Shown here: positions 1 to 64,000 of the stretch, piece by piece
How positions within the stretch are numbered: position 1 is the first letter of the stretch
How the letters are laid out: every line of letters begins with the position of its first letter
Assembly: GCF_028389875.1 (NCBI RefSeq)
Contig: NC_084663.1
Span: 213,559,876-213,623,875, forward strand
Length of the DNA stretch: 64,000 nt
From: Rhea pennata
Taxonomy: Eukaryota > Chordata > Aves > Rheiformes > Rheidae
Direction of reading: 5' to 3'
The notes under the pieces: generated by a model
The model's database searches: none
Told to the model about the DNA's origin: nothing
What the model saw: only the letters and a program-made list of their open reading frames with translations
Program-made: the position numbers and the translations under genes

Positions 1-2084
1 TCCTGTAGGTCATATTTTTTTTCAAAGGTGAGTGCCTGTGTTTTAGTTTTCTCAAATGGAGATGCATTGAAAGGTTGTGATTTTTAGAAAGTGTGCGGCA
101 CTATCCCCCTCTGTGAAAAGGAGCTTTTAAAAGCAGTGTCAAGCCAGGCATGCACAGTTAAAGGCACTAAAAATCATTGGGGTTTGAAAATCTTGGTCTA
201 GGAACAAAGTTCAATGTTTAAGTAGAGCTCCGGGACTGTATGTGTTTAGCTACCTTGGTATTACATTGCATTCCCCAGGTGGCTTTTAGTAGATACTGGG
301 ACAATAAAATCTTTCTAAACAAATTTAAAAATTTGCCTTTTCTGATATGTCCCCACATTCTAATTGTGGTTTGGAGAATAGAGGAACCCCACTGGATTCC
401 ATTTCTGCTATTAAATATTACATGTGCTATTTTTTCTACTTTACTCCATTTGACTTCCCCATCCCAAATTCATCCCAACATTCCTTTAATCTCATACAAA
501 ATTGCATTCTCTGATCAATTCTACTTCACATTTTCTGTTGTGACCATGACATATTTGCAAGATGATGAGCCACACAGCAAGTTCTTGGTGCAGATGTAGT
601 TTCCTCTGCAGAGGCTGTATTTATTATCTTATGGCCACTAGATGAGCTGCTAATAACAGCAGATACACCAACAAATCTCTTGGATATGGTTAGTGTTCCT
701 AGGAAGGGAAATGAAACAGCAGCTGAGTCTTGGACAAACGCTATCTTAAAAGAAAGTACATGGGACCACAAAGGGAAGTGGTATGAATGAAAGCTGCAAT
801 GCAACTTTGTTGCTCCAGACCTGTTGTGTCTCTCTCCACAGCAACAACGTTCACCTCTGCCGCAGAAAGTGTTATGTTAGACTCTTACCTTGTCTAGCTT
901 TCCACTTCGCTTTAAAAAATGTTGCAAACTTCCCAGAGGAAATAAACATTAAAATCTCCTCATTTTCAGCTTGCAGGGGACAGTGCATTTGAACGTGCTC
1001 TCATTCCCTCCTGGTTCCTGAAAATTCTTGTTAGATTTACTGTTTAAACAAACAAAATCACCCATTTTTTTCACCTAATCTCCTGTTTTTTTTCTGCTGT
1101 CCTAAAAAAGCTGTGTTTATGGATCAGAGTTGTAGAAAGGCAGTGAGTTCCTCTTCAGTTTTCTTGAAAAACCAACTGTAAAGATTTGTGCTTTCCCCCT
1201 GTAGCTTTGCTTTTGCAGGGAGGCTTGCCAGTTCTGCGAAAGGGGAACTGCCTTGCGTTCCTCTGGGGAAAGGTGCTCTTACAACAGCTAGAACCGATGA
1301 AAAAACTCCCAGGCTTTACATTGGGTTGTCCCCTAAGTGAATCCTCAGCTGTGACTACAGGAAACAGCTCTTAGTATGGTATTATGTATTAATCAGTAGT
1401 CTGCAATTCTAAATAGCATAAACCCCAAAGGATGCTTTACTCACTGAGTGTAGCAACCTGTGCAGTCAGAATTCACTTGGAACAGCTAGTTGTTTTTCTT
1501 GCTCTTTCTTGGGTTGATCAGGTTATTGTTTCTGCAGTAATTTCCTATTGTTCAAATTAAATACATGTCAGGAGTCATGAATGGCAAAGAAGTTGTCACG
1601 TTTCTACTGTTTCTTTCCTCAAAGATCAACAGTGTTATCAGATATGGCACACTATTGACCACTCTGGTCAGATAGGCAGTGAATTGCAGAGCTGTTTAGA
1701 GGAGAATATTTTAAATCCATGAGGATTTGTGTGGTATATCAGATAATATGGATCCATACGCTTTGCTCTTGAAGTCCGCTTCTTACCTACTCTTCACTGA
1801 CTTTCAACTTTTATATAAAATGTTGTTTTGCATCCTCATGTTACATTCCTTCCTTCTCTGCATAACTCCTAAATCTTGCAGTGTCTCTCCTGCTCTCTTA
1901 TGGTGCCACTCTCTCCTGTCTTTACAGACTTCAGCCTCTGCTCTGCCCATGCTCCAAGCAGACTAGAAACCAATAGGCTGCAGTTAACAGCAGGACTAGG
2001 GACACGGATAGACTCATTTTCTTTTTTATGCAAAAGACCATGTAGATGTTTTCATGGATACTTACATGACCCCCATTCCAGGGA

Positions 2085-2117
2085 GTCTTTGAACTATTTA
2101 TGTCTTTGAACTATTTA
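2085..2117. repeat. 16-bp direct duplication, period 17
   Basis: A 16-base unit (gtctttgaactattta) occurs at 2085-2100 and again at 2102-2117, separated by one base. The two copies are identical. It looks like a local slippage or repair duplication with no other associated feature. Confidence 0.9.
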
Positions 2118-3595
2118 TTTTCATAATGTCCCTAGAAGATAAGACCCAGCTATCAGATATCCAAAGTGATTAGGGCCTGCATCTTGTTACATGAAAAATT
2201 TGCAGGGATTGGGATACCAAAGTATCGTAAAGCCTTGACTGGTTCTGTAAGACCATGTCTCTGGCCCAGGAGATATAAGATGATGAGAGGCAGTAGAAAC
2301 AGGAGATAAATGAAACTTAAAAGCAAAAAGGTAGCAGTACAATGGTGAGGTTAGCCTGGGGTACCCACACTTCATGGTATTCATAAAAAGTAGGAATACA
2401 ACCCCTCCTAACATCAGTATTGTACTTGAGCTTTGTCAGCACTGGGCAAGGAAGGATTACTGGCAAAGCATGAATCTCAGAAGATCTCCGTGGGATTTTG
2501 GTTATTTAAGCATCTTCTCCCATAACAGCACCGTCTCCTCTTACGGTGATAACATTTTACGAGCAGTTTCACTTTATGTGTTCCTCTTCACACTGTTATT
2601 CATGTCCTACGACTGAGCAAGGCCGGGTGGTACCTTCATGTCTTTGCAGCTGGTCGTTCTCATTAAACAGCAAAGGACAATTTCACCTGAAGGAGACTTC
2701 CTCAGCAATGAGCTTCTGCTTGGTCTGCTCACAAACTGGCGAGCAGCGATGGGATCTCCTGAAGCTGACAGCACAGACTGAGTAGAGAAAGGGACCGAGA
2801 CGTAATGGGAGAAGGGGTGAGTTGGAGAGGCAGAGGAAAAGACTGCAAATTTCACACTTCACAAGTGAAGCTCTGGACCAACGTGGCAGAAGAAAGGGCG
2901 GTAACAGGTTAGAGACAGTAACGTGAGTGTAAAGGAAGCAGCTTAAGCCGGTAACATTCATTTCAAATATTGAGCATCCGTGACTGACTCAGAAACCTAC
3001 CTCCCATGTTTATCTAATTACAAAAATTAATAGTCATTTCTTCTTTCCCAGCAAATCAGCATTTCTCCTGAAGTATTGCGATACCTTCCCTGATCCAAGC
3101 GTAGCCCCACTAGGATTTTCATTTACAGGCTGGTAATATCTTATTACATTTAAGGATTGTGCTAGCTCAGATAAAAATGTGTTTTGCATTTCTCGTTTGT
3201 CCCAGAGCTGCTGCACAGTAGATATTTGAATGTGCTAAAGGCATAGAGAATAGCAACTATTCAGCTTTTAATTACTTTAAGCGTATTTGAATAGATCATA
3301 GTCATTACAGAGTAACTGCTTCTCCAGAGTAGGCAGAGTTTGGGAACGGAGCTATAAAGTAATTGGTACTTTTGTTTCAAAAGTAATCTTGAATAATCAA
3401 AAAATAATGTCTTCTAAATAAACAATAACAATCTGGTCAAGTTGATTTGAAGCACTATTTTATAATTTTTTTATTCTTTCAAGATTAAATCGAAGACATA
3501 ATAAGACAAACGTGGGTGGTTGGAAATCATCAAAATAAAATAGTTTGGCTTAAAACTGCTGAGTTTCTTTTATACACAAACTATTCAGGGAAACA

Positions 3596-3625
3596 GAGCA
3601 ATTCACACATGAGCAATTCACACAT
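3596..3625. repeat. Perfect 15-bp tandem duplication
   Basis: The unit gagcaattcacacat is present twice head to tail, at 3596-3610 and 3611-3625, without mismatch. This suggests a recent local duplication. Confidence 0.93.
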
Positions 3626-3878
3626 AAGCTTGATGTTTCCAAGTTGATGGAAGAGTTTTGACCAAAAAAATGTGGGTGAACACTATGCAAAAATCATATG
3701 GCTGTACTATCCAAATCCTCCTCATTTTCATAATATATGAAGACAAATACAGTCTTCCTTTTGCTTTGTTTCGCTTTTCCTCTCATTACAGTGTCCTTCT
3801 CATTAGACTTCTCATGTTCATCTCATTAGACTGAGAAAGCCAGAGTTGTGCTTTCAGCAAATCTTTTGTCTATGGCTG

Positions 3879-3886
3879 TTTTTTTC

Positions 3887-3917
<31 letters not shown>

Positions 3918-3921
3918 TTTT
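3879..3921. repeat. Polypyrimidine / poly-T tract
   Basis: A T-rich tract interrupted by single C residues runs into 21 consecutive T residues at 3901-3921. I checked whether it could be the poly-A tail of a minus-strand retropseudogene. The sequence to its right has no AATAAA in the right place and no recognisable gene, so it is called low complexity only. Confidence 0.9.
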
Positions 3922-6750
3922 GGCTCAGATTACTTATAAATAAATAACAAGTGTTGCTGTAGCAGAGCGAGGGGAAGGACATTTTTGGTGCTTGGACAAG
4001 GCAGCATTCATTTTCAACGTGGAAGAAAACTGTTGTATAACAAAGCAGTCATCTTAGACCTCACATTCTTATGTTTTCTGCCTGTATTAAGAAAGCAAAG
4101 AACATGGAGTAAAACTGTATAATGGGAAAAAAATGGCAGCAACAATTTCTCATTAATAAAGCAATAGGTAAATTAGCTTGACTTCCAGCACAGCTGAAAT
4201 CCAAGGTAAAAATGAGGTGATTCTGTGTGAAAGAATTTCCTCAAGTTCTTGAAATTAGTGTCTTTCAAAACAGGCTTTCTAGATGTAGTTAGACCTCGAG
4301 AGCCGCCCTGTAAAGTTATCCCACGTTATGGTTTTGTAAAAGGGGATGCAGCTCGGCAGAACTAAGGGAGAAATTGCAGCTTTTTCTGTGCTCTCAGCAC
4401 TTCACTGTGCTTGTGTCTAGTATGTAAAAATGTTCATTGTGTGATGTTATTTCATTGCCATTTATTTACATGTGATTGAGCTCTGATATTTGGCTAACTG
4501 TTTTGAAGCATGTGAACTCAGATGCCAGTGTAGGGAATTATTAAAATGAAAGCCTCACTGTGTTACAAAGGACATTTTAGTGATCAAGAACAGTTGGTGC
4601 TACCAATGTTTGAAAAAGACACCTCTTATTTTGCAGCAACCCCTGAAGTACTCCAGGTGCTGTACAACTGTGGTAATGGGAAAAGAGCCAAATGCCAATG
4701 TCAGAGAGAGCAGTGCTATGCTAGACAGGCGCCTTTGTAGCTCTTTCTTGGGTTTATTTGCTTTTACTTTTAGCAATAAACTGTCCCTCTGTCCCATTGT
4801 GGATTAAAAATTATGGGTGAACGCCTTTGTTCTTTGCAGAGCATCATCCTCTCACTGTCATCACACAGAATTGGGCAAGAACTGGGAGCAGAGATGGCAT
4901 CTGCTGATGTGATGTAGATTGCTCCCCAGACTGCTGCTAGTAACATGCAGAGCTTGGGTCCCATTCTCTGTGCAAGCACAGATCGGGCAAAATCTACAAA
5001 TCTGTTGCCCATATCCTCCATCCTTATTCAGCCTGGGGATGTCAAAGGAGGAGAGGCTTGCCAAGAGGACACCAGCTCCCTTGCACTGCCATGGAGACCT
5101 CTTCCATCCCCCTTGACTCTCTATCCCTATTGCAAGGTCCTTCAGGTCTCACAGACAGGTGCAATGTTTCTCCAGCCACGTATCCAGCCACCTAACATGA
5201 CATTATGTGATGGCTCTCTGGCATGTTGAGTCCTGTGCAAAGCGTGAGCAACCGCTGCTAAGCTGCCACTGAAGGGTATGTCTTCAGGCAGTGTGTTCCC
5301 ACAGCCATGCAGGATGCCACCACCTACCTGCCCACATGAGCAGCCGTGAGCTGTGCCACTGTCATAGGAGGTGGTGCCCCACACCAGGAGGACGTAGAAG
5401 GGAATCTTTTCTGCAGTTTGTACTATTTCTCCTAGCTTTTCCCCCATTGCTTTCACCATAGCAGTTAGTTGGTTAAATGCAGAATTTTGTTGCAGTAGGG
5501 GACTTCAGCAGAGCCTTCTCCTGCTTTTTTTGTCTCTTAAAACCTCAAGATCCTAGTTTACATATGGCTTTCTCCATAATGCACTCCAGCAGAGATCCTT
5601 TGATTCTGCCTACTGGAAGGATGACCCACAGGCCTTAAAATCTGCTTATTCAGGAGGATGTCTCTTTTTTTGCACAAAACCCTTCACCTCTAAGTCTTTT
5701 TTATTTTTTCAGAAGAGTGATTAGTCAAGTGAATTTTCACAACAGGTTTTTTCTGGCTGCCGTCCCTCTTTCATGTCTTGTAGCGATACTGTTGTGGCAT
5801 AACTGATCCTGTTTTTCCTTCAGCAGGACAGTTGTGACAGATTGGAGTGCCTAACTGATGCAAACAGACAACCTAGAAAGCAAGTAAAATGCAAGAACAG
5901 CAGAAGTACCACTCCAAAAGCTAAAATAGTTTCCTTGTGCAGATTTCTCCAAATCACAGCAAAGAAGGGGCACGGCTCACTGAGAAAATGTGTGCCCTGT
6001 AAAATAAAAGGATTAGGAAACTACTTTATAGCTTGTGAGATTTATGGATTCAGAACAAATGTCTGTAGTTCACTTGGCCTGCAGCTCTTAAAGAGGCCAA
6101 AACAAACTGTGTTAAAGCTTTAGTTCAAAAGGAAGGCTCACATCCCACCCTTACGAGGGGTCTCTCTGCAAATAACACGAATGGTGGAAAGAGACTTCTG
6201 TGTCCTGCAGCGCCCGTAGGCTACCACCTCATGTTGCTTGAATGTAGTAATACTGAAAGGTAAATTTGTTCCAAATGTCCCAACACGGTGGAAATGTCAA
6301 CCTGGAAAGCCAGCCATAAAGCAGAACTTAAAAAGAAAACAATATTAGGGGAAAGAGAACAGAGAAAATGTGTGCTATCGCGTCGCCTCTCTTTCAGAGA
6401 GACACAAGCACAAGCCATGGCATCGCCTGGCTCTGATGAAGAGGAGGACTGAAGCTGTTCTGAGGCTAGCAGAGCCAAAAAAGCTCCATTCCCCCTTCAC
6501 TTGTGTCTTCCAGAGCAGTGTGCCTCTGCAGCAGTGTGGATTCTCCGATGTCTAATAAAGGGTGAGCCCACATCCAGCTATTTACTGCTGTGAAGGGAAC
6601 TTCAGGGTCTCTCTCCTCTCTCTGACTGCTTGTAGCTCTGTAGGACCTGACTTCTTTCACTATAGTCATATGAAATGGGCCAGTTGGTTCAAATATATTA
6701 GTGGAAGACCTGATAAGCTCACACACATACCCCAGCATGATTACAAGGAG

Positions 6751-6774
6751 TTTGTTGTTGTTGTTGTTGTTTTG
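6751..6774. repeat. (GTT)n microsatellite
   Basis: About seven near-perfect GTT units in a T/G-only tract. This is a simple trinucleotide repeat. Confidence 0.92.
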
Positions 6775-7985
6775 TCTTTATTTTAGAAATTGAACTAAAA
6801 GTGTCTTGGCAAAGAAAACCGTGTGTAAGAGCATCCAGAACTGTTAACACCATTTCTGTTGGGCAGCTTAGTATTTTGGTAGTGAAACTGGGTGGTTAAC
6901 TTTTGTTTGAAAATCCAGATACATTAGGATTCTTTTCCCTTTTTAATGTGGATAATTCACAACATTTATAATAAATAGCATTGGAGAGCAAACTAAAGAC
7001 TAGATGAGTAAACTACCCAATATTATTCCCAATAAGCAACTCAAACTGAATCGGTGCAGTTATTCCAAATGATTCAGCCTTACAGCCCGGTCGCATGAGG
7101 ACTCTCTTTAGTGTGATCTGGCATAGGGGTGTTTGTCCCTGTCGGATCTCTTCAGCTTCATTCTTGACACTGGGAGCCCAAAAGGACTCCCAGACTGCTG
7201 ACAACATTTATCAAGCCCAGCTGCCAAGGAAGGATGCTGATTGTAGGCAGCCCATAGTATGTCATGGAGAAAACATTTCCTTCTTCTATGCTTTCCAAGT
7301 CACTTGAGGTCTTTCTCTGCAAACACAGACAACACTAAATTCCTCCTTGGCAGCCTTCAGCATGGCCCTGCGGAGTCGTCTGCCTACCACAGAGAGCCAC
7401 CTGCGTTTAAATGTATTCACCTTCTTTTCATTAATCTAAATGTGCTCAGAAGCAGCAGGGATGTGCTAAGCAAGCCAGCAAGGGCAAACATGTTCAGGTT
7501 TTCTGAGACTGATGATCATGGATCCGTCAGACTTAGGCTGGTTAATTTGCAGCCCCTGCCTAAAGGCTCTCTATCAGTATGTTAATGACCAGTGCCTTTG
7601 AAATTGGGTGCTGTTAAAATGCCTTCCCATGTATACTTCCCAATTTCTGAGTATTCCAACCTTTCCGAGAAACCGTGGCACTGGGAGAACATCAGAAGAT
7701 CTTGAAGGTTTTAATGACCGGGTTTACTGAATTAGAAATTAGATTAAAATTCTTGATTACTCACCTTGTGGTGCCTGATTGGATGCTTCTGTGCTCCTAT
7801 GTAAATCCTTAGACCAATGGCTTGATTTTAAAGGTAGAGAGATTTTCTGCCAACTCTCTCCAGATTGTTTGCCTGTCTTTAGGGATCATTTTTTAAAGCT
7901 AGTCCTAGATTAATGCAGTACAAAAGGCATTGAATTTCTCTAAAGTAGTATCTGCACATTAATTCTGCAGCTTAGCTTGAGTCAT

Positions 7986-8118
7986 CATAGAATCATACGG
8001 TTGGAAGGGACCTCTGGAGATCATCTAGTCCAACTGTCAGCATAACCCCGTACAGGGATTGAACCCACAACCTCAGCATTAGCAGCACCATGCTCTAACC
8101 AACTGAGCTAAACCTGCC
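7986..8118 (-). mobile_element. tRNA-Ile-headed SINE with CR1 tail
   Basis: Read on the minus strand, 8118 to about 8044 is a tRNA-like head: D-arm with A-box TAGCTCAGTTGG, T-arm with B-box GGTTCAATCCC, and an acceptor region ending GTACGGGG. It matches tRNA-Ile(AAT) closely except in the anticodon arm, which is degenerate, and at one extra T after the acceptor stem. From about 8043 to 7986 it continues into a CR1 3' tail (GTTGGACTAGATGATCTCC, then CCCTTCCAACC, ending TTCTATGATG). The whole unit is about 133 bp, with Pol III promoter boxes in the head and a LINE tail that CR1 reverse transcriptase could recognise. That is the classic layout of a tRNA-derived SINE. From memory, the zebra finch family TguSINE1 has this design; whether this copy belongs to it is not proven. 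I see no clean target-site duplication, which fits an old or CR1-type insertion. Confidence 0.85.
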
Positions 8119-11100
8119 TCCCAAAGCTGGGCATTAAGTATTGTGATCTGCTTCTTTATTTGTATTTTTGGCAAGAACCCTACCCAAATGTGACGTAGCA
8201 AAATAAGCCTTGGCTTTACTGGCCTAACAGACTAAAACCATGAAGAAATATAGCAAGCAGCTGGAAGCGGCCTAGGTGTTATGACTGGCCTAATGAGATG
8301 TAAGTGCAGTATCAGAGTGGGAAAGTTTGTGCTAGCAGGTATCCTGCTCTTGTGAAGATGAGTTTGCAAAGATACAGGGTAGGACCATGCTCCAGACAGG
8401 ACCTTCATGCTGTGACTCTCCCATGCAGATACTCTGGCTTCTTCACTGACTTTTCAGATTATTTAAACAGTGAAAAGCAATCATCTGGGATCCGGAATTG
8501 ATGCCAAGGAGCTTTGCAAAAATCTGTGGGGCTCCCACTCTCTGGCCAAGCATTTCCTTACACATCATGGGCTGATGCAGCAAGAACATGTGCAATAACG
8601 GATGAGGGAAGAGAAGGAAGAGGTTTCTGGGAGCAGCAGCCAGGTCTGTCCTAAGGAAACGTTTAGAGCTTGGCCTGTTGTGGAATTGGGCTCTTTAGGC
8701 TTCCACAAAAATGAAATATCAAGTGACAAGAGTCACATTTATTGGTTCCTACATTACCATACCAATACAGAGAGAAGGAATTCTTCCCACTAGGTGAGCT
8801 AAATAGTCACTATACCTTCCCCGCTCCCCAAACAGAAGACCTCGGACAACCCCTCCATCTTTTTGTAGGGGGAAGATGTTGACAAACTTGGTTGTCCCAA
8901 GAAGTTTGCAAGTGAAGACAGGAAGCATCACAGAAATTTCTATTCTGTATAAAACTATAACTCAGTATCTTGCTGCAAATGCTAGCCAGAACCAGCACCA
9001 CAGGGGAAACTGCAAAAATCTCTCTAGGATATGTTATGAGGTGAGGTACCTCAGGGAAAAGCTTCCTTCTGGCCCCTTTTCTCTCCTTAGTAGCTAGAAG
9101 TTGGGCCACACACTAAGTTATAGGAATTTATAGCTGTTCTTAAGCTTAATAATATCGATTACAGCTCTGGATAATGTGTTTTTTCCCTATACAGCTAATC
9201 TTTCCTTTGAAAGATATTGGCCCCGAGGCAACACTATTCTAATAAACTAATCAGGATTAGGGCTTGGGTCCATGCACTGTCCTGAAATAGTCCAAGCTGT
9301 GTAATTGTACATGTTCTCTTGTGTGGTTTTGGTGCTCTTCTCAAGCAGTTTCCAGGCAAAGCTCGGGGAGAATGAGTTGTTCTCAGCAGACAACACAGCT
9401 GAGGCCATTACGTTTTGGTATGGAAGAGAATTTGGTTCTGTGGATGTGGGCTATGCTATGCTAGTTGCCTTCTGGACCAGAAAACAGTCTCTGAATTATC
9501 TTATTTACTAATAGAGATGTAGCCAGTAATATTGTGTGGTTCTGAACTCCAGAGATGCTGGTTGTCCTCCTGTTCTTGGATTATTGCCCACCTATGGAGA
9601 AAGATTCCTGGCGTTAGGAGGCTTGGAGACAACGACTCAATGGGGAAGGCAGCAAAATTCAGGCTGGGAAAAGGATATTTTCAACAGTGTGCTTAATTAG
9701 CACATCTCTAGAAAGCAGGGTGGATTCTTCATCACAGGAAGGATTCAGAGATAAGTCGCGTCTTTTGGTGATGGTGATGCTCCAGCCCCTGCAGCAGGAG
9801 CTCTGCCTTGTGGGGGACAAGGGCTCTAGATTGAGTGAGGAGACAGTGCTGTTCATTGCTCCGTGTGCAGGGATCCCCATGACCTGTATTTCTCCAGAGG
9901 TCTGGGGTGGTGATAACAACAGGAGTGAACATCCCCAGGTTGATTTTGGGAGATGCCCCCTTGTCCCTGTGAGATGGGTCCTCTCCTCTCACTGGTATAG
10001 CTATTGCTTGGGGACTTTTCTTGTGTCTCTTCAGCTCTGCTTGGATGTGGAAAAGATTTTCTCTACTAGTTGGGACAAGGTAAAAGGAGAAGAGGGGATC
10101 AGGATATTCAACAGGCTACCTACGGGCACAGCTTAAATATTTTGGATGATTTAAAATGGGTTTTCATTGCTTGCTTAGTGGATTTGTATGTGGGCACTAC
10201 TGGTAAAAGCAGTGCTTTTCTTTACATGTGTCAGAAAAAAAAATCACTATCAAAGTTGAAAGGGTAGCTTTAAAGCCCTCCGAGCTCATTTTTCCTCCGT
10301 TTTCCATTGAATCCTCTAAGCCTTTTGATGTTTTACAACTGGCATGGAATCAAATCAAATATTTGGTCATACCTGCTTTGGAGATCCCAAACTCTCTTTG
10401 GCTCAGCTCTCAGGTGAGTAGAAGTTTCAGTGCTTCACTTTGTGCTGCTTAATTGACTTAAGAGCCTGAATTTGGTTTTCAAAACTGATTTACTTATGTA
10501 AGACCCTGCAGCCTACTGGCTTTCAATAAGCTAAAATATTTAACTCTGCAAGTGGACCAACGTAGGACTTCACACAGTGAAAGGTACCATGGCCTGGATA
10601 ATGAACAGTAATTTGTTAAGCCAACTATTAGGCTGATTCCCTTAGATCTTGACTGCTTATGATCACATCCTCACACTCCAATATTCCTCAGTACTTTAGC
10701 CATTCCAGTACTGAACACTACTAAACACCCATCAAATCGGGCCATGGTCTTCTCATGCCTGAGCAACTGTCTTACTGTCGCAGCAGTGATCTCTCATCAT
10801 TGGCCAAATGTCTTTTATGAGATACATGTAAAACTTGCAAAGTCATTATAAAAATGAAGATGTCTACCTAGAGAGCTTTGGGTTCACATCTTTCATGTTT
10901 CATTTGCAGCATTGTATTTCACACTATTGCCTGTGACTGTAGAATAAATCCAGAGTAAGCAGTACTGGCTTTAATGAATATACGCCAGATTTTCACTGCA
11001 GGTAAATTGGCAGTATTGCCTGCTTCACTAAAAAAATGAATTTTGCCAATGCTTTGTTACATTTTTTTTAACAGCTGCCAAAGCTGAATAGAGACTGGTT

Positions 11101-12031
11101 TGTGTCTAGCGAAGAACAAACTTGGAATAAATGAAACAGCTGCACAAAGATGTTCAACATAATAGGTAATGCAAATCTTTAAACAAAACCAGTGCCATCA
11201 AAGTCAAAATCTGAAAAGTTCTTAACAAAAAACATATTTGTAAAAAACAGATGGAAAAAAAATTGTTCTGAGCTATATAACAAGATCACATCAATCAGCC
11301 CAGCAGCAATGACACACACCAAAAGCCATAACCAGAACCAGATACAATACCAAGAGTGCCAAACTCCTCTGAAAGCAAAAGACGTTCAGCGTGAACAACA
11401 TCCTGGGAGACTGAGGACAGACAGGAGACATAGTACTTGTAGAAGTGTTTTATCTCCATAAAGTTGGGGATTTGGAGAATTAGGAATGGATAAATCCAAT
11501 ACGTTTTTCAACAAATCAGTTAAAAATACAGCCTTGAGTTCTCAGTCAGTCCTTTTTGTGTATACTGAAAAGACAGTGGTAACAGAGCTGTCTGTAAGAT
11601 GAACAAAACGCCATGATATATTCCCCAGTATATTTTTACGTCATCTTTGCCACTAGATGTCTCTGCTGACTTCACAGTGCTCTTCATGAGCTGCTTTTTC
11701 TGGTAAACAAGAGACATCAAGGTAGAAATCAAGATATGACAAAATCTGCTTGTGACTATAATTTCTAGGGTTTTGTTTCTCTGTAACAGTTTCTTCTGTT
11801 TGAGACAGAGCTATGAGTTCTTGAGAACTTTCTTAGATAGCTCCTCTTCTTCAAGGGTCAGAATAAGAGTGAGAAAACCTTGCTGTCATCCATCCATCGT
11901 TGTTCCTATTTCATAGCCTTCGTTGCTCATTCCAACATTCCAGTTCCTATCCCCTCCTAACTCCCTGATGGTCTTTCTGCTGCTTTCCAGGGGATCCTTC
12001 TCCTTAGACTTAATGTGCACCTCCAAGTGTG
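8119..12031. other. Non-coding stretch, no supported gene
   Basis: No coding gene is supported. The longest frame here (9687-10136, + strand, 149 codons) has no domain I can recognise and an unremarkable composition. One ancient repeat-like fragment near 10.94-11.01 kb is listed separately. Confidence 0.65.
10940..11012. repeat. Possible ancient amniote palindromic repeat fragment
   Basis: The block contains 'aatccagagtaa', then a middle section around 'ctttaatga', then 'tacgccagattttcactg'. The two ends are roughly complementary in sense. The pattern resembles a repeat I recall from turtles, crocodilians and birds of the form 'tctggagtaac...gttactccagatttacac'. It is degraded and I cannot align it formally. 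It could be coincidence. Confidence 0.35.
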
Positions 12032-12076
12032 TAGAATCACAGAATCAGTAAGGTTGGAAGGGACCTCTGGAGATAA

Positions 12077-12380
12077 GATCCCCCCTCAGTCTTCTCTTCC
12101 CCACGCTGAACAGGCCCAGCTCTCGCAGTCGTTCCTCAGAGGGCAGGTGCTCCAGCCCTCTGATCATCTTTGTAGCCCATGTGCTGGACTCTCTCCAGCA
12201 GCTCCAATTCTCTCTTGTGCTGGGGAGCCCAGAACTGGACACAGGACTCAAGTACAGGGGCAGGATCACCTCCCTCCACCTGCTGGTAACACTCTCCCTA
12301 ATGCACCCCAGGAGACCATTGGCCTTCTTGGCCACAAGGGCACACTGCTGCATCATGGTCAACTTGTCATCCACCAGCAC
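12077..12380 (-). pseudogene. CR1 ORF2 remnant: C-terminal region
   Basis: About 100 codons of the post-RT region are readable: [25 protein letters not shown], then after a short disrupted stretch [34 protein letters not shown]. The same region is uninterrupted in the copy at 60.9-61.4 kb, which allows comparison. The reading frame then runs through the internal deletion point at 12074/12075 into 3' tail sequence that is not normally coding. Confidence 0.88.
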
Positions 12381-12907
12381 TCCCAGGTCTTTCTCTCAGA
12401 GCTGCTCTCCACAAGGTCAGCCCCCAGCTTGGACTGGTGCCCAGGGCTATTTCTCCCTAGGTGCAGGACCCTGCACTTGCCCTTGTTGATCCTGATGAAG
12501 TTCCTCTCCACCCAGCTCTCCAGCCTGTCCAGGTCCCTCTCTGAATGGCAGCACAGGAGTGGTGTATCAGCCACTCCTCCCAGCTTGGCATCATCCGCGA
12601 ACTTGCTGAGGAGGCACTCTGTCCCCTCACCCAGGTCATTGATGAAGAAGTTGAACAGGATGGGACCCAGGACTGAGCCCTGGGGGACGCCACTAGCCAC
12701 AGGCCTCCAGCTGGACTCCACGCTACTGATGACAACCCTCTGAGCTCTGCTTTTCAGCCAGTTCTCAATCCACCTCACTGTCCACTCGTCTAACCCACAT
12801 TTGCTGAGCTTGCCTAGGAGGATCTTATGGGAGACAGTGTCAGAAGCCTTGCTGAAGTCAAGGTACACAATGTCCACTGCTCTGCTCTCACCTACCCAGC
12901 CAGTCAT
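12359..12907 (-). pseudogene. CR1 ORF2 remnant: reverse transcriptase palm with FADD motif
   Basis: This 182-codon open segment continues the reverse transcriptase in the next frame. Visible motifs in order are VDIVYLDFSKASDTVSH (catalytic aspartate of motif A), GVPQGSVLGPILFNFFINDL (motif B), FADDAKLGG (the F/YxDD catalytic pair, intact) and a RLESWVERN / INKGKCRVLHLGR block of the thumb region. Catalytic residues are preserved, so the damage is mainly frameshifts and 5' truncation. About 27 codons at its end run out of frame relative to the following C-terminal piece, and a second break lies near 12380. Confidence 0.93.
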
Positions 12908-12933
12908 TCCATCATGGAAGGCTATCAGGTTGG

Positions 12934-13698
12934 TTAAGCAACCAAGGATTTCTCGTTGATGAATCCATGCTGACTACTCCTGATCACCTTTTTTTCCTCC
13001 ATATGTCTGGAGATGACATCTAGAAGGAGCTGTTCCATCACCTTTCCGGAGATGGAGGTGAGGCTGACTGGCCTGGAGTTGCCTGGGTCCTCCTCCTTGT
13101 CCCTTTTGAAGATTGGAGTGACACTGGCTTTCCTCCAGTCCTCAGGCACCTCTCCAGTTCTCCAGGACCTTTCCAAGATGATGGAGAGCAGCCTGGCAAC
13201 AACATCCGACAGCTCCCTAAGTACCTGTGGGTGCATCCCATCCAGGCCCATGGATTTGTGGATGTCTAGCCTGCCCAGAAGGTCTCTAATCCTTTCCTCC
13301 TCAACCAAAGGAAAGTCTTCCCTTCTCTGGACTTTCTCCCTCACATCCAGGCTGCAGGATTCCTGGGGGCTGCCCTTAGCAGTGAAGACTGAAGCACAGA
13401 AGGCATTCAGTAATTCTTCCTTCTCTGCATCCCTTGTCACCAAGGCCCCTGCCCCATTCAGGAGCAGACCCACATTTTCCCTAGTCCTTCTGTTGCTGCT
13501 GACGTATTTGAAGAAGCCCTTCCTGTTGTCCTTGACATCCCTTGTCAGACTCAATTCCAACTGGGCCTTAGCCTTCCTCGCCGCATCTCTACATACTCTG
13601 ACTGCATTCCTATAATTCTCCCAAGTAGCCTGTCCCCTCTTCCACAGTCTGTGTATTTTCTTCTTCTGTCTGAATTTGGCCAGGAGCTCCTTGCTCAC
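12934..13698 (-). pseudogene. CR1 ORF2 remnant: linker and reverse transcriptase fingers
   Basis: A 254-codon open segment encodes the first part of the CR1 reverse transcriptase. The N-terminal third is basic (KFRQKKK, LWKRGQ) and corresponds to the linker downstream of the endonuclease. It is followed by the KGFFKYV block, the LDGMHPQVLREL block, WRKASVTPIFKR and NSRPVSLTS. These correspond to early RT motifs of non-LTR retrotransposons. The frame stops just after the HGF block, where the next segment (12359-12907) continues in a different frame. The break lies near 12945 and is a small indel. In an intact element ORF2 copies CR1 RNA at the target site; this copy cannot make the full enzyme. 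Confidence 0.92.
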
Positions 13699-13990
13699 CC
13701 ATGCAGGTCTCCTGCCCCCTTTGCTGCACTTCCTACTGATAGGGATGCACCTCTCTTGAGCTTGGAGGAAGTGATGATTGAATACTAGACAACTCTCCTG
13801 GCCCTCTCTTCCTTCTAGGGCCTTAACCTATGAGATTCCACCAATTGAGTCTCTGAAGAGCCCAAAGTCTGCTCTCCTGAAGTCCAGGGTTGCAATCCTG
13901 CTTGTTGCCTTAGTTCTTCCCTGCAGGATCCTGAACACTTGAAAACATCCTGCAGCCACCCCAAAGGGCTGTGGGACATCTTACATAACT

Positions 13991-16340
13991 CAGGGTGCCT
14001 GGGCAACACATCATTTTGATAGAAGCTAATAGTAGTACCAAAGAACGAGGGCAGGGAAAGTCATGGGGACAAATGCATACGGTCAAGTACAGACATTGAC
14101 TCCCAAACTCCTATATTCCAAGATGTGAGGTGACTCCAATTTTGAAAACAAGGCAGGCTGTGCCCTAGCTATGCAGCCCCTCTGAGAGTCAGGATTGGTT
14201 AAAATGGTGACAGCAGTGGCTGCATGTCCTCTGAAAGAGAAATGGTTGTTTTCTTCTGGCTCATGACAAGGTGGATGGTGTTAGTGTACTCTTTGACCAT
14301 AGCTCCAGGATGGCCCACAGAGACTGGGATAAGGGATGAAGACCTGAGTCACAGAAGGAATTAAGGCCCTAGCTTTCCTCTTGGATTTAGGGATTCCCCA
14401 ATGCTGTATTTGAGGTATTCCACAGCCACAGAGTTCTTGCTGTATGCAGCTTCTTTTGTCCTTCTTTCCTTGCCCAAGAATCTTATCCTGGGTTGTGATC
14501 CTTGAACTTGGGGTCTATATCTGTCCTAACAACCATACATGAGAAAATTTCTAGCTGAAGCCTCTCATGAGGTGTATTTTGGATTGACATATCCTTGGTC
14601 ATCCCCCCTCAGCGAAAGCATTGCCTGGGAGTGGGTATCTCTTTTCTAACTCTCTCTCTATCTGAACTAGAGCAGGGGCTGAAGCTCAGGGCTCCCCCAG
14701 GCCAGCATAGCCCTCAGTTCTTAGGCTATTGAAACTCCACAGTCTTTGATAGTTGCTTTGTGATCGTTAAATACATGTTGAGCTGTTCAGAGTGTGCAGA
14801 AAGCTGTGGTAGAACTGAATAAATTCATTTTTTTTCCTTGAAAAAGCAGATTGGGTCAAAATCAAATTACTGGAAAACTGAATTTCCATGTTGTGAATAG
14901 TTCTGGCAGGTCAGAACCGATGAAAAAAGTCTGAGAAAAAAAAAAGCTATTTGAATTTGGGAGCTAAGCTTATACTCAGAGCTAGGTAACAATCATAAAA
15001 CAGAGATGCTGGAAGCTGCAGCAACTTTGATGCTGTAGCATGTCACATGGTCACATGTAAGTGCTACCTGGCTTAAAGGTTAAACAAAATGTGCCAAAGG
15101 TAGAAGCTATGGCCCTGGAGGGTCATGCTGCATCAAAACTGTGTCTTAAGTTTCTAATAACCCTAGCAATAGTAAACCTGGCATTTATTGTGTTGTTTTG
15201 TGTTGTGACTTCAGCAAGCCTGAGGCTGTAGTGGAAGTCAGTGCTGTTTACCTGAGATATGAGAACCTCATCTTGATCCCAAATGGATTTTGCTATTGAT
15301 ATCACTACAGGAACTAGTCCCTCCCCTAAGAGACCTTCTGCCCTCTGGGACAAGCACAAGCATGCCCTGGATAGGCTTCATGGAGGAACTTGAAGCTTCA
15401 GGGTGATAACCCTCTGCCTCTCTCAGCAGTGAGGTGAGACATGAAATGTTGTTTCACGAAAGGTCTGATCCTGCTGTGCAATTCCTGCTGTGGTCATGGG
15501 GAATTTCAGGGTATGGGAGCCATATGGGCTCTGTGTGATACAAGTACAGGTACTTTGATCTCTCCACTGTTACAATGAATAGGTAAACTCAGCAAATGAC
15601 TTCAAAAGTCTTCGCTGCTTTTCCTTTTTGCAGGTCACCACTCTGTCTCCTTCAATTTCTGTAGACAAAGTGGGTAAGTTTTCAGTGCCGAATGACACCT
15701 ACCCAATTTCACCGTGTTCCCACGACAGTTCAGGGCAGTGGCCAAGTGCAAGGAAATTCCAAGGATGCTCAGCGGCATATCTCAGGGGAGGAGCTTGGAA
15801 GAAAATATCAGGGAGTTTATGTTTTAACAGGCTGTTTGCAAGATAATGGTGAGAATTAGAGAGTTTTGTCCCCTTTCCATTATTTAGCCCAGTATCTCTG
15901 TAGCAATTATCAGAAAGGAAGCACTGCACGGGATAGGTGGGGCTTTAACAAACAACTATATGATACAAATTCTGAGACTGGCAAATATGGTTAGTGTATC
16001 TTCTGAACTCACATGACAGCACATTCAGGCTGAGTTTAAACCAGTAACTGTATGAAGAAAAAGTGAAATCCAGAGCTTGGGCTGGACCTTGGGTCTCAGA
16101 TCACAGCTCCAAATAAGAGACCTGAGAACTGGAAGTTATGTGACTCTCTCTTCTCTTTTTCATACTTTCATTAATAGAGAAGGTGCACTTAAAATTGATG
16201 TGTATTTGAATGCAAAGCCCTTTTCTCCTTTTCCCGTGTACTCTGTTTTCTTAGTTATGATTCAGGGCAGCATTAAGCCTTGGCATAGTACAGAGTGCTG
16301 TTCTGACTTTCAAAGGATCACATTCCTACTGGGTCATCAA
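13991..16340. other. Non-coding stretch, no supported gene
   Basis: No frame with recognisable coding content, no RNA gene and no clear repeat. Composition is ordinary for the window. Confidence 0.65.
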
Positions 16341-16425
16341 GCTGCCATGTGGTGTCGGGTAACCCACTTCTTAGCATCGCTGTGCCTTAGTTTGACCATC
16401 TGAAGAAAGAGGCTGAGACAATGCA
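16341..16425 (+). mobile_element. MIR-like SINE fragment
   Basis: The segment reads 'ctgccatgtggtgtcgggtaac', then 'cacttcttagcatc', 'ctgtgccttagtttgacc' and 'atctgaaga...aggctgagac'. This is the order of the MIR/CORE-SINE conserved core, which includes 'tgacc(tt)gggcaa', 'cacttaacctctctgtgcctcagttt' and 'cctcatctg'. The head and tail are too decayed to place. Copies like this are relics shared across amniotes. Confidence 0.68.
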
Positions 16426-17114
16426 ATATTGAGCAATATGGGGTGAGACCTAAATGCTGGACAAGTCTTGAGGACAGAAATGATACTGAGCTGCATGAGC
16501 ACCAGTGCTATATTGAAGAAGGAGGAATCTAAGAAGGTTATGTGTGCAAATTGCACTCCGGTGTGGACATTGTTTCCAGGAATCAAACAATCAAATCTCA
16601 AAAAACTGCTTTAAACTTGAGATTGCATCCACTGAAACTGATGGCATTATCCTGGATTTGTTATACAGAACTGATAATTACTCTAGCAGTACCTTGTTAA
16701 AAGGAGTTATATAGGGACTTTTTCACATCTGAAGGCTAGATGAATCTAGCATAATTAACTACTTTGATCTAATACATCATGCAGATCACTGACTTTCATT
16801 CAGTGGTTCTTAGAACACACTACAAAACCTGTGGTTGTATTAGAGCGTTGTATTTAGGAAAACATTTGCTTTCTAAGCTTCTCATGAAGATTTGCAAACT
16901 CTTAGTGTTGCATGTAAGTACTCTTGATGGGAGCAATGCATGGTCTACTTGAGATACCTGACGTAAGTGCCTGGACTACTTTGGCCGTACATGGAGCTGG
17001 ACTAGTACAGCCAGCGGTACAAAGAAACCAAACTGGCTCATCACGTTGTTGAACTGAATCATTAGAGCAGTGACAGCTAAGCTGGATTCTTGGAGTTGGC
17101 TGTACAAATACATG

Positions 17115-17762
17115 GGCTGTGACAAAATCGTGATGCAAAGCTTGAACAACAACCTTGACGTAAATCAGTGGTGTGCCCTCATGGCAATGAAAGCTAGTTG
17201 CATGCTCGGCTGCCTTGGCACAGTTGTAACCAGCAGGTCAAGGGAAGTAATTATCACTCTCTGTTTGGCACTTGGGAGACTGCATCCTGATACTAGGTCC
17301 AGTTTGGGGTTCCCCAGTATCAAGCAGATGGTGACAGATGGGAGTGAACCCAGAGGAGACACCAAGCTGGTTGAGGCTGGAGCAGGGGACGTAGAAGGAG
17401 AGGCTGAGAGCTGGGATTGTGCAGTGGGAGAGGAGAAGGCCAAGTGAGATGTTGTTGCTATCTATGGCTACCTAATGCATAATTGCAGAGAAGGTGAAGC
17501 CGGATTTCTCTCAGAGATGCACAATGGAAGGATAAGAAGTGAAGGACAGGCTGTAGCCATTGAAATTTCAATTATATATAAGGAAAAAGTTCTTGATATA
17601 GTCAAACACTGGAAAAGAAGCGTGGGTGGATGGGAATCTCCATCCTTGGAGATATTCAGAGCTTACCTGGACAGGACTCTGAACATCCTGATTTAATTGG
17701 ACTCCTTTGAGCAGAGACCCTCAGAGATCCTTTGCTACATCAAGTATTCTACGATCGTGTGA
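17115..17762 (+). mobile_element. Old CR1 LINE 3' end, plus strand
   Basis: This is a diverged CR1 copy in the opposite orientation to the others. Recognisable blocks, left to right, are: 'gtgtgccctcatggcaatgaa' (ORF2 'CALxAxK'), 'accagcaggtcaagggaagtaattat', a 'tccagtttggggttccccagta' block, 'gaggctgagagctgggatt', 'atagtcaaacactgga', 'tctccatccttggagatattcagagc', 'ctggacaggactctgaacatcctg', and a terminal 'agtattctacgatcgtgtga'. That last block is a decayed form of the usual 3' tail. All coding frames are broken and internal deletions are evident, so it is much older than the copy at 12-14 kb. Confidence 0.85.
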
Positions 17763-19616
17763 AGCTATGTCACTGAGATGGCTGAGAGATATTAAAGGTG
17801 AGAGATGTGTGGGTGGAGATGGATTCAGACCAAGAGAAAGTGAGAAAGTGAGAAGGACAGGTCTGATCAGAGCTGAGGAAGAGATCAGGGTGGAGGGATG
17901 ATCTGTGACACGAATGAGGACGTACCACTGACTGTCGATTGCTAGTTCCTGTCAGCTCATCCACACAGTAGATGTCATCTTTCCCATTGACTCCGAGCAG
18001 ATATTAAATGGACTTTGTGCAGAGTGGTCTGATGCCTGGTTTACAGATTGTACTGGTGGCACAGAAAAAGCCCATAAACACAATGTAAAGGGAAAAAAGA
18101 GTGGGACTGAGCTGAGCTTTTTTCTCCCTTCCTTTTCCTCATAGATAATTTAGTTGATAAGGTTTTCATTTCAGTCTTGGTCTCCCTTTGCTTCCAGGCT
18201 ACGTGAAGCCTCCTGAGCTGAACCTAAACTTGAAGGCCCATAAATGAGCCTTACTCATTCACAAGAAAGGCTGCACCTAACTTGGCCAGTGTTCACTGAC
18301 AAGATCATGGCACCATTGCTCTGCTAAGGAAATAAAATTCTCTAACTGTGTAAACATTAATGAACTAACCAGGCTCAAATTACAGGCCTCAGTCAAATAT
18401 AATGATAAACCATTAGCATAGTCCCTAGAATAGTTTTGTCCCAGAGCAAGCAGCACTGTTCCAAATAGTCCTGTAGTTACATAAGCCAGGTAGCATTCGT
18501 GATGATTAGGATGGATGTGATCAGCCTGTTCTGGAATGATAAATGATAAAGGTGTGCATCCTTCCACCTCAGCTGGCCGTCAGGCCAAGAAACTGGCTTG
18601 ACAATGTTCATTTTGCTGGCATAAAAATGACTGTGATACTTAAGCCCGTGACCTAGAAGATGTTCCGGTAAGATGAGCTGCATAGATCACAGTGTTTCAG
18701 CTTTTTATAGGTTTGTTCAATTCTGTCCCTTGGTGCATATGAAATGCATTTGGGAACTTAATCCTAAAGCTGGCAAGGGGAGAAGAGATGGGGTGGGAGC
18801 AGAGCAGATTTTACTGGATCACTTTCACTCCGGGCTGAAGTCTCCAGCTTCCCAAGGATGCCTTGCATCTCACAGCTTTGCTGAAGCATGAAGTCGAGTA
18901 ACTTGGCAACAGTCAAGCAATCAGTCCCTCCTCTCTGCTTTAAAACTTACCCTAATTCTTTGTTCCAGGAGGAACCATTGAAATCAAAGTGGGAGACCAT
19001 GTTCAGGGTAGATGCTGAAGACAAGGATGCAGAAAAGAGGTTGAGTAAAGTTTACAAGCAGCCTCTTTTATGGCTTGAAATAAGTTTCTCTGGCTGTACA
19101 TCAGTTGTTTCCCTAACTCATCCCTCCTTTGCCTTGTAAACTGTTTATACAAAAGGACAGCTACAGCAATGCTTTGTTAGTGATGCTCTTCTGGCTCTGT
19201 ATCACATTTTGAGTCAACTCAGAGATGAGATTTCCAAACTGCATACAAACCACCTCCTTTAATAAATTGGCCTGATGCAAAGAGCTTCCTACCTGGTGAT
19301 CTTTGGGACAGCTTTACCATACAAAGTTGGTAAATCCCTTTTCCTAAGCAGAATCCTCTACATGCAAGAATGGCCTTCACCCTCAGCCAGCTGAAACATC
19401 ACATCGGAGCCCAGCACCCAGCTCCCACCAAGAAGTGGCACTCATTGCTCGAGAAAGTAGGCAAGTAGCACAGGAACAGGGACATGTTAAAGGGAATGGG
19501 GAAGATGAGACAGAAAGATAATCAAATGGCAAATCCTTTCTTCTCCCAAAAGCCTTATTTTAAGAAAAAAAAATGAGTAGAGGAAAGGCTGAAAATAATA
19601 ACAGTATCTGGATTTA
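17763..19616. other. Non-coding stretch, no supported gene
   Basis: No gene supported. The part around 18300-18470 is AT-rich and free of recognisable repeats. It has the look of conserved non-coding DNA (runs such as 'aaacattaatgaac' and 'aaatataatgataaaccatta'), but this rests on appearance only. Confidence 0.55.
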
Positions 19617-19787
19617 CAGAATCACAGAATGGTTGAGGTTGGAAGGGACCTCTGGAGAGCACGTAGTCTGACCTCCTTGCTCAAGTAAGGTCACCTAGAG
19701 CATGTCAGACAGGGTTGCATCCGGGCGGGTTTTGAGTATCTCCAGAGAAAGACTCCACAACCTCTCTGGGCAACCTTGTCCAGTGCT
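19617..19787 (-). mobile_element. CR1 LINE 3' fragment abutting tRNA-Pro
   Basis: About 170 bp of CR1 3' end on the minus strand. The tail 'cagaatcacagaatgg' at the left is followed by 'ggttggaagggacctctgg', 'gtcacctagagcatgt', and 'ctccacaacctctctgggcaacc', ending at 'ccagtgct'. It carries more differences from the other copies than the 60.8 kb element does, so it is older or from another subfamily. Its 5' breakpoint lies seven bases beyond the end of the tRNA-Pro gene, in the same orientation. Confidence 0.9.
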
Positions 19788-19791
19788 AAAA
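19788..19791 (-). terminator. Likely Pol III terminator of tRNA-Pro
   Basis: Four consecutive T residues on the minus strand begin three bases after the tRNA 3' end (TGG then TTTT). Four T residues are the usual minimum for vertebrate Pol III termination. The CR1 sequence begins directly afterwards. Confidence 0.65.
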
Positions 19792-19794
19792 CCA

Positions 19795-19866
19795 GGGCTC
19801 GTCCGGGATTTGAACCCGGGACCTCTCGCACCCTAAGCGAGAATCATACCCCTAGACCAACGAGCC
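19795..19866 (-). tRNA. tRNA-Pro(AGG)
   Basis: A complete 72-nt proline tRNA on the minus strand. The acceptor stem pairs GGCTCGT with ACGAGCC, with C as discriminator base. The D-arm carries A-box TGGTCTAGGGG. The anticodon stem is CTCGC/GCGAG around loop TTAGGGT with anticodon AGG. The T-arm is CCGGG/CCCGG around loop TTCAAAT, giving B-box GGTTCAAATCC. Every stem pairs without mismatch, and the sequence equals the vertebrate tRNA-Pro(AGG) consensus I know at all 72 positions. No intron and no encoded CCA. Four T residues follow three bases after the 3' end, so Pol III could terminate there. No other tRNA gene is nearby. It is either a functional gene or the pristine head of a tRNA::CR1 chimera; full conservation beside a decayed CR1 favours the first. 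Confidence 0.96.
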
Positions 19867-22800
19867 GACAGGGTATAGGATACAGTAAACCTCCAAATTA
19901 TTTGCTATTCTGACCACACTTGTGTTTTACAGTGCCAGGACTTAGCCATGCCAAGAGGAACCAGCAATATGTGGATGCACAGTCTGTGCAATGCTGTCAT
20001 ATATTAACAGTGATTTTTATCATTATCTGGCTGCAGACAAGGCCTCATACTGGATCAAAGAGACAAATGGAAGTCATCTATGGAAATAAAGTCTGAAGGG
20101 CAAAATGTGGATGAGGAGGAGACTACAGAAGTGCTGGGCAGAACTCACTGCACCACAAATTAGACATGAGAGAGGAAGACGTGCAATTTTCAAACAGTCT
20201 CTCCTTGTACACTTGGGATGCCCTCAAAGACTCGGCAGTCCTTTTGGGTCACAAAAGTGCCAGAAAGAGGAATGAGAGTGGAAAAAGGTGCAGATGCTCA
20301 TCACTGAGGACACTAGGAGGCAGATAGGATATGTGTAGGGGGGGAGTTAGATCAACTCTGTCCACCTAAGAGCTTCAAATAGAGCTAGTTGACTGGACTG
20401 CTGCCGTGACACATGGAAAAAGTGAAGCATTTCCAGAGGGAAAATATATAACTGTGTTAGATAGTTATCTTTGGGATAGGCTTGCTTAGCTGTGATAATA
20501 CCCAGTTCTCTCTTTTCCCTGTGGGAGGGCACTAGGTGAATGTTTTGTACATGGCTAAAGTTGTTGGAAAGAATCTCACTCTTAAGGAGGAAAAAAAACA
20601 GGAAAATCCAGGCATGAGTGCCCAAGTGACAGCTTGTAAGAGACACAGCCAGCAATCAGTTGCAAGTGTGAGAAGGGTGAGAACAGGAGGCTAAAGGGAG
20701 GGCTGCTGGGGGTGCCAAATGAGAGAGATTATTTGGAGTGGATCAAAGGAAAGGGAAGCAGAACATGATAATCTGGGGCAGCCCTTCTCCTGGATGGGAT
20801 CTACTGAGCTGTGAGCTAGCGCCTCCAGGGAATCAGCCAGAGTCTCAGGACTGGTATGCTTAAAACATGACTGGATAAAGAAGTGATGCACATGCTCTAG
20901 GGAACAGTCCCAGGGCAGGCAGGGACATCTGTAGTAAAAGACATTTCTAACTCACATTTCTTGTCAGCATTTGTCGTATAAGGAATAGAGATTATGGGTC
21001 TTATTTGGAGACTGTTGGCGCTACTGGGAAAGAAATGCAGTAACCCATGGAGCAAAATGTCACCTGGCTTTATTAAAGTTGGTGGCTTTGTTACGGTGAG
21101 TAAAGCTGAAACAGTTTTTCCAGGAAGAAGCTTGGAGGAGACTGTGAAGATGCTTTTCCATGGACACAAGCACACGCTACGTGTCTGATCGCCACAACTG
21201 AACTATTTGACTCTGGGGACCATGAGGTGGCGCAGTTACCCTGAATATCAAATCACAGCCGGCTGCACGCTGGCCAGGTATCTTCCCAAAATATGTGTCC
21301 ACTCCCCAGCTGCATAACTACTACCATGTGTTAAGGAACTGCTGCTTTATATACCATATAGCTAGATCATCTAACTCCTTTTTTTTCCTTCCCAGGGAAT
21401 AGGTGAAGTTCTGTGGGACAAGAAATGCAATTAAGTGTAGTGCACTCTGCTATTAGCTAGTGTGGCCCTTGCAAAGATCTCTTTCCTCTCCTTTTCTTAA
21501 ATAGGGCTTTAAAAAAATAAACTAACGGCAAATGCATTTTATGTTTTCCCCCTGGAAAGCACTACGAGGACGTTGCTTGTTTTCCTAGCAGGGGCGGCAG
21601 GATTCAAAATAACAAGACACAGACCACATGGCAGAGGGTGTCAGATCCCCAGTGCGGAGCGCTGCTGTGGCTACCTTCGCTCCACATATCCCATCTCCAA
21701 GAGAGGGAATAAAAGGTCAGAGAACTGAATCCTGCTTGCGTATAGTCTCCAGTCCTGTCTGTCATAGGGGCCTTTTTGTGTTTTTAAAGCAGTGGTAGCT
21801 CCAGAGTTTTCTCACCGATTTCCAGGGAAGAGGATGGTGTTGAATCACCCTCAGGTTCCCCACTGGTAAACTGGGAGTTTTCCCTGCTTCCTGTTCCAAG
21901 TGGTTATTTTGTCTGACTGCATGCTCACAGATCACCCCGAAGGTGGTTGCATTTTAGGGGAAAATTTGTGTGCCATCATGAAGTGAAACACCTATCTCTC
22001 AGCAGAGAGGACAGGGTTTCAGGTGAGCTCCGGTCTGCAGATAAAAGTGCTTTGGGATACAAAGAACATTCCTCCCTTGAATATTGTATTTGCTCAGGCA
22101 ATGACCCCAGCTTTTCCTAACCTAGATTTGCCTTCAAAAGCTACCGTGAAGGTAAGACGGATGTCTCTTCTGCAGCTCCTGGTAGTCAGCTGCTCCCTGA
22201 GGAGCGTGGCCATAACGTGCATGTGACGTTGCACATACAGATACCGTATGGTGCTGCATAAGCACCCATATGGGAAATATTTCCTGACAGTAGGTTTTGG
22301 TATTCGTTCCCTAGAGCTTCACTGATTCCTAGGGCGATACAGTAAGAACTCCCACTCTGCAAGTGCATTTTGCTGTGTCTATAAATGCCCTCCCAGCACG
22401 TCAGGCCCTGATTCTTATCACCTGAACACTTGAGAGATCAAAACCCTGAGTCTGGAGAGAAAGACTTCTCCAGACTCCACTGCACATGCCGCCCTGGGCA
22501 TCTACCCCTGTCCAGAGGCTCCACTTTCTAGTGCAAGAGAGGCTTGGACTGGAGTGAATGCAGCACCCTGCAAAAGCACAATGGGGAATGAATCCAGAGA
22601 GGAGTCTCCTCCCTTGGCCAGGAATGCAGATCTCCTTGCATTTGAGGCCGACCGTCACGGGGAAGAAAGATTAATGGGTGCAGATACTGCTTTTCATTCT
22701 AAGGAGAGAGGGGTAAGCACCTTGTGTACAGCATGGAGTGGAGGAGCCACTTCTCTGAGCATGTCCATGTTTTCAGAAATGCTTTTGCAATTGCCTTCCC

Positions 22801-23220
22801 AGCTCAGCACAGTGTCCAGCTTGTCCTGCTTCAAAGAGGATGGTGTTTTTGTTAGAGAAACCACATAAATGCCCTTCAGTGGCCTAGATTTGCCTTACAG
22901 TCACTGCACTGAAGCAGCAATGTCTGGAGCCTGCTTAAAGGCACCTTAGGAGCCCAACTAAACCCCCACGAGATCCAAATCACCCTTAGGGGATGCCTTT
23001 CTCTATCCATTGGGTGGCCAGTTCTCCTGAAATACACCTTCAGGGACTGAGGCTGGGGCAACCACTGCAATGGGAACCTGGTCACAGGCATCTCTGGTGC
23101 TGCTGGAGCTTTCCCCCTTGCTCCTCAGCGCCTGACTCATGAGCATCAGCTGCTTCTGCTGTCTGCTCCTCATTGTGAGCCAAGCCCTGCAAACCTAAGC
23201 ATTCTTCCTTGCTTAGACAC
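19867..23220. other. Non-coding stretch, no supported gene
   Basis: No gene supported. A short segment at 21843-21890 ('cctcaggttccccactggtaaactgggag') resembles the MIR core 'cctcagtttccccatctgtaaaatgggag', but it is too short to call with confidence. Confidence 0.6.
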
Positions 23221-23296
23221 CACAAGCTTTATTTGCTTTAATCAAAGGGGCCCCTGATAATTATTAACATATTTAATTATTTTTACACTGAGTCAC
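23221..23296. promoter_or_regulatory. Candidate conserved non-coding element (AT-rich)
   Basis: An AT-rich block with homeodomain-type cores (TAATTA at 23274-23279 and TAATTATTAA just before it), a TCF/LEF-type ATCAAAG at 23241-23247, and a TGAGTCA AP-1-like site at 23289-23295. It contains no repeat I recognise. The dense mix of motifs is typical of developmental enhancers, but conservation cannot be seen from one sequence. This is a candidate only. Confidence 0.35.
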
Positions 23297-23662
23297 TTGG
23301 CTTGGGCGTGGAGTGATCACAAGGATTGTTTTACTACAAAGACCCAGGCCTGGAGCATTTGCACCACCAAGCAATCACCGTTCACACATGGAGCGCCTAT
23401 TGATGTCTGCCTCCGAGCTGGCCTTTCCTCCCATTTCAAATTGCTTTTCAGTTTACTGGAAAGACTGCTGGCCTCAAAGGGAGGAAAATCAGGCACATTC
23501 AGGCAATTTGCAGGGCTGTTTACACACAAAGGTAGGGAGTTGCTAAGTCAGGGCGTGGGGTAGAGCTGGCAGTGAATTATGTTCATCTGAGCCGGGCTAC
23601 GGCCCCAGGGTCTCTAATTCGTGGGTGGGGGTTAGTCCCTCTGCCCCCAGTAGACTTGCATG

Positions 23663-23673
23663 CCCCCCCCCCC
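23663..23673. repeat. Poly-C run (11 bases)
   Basis: Eleven consecutive C residues. Such runs are prone to sequencing and assembly length error. Confidence 0.9.
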
Positions 23674-23769
23674 AGCTCAGCGCATTATGTGGCCTCGCAC
23701 CAGCAATCAGAGCACACTGCAATTAGTGGTATTTGTCTGAGGAAACTCATAACTCTGCACTTCCACATG

Positions 23770-24065
23770 ATTTATGAGGTTCCCGGGCCCGGGCAGGTCC
23801 ATGAGCTGCAATCGTTCCCAGCCTCAGCGGTTCACGGCGAGGCTACCTCAGGAGGTCCGAGGGGACCAGCCTTCCCGTCCCCCAGGCGCAGACCTTGATG
23901 TGGGGCCAAACTCGCAGCAGGGGGGTGGACAAGAAGGGCGATCGGAGTGACTTTCTTCTCTGAGTTTCCACCTGCGCTTTGCAGGGAAGCGCTGCCCTCG
24001 GCGAACCCCCCCTGCACCCCGACTCCATATCCGTGAGGGAGGGAGGTATCGATGGGGCACTGCAA
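23770..24065. promoter_or_regulatory. CpG-island-like segment without an obvious gene
   Basis: By hand count there are 19 CpG dinucleotides in 23781-24060, with GC about 60%, so observed/expected is roughly 0.7 against a CpG-poor background. It includes the 12-bp perfect palindrome CCCGGGCCCGGG at 23782-23793. Open frames cross it on the minus strand (up to 152 codons at 23832-24290) but none has a recognisable domain. It may be an unmethylated promoter of an unseen transcript, a first exon, or an 'orphan' island acting as an enhancer. The AT-rich block just upstream fits a regulatory reading. Confidence 0.5.
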
Positions 24066-26454
24066 AAATGTTAATGCAGCTCTGTGCCTGCAGACCTGAA
24101 ACAACCACCGTCTGCGTGGTGGCATCCAGGATGGGCACGGTGCCTGCTCCATCTTCCTTAATTCTGTGTCCCACCAATAAACTAGGGCATTATTCAAGTC
24201 TAGAGATACAAGAAAACCTAGGCTGGGACTCGAGGACACACAAAGGAGGCCTTGGCAGGGCTGGAAATTGAGAAAAAAATCTTCAGACACTCTAGGTAAA
24301 TGTTGGCCTTGTTGAAATCCATGTTTAGGAATAAGTTTTTGGTTAAATGCAAATACAAATATTTATACAGAGAGAAAGAGAGGTTGAAAGAAACAAGTTT
24401 TACAAACCCCAAACTGCACAAATTTAAATACATCAAATCTTTTAATAAAAACTAGAACACTGATGCTACTTAAAAAGGACAGAAGATAGGAGCTGGTCTC
24501 TGCTTTCCCTGGAGGAAAACGGTTGGAATATAGTGATCAGACTGTTTCCACTGAGCCTGGACTTTTCTCAGAAAGTCTTCTTTTATCTTTTTTGAGGGGT
24601 CCAACACATTGTATCAGCATTTTCATGAGCTCCAATAATAATAACACTCCTTTTGTCTTGGCTATTTTCACTGAAAGCCCTGGGGAGCAGAGCTGGTGTC
24701 CCAGGACCTAAAGGCTTGTCTCCACGAAGGTTGTTTTACAGAGTCTGAGCTTTTGGGTGGGCATCGATCACCCCAAGGTCCTTGTAATTCTGGTGTTGCC
24801 TTATTCCTCTAAAGCGTTTGTGTGGATCTCTTAGCGGTCCTCAAGACCATGAAGATGACCAAGCTGTGAGTGTGGCCAAACTCCCCTGCAGCTTCCATGG
24901 GGCCTGGCAGGCTCAGCCCCATCCCGAAAAGCTGCCTGTGAGACCCCATTGGCAGGCAGAGTGGGGCAGAAGTTGTTTTTGGAGCTGGTTTTTGCTTCTG
25001 TCCCTCAAGTGCAGGCTGGACCCAGCAACGGCTCTTTGGCACCTCTCACCGAGCACTGACCCAGCCTTGCACCTTCATCTCCCCAGCGTGTGTAATAGCT
25101 ACAGTCCTGCTCCCCTTGGACAGAGCATGACCAAGCCTGGAGGAAAAGCAAATACACAAGCTTGTGTGTTCCTGGGCTCGGCTCCATCTTTATCCAGTGC
25201 AGGGAACAGTGGGGTTTGGGAGCATTGTGTGATTGCTGCAAAATAGGAGGCGCAGGCTCCTTATTACTATATCTCTAATCTACCAGCCCGGAGATGCTGC
25301 AGGCTGAGATGAGTGACAAAATGCAGAGCAATGTTCAACCATGCTTGTGGACTCTGCCACGTGGGAACAGTGACTTATCCAAAGCAGCAGATGACAGTGG
25401 CTGGAAAGAGCCATCAGAGGCTGGAGGGAAGCATGGGGAAAAAATGCCCTGGGCCCAAGAAGTGCAGGAGGTGGGAAGAGACATTGGAAAGGGCCATATG
25501 TTATGTTTGCTCCCGTCAGACAAACTCCTATTAAAATTTAAGTGTAAGCAAAGGAGCAGCAACAGAGCATCATCTCAGGACTTATCCCACCATCTTCATC
25601 TTAGTTGAGTGCTCCTGACTGCTACCTTGCCCTCCACACGTGCCTGTGTGCATGTGAGCACTCCAGCTTTTGCACTGCTGAGGAGACAGCTCTCCTTGCG
25701 TGGAAGCCACTGCCACATTGAGACTACTGCTCTCCAGGTCTAGCCAAAGGAGACCTGAGGCTGGTAAGAGAGAACAGGAGGATTAATAAGGCGTTTTAAC
25801 TGATGGAACAATTTTCATTGCGCAGATGAGGAATTGCTGCAATTAAAAAAAAAAATAGAAGGCTAAACCTAAGGAAATTCACATTATTTTTGATCTAGTT
25901 GGGCTGTCTGAACTAGTTCCAAGCTTGCACAAGCAACTGTCCCAGCAAACGGAGGGAAGGGATGAAAGACGAGGAGTGGCGGCGCTGTCATTACTGCTGC
26001 CGAGAGCAGTCTGTGTCATCGCAGCCTCCTCCACTTCCTGCAGCTCCCAGGCCCTGTGCAAGCCACCAGACAATGCTCCTTTATTATAAGGCCAGAGCAG
26101 GGAGGGGAAAAATAGGACCATTAAAGCAGAGGCTATATTAAGCTATGGAAAACCACAAAAAAAAAAAAAAAATAAAAATAAGTGCCTGCAATTTCAGCAG
26201 TGCTAAACCGGTCCACTGACTCCCCCTTGGAAAGCAATCTAGATCTGACTCGGGTGGGAAAAAGCCTGTGGTAGTAACCATCCCCCTAATGAACAAACAA
26301 AGCAAGACATTTATCTGAGCACTTGATTGCAAAGCTCTGCGCTGCAATTTGCTCCGCTCTGCAAAATAACAAAGCCAAGACACCAGGTAACAGTCAGGCC
26401 AAGAAGTCTGTGAGTCTCATTCCCTACAAGTGAATTTTGGCACAGTAGCTACTT
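24066..26454. other. Non-coding stretch, no supported gene
   Basis: No gene supported. A 16-base A run at 26157-26172 continues as an A-rich tract. I checked it as a retropseudogene tail and found no gene to its left. Confidence 0.6.
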
Positions 26455-26600
26455 CACACCCAATTAATTACTTCAGCACCAGATTATACTTGCAGGCTCC
26501 AATAGAAGTGATAATAGGAACCAATTAAATTAATTTATATTTACTTTGTAAGCATATTTTCCTTTGGTAAATCTTTGCTTTAATTTGACAGATTGGACTC
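26455..26600. promoter_or_regulatory. Candidate conserved non-coding element (homeodomain-site rich)
   Basis: AT-rich block with several homeodomain-type cores (CAATTAATTAC, CCAATTAAATTAATTTA), a 'gataatagg' site and no repeat signature. By appearance it resembles deeply conserved vertebrate non-coding elements. No conservation evidence is available here, so confidence is low. Confidence 0.33.
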
Positions 26601-26709
26601 CAGCATTTTATTTTCGTTAAAAGATACAGAATCCAGAGGAACAAATCCAAACCTTTAAAGCCAAGAAGTCTTTCCCTTTCAGGTTGAAAAACATGCAGGA
26701 CAGGGAGTT

Positions 26710-26724
26710 AAAAAAAAAAAAAAA
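26710..26724. repeat. Poly-A run (15 bases)
   Basis: Fifteen consecutive A residues with no gene-like sequence upstream. Low complexity. Confidence 0.9.
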
Positions 26725-29165
26725 GTATGCACGTGCCCGGGCTAATAAAAACATACCATGAAAAGTGCAGGGAGGTACCAGCATGAGTGTCTTGCTAGAA
26801 GAACATGATCATCTTTAAATCACTGCTTGTGAATGAGGAGGAACTTGGGTGAGGCTGCGTCTCTGGGATGAATCAAGGGCTGGTTCTTATGCAACTTCCT
26901 CGGGGAGATTTTGTGTATACTGGTGCCAAAAGTGCCGGACAGGAGTAGATGCTGACCTTGCAGTGGGTAGGGGTGTGCTGAAATCCTCCTGCTTGCAGGG
27001 CTGTGGGGTTGAGGGAAGCACAAGGCACTTTGTCTCTGCTAGGAGAATGGGACAGGTGGTGGTTAGTGAGACATCTGCACCAGAGCTTGCAACCAGGATG
27101 AACTTTCATGTCGCAGCAGTCAGGCTCATAAAACAGCTTGCCTGAGAGAGAGCTCTGCATTTTGCTGTTGCCTGCTATCGGAGAACCAGCTTGTTAACTA
27201 AAACTGGGATGGTCCCAGGTCATTATATTTTGGCACACCCCTTGAAAGGCTGAATGCCTTTGTGTTGCAGGTAGCATCCTGTCCAGCGGGCGTGTGAATG
27301 TCTGCTCCCTTTGCACGCAGGAAGGGCAGCTGTACTGCACCTTCTTCTGGGGACAGTGCAAGGCAATTTGTGTCTGTAGCAGACTCCCTATAGGATGGCT
27401 CAGTAGTGCATGATTTATAAGCCATGGGATTTTCTCTTCAGTGTCTCAGGGACAATCCTAATGAAGTATAGTATCAGCCAGCTGAAGAGAGTCCTGCCAG
27501 AGATAGGATAAGCCACAAAACTAAACCTGCATCTCACTGCCTGATGCTGTGAGTTTGTATCTCCATTAGCCTTCACTCCTGCCATTGGCCCTTCCTTCCT
27601 CCCCTTTTTCCATCCAATTCTACCCCAGCCTCCCAGAATTCATAGAGTGAAGAATTTTTTTTTGGTCACCTCAGTGACAATATTCCTGAAAATGGTTAGG
27701 TACCTACTTTCTTTTCTTCTCCTGTCCTTTCTCAAGCTCCAACCACAGCAGAAATGTGACTCTAGCAAAACTGCCCTCTCCAACCTTCAGACTTGAGGTG
27801 TGATGGGCCCTTGAGACATAGTTCACATCTCAAGCAACCTCTATTTCTATGCGAGAAGCTTGGAGACTTCATGGCACTTGGAGATCTACCTGAGCTCTCC
27901 ATCACTGCAAAAAGTCTGATTAGTTTTTTCACAAGCCTCTAGCAACCCTAGTGGAGAGTTGTGCTGCTGGGAGAACAGACTGGGAATCAGTATTGAAAAA
28001 GAAATGCGGTTAAAGTCAGTTGTATCCTTACTCTGACCTCCACTGAAGTTATTAAATGTGGACCACACTAAAGGCAACAGAGCTAGAGACATCCTAGATG
28101 AGAGCATGGCCTGGTGACTACATTCTTCCCTCTGGTGCCATTAGGAGAGAAATTTCTATCCAAGCTCCAATAATATCTCTTTGTGCTTATCATGGTGGGC
28201 TGAGTGTTTTCAGGATGAGAGCAAATATGCAGCTCTCATGGTCCTTCACTGGTACTTTGTCTACTTGGATAGGTGCCTGACTGAAGCCTCTATCTTACCC
28301 TCGGCTGGCAAGAACAGAGACACGATGGGAAAAACCTGCCCCTTTCTCGCTTTGCAGTACAAAAGTGAAGCGGCTCACCAAAGTTGCCAAAGAGGCTTTG
28401 GGGACACTTTAATGTCTTTGGAAAGCACTTGAGCTCTTTTTGGGCTCTGGAAATCTGCTACTTCCAACGTTGCTGCTTTCTCAGCCTAGCGTAACGCGTG
28501 GATTTTACAGCCGTTGAGTTGCTACTCATTTTTCACCTCTGGATGGTGATATATGGCTTCTGGAACAAAGGTTAAACCCTCTTCCTCTTCTAATTTATGC
28601 TATTTCACACAGATTGGTGCTGTTGCACTCAGAAGTGTTTTTTGGACAAAATCCCAAAGAATCCAATTTTCTCTTCATTTTGGATGTCCCATGCTTGAAG
28701 TCAGGGAGATATGCAGGTATCATCTCAGAAGACTCACAATCAGGAAGTCTCTCCACAGCAATGTAATGGACAAGGATCTGAAAAAAAGGCATCCACAGGA
28801 CAACCTAAGTACTTCCCCTGGCATGTGTTAGCAAGGCAATAACCTCAGGCTGCCACTAAGCACTGGGCGGGTCCCTGTTTCCTTTGCACACCTGAAGGTA
28901 CATTGCCCAGTCAACAGCCTGCTTGTGCAGAGAGAAGTGCATTCAGCAGGTCAGCAACCTTGTTTGCCCCCTCCAACCCTACTGAGAAAATAAATAATAA
29001 TAATAAAAAACCCCCCAGAAACCAACAACAAGGAAAAATAAACATTGTGCTGAGTAAAGGGCATAGTTCTTTATTGCAGTCTAGACTTCCTAAAGTCTGT
29101 TTTAGCTCATTTCCCTCTCTTGATTTATTCCTTTTCCCTTTTCAGGCTCCACTTGCTTTGTGTTG
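26725..29165. other. Non-coding stretch, no supported gene
   Basis: No gene, RNA gene or repeat recognised. An (AAT)n tract followed by a short A then C run lies at about 28984-29018. Confidence 0.6.
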
Positions 29166-29180
29166 GTGACTGCAAAGGAC

Positions 29181-29380
29181 AACCGTACGTGAACAGTGCC
29201 TTTGGCACTAGCTGAAGCGGTCCCCAGGGGGCTGGGCTGTAGACGGATTCATCGCTGTAAGCCAGAGGTCGGTCCTGAGCTGAACCGGTGCTGGTACCGG
29301 TTTGTGCAGCCGCAGCCCATCCACCGTGACCAGTCACAGATGACTCTTGCTGCGGGTGGTCAGCGTCACGAACCCAGAGG
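29181..29380. other. Short CpG-enriched segment
   Basis: Hand count gives 13 CpG in 200 bp at about 60% GC, clearly above the surrounding sequence. It includes the near-duplicate words 'gaaccggtgct' and 'taccggtttg'. A 75-codon plus-strand frame (29196-29423) covers it but is not recognisable. It may be a small orphan CpG island, part of an exon or a decayed GC-rich repeat. Confidence 0.35.
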
Positions 29381-30636
29381 AAGGCTTTGCTGCACTGTCC
29401 TTCATCTTCAGCGAGGCATTTAACTGCTTTACCACCACACCCCAGGAGCCATTGTTATACTTGGCTTATTCTTCCACCAGATGCAGGGTTTTTTTGCTTT
29501 AAAGGAAAATTTAAAAACGAAAACTATGTGAGCAGAGATTTACAGGCTGAGTTACCACTGGGCCAGGCAGTGGGGGCCTTACGAGCTGAAATAAATCTGC
29601 ACAAATGTTCAAGTTCTGCTTTTCACCCTCCATGAACCCTACCAGATTGACTGAGAATAGTCTCCGTGCTCACCTGTCTAAGACAGCTAAGTTTGGGCAC
29701 CCTTTGGAGCAAGAGATGAGATCTAGCCAGACTGTGCAAGAAGAACCCCAGAAGGAAATCTATGAGCTGCAATTTACACAGACTAGTGTCCATGCACGTG
29801 TGCAAATGTGTTCGGTACAGGTGCCAATAACACAGTGACCATGGACATCGTCTCTTGCAGCTCGGGGAAAAGCGAACTCTGTGCATTGTGTGCTCTTACT
29901 CATCTGAAGATGAAAGGAAAAGGGTTGTTCTCCTGTTTCCCAGTGTGAGCCCTCTCTCCCTGGCTCTATCCATGACTGAGGGTGTAAGAGAAGGGTTTGC
30001 ACCCACCTTGAGTGGTCAGCGCCCCAAGCCATCTCCAAAACAGTAATGCAAGCACAATGCTGGTCACTTCTTGACTTGAATGATGTCACCTATGAGGTGT
30101 TTCTGCAACACGTTCAATGAGCCATAAGGATAATACTTTCTCATTTCTGTGTCTTATTCAGCCCTTTGCCTTTCTCGCTGGAAGCCTCTCTTGTAGTTCT
30201 GAGTGTGTCACTATTACCTTCATTTGGCTCTCTCTCAAAAATTAATTTCTATCCTAACAGTTTTAGGACATGAAATAGTATTATCAAACAACATCAACAT
30301 TTTAACACAGTCAAGGGCCTTACAACGGGAAATGAGACTTTTGGATTGTCTGAATTCCTGTGTCTTCACCCCTCACCTGTCTTGCTGCTTAGGTCCTTCA
30401 TGTTCATTCACTGCTTCAATAAAAAGCTAGTTTGTAGGTTGTTGAAGCTATTACCATGTCAGTTTATTTTGAAAGGCTTTTGAGAGCTGCCCCTAAAAGA
30501 ATGTGAAGAGCCACAGAAAAGATCAAAGGCCTGGGAAAAAGTCTCATGCTAGATTCTCCACCTGCTTCACTTACCAAGGGAAGGTCAAGAGGCTCAAGAG
30601 GGGCAGAAGTTTGTTCTCAGGAGAAAACATCCAGAG
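29381..30636. other. Non-coding stretch, no supported gene
   Basis: No gene or repeat recognised. Frames are short and overlapping. Confidence 0.6.
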
Positions 30637-30726
30637 GCTACACAGCCTTATAGTCTATCAGAGGTTCAAGGCTGGAACCTGAAAGCAGACATATTTCATT
30701 TCAAAATGAGGCCCAGTGCTTTAACA
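30637..30726 (-). mobile_element. Possible MIR-like fragment, minus strand
   Basis: The plus strand reads 'ctacacagcctta', 'tcagaggttcaaggctggaacctgaa', then 'ggcccagtgctttaaca'. This follows the order of a reverse-complemented MIR head and core: 'tcacacag', 'gcagagctgggattagaaccca', 'ccagtgctttaacca'. It is badly decayed and abuts the ancient CR1 that follows. Confidence 0.4.
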
Positions 30727-30727
30727 G

Positions 30728-30944
30728 TGGGAATGATTAAGTGTTGAGACAAAATACCAATGAAAATAGTAGATTCTTCCTCTTTAGATATTTTCAAATT
30801 GTGAGCAGATGCCTGGTGAAACAGAGGCTTTAGCCAAACACAAGTTACTGGGTTCCTTATTGGAGCACGCAATTTTACAATCCATATTATATGGAGCTCA
30901 GAATAGATGATCTTATGGCCCTTTGTGACTTTAAAATCTGTGAA
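30728..30944 (+). mobile_element. Ancient CR1 3' end (reptile-type)
   Basis: Blocks in order are: 'gtgggaatgattaagtgttgagacaa', 'tagattcttcctctttagatattttcaa', 'gcagatgcctg', 'ccaaacacaagttactgggtt', and 'gaatagatgatcttatggccc...gactttaaaatctgtga'. This follows the 3' end of old CR1 families known from turtles and other reptiles, which end 'agatgatctaatggtccc...ggccttaaaatctatga'. It differs from the bird-type 'ggtcccttccaacc' tails elsewhere in the window. It probably pre-dates the modern bird radiation. Confidence 0.72.
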
Positions 30945-31320
30945 GCAGGTAGTTCTGGATCGAAAGGAGACAGGTTACCTCTGGATTTGTGTCTTGAATC
31001 TGAATGACTTCACTGCCTAGGAAGAGACAAAATCTGACTGAAGCTTTTCTCCTTTAACAACCGTGTTGTTAAAAATACAGATTTTACTTCCAAGTCGAAT
31101 TTTTCTGGCTTCAGTGTGTTTATGAGTCTGCCTCTCTCTTTTTGACTGGCTAGAAAATCTTACTTCTCAGGATGATACCAAGCAAAGCCTCTTGGCCTTT
31201 ACCCTCTGTCAAATGTGGTTGAGACTGACCAACACAGTTGGATGCTGTTAAGGAGGGAACAGACAGACATGAGCATGCACACGCATTCTCAACCTGACAG
31301 ACTGATGATTGTATTAGCTT

Positions 31321-31363
31321 TGTTTTTTTTTGTTTTTTTTTGGTTTTTTTGTTTTTTTTTCCC
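31321..31363. repeat. T-rich tract with periodic G, (T8G)-like
   Basis: Four runs of seven to nine T residues are separated by one or two G residues, ending at 'cccagg'. Low complexity. The terminal T-run plus CCCAG also resembles a polypyrimidine tract and 3' splice acceptor on the + strand, but no coding frame follows. Confidence 0.88.
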
Positions 31364-32308
31364 AGGCTAAAAATAGAGGATAATGAAGGGTAACACGTAA
31401 TTGAATGAAAATTTATTTATTAAAGCGGAGATTGGTGGATTTAACAGCATTAGATAAAGCACTTGCTTCTGATAGCAGCGGACTCAGTGGGATCACCCCA
31501 AAGATCTTGTCATGTCATTTGGAGTTATATACTAAATATTACAGTCAGCCTGACTTTATTTATTCTTGGATTCGTAAAAAGTGAGAGTCATTCAGTACAG
31601 AAAACTGGTCCCTGCTCAATTTTCACGAGAGGTTGGCAGCTTACCTTCTAAAAATAAAAACTCAAGTGGTATTCACCATCCATGTGATCTGAGCCGGTTA
31701 GGAATCTATTAAGGGCCTTTCTGGGCTGTGTTTTAGAAGTTAGTGTCTGTCAAGGCTTTACCTTGGGTTTTGCCTTCCTGACTCTGTGTCATGCTGTGTG
31801 GAATAGCTTTGCTCTCTGAAGGAATCCATCTCCCTGTCTTTCCCCCTGCTACCCTCCCACAGGTTTGGGGTTTAGCTGGTTTTTGGTATGTGGTAATAAC
31901 AATTTGTCAGGATGCCAAGTTCAAAGTCTCTAACCTACTGCCAACGTGAAGCCCAAGAGTGAGGTCAGGACTAATCTCAGACTTCTGACCTCCCAGTCGC
32001 ATCCACCATTACTGGATCAGAGGAGAGAAGTGGAAGGGCTTATTTTGAAAGGTTTTAGATTTCAGGTGAGGTCAACAAAAGATTTGGCCAGATGGAAAAA
32101 ATCAAGAGGATAATATGGAGCATATTAAGGAAGATGAAAGGCATCGTGTAAAGCAATCTCCTCCTTAGCCTAGAAAGGAAAGTCTAACTATCAGGGTAAC
32201 CTTCTGGTAATGGCAAGTAAGTCTGAGCCATCAGAAAATGTAGCAGAAACCAGACATTGTCCTGGAGAAAGTAATGCAAATGTAGAGATTCAGAGTGATG
32301 CTCCTGGG
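31364..32308. other. Non-coding stretch, no supported gene
   Basis: No gene supported. The part at 31380-31560 is AT-rich, repeat-free and conserved-looking ('cacgtaattgaatg', 'aatttatttattaaagcgg'); this is impression only. Confidence 0.5.
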
Positions 32309-32387
32309 ATTTTCAAAAGCTCCTAAACAGAGGAGGCCTCAGCCTCCTAAATCAACGGGATTTAGGTGCCTAAATGCTTTTGAAAAT
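32309..32387. repeat. Inverted repeat with 12-bp perfect arms, MITE-like
   Basis: The arm attttcaaaagc at 32309-32320 has its exact reverse complement gcttttgaaaat at 32376-32387. Inside are a second perfect pair (ggaggc / gcctcc at the centre) and partly symmetric 'tcctaaa' and 'tttaggtgcctaaat' words. The core resembles a palindromic family I recall from turtles and other reptiles, with 'ggcacctaaat' near 'tttgaaaat'. The call is a fragment of an old palindromic DNA element; the family is unknown to me. Confidence 0.55.
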
Positions 32388-32609
32388 GCCGTGAGGCATC
32401 TCTCTGCACTTTAAGGAACGTGGATAACCTCTGTCAACCCAGCCTGGAGACTTCATTCACTGCAACTCTCCAACTATTTTGAAAAATTTGGCTCTGTGGA
32501 AATTAATAATATCTGTAGACTCTTACCAGAAGAGTCAGAGAATTCAGGCAGTCAGTTCCAGCCCTGTTTTCCAGCCCATTGGCCACCTCATGGGCCTGAT
32601 ATCACCAGG

Positions 32610-32713
32610 TCATTCCGCGAGTGAGGAATGGAGAGATTTATTCATAGCTATATTGGCAGCCTGTGACAAACTTGGGAAGAGAAACCAGATTTCCTGACCG
32701 CCAGCTCTGAGCC
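32610..32713 (-). mobile_element. MIR-like SINE fragment, minus strand
   Basis: The plus strand reads 'gtgaggaatggagagattta', 'ggcagcctgtgacaaacttggga', 'agaaaccagatttcctgaccgccagctctgag'. This matches the order of a reverse-complemented MIR: 'atgaggaaactgaggca', 'agcaagtctgtggcagagctggga', 'agaacccagatttcctgactcccag'. It is strongly decayed. Confidence 0.58.
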
Positions 32714-34078
32714 ATCGATAGAATGGAAAAAGAGCCCTCCCTTCCCACTCACCCTCAACAAAATAGATTTGCATTTCTGGTGTTGTCTTTTGGACTGATG
32801 ATAGGATTTCTGGTGGACCGAACTTTTCTCCAGTGGGAGGCAGGATGCTCTATGCTCATGCAGTCCTTGGACATGGCCAGAGTACCCCTCTCCCTTAAGC
32901 TTCACTTGTGGGATGCACTTTTTGCTCCCATATGCCTTCTTGCAGCTTCTCTCCTGCTTGGATTTGTCCCACTTCTAATGTCCAGGAGGTTTTGGAGTTG
33001 TGGTGTGTCCAGTGATGGGGATAAGCCAGTCTGACTGGATGTTGACTGTGTTGGCATAGGATCTTGATGTATTTATTTCATCTGTTGACAAGATTACATT
33101 AACAGACAGGTACATACTGGATTAATAAGATAAATTACATAGAAGAGGAATGAATAAATTCACTACATTAGTAAGATCATGGAGATCTGCGAGCATAGGT
33201 GCATACTGACAGACCCCAGTGCCAATGGCGAGGCACCACAGCCCTGAAATGTACTCTCCGTGCACTCTGGCAGGACTTGTACAGGAGATCAAATTTTCCA
33301 TTTTTTTGGATGCTTTTATTAGTGTTTTGGACACAGAGGAACATGGGGAGATGGTGCTATCACTCTGAAAGTGATCTTATCTGGGCTTCTCGGGGCCATT
33401 TGCAGCTTAGAGCTGTACAGCTACTCTTTACGGAATTACCACAGAAATGTGAATATATTAGTATAAACACAAACGTTGTTATAGGCATAAATCAAATCAC
33501 GTTTTAGATTTTTCCCTACAAATTTGAGTGTATTGTAACCGGCATCTTAGTTAGTTCAATTATTTCCTGGAGTTTTCACAGGCCAGAGCTAGAATATAAA
33601 TCATTCTGTTGCAGACAGAATGGGACATGCGAAGGCTGTGGATGTCTCACAGTTCATCCCTGTGAAAGCTTCTTTTATCACCTTTTCCCCTGACTTCTTG
33701 TGGAGCAGCTTCCAGACAGGAGAAGGGTGTGATGGCTCTGGCATGAAAATAATCATCCGTCAAGGACGAACGTTGCAGGTGGCTTGTGTATAACTCATGT
33801 TCTCACCAACACGCTCTCCTGAACAGATGAGTGCGCCACTGGACCTACACCAGCAAGATAAGCAGCATATTTGCTATTGCAAACCAAAGAACCTTCAACC
33901 TGCTGTGAAAATAGGACTATAAATTGTAGTGGAAACAAGTTTTAACAGGAAATGTGGGTTGCGGTGTCCAAAAATAACAGCAATAGAACTGTGAAAACAG
34001 AGTGGTTGATAGGAGGGGAACTCTTTTTGAGACATGGATTTTGATTCCTGTTTTCCTCAACCTGAACCACCTTATCGG
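32714..34078. other. Non-coding stretch, no supported gene
   Basis: No gene or repeat recognised. Confidence 0.6.
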
Positions 34079-34112
34079 GTTTCAATGGGAGCATTGGCAG
34101 GGTCAGGCCCAG
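34079..34112. repeat. Short ancient repeat-like motif
   Basis: 'tttcaatgggagcattgg', then 'cagggtcaggccc'. A related order ('gttgacttgagggggcttgg', 'atcaggcccgg') recurs at 59169-59210. Both resemble 'gacttcaatgggagc...ggatcaggccc', a motif I recall from repeats of turtles and birds. The segments are very short. Confidence 0.3.
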
Positions 34113-35589
34113 TGTGTTGTCATGATCAGCGCTTTGGGGATTTGGCCCCAAGTCCTGAGTCGTAACGGGACACGTGCATGCTCCACCGATGCATTGCTTG
34201 CTGGGCTCTAAACTCTTCGACAAGAGCCTGTTGCTGAATATATGAACCCAGAAATGATCTCTGGGAACAGGCTCATCCTTTCTGCATCCCAGAAATCTTA
34301 TTTTTTTTCTGTACAGTCCATTGCATTTCACTCCATTTCACTTCAAATGCAGAGGGAACTGTTTTTGTAGTTTGTGGTTTTAGCTGGCTGTTCGTCTCAA
34401 AGCTCTTCCCTGCTGGCGGCATGCAGTTATCTTTCTTACAGAGCTAGTACTAGCAATGAAAAAGGCACACATTTGTGTAAAACATGGAATAAAGTTCTAG
34501 TGCTTTTTTGGCATGTCTTATGCATTTCTTAGGAAGAAATTATGCCCTGCACTTGCACGAAGTGCGTTAAAAGCACAATCCCTTCCATGCCTGACTCATG
34601 GCATCCTATTGCCTTCAAATTTGTTGATCACTAAAACAGTAACAGCAGCTGGTCTATATTCTCTCACTATTGCCACATTTATACTGTTTGCTAAAATATT
34701 GACTGCCTCTGAAATGATAATCATAGCGTAATCACGGCAGAGATGGGGCGAAAAATCCAGTTACAGACAGTGACTATAAAGACATATTCTAGCTAAAATC
34801 TTAGACTTAGGGAAAAGCAGTAAGTGATGTTCCCTTGAGGCTGTGACCCAAATCTCCAGTCTTCAGTTGTCCTTCTCCTTTCCCACCTGCTTTGTGCAAT
34901 GTAACCATTTACAACATCAATATTTCTTCTATGTTTTTCCATCATCTTTCTTCAAATGAAGAGGTGGAGGTAGGAGCTTCTCCATTACCCCTGTGCTGGT
35001 CTCACTCAGGACATAGCTTGAGCTGCAAGCAGAGAGAGACTTGGGTTTTCCTACTACGTAAAGAAACCTGAATTACTGAGTTACTATAAATAAACCTAAT
35101 CTGAGTTTTAAACTAAACAGAGTGGAAGTGAGGATCCTTCAGTTTTGTTCTTCTTCAGATCTGAGTGAAGAATTTATCCAAGATAGAAATGACAAAATAA
35201 ATACTAAAAAGATCTGATACAACAAAACAAAAATGCCAGTGGAATTGGTCCTAAGCCATACTCGTTATTTTTCAAACAGCTTTAACACTACACAAACAAA
35301 CAAACAAACAAACAAGCTCCAGTTGTTTTGCTAATTTTTCAGGTTCTAAAACATTAAGAAAAAAATAAACCGTGTCTACTATTATTTGATCACTTTACTT
35401 CAGTGGGAAACTTTGAGAAATTAAATCAATTTCCTTGAGCACCAATTTCTGAAACTGAAGTATCATATCCCCCCAGCTCAGAGCAAAGAACTGGGCTTAG
35501 AAAGGCCATGTTCCTCTCTCTGAAAAGTACAGCATCAGGATTTTTTTTTGAATTTAATGTTTGAAATGTAAATGCTTTGAGCAATGTTA
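34113..35589. other. Non-coding stretch with one microsatellite
   Basis: No gene supported. The only clear feature is a (CAAA)n microsatellite at 35293-35315. Confidence 0.6.
35293..35315. repeat. (CAAA)n microsatellite
   Basis: Nearly six perfect CAAA units in a row. Confidence 0.93.
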
Positions 35590-35930
35590 CGAAACCCAGA
35601 TTGCTCCAGAGATATCCGAGCGAGAAGGACTATAAGAAGTGTGTGCAATTCTGCGTCATCGTCTGTCTATCCCTAGTGATGTCTCAATTTAGAAAGGTAA
35701 AATTACTCACCCAGTAGCAGGATGTTTGGCACAAGCGAGAGACGCTCGCGCTTTTATAGCCGAATGCCCTGGCAAGCAGCAAAGGCTTTGGGAAGACTCA
35801 GCTGAAGGACTTTTGTTTGGCTTCACTTTGGCACCCTTCGCTAGTTCATGCTGAGCCTGCATTAAATGGAGCAAAAAATCAAACGATTTCTCACCCGCGC
35901 CGTGTTTTAAATGAGGCAAGTTTTCACACC
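35590..35930 (-). other. CpG-enriched segment with exon-like frame and splice donor
   Basis: A minus-strand open segment of 70 codons (35919 down to 35710) includes EKSFDFLLHLMQAQHELAKG. It ends exactly at a near-consensus 5' splice site, CTACTGG|GTGAGTAA. The frame's stop (TGA, 35707-35709) lies inside the donor, as expected when an exon is read past its boundary. The surrounding 330 bp has about 15 CpG, well above the local background. Against a real exon: no good polypyrimidine-AG acceptor is visible on the 5' side, and I recognise no protein family. It could be a first exon, a small exon of an unidentified gene, or a regulatory CpG cluster. Confidence 0.28.
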
Positions 35931-38900
35931 TCCCAGGTCAATTCTCACAAGCTGTGCCTAAAACTAGGTCCCCTCTGATTCTGGCACAATTGTCCCTCAG
36001 CTTTTCCACCAAAACACAGTAGCCCATGACTGATGGTGTATAAAATGAAAGTTTGCTCATGCCTTTCCTTGGTTCTGCTTGCTCAGTGCAAGGCCTGCTG
36101 TAGGTCCCTTTGTTCTTGGCAAGAATGGCCATTAATCATTTTTTAAATTGAAAGGAAGAGGTACAGAGGAGGTTGAAATACACCATTTGAGATGATCTAA
36201 GATGATTGCAGACTGGGTTATAGGAGCAGTGGGAAAGCAGTCCAGATTTTTTTCTCCTGGCTGTTTTCTTTTACTATATGGAACAGACATTAGAGACTGT
36301 ACAAGGTGAATCCCAGCCAGGCTGAAACCAGACTGGTTTCATCAGCTGAATATTAAGTTACATCTGCTGAAGACCAGTATTCAGCACTGCCACCATGGAT
36401 TTCACAGAACATTAATTAATCTAGGCATCCAATAAATATAACTTTTCAATCCTGACAGTCCTAGAAAACCCAGTCTTGCCACCTGAGCCTGAATGTACCA
36501 GGAGGAGAGAAATACTTCAGCTCCTTGCATCATTTCAGGCTTTCTAGTAAGTGTTGGTGCTTCACAAATGCAACAGTTCAGCACCTTACTAGTATGTTAC
36601 TCCAAGTGACTTCTGGTTTTCCATGTAAATCGTTTAGGTCAAGGGGGTATTTTTAAGCATCGATCACTATAGGCAAAGCACAGTGGCCCCACTGGCTTCC
36701 CAATTCATAAGGTGGTTATACAGCATCATGTTTCATGCTAAGGTGCCAGGCCTCTTGCACCAGTGATGTTTCTGAAAATGTCATGTCATGGTGAAGTCTG
36801 TCTTGACTATCTGCAAGGAGCCTCAGACGATCTTCATAACTGCAGTCCATAATTCCTACTAGGTTTCATATCTGCTGTTGCCTGGCTGGTATTAGCTGCA
36901 ACCCTTGGGCAGAGCATCTCATATCTGCCTGTTCCTCATGTGCCTCCATCACATTATCTTGGGTGGATGCCACTGGGTCCTATTTTTTCATTCACTGTGC
37001 TCAGACACTACATGGAGTGGACAGTCTGATGTAGATGGCCCACTTGGTGATAGCACAAGTTACTGTCTTGTTATTTTCTCAGCCTGGAGCTTGTGGAAGG
37101 AAAGAGCTACAATAAAGCAAGTTTTGTTTTCCTCCTGCTCATCTTTGAGATCTTTCAAATAACATAAAGCTTCATCCCCCAAAGCTGCAAAGGGATTGCT
37201 TTTTGTGGGCAGTTTTGGACTTCATCTCAAAGAATGATTCAGCCTTTCCAGTCCCAGATCAAGCAGCTGCAGCCTCCTGATCCAGTACGATTAGCTTCCT
37301 TAAGTTAAATTCCCACCCCCCAAAACAGCAACACAAAGCAAAAAGAGTATCTGATTAAAAAAAAAGTGAAAGAACCCTGTAAAAATCCTCTTAAAACTAT
37401 AAAGCACTTTGTTATCATCCCTCAGTAGAAAGGAGGGATTGCAAACTTTTTAATATTTTTCCATCCATAGTTGCCAAATTCTTCTACGGTCTACAGCTAT
37501 TGTGAAAGCCAGTCACTGGGAAGCTAAGCTGTGTAAGTGATGCTACCCTGATTTAAGATGTTCCCAGGCCTCAATTTCATGGTGGAGATATACCAAGGAA
37601 TCCAGGTTAGTCAGGTGGCTTAGCTCTTGAGCTGTATTTGCCCCAAACATGGGAGTTCTGTTTATGGAGAATTCAGAAGTCCATGTGGTAGATACAGGAC
37701 ACAGACAGTTGCGGGAATATAAGGATAACTGAAAACCATTACACATCTTTGGACTCCACATCTTGTCTAGCCACATGCAGGCCTATTTAATGCCTTCATG
37801 AACCAGAGTATGCTGTCAGAGAACCCCACTGAGATGACTGGAGTGACTCAAGGTTCACAGCTACGTAACGAAGATTGAAGTGACCTGCTCTTTTGCATTT
37901 TGGATATAAATGATCTAGAAAAAGATCATTTGTGATGTAACAGCTAATAGTGTCCATTGGAGTTTTTTCATGTTAATAGATGGAAAGTGAAAAAAGATAT
38001 AGGAGGAGCAAAACTATTCCCCCGAAATGGACTACTACTTTTAAGGTATTGGCTGATCACATATATCCATATTCTGCAGTGTCAATTCCTTCCCTTCATG
38101 CAGCTGTATTTTGCTTTGACGTTATTCCCTAGCGTAAATCAGGTCACAGTTTAGCTCAGCGCTAGTGTCAGATATCAGCCTAGTGCTTGATTTCAGCCAG
38201 CTCCTAACAGTTTACAATAAATGAAAACAGCATTTGGTAGGGAAGCAGCAGGTGGGCAACATTTCTTCTCCAGAGTGTTGGGATCATAGGTAGCTACCTG
38301 GGAATCATATGATAAGTTCATCAAGTAGCACTGGAAAAAAAAATCTTTCATCTATATTAATTTTATTAAGTAACTAGCTTGTAGAATATCAGAATTTCAG
38401 AAGGCTCACAATCAAGATAGTGATGGTTAAAGATAATATAAAATGCAATTTAAAATGCATTCACATTCCTGCATTGTGACTGTGCTTTTGCTCTGTGCTG
38501 GTCTGAGATTGGATGGGAAACTTCTTCCAAAGAGGAAACCCAATGAATGAGGCAGGTCCAGGAGGGCAGCAGGCATTAAATGATTTTTTCTTTTCTGCCC
38601 TCTCTTCTTCAGTGTCTTTTTCACTAAGAAATAAAAGTGTCTGAGGAACTATAACTCCTTCTCCCTTGCCTGTTGCACCATCACACCTTCTGCAGGTGAT
38701 AAACTCCATCTCTCTTTTCCATAGAAAATAACCACCTTCATACCTCTTCCTTTACTTACTAGCACTCCCCTTTACTATACTTGTAGCACTTGTCTTTGTT
38801 TTTCTCAGGCAATTAACACATCTAGTTCAACTCAGAGAACTTGATAGTGCAGTTTAGCCACCACACAATTTTGTTACCCCATTTCAGACCTGCCGAAGGC

Positions 38901-40931
38901 CTGGTGTGCTGGAAACCTCATCCGTTTGTTCCAATGGTAGCAGATTGGTGTAATAATAAATATTCTCCCTACCACAAGCCTTGTTTCACCTAGCAGGAGA
39001 GCTCCTTACATCAGAGCTTACCATGAAGACTTCTGTCTTGATCCTTGTGCTTTGTAAGCAGAACCACCCCTCTCTTAAATGGGGTGACAAATGTGGAGAG
39101 CATCTGCAGGCCACCTCTCTGCAGAGTTGTTGAGCTTGTCCATGTTTGGGTGTCATGTTTGTGCTGTCTGCTCCACCACCATCAGTCCTGTCCAAGGAGA
39201 GTCATGTTACCATGCCAGTGCTGCAGTTGCAATTTAGTAGCCCATGAACATACTCAGAAGGAGGACTTCTCTCAGAGCTGGCAGCTAACCTGATTGGGGC
39301 CAGCCACATGAAGGATGAGAGTTGACGCATGGGTGAAATCGTCTGAAAATGTCCTCAATTTGACTTTACAAGTTGGGGGGTTCTGAACTTTACAGAGGGC
39401 AGAGGAAATCCTGCAGCTTTAAGAAGGTGAAAATCCCGGAAGAGATGACCTAAACGTTGTGCCAAAAATATTTAGGACCAGAGAAGTTACTATGCTAGTT
39501 TGACTCACATTTAATATGTTGACTTCAACCGCACTAAATACTCTTGAGGAAAGCATAAGAAATCCCACAGCTATTGGACTGACCCACTCCACAATGACCC
39601 AGCAGGTCTGAGAGGGAATGTAGCTCCCAGGCGTGAAAGGCTCTGTCTGTTCCATAACTTAGGTCTTCTCACTGAATAGACAACCACTTACCTCTGAACT
39701 TTGATGAGATCTCGGAATTAGCCAAATGGAAGGGACAAAAATGCAGAATTGAAATATTTGAAATATCTGTGGCAAATTCCTTCCCCCAGGGTGGGTGCTC
39801 AGAGATGGCATAACAGGTCTCTGCTGATACGTGCCGAATAAATTCTTTCTTGAATTCAATTTAGGATGTTACTAAAGTTTAAAACCACAGGTTAAATCCT
39901 CCTAAGGCCTTTATTCATTAATGATGGGCTGGGGAAGAGGATCCCACAGGAGCAGCCTCTGATGATAAAGAAAGGAATGAGACAGAGGAGCACGAGAAAA
40001 GAGTGAGACAGAGCTGATGGGAGGAGAGCAGAGAAGGAAGAGGACTTGGTGTGCTGAACTGGAGTAGCATGAGATGTTGGAGAGATTCTCATGCAGCCCA
40101 TGCAGGCTTCTTTGAGCTAAAATCCTGACACTGGGGCACTTGAGAAAGCCCAGGGCAACGTTGTTAGGCACTGTGTTTGATAGGAGAGAGTGAACTCTGC
40201 AGGAGCTGTCTCCCCACAGGGATTATCTGGCATCAAAGCCCCAACTGCTCTGTAAAAAGGGGTGGATTCAAGCAACAGTGGGAGCAGTTCACAGCACTGC
40301 CCAAAAGACCTAAGGATGACATGGGATATCACAACCATTGCAACCCCTCACCCATGCCAAAGAGAGGTGCTGGCTGTAGAAGAAGACATGGACTTGCTGC
40401 TGTGCACTTGGCACCCCTAATCCTGGAGCCTTTCTCTACACAGGACCAGTAACACCCGGTTACCCAGTAACGTATCAACCCAGTAATCCATGAGGCACTC
40501 AGAGATCCCCTGTTAGCTAGAGCTGGAGGGCTTTGTTGTAGGGGAAAGGGGCTACTCAGCCACCATCTCCCTGGGATCCTCGCATCTCTGCTGAGAACTG
40601 TGTTAAAGGAGCAGGGCTGGTGGTCACAGTGGTTTTCTGGCCCACCAGAAAGTGGATTTGAAATACATTTCTCACCAAACAACACTGTTGTATTCATTTT
40701 TTGGTACAGGATTAGGGATGCTGGGCCAACTGCGGACATCTGCTCTGTCTACGGCTGAAGTGGAATTACTCCCACCTCCTCACATGAACGCATTGAAAGA
40801 GACGAATGTGGGTGGGCCATGCTGGTGCTGTAAACTCCTCAGATGGGAAATCAGCAACTTGAAACCACATCAAGCTTTCTAAAGCTTTTCCCTTTCCCCT
40901 ACCGCATGTGCTTACAGATATACACATACCG
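35931..40931. other. Non-coding stretch, no supported gene
   Basis: About 5 kb without recognisable gene, RNA gene or repeat. The open frames (up to 136 codons at 40329-40739, - strand) have no domain or splice support. Confidence 0.6.
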
Positions 40932-40958
40932 ATGTGCACACATATGCGCACATGTGCA
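40932..40958. repeat. 27-bp alternating purine-pyrimidine tract
   Basis: Strict purine/pyrimidine alternation for 27 bases with several GC and CA steps (gtgcacacatatgcgcacat core). Such tracts favour left-handed Z-DNA under supercoiling and mutate like microsatellites. Confidence 0.8.
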
Positions 40959-43900
40959 GGGCCCGTGCTCTCCTGTTGAAGCCTTCAGCAGTTCAGGTAT
41001 CAGACTCAACAAGAGATGTGCAGGTCAGGAGTCTTTAACTTATGCCACAAGAGTGACACTGGCGTCACGACATCCTGCAAATGGTCATTTATTTAAAGGA
41101 GTGAAGAGTCATATTCTGAAGCAGGGGACGGAGGAGAAGACGGCACGCAGGCATGGTGTTGGGAGCTAACAGTGGATGCGGTGAAGCTGAAGAGCAGCTA
41201 TCCTCATTTCCTAGCAGTAGTAGAGGGACAGGAGAACGGAATAGCCTGGAGATGATGGCTTTGCCAGTCGCAGGTTTTCGTTGTTTTAACTCTTTTGCAG
41301 TTGAACATTCTGGTATTACAGGTAGTTGACACAGATGTGAAAGTTATTGGTTGAAAACTCCCTGGCCCCTCTCCCTGTTTCAGCCTTTTCCTTGTTGCAC
41401 TTTGAGAAACTTTGGCCTTGTTCTGTTTATTCAGCCAGCTTCAGTGTTGGATATATTTTAGTTTCTTTGCCACAAATGCCTCCCATCTAGGATATTATCA
41501 ACCTCAGGAAGAAATTAGTGTAATAATGGTTATGACTCTGACACAGCCTCATTATAGTAGCGAGATGTTTACATAGACAATAAGAGTATCAAGAATTAGA
41601 ATAATTCATTTTCATGTTACAAAAAAATAAAGAATTTCTGAGTGGAACTAAATCTTCGTTCTCTAGTGCAGAACTAATTTGTAGCACCAATTGCTTCTTC
41701 ACAGGGAAATTTGATTTCTTTTTAATGTTCCATGATGAGTTTTTTTAGAGGATAGGGGGAGGGCTTCTGAACATAAAGAATTCGAAAACGAAAATATTTG
41801 AGTTTTCTTTTCAGAAGAAAAAAAGTGGACCATTTGAATAGAAGCAAACAAGAACAGTGTAGATTTTCTTTTTTTTTCCATTGGAAAGATATTTTTATCC
41901 ACCCAAAAAGGTCTGATGAGACAATATTTGTCTATGTCTGCTCTAGAGTTTACATCAATATTTACTGGAGGTTAGAGAGAAGCTCCTGTTATTGATCCAT
42001 GTTTGTTTATTCTGGATTTTTTTTTTCAGTTCTTCTGATATATTTGTTCCTTTCCAGGGTCTGAGACAGGACCGCTCTGGGGTCTTCTCCAAACCTGCAG
42101 CCCCCCTCACGAGCACCCATTAGAGGGCACAGACAGAAGGTTAAAACAGGATCCTGCTGGGGTAAAGTGGTTTGAAATGAGAAGGAAAGCTCTGACTGTG
42201 CCTCGCTGAGAACAGACAGAGCTCAGTTCTCTGAGCTCTTTAGTCTGGTGGGTAGGAGGTGTAGTCCTGTCTCCATTTGCTTCATACTCTCCTCTGGGCA
42301 GGGCACCTGGCTGGTCTTGATGGCTAGACTTAGGCATCTTATCTCCCCATCTGCATGCTCACAGGTCTACAAATCATAAAGCTGAGGCAATCATTTTGCA
42401 ATGGTTTCCAGGAAGGAGTTCAACATTTCTGGTCTATGAACTACTTCTTTTAGCTTCCACTTCTTTCTGCACCGTCCTCTTCCATCTTTTTTTGTGTTTA
42501 GAGGCTCCAGAGTAGAAATGCAAGTGCAATTACAAGAACTGGAAGGAAAAAAAAGATTAAACATGTTTTACTAAGTTCACTGTAAAGGATAGGATTGAGA
42601 CATCTGCCTTTAAATTCTTGTAGAAAAATATGCACTGCCTATTCCCCTTGCTTAATATTTTTCATTTGAAAAAAGATAAAAAAAAAAAAATCTAACCTTT
42701 TCCCAAGCAAAAGAATGTATCTAATCATTTAGCAGAAGTTCAACATTAATTTCTCTGTGAGGAAATAATATGTCCCACATATATGAATGATTTACTTTCC
42801 ATAATTTGTTTGCTGATTATGCTATGCTTAGCTGTGGGCTTCAGTTTGTTTCTGTGTTTGCAAGGAGCAAATATGGACATACCCCACCAAAACATATCCA
42901 TGCAGAGAAAGTCTTTGCTCCTCAAACCAACAAAAAAAGATAACTGTTAGGTAACATCTGGAGTGGAACCTGGCCTTTGTACAAAGAGCTGACCATACAG
43001 CCAACTTCTGAGTCCACATACACGTGGAAATACGTCTGCCACATTGAGATATGTGGAGTAAATTGGGCTCCTGCAGCTGAACTCTGTAACTTTGACCATC
43101 TGCACCTCCTGCAGTTATGACATTCACTGTGTTTAACTGGGTGATGAAGACCAGACCTTGGATTTCGGGACTTGATAAGAAATGGTTGCCAAATCTGGCA
43201 TATGTAGGGGCAGGTACAGAAGTCAGGCAACTCCTCAGACTGTAGTCTTGGACTGCATTGAAGTTTCTCAAAGTGTAAGCACATGAGATGCCCATCTTCC
43301 CTCTATGTGCCATTCAGATCAGGCCATGTGCCCTCTTTGGTACAGATTTCATTAGTTTTTGTGTTTGATTTTGGCTATCAAGCTCTAGAGAATCCCTCTG
43401 AAGACTCAGATCATGATCTTCATTTCCATGTCCCTCAATTCCCCCCCTTATAAAGTGAGACTTGCCTCCTTCAAGATTTTCAAGAAAAAGGAAGAACTGA
43501 TGAGCCCTGATGGCAAAGGTGCTAGGCTGAAGCAGAAATTGAAGGAAATACGTGAGTGAAGAAAAGTACCTTGAAGTAAGGTGAAGGACACTGAAGATGG
43601 ACCCCACTATCCTGGAGACAAGGGCTTTCTCTGATCCTATGACAATGTCCCACTCATTGGTGGTGACCAGCAAGTTATGAGTTGCTTTAGAGAGGGCTTA
43701 TATTCTCAGTGGGCCTGAAACACTTCTCATCTCTGACAGGTCACATCAGGAGTGGTTCAGACTCATGGCATCACATTGGTACAGAAGTGGATTAGATAAA
43801 GGGAGCATTTTTGCTTCAAAATATTTCTTAATCCACAGCTGAATTGGACACAATGGCAGTGGAGGTCACTCAGGACATGCTGATTGCACTCCCTCCATAA

Positions 43901-44049
43901 GGATCATGCCCTAGGTTTCCTGGTGTTTGATCCCATATAATCTGGGCTGATTAGTCCTCTCCTTCTGGTTCACACCAGAGATACTTGGGAGTGATGGGCT
44001 TAATGCAATCTTCTTTCTTCAAGGACATGCAATTACTTTTCCCAGGCTT
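40959..44049. other. Non-coding stretch, no supported gene
   Basis: No gene supported. The 161-codon minus frame at 42828-43313 has no recognisable domain and another frame overlaps it on the same strand, so it is treated as chance. An AT-rich, repeat-free, conserved-looking patch lies at 41515-41640. Confidence 0.6.
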
Positions 44050-44108
44050 TAACATGAGGGTCAAATCTTCAGCCAGTGTAAATCTGTGTGACTCCATGGC
44101 AGATGAAA
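44050..44108. repeat. Possible ancient amniote repeat fragment
   Basis: 'gggtcaaatcttcagccagtgtaaatc', then 'tgtgactccatggcagatg'. This resembles the order 'gggtcagatcctcagctggtgtaaatc', then 'atagctccattgacttcaatgga', which I recall from repeats common in turtles and present in birds. It may belong to the same old family as the 10.94 kb fragment. Confidence 0.42.
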
Positions 44109-47100
44109 CATCAAGAGCCATAAGGCACCTAGGCTCAAGTTTCTCAGCAGTGAGCAACTTGCTGAAGAAGACCTATGAGAATTTTGGTCCATTTACCTTG
44201 CTGAGGCAGAACTGCTCTTCACAGGGTATTTTTGTGTTGCTTTGCCCTGCCTTATTTGAAAAGCAATAGGGTGTTCCCAAAGGTGCTTTTGGAGGAATTC
44301 TTTTCAGCTTGCCTCGTCGTGTCTTTTGAAACAGATGAACACTGCAGAGTCAATAGCCGGGAAACCAATCAAGGTGCTTAGGTGTGGAAAAAAACATAAG
44401 GTTGATCGCACTGTTTTAAGTACCAAACCTGCCTCATTTGAACAGACTGGAGAGGCAAAGCTCTGCATGAAGCTATCCAGTGCTTAGTTACTGATTGTGA
44501 TGAACGGCATCACAAACACCAGTATTCAGTGAAATCCCCAGATTTAAGCAGTAGAAAGAGGATTAGGAAACCCAGTCAGGAAGCAACCTATATTGACGTA
44601 AGGAAATGAACGTTTCTCCTTAAGAGGGCGGGATGACTCTGGTGTAAATGTGCTGGGTGGGAAGCTCGGGGAAAGAAGGAATGTGAGGTAAGTTTTCAAA
44701 CAAGGACAGGTGTCAGGAATGGCCACTTGATGCATGATGTGCTGGTGAGGCTGTTGCCTGACATTTATGCAAGATGCCTCCTAAGGAGAGGAAATGACTT
44801 GGTTTTGCTGTGAGCTGCAAGGGAGAGAGTCCTGCATGTGAATGGGCTCTTTCAAGGAGAAGCATTTTACCACAGGAGCAAATCTCATTCTCTCTGCATG
44901 TCGCTGATGGACTTGAAACTAGTGATTTTCCCTAATTTTGGGGCATAGTCCAGCTGTCTCATGTCCCATTTTCTGTTTCCTTCTGTTGGTGTTGAATGCT
45001 CCAGGGACAAGGCTGTAGTAGGAAGGACAAACTTTATTGTTTTTAAGTATTACAGAGAGAAATGTGCCCATCAACATGGTTCCACCCTCCACTGCTAACC
45101 CTGCTCAAGGCATTCAGTGGTAGCCATGAAAAGCCTCTGCAGTCAGTGGAGAGAGAAGTCTTCTTTGTTCTCTGCATGGAAATCTGTGCCACAGATCTAT
45201 GGCTTTCATATAAAAAATCTGTGCCAAGCTATGTTTGCTTTGGGGCAGTGGGGGTTTCAGCCTTCAGTCCTTGCTGTTTGTACCATGGTAGCCTGCAGGC
45301 AATGGAAAATAGCTCTTGTTTGGGTGGAGTGGAGAGACTTGTGGTGGTTTACGTCTATAGGAATAACATTGAGTCAGAAGAGATAGGGATGCCAACCAAA
45401 GAAACCTGGGTGAAATTGTCTTAGGTGATCTGCAAACAAAACCACAGTGGAGTAGATTTGACCAGCCTGTGGGCATGCCAAAAACTTCAAAGATCAGAGG
45501 GATATGGAGGGACCCTGAGTCTGGGTCCATTATATTAACCAATAGCTAATTTTGTCCTCCTGTAGTTTCACTGACCCTGAAGCAGCCCTAAAACTTCTCT
45601 TACTCATGCACGAATATCACTGTGTTTGCCTGTGAAAGGCAACTTTCTTGCAGCTCTGTTGCATAGTGCACAGCAAATCTGGAGAGAAGACTGGAATATG
45701 AACAAAGAAAACGTGACAGCAGGAATTGGATGAGGCAGAAATCTATCACCTCTAGAAATGGTGTGGAGGACAAGCTTGATTGATTGATCAATCAAGATTG
45801 ATTTTTCAAAGGACCACGTAACTTGACAGCCTGCACTGCACACTTCAAGACCATCAGAAGGTGTCTTGTGCTTGTGCCGAAATACAGCTGGGAAATCTTG
45901 GCTCAATTGCTGCTGAAATCCTCTGAGTTTTTTCAGACCAAGCAGGTTGGATCATTTGGAGAAGTAGACACATTTCTGGATACTTGTCAACTCTTGTAAG
46001 GCTTATTATGGTTCTCTCCAGCCCAACTTTCTTTCAAAGGCACAGGAAAGTTACATTGGAAGGCATAATTTTAGACCAATGAAATTCTGAAATTCTGAAA
46101 TTCTCATGTGGATATGTTACTTTGTGTGTCCACTACTTATATGGACATATGATTGATTTTTTTTTTTTTTAATGTTGCTTTGGAACTAGTTTCTGTTTAA
46201 AATGTGTGAATATGACTGAAAAAATCTTCCTGGGCCAGATATATATATTTGGCTGAAATACCCTCCGTACAGGAACAGCAAGTGGTTGAGCTGGTGATTG
46301 AATGTGTAGCACATGGGTGCTTTCATTTCTAGCCTGGAGTCTTCGCTGCATCAGCTTAACGCCCTTTGGTGTAATTCAGAGCTGAAGTCTTGCCTGCTCT
46401 CAGGGCCCACAGCAGGGCTGTGAATCCCCATGCCCTGGTGAAATCCAAACTGGGTAATGAGAATTTTGTAAGCCATAAAATATCACTTCTGCGGACTTGG
46501 CTAAGCCTCTGCCGAAACTGTTACAGGATGTGATGCGGCTGCACTGCACTTAAGCAGCTTTATTATGCCTCTCCAAACATATAGCGCATATGCCTTGCCT
46601 GGCTTTGCCTTGCCTTCTCTTTCCTTCCTTCTCATTCCTTTCTTTCTATTCCCTTCTCATTGGTGGCAAAAATGTGAGACAGAGAAGACCCATGGAGCAG
46701 GAAGGATTTTGTTCTCTAAACCATGCTTTAAATTTAAAGCAGGTGATTGCTGAAGCTACATGACTGAGTGCTGGTAAATTAGGGTTATTCCATTGCGATC
46801 ACTGGAGCTGTACAGGTTTGCACCAGCTGAAAAGCTGTCCAGCTTCGACGTATTAACTCAGGGGGTTGATGTGATATCTCTAAGTATTGCAAGACCAAGG
46901 GGACAGCGAGATGAGCCTTTGTGCCTCTGAAGCTGTTCCTGCATGCAGGGCCTGGCTGGGTACCACTCACTTATCCTAGCCTGGGAGGGCAATCCTTGTG
47001 CTGGGGTTCCTCCAGCCCTCGCATCAGGGAGCTGGACTAAGTCACGGGGGAGCCTCGAGGCACAGATGCATGTTCCCTCCTACTGATCCTGACGCAAAGG

Positions 47101-47539
47101 AAATAACCTCTGGGGAAAGTGCACAGAGGGGAGGTGGACAGAAGTGTAACAGATGAAACTCCAGCAAGACTCTCGGTAGCCTGTCTACCCAAGACATTGA
47201 GGCTGCATCTGGGCCAGGAGAGGACCTGAGTAGGGTTACGGGTCCATCCCACCGGGTGCTGTGTGTATGTGTGCGCACAGCAGCTCCTTCAGCTTTCCAA
47301 AAATCAGTGTTGTGCATGGAGTGGGCAGGTGCAGAGCCCCATATCGCTGGCATCTGTGCTGGGGGAGAGTTCTTCTCCCTTGAGTTCTTCAAGTGGAAGA
47401 GCATGACGTCTCAAAATGTTTCAAGACATGGGACTTATCTCATGCTTTGTTCCCAGAGCAGGGTGAAAGGGAGAGGAAAGAGGAATGGGGAAGGTGAATT
47501 CTCATTTTTCCCCAGCCACTTTGCCCATTTTTTAGCTCT
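44109..47539. other. Non-coding stretch with small symmetric repeats
   Basis: No gene supported. A perfect 16-bp palindrome ttgattgatcaatcaa lies at 45780-45795. An octamer repeat lies at 46081-46104. Confidence 0.6.
46081..46104. repeat. (GAAATTCT)3 tandem repeat
   Basis: Three perfect copies of the octamer gaaattct. A short tandem repeat, likely variable between individuals. Confidence 0.93.
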
Positions 47540-47669
47540 CTTATCCGGGCTGCCCTGATCAGGTCAGAACTAAGAGAAACAAAGGGCGACTGGTCCAGTT
47601 TAAAATTAGAACTATAAGGAGCCCTTATCTCCAGATAGGCTCTATCACACAGGCAGGCAGACCTTATCC
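47540..47669. promoter_or_regulatory. Cluster of GATA-factor motifs
   Basis: Five GATA cores lie within 130 bp: CTTATCC (47540-47546), CTTATCT (47624-47630), AGATAGG (47633-47639), TATCAC (47643-47648) and CTTATCC (47663-47669). All but the third are on the minus strand. Four lie within 46 bp, which is dense for chance. No repeat explains the region. A GATA-dependent enhancer is an inference; single GATA motifs are common by themselves. Confidence 0.33.
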
Positions 47670-49494
47670 CATCCTGTAATCCCCTCTTCTGGAGCCTCTT
47701 GAACGCTAACAACAACAAAAATGCACTGTGTTGAAATTGTCGCCTGAGGAAACATGAAATATCACACAAGGTCCTCAGAGAGCCTGATGGAAAATGTGGC
47801 CGTGGGTTCCTCCCTCCACCCTTGTCTTCAGCCCAGTCACATTTTGTCAGCAGATAATTGCTGCAAGCTCCAAGTGATTCACTTCAGAATAGCTGTTTTG
47901 GAGAAAATGAAGCGTGCTACCTTTCTGCACTGCTCACCTTCTCCAGGGTGTAGAGAGATTATCTTGCTGGTAGCCTCTCTCAAAGAGCTCATTAATGTCA
48001 CAAGAGGGATTTTCTGCTATAATAATGCTGGTTTTGTTTCAAGTCCACTTGTATCCGATTCTTAATGTTTTACTTCAGATCAGGTGCTGGAACTGTTTGA
48101 TGTGGTGCCAACCACAAACCAAAATGTATTCTGCAGAGGGAAGGGCCGGAAAGGATAAATCCTGCTCTGAGATGAACGTCATGAATGGAAATCTCAAACC
48201 TAAATGGCTTGGAAAAAAAGATGGATTTAAATATTATGCTTGGCCCTGAGGCATCAAAATAAAGTCCTGAAACCAAACAACTCCTTCCACACACTTCATC
48301 CTCCTTCTCTTGGAGTAGCTCTAGTGTTGCACTGTACACTCTTGCTCTGAGAGCAGAAGGGCAGGAGAACAGGGTGGTTAAGGTCAGGCTGCTATCTCAG
48401 CTGTTGATGGCCAGGAAATGAGCTTCAGTTCATGACCAGTTGAGAAATTGTGTGTGCAGAAGGGAAGTCCTGAATTTCTCTCTGACACAGGCAACGATCC
48501 TCAAGATGCCCTCAGCCCCCTCAGACAAGGGGACTGTTTTTCAGGGGAGACCTTAGGATTTCTCCAAGTTCTGTCCTCACCGGAGTGTGGTGTACAACCT
48601 GTGGCTGGTATTCTGCCATGGCTGAAGGTTATGATTGAAGTTGAAATTCATCTCATTCACAAGCTTGACTGAGCTTTCAGAGATCAACCCACTCCAGCAA
48701 GCTTGCTCCTCTTTCAGCTAGTTAGTCTGGGTCAGTAGTTCAGCCACTAGGTGAGACCTCAGACTGATGGACTTGATGGTGTCAAGGGTTTGACCTCTTT
48801 GCTCTGAAACATGGTTTATGAAACCGTTTGCTTATGGAGTAGCTCTTGGATTTAGTAACTTGAACTAACATGCTTCTACAGGCTCTTCACATTCACACTC
48901 CCTTGGCTTCTATATTTTTAACGAGCTCTTGACATTTTTACTCTCTCACTCTGCTGCAGGGATGAGCCTGTGATCCACAGTTTGCACACTCTGCTGCTAA
49001 CGGGACCAATTTCCAGGTGTCCTGCAGATAAAGTGGTGTAACAGCAGTAGGATCCACATCCATATTGCCCCCCGGCCCAGAGCCTTCAGCACGTGTGACT
49101 TGTAAAGCGTATTGTACATTTCCAGGGCTACATAAACAGCAGCCAGCAGCTGCCAGAGAAGCAGAGATGAATGATGTCTCTCCCCTCCTGCTATCTTCCC
49201 CTCGGGGTTGCAAGCTGATTGATAAACCACCAATATACAAGGATAAGCATTTATAGCACAATTTCTCTTAATCACCTTGGATAATGGGTAATGTTGGTTT
49301 TCACTTGAGTGGTTTTTTTAAGAGGACATTATTCTGTTCTGCTGCTACCCCACTGTTTATAGCAGCTTTTGCCAAGGGGGTGCAGAATTGCTGCCTAAGC
49401 CACTCCTCTAGGCTTTGTAGATGTTTGTCTGACCAAAACCCCACTTGGGAGAGGAAGAAAGGAGGAGAGAAAAATAGCCCATTTTGACTACTAT
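47670..49494. other. Non-coding stretch, partly conserved-looking
   Basis: No gene supported. The parts 47700-48060 and 49080-49270 lack repeats and carry E-box and homeodomain-type words (CACGTG at 49092, 'gattgataaacc'). They could be regulatory, with no direct evidence. Confidence 0.5.
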
Positions 49495-49673
49495 CATAGA
49501 ATCATAGAATCAGTAAGGTGGGAAGGGACCTCTGGAGACCATCTAGTCCAACCTTTCTGCTCAGCAGGGTCACCTAGAGCATGTTAGACAGGGTTGCCTC
49601 CAGGCAGGCCTTGAAGATCTCCAGAGAAGGAGACTCCACAACCTCTCTGTTCCTGTGCTCTGTCACTCTCACA
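49495..49673 (-). mobile_element. CR1 LINE 3' fragment
   Basis: The 3' tail begins at 49495 (catagaatcatagaatcag) and runs through 'ggaagggacctctggag', 'catctagtccaacc', 'cacctagagcatgttagacaggg' and 'ctccacaacctctctg'. It is 5'-truncated in the 'gtcactctcaca' block. It is close to the 60.8 kb element in sequence but lacks nine bases after 'cctctctg'. Only the untranslated 3' end and the last few codons are present. Confidence 0.93.
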
Positions 49674-49932
49674 CATACAGGTTCATCAGCAGGTGACTTT
49701 CAAAGACCTAACATGGTCTCACCCAGCATTTGAAGATGTAAGGTGGTGTCCTCCAGCTCCCTCTGTAGTCAACATGCTACTCCAGTAGCTTGACACAGAA
49801 CTGTAGTGCTGGAGATATGTGACTACCAGCAGACAGCATTTTGGGGTGTTTTGCCAGACATGGGCCAGAAATGGACTTGCAACAGAACTCCATGGTCCTG
49901 CCAAGGGAACCAGTTCTCAGGGTCTCTACTTC

Positions 49933-50041
49933 ACAGAATCATAGAATCAGTAAGGTTGGGAGGGACCTCTGGAGATCATCTAGTCCAACCTTCCCACTCA
50001 GCAGGGTCACCTAGAGCATGTTAGACAGGTTGCATCCAGGG
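49933..50041 (-). mobile_element. CR1 LINE 3' fragment, very short
   Basis: About 109 bp of CR1 3' end: tail 'cagaatcatagaatcag', 'ggttgggagggacctctggag', 'catctagtccaacc', 'cacctagagcatgttagac', truncated at 'gcatccagg'. The six bases tacttc occur immediately left (49927-49932) and right (50042-50047). This is a possible short target-site duplication that would fix both ends. Confidence 0.92.
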
Positions 50042-50047
50042 TACTTC

Positions 50048-53000
50048 TCTGTTCATCTACCTGAACCTGAAATCCCTCTTCACTCTCTGCTTCTTTGTGG
50101 CTGCCTCACAGAGGATGAGTTGTGAGAAGGAGGTCAGAGAAATACTATGTGTGCATATGTAATCAGGTATGCATTTAATGGTGGAGGACAGATGAAAAAG
50201 GGTCCTTGAAGTCCAGTTAGCACAGGTTTGCTCTTATGAGACTTTCTCTCTCTCCTCCCCTCCCACAGCACTCATCTCATGTTGCCTGCACGACCTTGGA
50301 GACCTTTCTTCTACACAGCAGATTGGCCCTATCTGCCTGCCAGCACCATCTGGCTTGTGACCTCTTTGAGCAGGGGAGAGGCCATGGGAGAACCAAATAG
50401 TGGCATTTCAGGTCTTTCTCTCCTCCCATCTGCTCCATATTTCCATATTTCCAACAGTGGCTGAGGTGAGAGGGCTGTTGTCAGCTCCTGAGAGCTGCTG
50501 CCTCTACCTCTGAAGGGCAGGCAGAAATGCTGATGGGTTAGCAGTTGCTCCAGTGCTGCAAATAAGAGAAAACAAGATTCTTTGCAGAGGCTTTTAGTGC
50601 CTTCTGCTGGAAGGAAACCTGGCAAAAACCTAGGTGCTGCACTAGGAAGACAAGATTTCAGATTTTTCTAAGCATATTCCAAAGGACTGGGACTTGAAAC
50701 GAGGTATGTTGGCAGCAGGGAGAGAAGAATGATTTTCTTGGAAATGACGTGCTTCCCCACTGTGAGTAATGCCCTATAAAACACGACTGTGAGGCTGCTA
50801 TAGGTGGGAGAATCCCCTGGGCAGCTTTCGAACACATTCTCTAACCTCTTTCTATAGGGCCTCAGATTAAACTTCTGGTAGCTCTCCCATTGCCTTCCTT
50901 TAATTAAAAGTGAATGCCTTTCCTGGGAAAGCCTGTGCTTTAGCCACTGCGGAGCTGTTGGGAAGAAGATCTGTCATTTCCATTCCTGGAGCACAAGTGC
51001 CAACTTTCCAGGTGCCCTTTTCCCACAGAGCTAGGACAGCCACCTTTCTGTGGGTGCTGCAGGCTTCCCAGCTGGAGACACAGCAGCAGCTCCTTCCACG
51101 GGCTCTCGGCTGCTGCCCATCTTCTCTGAAATCCACCGTGCCCAGTCTGTGTGTTTCTGTGGCACATTTGCCTCCATGCTGCCTTTCACAGTGATGACCT
51201 CCCCCAGCCAAACTGTAAAGCCACCTCATGCATGAACAGACTTGTTCTGTCCCCGCTTTGGCATCGTTCTGTCCCCTTGACCATCCATGCTCAGCATGGT
51301 GAGCTTTCTGGAAAAGAAGGTGGTTTAGCACACTGCAAACAAGCAATAGCAAGGAGTCCAGTGTTGATCTCCTGCTTGAACCTCCCCTCCCCTGCCCCGG
51401 GGCTGGGGAGGGTGCTCCGTGCACAGGACCTACTATACCTGCTGCTTCTGAGGAGGTCCAGTTGTGCCAGCTGCAGCATTCATGTGACACGGATGGGAGT
51501 CTGAAATACTCCAGCAGTGGGAAGCCACAGTCACAACGCTTGGCACAGTGGGTGTGTATTTACAGTGTAAAAGCCCCCTGCCACAAAAAGAGGAGAGGAA
51601 TAATTACCAGCAGGCTTTACAGTCTCTTTGCTGCTGGGGGCCCTCTATAATCTGAAAGTGAATCCCTTCAGACTAGGTGACACTTCACTTTTCTCCTGTG
51701 TCCTATGTGCTTTTTTAGGAGCCAGATGAAAGATCCACTTCAGCATGCAGACAGGCACAGAAAGCCTGGCCCACCCAGCTCAGCAGGGATTGTAACACGG
51801 GCTCACTTCATGGGCAAGGGCAGCTTGTTTGCTGAGGGGAGCAAAGCTGGCATCTTCTTCAAATGGATTCCACTCACTCCAGCCTTTTTTTAATACCCAC
51901 TCTGAGCTCTGAAGAAGTTTAAAAATCTTTGGACGTTTTTCTGAAATGACACACTAGCAAAGCAGGCTCCCAGCTCCCGTCCAAGAGCAAAGGGACGTTC
52001 AGACAGTGTGGGTTTGTTTCATTTCAAGGATATGTGCCTGGATTACACCCAAGTGAGACAAAAACAAATATGCAAAGTGCATCAGGACAGAAACAAGAGC
52101 GTCAATGGGTCATGGCTTTCCCCACACTAAATGGTCCAAAGATCTAAGACATCCCTAAGATTAGCCTGCAAGGAACAGTCATAGTTCATGAAAGCCCCCC
52201 TTCTCCACCCCCATCTCAAATACTTGATGACTCTGGCTCTTCCAAAACTATCCCGTTCACAGACTGCCAGCTAGTTTGGACAAAAAGCTCCATGAAATTT
52301 TGACAGAACAAAGTATCTGCAGTTTTTAAGCTTTCTGCTGAGAGTTTGAGCTGAATGTTTACTGTGAATGAAAAGGAGACGATTCGGACAAATGCATGTT
52401 TGCATCCTTCAGTACACGTTATGCAGCACTAATGAAGATAAGGCAGAGACTTGAGGTCACAAGAGTGATAGTGAGGGCTGATTCTCTTCCTTCCTGGCTA
52501 CCTGCTCCCCAAATCCCTTGTGGAATTCCCCTCTGCTCCATCAAACCCTTCTTACCCCCTTTCTCCCTCCCTCTCTTCATGTGGTTTCTAGGAAAAAATA
52601 TACATTTGCCAGGAAGGGGACATCTGAGAGGGATTTGGAAAGAGAGCAAGGCCACCACAGCACTGCAGGAATAGCCCTCCTCTGGAGAATGGAGACTCAG
52701 TGAGCAAGAGCTTTGCCAAGTCAAATGGATACAGGAAGAAAAGCATCCTCTTTTGAGAGAGAGAATCAGATCAGAGAAAAATAGTAAATTATGCTGAAAG
52801 GACACCTGCTCCATTCCTCTGGCCCATGGTAGGATCAGCTCTCCATTAGCCATTCCTGGAAGATGCCTCTCTGTCCTTAAAACATCAAAGGAGAGAGACG
52901 TTTTCTCTGTCATCCACCAGTCTGCTCCCTGAAACTTTTTTTAACTGGAGTTTTAACCCTACAACAGGGATAGAGCTGCTTGCATGCTTCCCCTTGTGAA

Positions 53001-56000
53001 GGAGAGGAAGGGGGGGGAGGATGTCAAGGTGCAGCGAGACAGAGAGAAAGGGGAGTAAAGGTTGGGGGAGCTGAGCCACAGCTTCCAGAGGTGACCCTGA
53101 GTCAACAGAGCAACTCTTGCTGATAGGCTTTGGGCTGGGATGTCAAAGAAAGGAAGCCCCAGGCCTTCCTAAAATGTGTCAAGAGGTTTGTGCAGACCGG
53201 AGTATTACCTTGGTTGCAAAACAGAACTGGGCTGAGTCCTGGGCAACGAGGAGCTGCAGAGCTGGGCAATAGGGGCTGAAGGGGCAGCTCAGAAGTGTCA
53301 ACTCAGACACTATGTATTGTCAGAACCCTGTTTTGCTCCTAGGACATCCTTTTTTCCTTCCAGAGAAATTACTGGAGCATTAGGAGACTACATCACACAG
53401 TCTTGCTCACTCTAGCCACATAATGCAGTAGAAATACAGCTCAATGCAGTTTTAGCAACTTGCTTTACCTGTGGTCTAGTAGAAAGGATCTATATACCCC
53501 TGCCAAGATGAGCAGGTTTGTGAGTCTCAGTAGGGTCATTCATGGGAGGGGAAGGAGTGGAAGGAAAAAGTGGACCTATGGACCTCACAGATCTGCAGTC
53601 AGTGCAAATGCTCCAGGGTGGGTGTTGGGGGGAAGAGGGACAGCCTGTTTGCTCTCAGGGCACTGTCAAATGTGCAGTCCATGTGGCAGTAAAGCCTCTA
53701 GTGGGTTGTTTTTCCCTCTGCCCTGGGAGAAAAGTTATGGAGAAACTGTGAGATGATCAGACAAGTCTGTGTGGTTGCGCTCTCCAGTGAGCCTAGCTGA
53801 GATGGCATGGAGGAGGTGAACTGCACCAGCCCAAGCCTGGTCTCACTGTGATGGTCTCACCATGAAAGCATGGACTCCTGCGACCTCCCTATGTGGTAAA
53901 ACTACAGGCCACATCTACAGTATGTGGCAGATGCAGCTCAGCCTTTTGAGAAAAGTCCTTTGTAGGCAATTAAACCTTGCCAAGCTTGTCCACCTCATGC
54001 TACATGCTTATGCCTGATATTGCCCTGAGCTATTCTAGGAGGAGCTGGCAAACTTGGCCAGGCAAAAGGAGAAATCCTAGCCCTTCAAATATCAGTGGGA
54101 ATTTTGCCATCATTTTTGACAGGGCCAAAACTTTCTTCTATACATAGAATCAGATGTGCATCTTACATATTTGACCCCACAAACCTCTTGCTCCTTGCCC
54201 TAAGCTATTTGCAGGTTGAGGGAAAGCTGAAGCTTGCATCTCTCCTCTTTAACTTCTATGCTGGAAAGTCATAAAACCCAGGTCTGAGATGGCTTGGCTT
54301 TTGTGTTTTATTCTCAGACCCTTTAGCTGCTCAGCTTGGAGAGAGTGTGAAAGGATTGTATAAATCAGCAGTTGCTCTAATATCACAGAAGTTTAGCTCC
54401 TGTTCCATCTCTGCTGGAAGGAAAAACCTCATGCCTGCAGAAGTCCTGAAACAGCAGATTTCATAACTGGAAGTCTGCAGAGGCTATAAATGGAAATTTG
54501 TTGAAAAAGTTAGCCAGAAGGAAAAGACTGCTTGTATAGCTGATAAATATGCCATCTGTGAGCGTGTAAATCATCCCTCCAAGGCATGACTCTATAGAAA
54601 GCTTGTAACACTTTTAAATGCACATACCAGTTATGCTTTCCAAAGGGCAAATTTGTTAATGGTTATGGGGACGTGTTTGCTTCTGCTGTGGTTGTGTTCC
54701 CTGGCTACTCTTTGCCAGGAAGTAGATTACTCTGGTTGTCTCAGGATGGTATGTGGAGATCCTTCATTCCATTTTTAGTGAGATGTCCCCCAATTATATC
54801 CCACTCATATGGTTTGGATGTGATATTCAGCACATGCCTGCTGTGTGAGGAGGCTGAGTGTTTCCATGCCCTCCAAAAAGAAAGGTTAATTGCTTTTCTG
54901 TGCCACGGATGCTCAGTGTTGGATCTGGGTACCTAGACCTACAGAACAGAGGTTCACCAAGACCCTTCACTTCCAGAATCTGTCTCTACACTACAACCTT
55001 TAGATGGCAAGACTGTGGCACTCAGAGAGATGCAAGGTGCACCACCTTCCTCCTCTCTGCCCTACCTTGCTACTCACAGTTATTGCTCCCTGCATGTGGT
55101 GTGGTGGAAAAGTATGTGTCTGCCCTGAGGGTTTCATGGTTTATGGCTCAATATGTTAATGTGAATGCATATTCGTGGATGTTTCCATGAGCAGAGCTGG
55201 CTGCAGTTTGCAGTAGCGAAGAAGCAGACATGCGTCTGTTCCTGCCAGCCTGCTGCAGGAGAAGGAGCCTCCAGCAGGGAAATGGAGACAAGCATGGACA
55301 GATAACACATCACAGCTGCCAGCTTCACTGCCGTTGACAGGTGGGGAACCCTACACTGTAGCTGCTTTATGAGCAGTTATCCCTGTGAGTTACCATTGCT
55401 ACCACAGTAGCGCAAGCAAGAAACCAATGGGAATCAATGCACTGAGAAAAAAAGTTTCTCTTAGTTATCATCAAGTTATGTCTAGAGTATTATTTGCTGG
55501 CTTTCCCACCAACTAACGTCATTAAAGGCATTACCCTCTTGTCAAAAGCTGAATCCTGTCCCTTCATTCTCCTTAGACCAGAGACTCCTGTCTCCCCGCA
55601 TGAGACTTGCAAGATGGAGCATCTGCTCTTTGCTGTTGTCTTTGCCCAGGCTGCAGCTTCTTCTGATGTTTCCCTGCTTACTTTACCAACCTCTATAATA
55701 ATGTCCATTTTTCCCCTTAGTTTGCAACACCTCTCAGTTTAGCAAGACCTAGAAAGGAAATTAAAAGCCTGCTCTGCCAATCTCAACCTTTGCAGGTCAG
55801 TGACAAGCAGGTTGTGTAAGCCTCAGGTTCACCCTCCAGGCACACGTGATTGTTATGTCTCTCATTAGCCTTGCTTTCTCTTACACTGAAAGGCTTTGGT
55901 CATGGCCTAAGCACAGGTCTTACCCTATGCTGTCCTCTCCTCTCACACATGGGTTGCATTTATCCCTCAAGCAGCTCCCCTCATCTCACTTGCCTTAAAC

Positions 56001-56489
56001 CACAACAGCTCATTTCTCATTAAAAACTCATATGTGCACCCAGCATCATAAACCTGCTTCCCCCAGCTCATGGTGCCTTAGGGCTCTCCCAGCATCGGGG
56101 AACTGCAGTGCAAGAGGAGAGCAGAGCAAGGATAAACTGATCTCTTAAATGCAAAGCCAAGGTGAGTCTCTGTCTTATACCCTCCTCCACATGCCCCACA
56201 AACTCCCTCACCCCCAGCTAGGCTTGGATCAGAAACACAGCACATCTTCTACTCATTTCCAAGAGACAGACACTAACTCAGTCCCAGACACCTGCAGAGG
56301 AGAGGAGATTAACATAGCTCAGCTGTGGCAAACTGCAAGCTTGTTCCACAACATGGATAGAGTCCCCCCCAGGACTAGAGCAGAAAACAGAGCAGTGTGT
56401 CATTTTAGAGTATTTATAGCTAGGTTGAACTTACCCTGCAGCCCCTGTGACACTTCCCCACTCTTCTCATCCGCCCGCTGCTAATTCTT
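50048..56489. other. Non-coding stretch, no supported gene
   Basis: About 6.4 kb with no recognisable gene or repeat. The two largest frames, 50900-51490 (- strand, 196 codons) and 52419-52913 (- strand, 164 codons), overlap frames on the other strand and show no domain. They are rich in Ser, Cys and Gly, as random GC-rich DNA gives. Confidence 0.6.
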
Positions 56490-57320
56490 AAATTTGAAAC
56501 AGTTGTTGTGCGTTGTTTTACGGCTATGGAGGGATAGCCAGCCGTCGTCCCTTATCAGTGTAAAATGGGGAGCTGTCAAGCGAGAGGAAATGCATGAGGA
56601 GTTAGATTGAAGGTTTTCATTTCTTCCGAGCTCCCGGTCTCCCCCAGCCTGGCTTGGTGCGTAAGAGGAGACACCGGGAATAAAGCGCAGTTGGACGTTA
56701 TCAGAGTGAATCCCGGGAGGACTTTCTGGTCCATTGAGCCTGGTAAGCAGTGACGTCATTTCCATTAATGTCAGCTCTGTGGAGCTACAATTCATCAAGC
56801 ACCTCGCTTGGAAAGTCGCAGGATCCTTTGCAAAACAAAGCTGGAGGAAGTGCCTGAACCGTAACTGTAAACAATATAAATTACTGCGAGTGTATCTTTA
56901 TGATCTATATCTAATGCAAATGCTGCCTGTCTCCAAGGTAGTAAAACATCACCCCAAGAGGAAATAATAGCAATTATCTTATATTACACAGAAACAGTGT
57001 TTCTGTTAAAGTTTAATATTGAAGGAACTATACAAAGCATGTGAGTATTTATAAACCAGAACGTTTAGCATTTATATGAGACACTTCCAAACATTAACCA
57101 GTCAATCCTCAGCACTCCAAAAGGGCTTAATTGAGTGGTAAATAAGGAGCGTTATCTTTATACCTTTGAGGGTAGCTGCAAAGGTATCATTATTTTTAGC
57201 AAAGAAGCTGGATCTCAGGGGCTCTATGCTCATACTATGAGATACATAAAATGAGTCAGCTGCTGGGATGTATAGATACACCTGTATGAATCTGTTTGTT
57301 TAATTAATATAACCAAAGTG
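56490..57320. promoter_or_regulatory. Candidate conserved regulatory block with palindromic CRE
   Basis: A repeat-free segment with mildly raised CpG in its first 400 bp, for example around 56500-56880. It contains the perfect cAMP-response element TGACGTCA at 56751-56758, a CCCGGG site at 56712-56717, and an AT-rich second half with 'ttaattgagtgg', 'ggagcgttatctttatac' and repeated 'aggtat' words. The mixture resembles a deeply conserved vertebrate enhancer, but conservation is not shown here. The frame 56481-56798 (- strand, 105 codons) is unrecognised. Confidence 0.38.
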
Positions 57321-60300
57321 CTAACAATATGAATGCAACATGATGTGTAGATGTGTGAAGAAGCAAAAGAGACATTAGCTAATGGATGATCTTTAGACAT
57401 ACAGAAGTTTGCGTTGTGTGTTCATACATACATGCAGGTACTAAGAAACTGGATATCAGCCTTGTCATTTCTCGTATCCCATTAGGGAGGCCTGAAATTA
57501 CCCTTTCTGAGTAAGTCTGTAAATTTAGGAGAAAACACTAACTTTTCCTTATGTCAGAAGCCTAGATGCAATGTCAGAGCCATTACCACAGAGAAAGCAT
57601 AGAAGCAAAGCTGACTCCAGAAAATAAATAAGCGTAACTGTTTTGAATTCCTTGAGTCAAATAAATCTCCTTTGCAGTTCTCCTGAAAATTACCAAGAAT
57701 GACCTAGAGCCTTTCTCTCTGTAACAGATGCTGGGGTCTCCTTATTAATTGCACTGCCAGCATCAAACCTCTTCGCTATTGAGTAGTCTTAACTCATTGC
57801 TCAGATGCTGCTCAGAGTCTTCTGTCACTCATAGCTGGGGGAAAGGAAAAGGCACAGAGGTCGAGGTTGTCTAGAAGACACTGTTCGACAGTTCCTGACC
57901 TCTGTCACTTGCTCTGAATTGCAGTTTGTGGACTAGCAGGGCATTGAAGACCTCTGATACAGCACCAGAGATGTTTCTCTCTGAGGGTCCCACTGGGCAG
58001 CAAAGCCTTTCCTGTGAAGGTAAGTGGGGAAACTCGCACACATTTAGCCGTGTGCTTCTAAAAGGTGTCAGACAGAGTCCTCCAATGAGATGGGGGAGCA
58101 GTTTCTAAGCACTTTTGGGAAAAGAACTGGGAAAGCAAAGAATGATGAAGATGTTAAAGAGAAGCAGAGACAAACTGAGCAAGCTGTGAGCACAGTTAGG
58201 CTTTTGCTTTGGAAGACAAAATGCCCTCAGCTCATCCTTCTCCGTTCAGGTACTTGAAGAAATGCAGTCCATCTTCATGTACAGAGGAGCAGGAATGACA
58301 GATCCTTAGATGAGAATAAATTTATGCATGAACTCCATATTGATTTCAAAGGTTCCCCCCATTTTTTTTTCTCCCCATCTGTATCCTTATTTCAGCCTCT
58401 CTCTGTAAATGCTGTGTTTTAGAAAGGTTGCAGCTTCAAACGCCCGAAACCCATCAAGAGATGTAGGGGAGAAGTGTTGCTACGTGAGACAGTCCTGGTC
58501 TGGAAAGAAGATGAAAAGTCGAAATTGAGGTAGATAAGAATTGGAGCTAATGGAGGAGATAGGGGAGAAGGGAGTAAGAAAAACCAGAAAAAGGGGAGAG
58601 AACAATTAACCTATGATCATAACATTGTCCAGTTTGGTGGAAAGCCAGATGTAAGCATCCCTCATGGCTCTACATCCCACTTTGCAGAGCAAGTCTTGAA
58701 GACAAGGACAGGGTTTGGAAGGACAAGTTTTACTCATGTGTTTAAGGTTTGCACAATCTATCTTTGGATTTAAAAAACAAAACAAGAAAAACAACAAAAA
58801 TGAAGAATGCTTGACTAATTAAGACCCAATTAGTTTACCCTGGCAAGCTCCTACTCCCAGAAAGAGCTGAACTGACTTCTCTACAATTACTCACATCAGG
58901 AAGTACTACAAAAGTACAGTTTGGCCTGAAAAGAGCTAATAAGCACATAGATAAAATCTTATTTTAAAAGCATCAACAAAGAACATGTGATTTATATCTC
59001 AGTTGGTGATTTCATATGTTTTGTAGAGTTTCTCCAAAATACATTAGAATTCATAATTCATTTTTACAATGCATTAAATTAAAATAATAAATGTCAGGAA
59101 GTTTTTCAAGAGAATGAAAATTCTGTAAGCAAGGCTGGAGGATCAAAAGAGATTTTGACAGAGAGAGACTCCTGTTGACTTGAGGGGGCTTGGATCAGGC
59201 CCGGCATTGGCAACCGGATGGATGAAAGTTAATAAAAACATGCTTGCTAGACATGCTGGAGCTTGAGTAAGTTGGAGCATACTGGGAGCTAACTGCAGTG
59301 TCTCAGGCCCCCAGTGTAATCCGCGGGAGTTGTGTGTTGGCTGGACCGTTGCTGCTGCGCGTGGTGGAATCCCATTGCTCATCTAGACAGTTACAACTAC
59401 AGATGAGTCAAGACAAAAGAAGTGATACTGGAGGCGGAGGAGAGAGTGAGGATTAGAGCACTAGAGGAAAAACAATGTTCATAGGGAGAAAGCATTCCAA
59501 AATCTACACTTTCGCATGGAAAAGGCTTCAGTTAAAAGGCTGTATATCATTTCCGGAGTTTTTGGTTTCCTTCATGTGAAAAAAGTTATTATCTCTGTGT
59601 ATTTCAATTCTTTTTCTTAGTGCAGGAATATATTGCATGCTTCTCAGCCAAGATAACATTTCATAATTTTTCATGCATGTTAAAAAACCATAGGATAAAG
59701 CCAAACTAGTAACTCTGCTTGCCTTGTCCTTAGCACAGATGCCACAGAGATTTACAGAACCCAGTAGCTACCATTCTGAGTTGGACGATGTTGCCTCTGT
59801 CTCCCTGCACCTAAATGAGGTGTGGATCTGCTGCAAAATGCCAGTTGTGTTGATAGACAGCTAATGTTTCTGCTGTCCTGGGATTGATGGGTAGTTACAC
59901 CGTTAAGCATAGGATGAACTTGACCTCTTGAGGTCTAACCCAGATGTATCACTGCCTGTCCTGTCATACTGCTCTATAACCAATGAAAAGCAACTTACAT
60001 ATCCATTAAATAGATGTCCTATTTAGTGCTATTTAGGCAAGATATCAGTTCTGTTCTGCTTGGTGAGTTCATGAGACTCAAGCTTCTTTTGCCACTTCTT
60101 TTTCAATATATTCATTTTTTTATTGCTCATAAATGTGTGATGCACTCATTAAATTCAAGAACCATTCTAGCACCCCCCCACCCACCCCCCAAGCACAGTC
60201 AATCAGTAGCTCTACCTTTAAGAAACACAAGTGAAGGAACATTGCTGCAGCATCACACCCAGGGTCTCTCAGTCTTTGGGAAAGGTCAGCTTCATCTTTG

Positions 60301-60591
60301 GACCACAGCTCTGTACAGTGCCTATGTGTCTTTAGACCTTTGAAACTTGCTGCACTGGTGAATGAAAATACAAAGTTTCTACATACATGGAACATCTGAA
60401 AGGCTTGGTTTGCACTTTTAATGCAACTGCCATTTTTCCTGATTCTGCAAGATGGAGGACAACTTCTCGAAAGTTAGGAGGACTGGGTTCAGAAATGAGC
60501 TCTGGTTCTATGACTTTCCAACTTTGCCTAGAAAAAAGGTTTGTGGCTGGGTTCTGGTGCACAGTGGGAAGAAGAAAATTCAGATTCTGAA
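57321..60591. other. Non-coding stretch, no supported gene
   Basis: No gene supported. The motif at 59169-59210 ('gttgacttgagggggcttgg', 'atcaggcccgg') resembles the one at 34.08 kb and may be an ancient repeat piece. A C-rich tract lies at 60171-60192. Confidence 0.6.
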
Positions 60592-60795
60592 AATCACAGA
60601 ATAATTGATGCTGGAGAGAATCACTGGGAAGTTCTCTGGTCCAGCCTCTCTGGAAAGGAGTTCTAAACAGATCAGGCTGCTTGGGGTTGTCTCCAGGTGA
60701 GCTCTGCTTGTCTAGGAGGATGGAGATTCCACAACCTCTATGGGCCCCTGACTTGACTGCCTTTTTCCCCCTTCTGTTGAGTCAGAATTTCCCTT
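60592..60795 (-). mobile_element. Older CR1, left part, split by a younger insertion
   Basis: A diverged CR1 3' end on the minus strand. Blocks: tail 'aaatcacagaataattg', 'ctggtccagcctctctgg', 'gatcaggctgcttgggg', 'ggatggagattccacaacctctatgg', 'cttctgttgagtcagaatttccctt'. It stops exactly where the young CR1 tail begins at 60796. Matching older CR1 sequence appears to resume after 61505, so this is a nested insertion. About 150-200 bp of the older copy seems missing at the junction. Confidence 0.78.
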
Positions 60796-61430
60796 CATAG
60801 AATCAAAGAGTCATAGAATCAGTAAGGTTGGAAGGGACCTCTGGAGATCATCTAGGCCAACCTCCCTGCTCAGCAGGGTCACCTAGAGCATGTTAGACAG
60901 GGTTGCATCCAGGTGGGCCTTGAAGATCTCCAGAGGAGTAGACTCCACAACCTCTCTGGGCAACCTGGTCCAGTGCTCCGTCACTCTCACAGGGAAGAAA
61001 TTCCCTCTCACAGTCAGGCAGAACTTCCTGTGCTTCAATTTCTGCCCATTGCCTCTTGTCCTGTCACATGGGACAACTGAAAAGAGTTTGTCTCCGTCTC
61101 CTTGACACCCTCCCTTCAGGTACTTGTACACATTGAGAAGATCCCCCCTCAGGCTTCTCTTCCCCAGGCTGAACAGTCCCAGCTCTCGCAGCTGTTCCTC
61201 ACAGGGCAGGTGCTCCAGCCCTCTGATCATCTTTGTAGCCCTACGCTGGACTCTCTCCAGCAGCTCCATGTCTGTCTTGGACTGGGGAGCACAGAACTGG
61301 ACACAGGACTCGAGATGAGGCCTCGCCAGGGCTGAGGAGAGGGGCAGGATCACCTCCCTCGACCTGCTGGCAATGGTTTTCCTAAGGCACCCCAGGAGAC
61401 CATTGGCCTTCTTGGCTGCAAGGGCACAAA
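60796..61430 (-). mobile_element. Young CR1 LINE 3' part, 5'-fused to tRNA-Pro pseudogene
   Basis: A well-preserved CR1 3' end of about 635 bp: tail 'catagaatcaaagagtcatagaatcag', the 3' untranslated region, and about 180 codons of the ORF2 C-terminus without a stop. ORF2 words include [66 protein letters not shown] and [14 protein letters not shown]. The uninterrupted frame shows this copy is younger than the one at 12-14 kb. Its 5' end joins a tRNA-Pro-like sequence within two or three bases (CCC, then TTTGTGCCC). Confidence 0.93.
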
Positions 61431-61476
61431 GGGCTCGTCCGGGATTTGAACTCAGGACCTCTCGGACCCAAACCAA
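60883..61476 (-). pseudogene. Open frame: CR1 ORF2 C-terminus reading out of a tRNA sequence
   Basis: The frame is open for 197 codons. The first 15 or so come from the tRNA-Pro-like segment (anticodon arm to acceptor end). It then enters CR1 ORF2 in its natural frame and ends at the natural ORF2 stop (60883-60885). An in-frame TGA lies just upstream and the first codon is TTG, so there is no sensible ATG start for the fusion. It lacks the endonuclease and reverse transcriptase. I regard it as a decaying retroposon frame that happens to be intact, not as a gene. Confidence 0.85.
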
Positions 61477-61502
61477 AAATCATATTCCTAGACCAACGAG
61501 CT
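61431..61502 (-). pseudogene. tRNA-Pro(TGG)-like pseudogene
   Basis: A 72-nt sequence on the minus strand aligns end to end with tRNA-Pro. The anticodon loop reads TTTGGGT, so the anticodon position is TGG, unlike the AGG gene at 19.8 kb. Damage: first base changed (A for G); A-box end AGGAA instead of AGGGG; anticodon stem largely destroyed (TTTGG opposite CCGAG); one T-stem/variable change (CCTGAG). The B-box GTTCAAATCC and 3' acceptor half GACGAGCCC are intact. It cannot fold as a working tRNA. It sits at the 5' end of the young CR1 in the same orientation, as in the other two tRNA::CR1 loci here. Confidence 0.93.
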
Positions 61503-61504
61503 GC

Positions 61505-62140
61505 CTTAGTAGCATGACCCCATCTCTCAGCCTCTCCTCATACATCCTGATCTCCAGCCCTGACCCGTTTGGTGGCCCTGCCAGGCTTGATCCCATCTGT
61601 CACTCTCTGCATGATACTCTGGGGAATCCAGGGTACTATGGGGAGTTAAAACTGGACCCAGTGCCCCAGTGTGATCTCAGGCTCTGAGGAGAGGTGAAGA
61701 ATTACTTCCTTCAACCTGCTGGCTGCCCTCCTGCTGATGCAATCCAGGATGTGGTTGCCCCCTTGCTGAAAGGGCACACCATCAGGTCGTGTGCAGCTTG
61801 CAGTCCATCAGAACCCCTGGTCCATTTCTGGATCCTCTCTATCCAGTTGGCCCCAACCTAGAATGCTGCATGGGTTTATTGCACCCCAAAAGCTGGATTT
61901 ACACTTCTCTGTGATAAACTTGGTGAGGTTCCTGTTAATCCATTTGTTCAGCTTGTCAAAGTCCCTCTGAATAGCATCGCTGTTCTCCAACGTATCGCCT
62001 GGCTCCCCAGTCTGGTATCTTCTGCAGACATTGTGAGAGGGCAGCCTGCCCCGTTGTTGAATAACCGGTTGAACTACCAGGTAGCTTCTTTGCTGGACAA
62101 TGACGAGATCCATTGGACATATTCACTACCTCCTGTTTGG
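61505..62140 (-). mobile_element. Older CR1, right part of the split copy
   Basis: A decayed CR1 minus-strand sequence continuing the copy at 60592-60795 in order. It includes 'ccatctctcagcctctcctcat', 'ctgatctccagccctgacccg', 'gaggagaggtgaagaattacttccttcaacctgctggc', 'tgatgcaatccaggatgtggttg', 'agggcacacca', then 'agcttgtcaaagtccctctgaatagcatcgc' and 'gcctggctccccagtctggtatcttctgcagac'. All ORF2 frames are broken. The right limit is fuzzy; similarity is lost by about 62140. Confidence 0.75.
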
Positions 62141-64000
62141 TCAGCTGGGCTATGAAGCCTTAATGGTATCAAAGGCTCCATCTTTTAAAACACCATCTAA
62201 CTTGATTCAATATCTAAACGCTCATATGGACCTTTAATATCTTGATGATTTATGGCTAGCACTGAGATTTGGCCAAACTGTTACTCCATTTGTATAAACC
62301 CTTTGGGCTGATGGAGGGCTTGCAGATCAAGTCTCTGACTTTTATTTAGACTCTCTGAAAATAGAGTTGTTCACAAGTGACTCTATATCTCACCACAGAC
62401 TGGTGAAAATTCACAGTTATGGAGACTGGATTCATGCAGACTGAGGGCTTAGTTTGTAGATGTGGATCAAAGATGTTCAAAGGGCTTTTCCAATGGGGGA
62501 ACAGTCATACGTGGATGATAAAACTGAGCGAGTTTAATGTCCTGAGAGCATATCTTCTTACTGCATTTGCTCAGAATATCTGTTTATGACGAATGTAAAG
62601 CAGACCCAATAGGCCATGGAGTTCAGTCAAGGGTGTTCATTTATGTGCTGGGATTTCATGTCCAGCACGGGCTGTTAGGGTTTTGAAGAGGCAAAACAGC
62701 AACCCCCCCCCCCACCCCCACTGCTTGGTTCTTAAAAATGCATTACTGTAGTGCTCGTCCTTTTTTAAACATCAGAAAAGAAGAAATTCTTTATATTATT
62801 TGTATTACATTAGACCCTAGGAAGAGCAAGCACAATCCCATTTGCACTGACTGCTGTGCAAGCAAATATAGTTTCTGTGGGACTGAATAGACCAACTGAC
62901 ATTATTATTTCCTGAGAACACATGAACTAAATGTCTTGTTGAAGCTCAGGCATGAAATCTATGGCAGAACCAGAACTTCCAGCAGAATTGCTCCTCCCAG
63001 AAAACCAAGACTAGATCCTAGCATATTTCAACCAGGTAGTGGGTGCCTGCGATGCGTGAGGGATAAGAGTGAGTTATGAGGATTCCCAGAAGGAACCACA
63101 GTGGTACGTTGAGCAAACGCTCCCTTGGTGTCTGAAACCTCCTACTGTTGGTCTTTCTGAAGAGAGAAAATGGACAAAGATGGTATTTCCTAATTTCTGA
63201 GGGCTGGCTTTGCAATCTGACCCATCTTTTTCTGGAAGCAGTTAATAGTTACAGTTGATTCCCAGACATGTGGCTAAAATAAGATTTATTTTCTCTTACT
63301 AATATTTGAATGTTAGAAACCAGAAATAAACTGAGGTTTAGAACGAAATTGTGGACAGATAATTTTACATTTTCTTGCCTCTTGCCCTGAAAATGCTTGT
63401 ACTGGCCCCAGTTGGTGCCAGGTTCTTGACATGATCACCATGCTGGGTAGGGATGGTGTTTTAGACCTTTGTCTGTCTGAAGACCTCCACTATGGATCTC
63501 ATCATCTTTAATGTCCTGCCCCCTCCTTGCAAGGTAGGACAGTGCTGTATCCTCTTTCTGCAGAGAGTCACAGGCACAAGGAGGCTGTGATCACTCTCAG
63601 GTGGCTAGGTCACTATGAAGATTTAGAGAAAGCCGTATGGCTCATGAATTCCAGGTTGATCTTATGAAAACCTTGCAAAGGGTGTATTTCATACCTTGCA
63701 GGACCCTTAGAGTGCGCTGAAGCTCTGGACAGGGTGCAAGTCTGGAGCTCCAATTTGTTTGTATGTTCCATCTCCTGGGCAGTACAAAAGGGCAGCCCTC
63801 TCCCTTGTGGTCCTCCGTACAGCTGCCCAACAGTCCTTTTCAGGTGAGGTTAAACCACCTTTGAGATGTGGCAGAGAGAACAAGGAAAGAGCCAGGACTG
63901 CAGGGAGCCCCAGGGAAAACTTGGAGCACATGGATCCAACGGGCTGGATCCCAATGCAGCCTTGGAGTGAGTAGGGAGCCAGAGGAGAGATTTACCCTGC
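62141..64000. other. Non-coding stretch, no supported gene
   Basis: No gene or repeat recognised up to the window edge, except a C-rich run at 62703-62719 (eleven C residues, then A and five C). Confidence 0.6.

What the first reader, a model, noticed from the sequence alone, without database searches (positions are those of the whole stretch)
7986..61502. Three independent tRNA::CR1 chimeras in one 64-kb window
At 7986-8118 (Ile-like), 19617-19866 (Pro-AGG) and 60796-61502 (Pro-TGG-like), a tRNA-derived sequence lies directly 5' of a 5'-truncated CR1, always in the same orientation. The CR1 breakpoint is different each time: about 58, 171 and 635 bp from the 3' end. Different tRNA species and breakpoints argue against copies of one family. 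They fit repeated template switching by CR1 reverse transcriptase onto tRNA, or repeated CR1 insertion just downstream of tRNA genes. tRNA-headed, CR1-tailed SINEs are known in birds (TguSINE1, from memory); I do not recall a proline-tRNA version.
Basis: partly seen in the sequence, partly recalled or inferred. Interest (0 to 1): 0.78.

Follow-up and report, generated by a model that had tools for sequence, protein, structure and literature searches.

The report
tRNA precursors captured by CR1 retrotransposon
All three tRNA–CR1 fusions in this window are real: one belongs to an ordinary repeat family, while the two proline ones are part of a wider pattern (26 of 35 tRNA-proline-like sequences read in this genome are fused to CR1 or a CR1-tailed repeat) in which the CR1 reverse transcriptase likely jumped many times onto unprocessed tRNA transcripts, seeding new repeat families and perhaps new tRNA genes.

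Summary
The three tRNA::CR1 units are confirmed, all on the minus strand with the tRNA 5' of a 5'-truncated CR1. Unit 1 is not an independent chimera: 200 kb of random regions hold three more copies with the same junction. Units 2 and 3 carry tRNA-Pro. Of 35 tRNA-Pro-like loci read, 26 are joined in sense to CR1 or a CR1-tailed SINE, at about nine template positions: one SINE family (15 loci) plus 11 others. tRNA-Thr and tRNA-Ala have such fusions too; the 7 tRNA-Ser places read of 35 have none. In the Thr fusions the linker is the Thr gene's 3' trailer up to the pol III terminator; in the Ala SINE it is 69-75 nt of an Ala gene's 3' flank. This points to template jumping onto unprocessed pol III transcripts. 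Unit 3 sits inside an older CR1. No target-site duplications were found. Template-switched heads and TE-borne tRNA genes in birds are in print; the Pro, Thr and Ala heads, the trailer junctions and the recurrence appear new. Whether unit 2's perfect tRNA works is open.

The parts
8051..8111 (-).
   Evidence: RF00005 31.9 bits; same head and junction in L025, L027, L029
7984..8042 (-). Unit 1 tail: CR1 3' end (model position 554 onward)
   Evidence: nhmmer E 5.1e-12
19795..19866 (-). Unit 2 head: tRNA-Pro (AGG), identical over 72/72 to the head of L002
   Evidence: RF00005 53.9 bits, ARAGORN; alignment
19788..19794 (-). Unit 2 linker TGGTTTT (tRNA sense): likely pre-tRNA 3' trailer ending in the pol III terminator
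   Evidence: sequence; not CR1, which usually reads GTGACGG before AGCACTGG. No read Pro gene has exactly this trailer; inferred from the Thr and Ala cases
19611..19787 (-). Unit 2 tail: CR1 3' end from model position 452
   Evidence: nhmmer E 1.1e-55
61431..61502 (-). Unit 3 head: decayed tRNA-Pro (TGG-like), 62 of 71 aligned bases match
   Evidence: RF00005 30.7 bits
61428..61430 (-). Unit 3 linker TTT (the last T, 61428, may equally be CR1)
   Evidence: CR1 copy L010 reads CAGCAATGTGCCC here, the unit GAGCCC-TTT-GTGCCC
60796..61427 (-). Unit 3 tail: about 630 nt of CR1
   Evidence: nhmmer E 3.9e-219
61518..61778 (-). Older CR1 copy interrupted by unit 3, 5' part (model 1-252)
   Evidence: nhmmer E 4e-47
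60582..60792 (-). Same older CR1 copy, 3' part (model 401-630); about 148 model positions are missing between the parts
   Evidence: nhmmer E 1.4e-31
12032..12344 (-). Comparison: CR1 copy without tRNA, with an internal deletion
49493..49675 (-). Comparison: 5'-truncated CR1 without tRNA
49930..50040 (-). Comparison: 5'-truncated CR1 without tRNA

Best explanation
Units 2 and 3 are tRNA-Pro sequences joined in sense to a 5'-truncated CR1, and they likely arose when CR1 reverse transcriptase, copying a CR1 RNA at a target site, left that template early and jumped to the 3' end of an unprocessed tRNA transcript. The cDNA would then have run through the trailer (oligo-U end first) to the tRNA 5' end, giving leader-tRNA-trailer-CR1 in one insertion. 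Shown by sequence: the sense orientation, the junctions, the trailer identity for Thr, the gene-flank identity for Ala, and that unit 3 interrupts an older CR1. Inferred: the jump itself, that the acceptor was pre-tRNA in each Pro case, and the single event. Some such chimeras became SINE founders (Pro at CR1 position 486, Ala at 527). Unit 1 is a copy of a SINE of the same general kind.
For: (1) Thr fusions L064 and L065 have the linker GGCTGGGGACTGTTTT. The two Thr genes in the C6 tRNA cluster have the trailer GGCTGAGGGGACTGTTTTT, so the gene trailer, less two bases, runs to the terminator and is joined straight to CR1 446; the last four bases before the tRNA (AGCA) also match the gene leader. 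(2) The Ala SINE body is 69-75 nt of the 3' flank of a C6 Ala gene (60-67 of 69-74 aligned bases identical in the five loci scored), read past TTTT, then CR1 527; 4 of 6 loci keep GCAG of the leader. (3) Pro linkers TCCTTT (L009) and TCATTT (L032, L079) equal the trailers of Pro genes L037/L038 and L036 less one T. (4) 10 of 15 distinct Pro/Thr/Ala junction types (my tally) end in three or more T against 1 of 10 tRNA-less CR1 5' ends, p 0.007. (5) 26 of 35 tRNA-Pro loci are fused in sense; chance expectation 0.013. (6) Unit 3 interrupts an older CR1. (7) L039 is tRNA-Pro on the 5' end of a unit-1-type SINE, as an end-to-end jump would leave. (8) Unit 2 and L002 share CR1 break 452, but their tails end like different CR1 variants and their linkers differ.
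Against: No target-site duplication signal: in 29 loci the longest match between own 5' and 3' flanks averages 5.3 nt against 5.0 for mismatched pairs; the one long match (L073) is an artefact of my script, which took its 5' flank twice. If a T that may belong to CR1 is not counted, only 7 of 15 junction types end in three T (p 0.065). TTTT before CR1 452 also occurs without a tRNA: of 7 exact genome sites, 6 have no recognisable tRNA and 1 has withheld letters; of 10 TTTGACRGAGCACTGG sites, two are CR1 5' ends near 446 without tRNA. The wider control did not complete. The linkers of units 2 and 3 match no read gene trailer exactly, and L032 (AGG) shares its trailer with a TGG gene that is not its nearest. 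Linkers of L035, L046, L039, Thr-456 and Ala do not end in a run of three T. About 148 model positions of the older CR1 are missing around unit 3, so the empty site is not exact. Several junctions are shared by two or more copies, so independent events are fewer than loci.
Confidence: 0.72

Rival explanations
1. All tRNA-Pro::CR1 loci are copies of one or a few ordinary SINE families, with linkers and breakpoints drifting afterwards; no repeated capture.
For: 15 of the 26 fused Pro loci share the 486 junction; L032 and L079 share TCATTT and 446, and L009 and L032 share some tail changes; L064 and L065 share one Thr junction.
Against: Breaks at 2, 446, 452, 486, about 539, 565, two further 5' in CR1 and a SINE 5' end cannot come from one founder; linkers differ; anticodons and T-loop variants differ (L035 has TGG and CAACTCC, unit 2 AGG and CAAATCC).
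Confidence: 0.13
2. CR1 inserted just downstream of resident tRNA genes, for instance guided to the terminator.
For: CR1 starts at or near the T-run in 10 of 15 junction types; some heads are intact (unit 2 and L002 72/72; L064 and L065 score 70 bits).
Against: Unit 3's tRNA lies inside an older CR1; 13 flanks of 7 fusions against 11 gene loci gave only two hits of 11-12 nt, both in reverse orientation; 15-locus and 6-locus families share their junctions at unlinked sites; the six C6-cluster tRNA-Pro loci read have no CR1 within 320 nt 3'.
Confidence: 0.07
3. A tRNA-CR1 chimeric RNA was made before reverse transcription, by RNA ligation or read-through transcription, and then inserted.
For: Gives the same product; ligation is a named alternative for U6/L1 (PMC13174262 passages).
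Against: Nothing in the sequence separates ligation from jumping; read-through needs a tRNA gene upstream of a CR1 in the source, and the many different breakpoints need many such events.
Confidence: 0.08

Closest known systems
TguSINE1 and PittSINE of passerines (PMC5729268; parts 1 and 2 of 4 read)
   Same: tRNA head, CR1 3' tail with ATTCTRTG octamer; the PittSINE head is explained there by template switching to another tRNA
   Different: Heads there are Ile and Asp; here Pro, Thr and Ala (unit 1 may correspond to the Ile type). Breakpoints here are many, and Thr and Ala linkers are tRNA-gene 3' trailers, which the parts read do not describe
tRNA genes carried by transposable elements in birds (Ottenburghs 2021; not held; only the Highlight PMC8044554 was read, whole)
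   Same: tRNA-like sequences embedded in TEs, with selection said to hold the tRNA while the TE erodes
   Different: The Highlight gives no junctions, isoacceptors or mechanism of joining; what the full paper holds was not seen
Small-RNA/LINE-1 chimeras, U6/L1 and tRNA/L1 (PMC4476161 and PMC13174262, passages only)
   Same: Small RNA fused 5' of a truncated LINE, explained by template switching for sense cases
   Different: Human tRNA/L1 chimeras are 21 loci, mostly tRNA halves in antisense; here mostly whole tRNAs with trailers, sense, on CR1. One inconclusive turkey U6/CR1-like case is mentioned there
Pre-tRNA retropseudogenes in human (Schmitz 2004, cited in a passage of PMC4476161; not read)
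   Same: Unprocessed tRNA precursor as template
   Different: L1-made pseudogenes in human; no CR1 fusion is mentioned in the passage

Membership tests
CR1-tailed tRNA SINE (general) | tRNA-derived head plus CR1 3' tail with a shared junction in several dispersed copies | tested here: met
   Unit 1 type: 4 copies in 264 kb; Pro-486: 15 loci; Ala-527: 6 loci
CR1-tailed tRNA SINE (general) | Units 2 and 3 share their exact junction with other copies | tested here: inconclusive
   Unit 2 shares CR1 452 with L002 and L003 but not their linkers; unit 3 has no twin among the 35 loci read; the list is not exhaustive
TguSINE1 (for unit 1) | tRNA-Ile head | tested here: inconclusive
   Rfam says tRNA only; ARAGORN made no call for unit 1 and called relative L027 Ser
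TguSINE1 (for unit 1) | Four diagnostic tail nucleotides against CR1-X1_Pass | not tested
   The consensus is not held and figures are not readable
TguSINE1 (for unit 1) | 8-bp ATTCTRTG end | tested here: met
   ATTCTATGA at the unit 1 end
TguSINE1 (for unit 1) | Eupasserine host | not testable with these tools
LINE template-switch chimera (U6/L1 type) | Small RNA in sense, 5' of a 5'-truncated LINE | tested here: met
   Units 2 and 3 and 26 of 35 Pro loci in all; the stretches fetched favoured this side (320 nt 3', 70 nt 5'), so other arrangements were hardly looked for
LINE template-switch chimera (U6/L1 type) | Target-site duplication around the whole unit | tested here: not met
   No signal in 29 loci against mismatched pairs, apart from a script artefact; unit 3 not in that test. 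Whether CR1 insertions here make duplications at all was not tested
LINE template-switch chimera (U6/L1 type) | One insertion event | tested here: inconclusive
   Unit 3 nested in an older CR1 argues for it, but about 148 model positions are missing there
Functional tRNA gene (unit 2, L002) | tRNA conserved beyond its neutral tail | tested here: inconclusive
   0/72 against 20/176 and 22/169 tail changes (p 0.0013, 0.0004), but counting only rare tail states 0/72 against 5/163 and 9/164 (one-sided p 0.16, 0.035)
Functional tRNA gene (unit 2, L002) | Transcription and charging | not testable with these tools
   No expression data

The most novel reading that the evidence does not exclude
In this bird CR1 acts as a standing tRNA-gene copier: its reverse transcriptase repeatedly takes freshly made pol III transcripts, with promoter boxes and terminator included, so each insertion is a complete new transcription unit. 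Some become SINE families with new heads (Pro, Ala, Thr) and some become working tRNA-Pro genes such as unit 2, so part of the tRNA gene set has been rebuilt by a retrotransposon.
Probability: 0.3. Interest if true: 0.72.

Novelty: new variant of a known kind. Interest (0 to 1): 0.52.

Why it matters
SINE origin by template switching is usually reconstructed from one finished family. Here one genome holds the likely raw products: one-off fusions beside the families some of them may have founded. The Thr and Ala linkers record which RNA was copied (a precursor, not mature tRNA), which makes the state of the acceptor RNA testable, and suggests how CR1 could spread tRNA genes together with their terminators.

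Tried and rejected
Rejected: unit 1 as an independent chimera. Rejected as a rule: 'TTTT linkers stop pol III, so only TTT chimeras become SINEs'. The Pro-486 family has TTTGTCTC in 15 of 15 copies, but the Ala family carries TTTT or a decayed form of it inside its body in 6 loci, and the Thr-446 fusion with TTTT has at least two copies. Rejected as proof: TTTT at CR1 452 (6 of 7 exact sites have no tRNA, 1 has withheld letters). Weak: purifying selection on intact Pro heads; Ala heads show none. L012, a tRNA-less CR1 after TTTT, matched no Rfam family at gathering score. TSD search: no signal; a function for it was written but not run.

Faults in my own scripts: the L035 rows are unsound, since I put in 1/72 by hand (the nearest read genes differ at 2) and its tail count includes linker bases; I do not use them. 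The L073 TSD value is an artefact. The L064/L065 head counts typed into one search were also by hand and are not used. The 15 junction types and their T-run status, and the stricter 7 of 15, are my tally.

Not answered: the control HHHHAGCACTGGAMCAGG, RF00005 on the genome (72, 96), the Pro-486 count (113, 121, 125), DNA queries with units 1 and 3 (32, 33, 54). Ottenburghs 2021 is not held.

Rows dropped or capped: old or double CR1 rows (17172, 60792, 60770, second L008 row, duplicate of unit 2). Of 35 Ser places 4 were fetched, 3 lie in the C6 cluster loci that were read, 28 further ones in the C10 array were not read. Of 125 Ala candidates 40 were scored and listed; 9 outside the cluster were fetched. 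In one search five of six Ala bodies were scored. L079 and the other pattern-search loci are not in the 35.


Full report
What is in the window. Three tRNA-derived sequences are each followed, on the minus strand, by a 5'-truncated CR1 3' end. Rfam finds no other tRNA in the 64 kb, at its gathering score or in a permissive scan. Four other CR1 copies in the window have no tRNA. The window lies in G000, a 1.27-Gb assembly; that it is a bird is inferred from the CR1 type and the first-stage reading, and the species is not known.

Unit 1 is ordinary. In 20 random 10-kb regions of the same genome a CR1 profile found 10 rows, among them three short tails (L025, L027, L029) with the same tRNA-like head and the same junction. 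Three in 200 kb would mean about 19,000 copies per genome, 95% range 3,900 to 55,600. It resembles TguSINE1, but the diagnostic tail positions were not tested.

Units 2 and 3 belong to a wider pattern. A 72-nt tRNA-Pro query found 33 places, a list the tool calls a lower bound. Thirty were fetched; with L002, L009 and unit 3, also on that list, and unit 2 and L003, that makes 35 loci read. Nine have no CR1 in the stretch read: seven gene-like copies, six of them with a T-run just after the tRNA (L030, L033, L034, L036, L037, L038; not L031), and two decayed ones (L045, L048). Twenty-six are fused in sense: 15 share tRNA-Pro, TTT and CR1 486, a SINE family; the others are unit 2, L002 and L003 (452), L009 and L032 (446), L035 (about 539, after a 9-nt linker), L054 (about 565), unit 3 (2), L041 and L046 (further 5' in CR1, confirmed against other copies), and L039, where tRNA-Pro precedes a whole unit-1-type SINE. 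The chance expectation for 35 loci is 0.013. A pattern search later added L079, a second TCATTT/446 Pro copy. Query bias: L002, L003 and L009 were first found with unit 2 itself.

Other tRNAs. A tRNA-Thr query gave 6 places: two genes in the C6 cluster and four others, all four CR1-linked. Of nine tRNA-Ala places fetched outside the cluster (40 of 125 candidates were listed), six are one SINE family; L074 and L075 have no CR1 in the stretch read and L076 has one only about 260 nt away. tRNA-Ser gave 35 places; the four fetched are not CR1-linked, the three in the C6 cluster lie in loci where no CR1 was found (L060, L063), and 28 more of a tandem array on C10 were not read. So capture is uneven among the four tRNAs tried.

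What was copied. The Thr fusion linker is the Thr gene trailer down to the pol III terminator, lacking two bases, and the Ala SINE body is 69-75 nt of an Ala gene's downstream flank, 60-67 of 69-74 bases identical; both Thr loci and four of six Ala loci keep four leader bases. Two Pro linkers equal trailers of read Pro genes less one T, though L032's head is not nearest to the gene whose trailer it shares. Hence the copied RNAs were most likely primary pol III transcripts. Over 15 distinct junction types, 10 end in at least three T against 1 of 10 CR1 ends without tRNA (p 0.007); leaving out a T that may be CR1's own, 7 of 15 (p 0.065). Against this, TTTT before CR1 452 is not special to tRNA: 7 exact genome sites, 6 without any recognisable tRNA and 1 with withheld letters. 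Of 10 exact TTTGACRGAGCACTGG sites, two are Thr fusions already known, one a Pro fusion (L079), one carries the Thr trailer with its head withheld, two are CR1 5' ends without tRNA (L078, L084), two lie inside longer CR1 copies (L077, L081) and two are not CR1 (L080, L083). Position 452 may be a common stop of CR1 reverse transcription; the control search for this did not complete. So the trailer reading rests on the Thr and Ala sequence matches more than on T-runs.

One event or two. Unit 3 interrupts an older CR1 whose 3' part is 34% from the consensus: the older copy runs from model 1 to 252, then unit 3, then 401 to 630. The tRNA was therefore not an old resident gene there, unless it had inserted alone first. 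Flanks of 7 fusions show no meaningful match to gene flanks. Target-site duplications were sought in 29 loci and not found.

Working genes? Unit 2 and L002 have perfect tRNA-Pro over tails 11-13% from the CR1 consensus (0/72 against 20/176 and 22/169, p 0.0013 and 0.0004), while L003, L009 and unit 3 have decayed heads (8/72, 10/72, 9/71) over tails of 10, 13 and 7%. Counting only rare tail states the contrast weakens (one-sided p 0.16 and 0.035), since tail distance may partly be subfamily difference. L032 has 2/72 (p 0.028, or 0.37 by rare states). Function is suggestive, not shown.

Known and new. CR1-tailed tRNA SINEs and head change by template switching are in print (PMC5729268, parts 1 and 2 of 4 read). 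That TEs carry tRNA genes in birds is in print (PMC8044554 read whole; the paper it describes was not held). LINE template switching to small RNAs is in print (PMC4476161, PMC13174262, passages; passages of PMC3747384 and PMC8665684 were also seen). The listings of my searches showed no paper on tRNA-Pro::CR1 or on pre-tRNA trailers at CR1 junctions; the library holds open-licence papers only, so absence there is weak. I file this as a new variant of a known kind.

Noticed in passing
L065 5' flank and that of another Thr-446 copy: Both share about 24 nt before the tRNA (GGACACAGCARCTGCCCTCTAGCA), with a weak CR1-like piece further 5': a longer leader transcript, a double chimera or a segmental duplication.
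   Followed up: no
G000:C10:24887971-25065735: 29 tRNA-Ser-like matches at a period near 5.95 kb: a tandem array containing a tRNA-Ser gene; one unit was read (L088).
   Followed up: partly
G000:C140: 22 of the 40 listed tRNA-Ala matches lie on this one contig, scattered over 4.3 Mb: amplified tRNA-Ala or a repeat with such a head.
   Followed up: no
window 12032-12344: CR1 copy with an internal deletion (model 295-580 missing) and a normal 3' end.
   Followed up: no
L039:70-218: tRNA-Pro directly 5' of a unit-1-type SINE: two tRNA heads in a row.
   Followed up: partly
L043 and L056: Two Pro-486 SINE copies, on C3 and C2, have similar 3' flanks, suggesting insertion in the same repeat or later duplication.
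   Followed up: no
L068-L073: The tRNA-Ala SINE ends near GATAGCCTACTACTA rather than in the usual run of CR1 octamers.
   Followed up: no
L062:1920-2333 and L062:6982-7395: Two CR1 copies with the same model range (216-628) in the C6 tRNA cluster, about 5.06 kb apart like the repeated Ala and Pro-like genes around them: a tandem duplication within the cluster.
   Followed up: no
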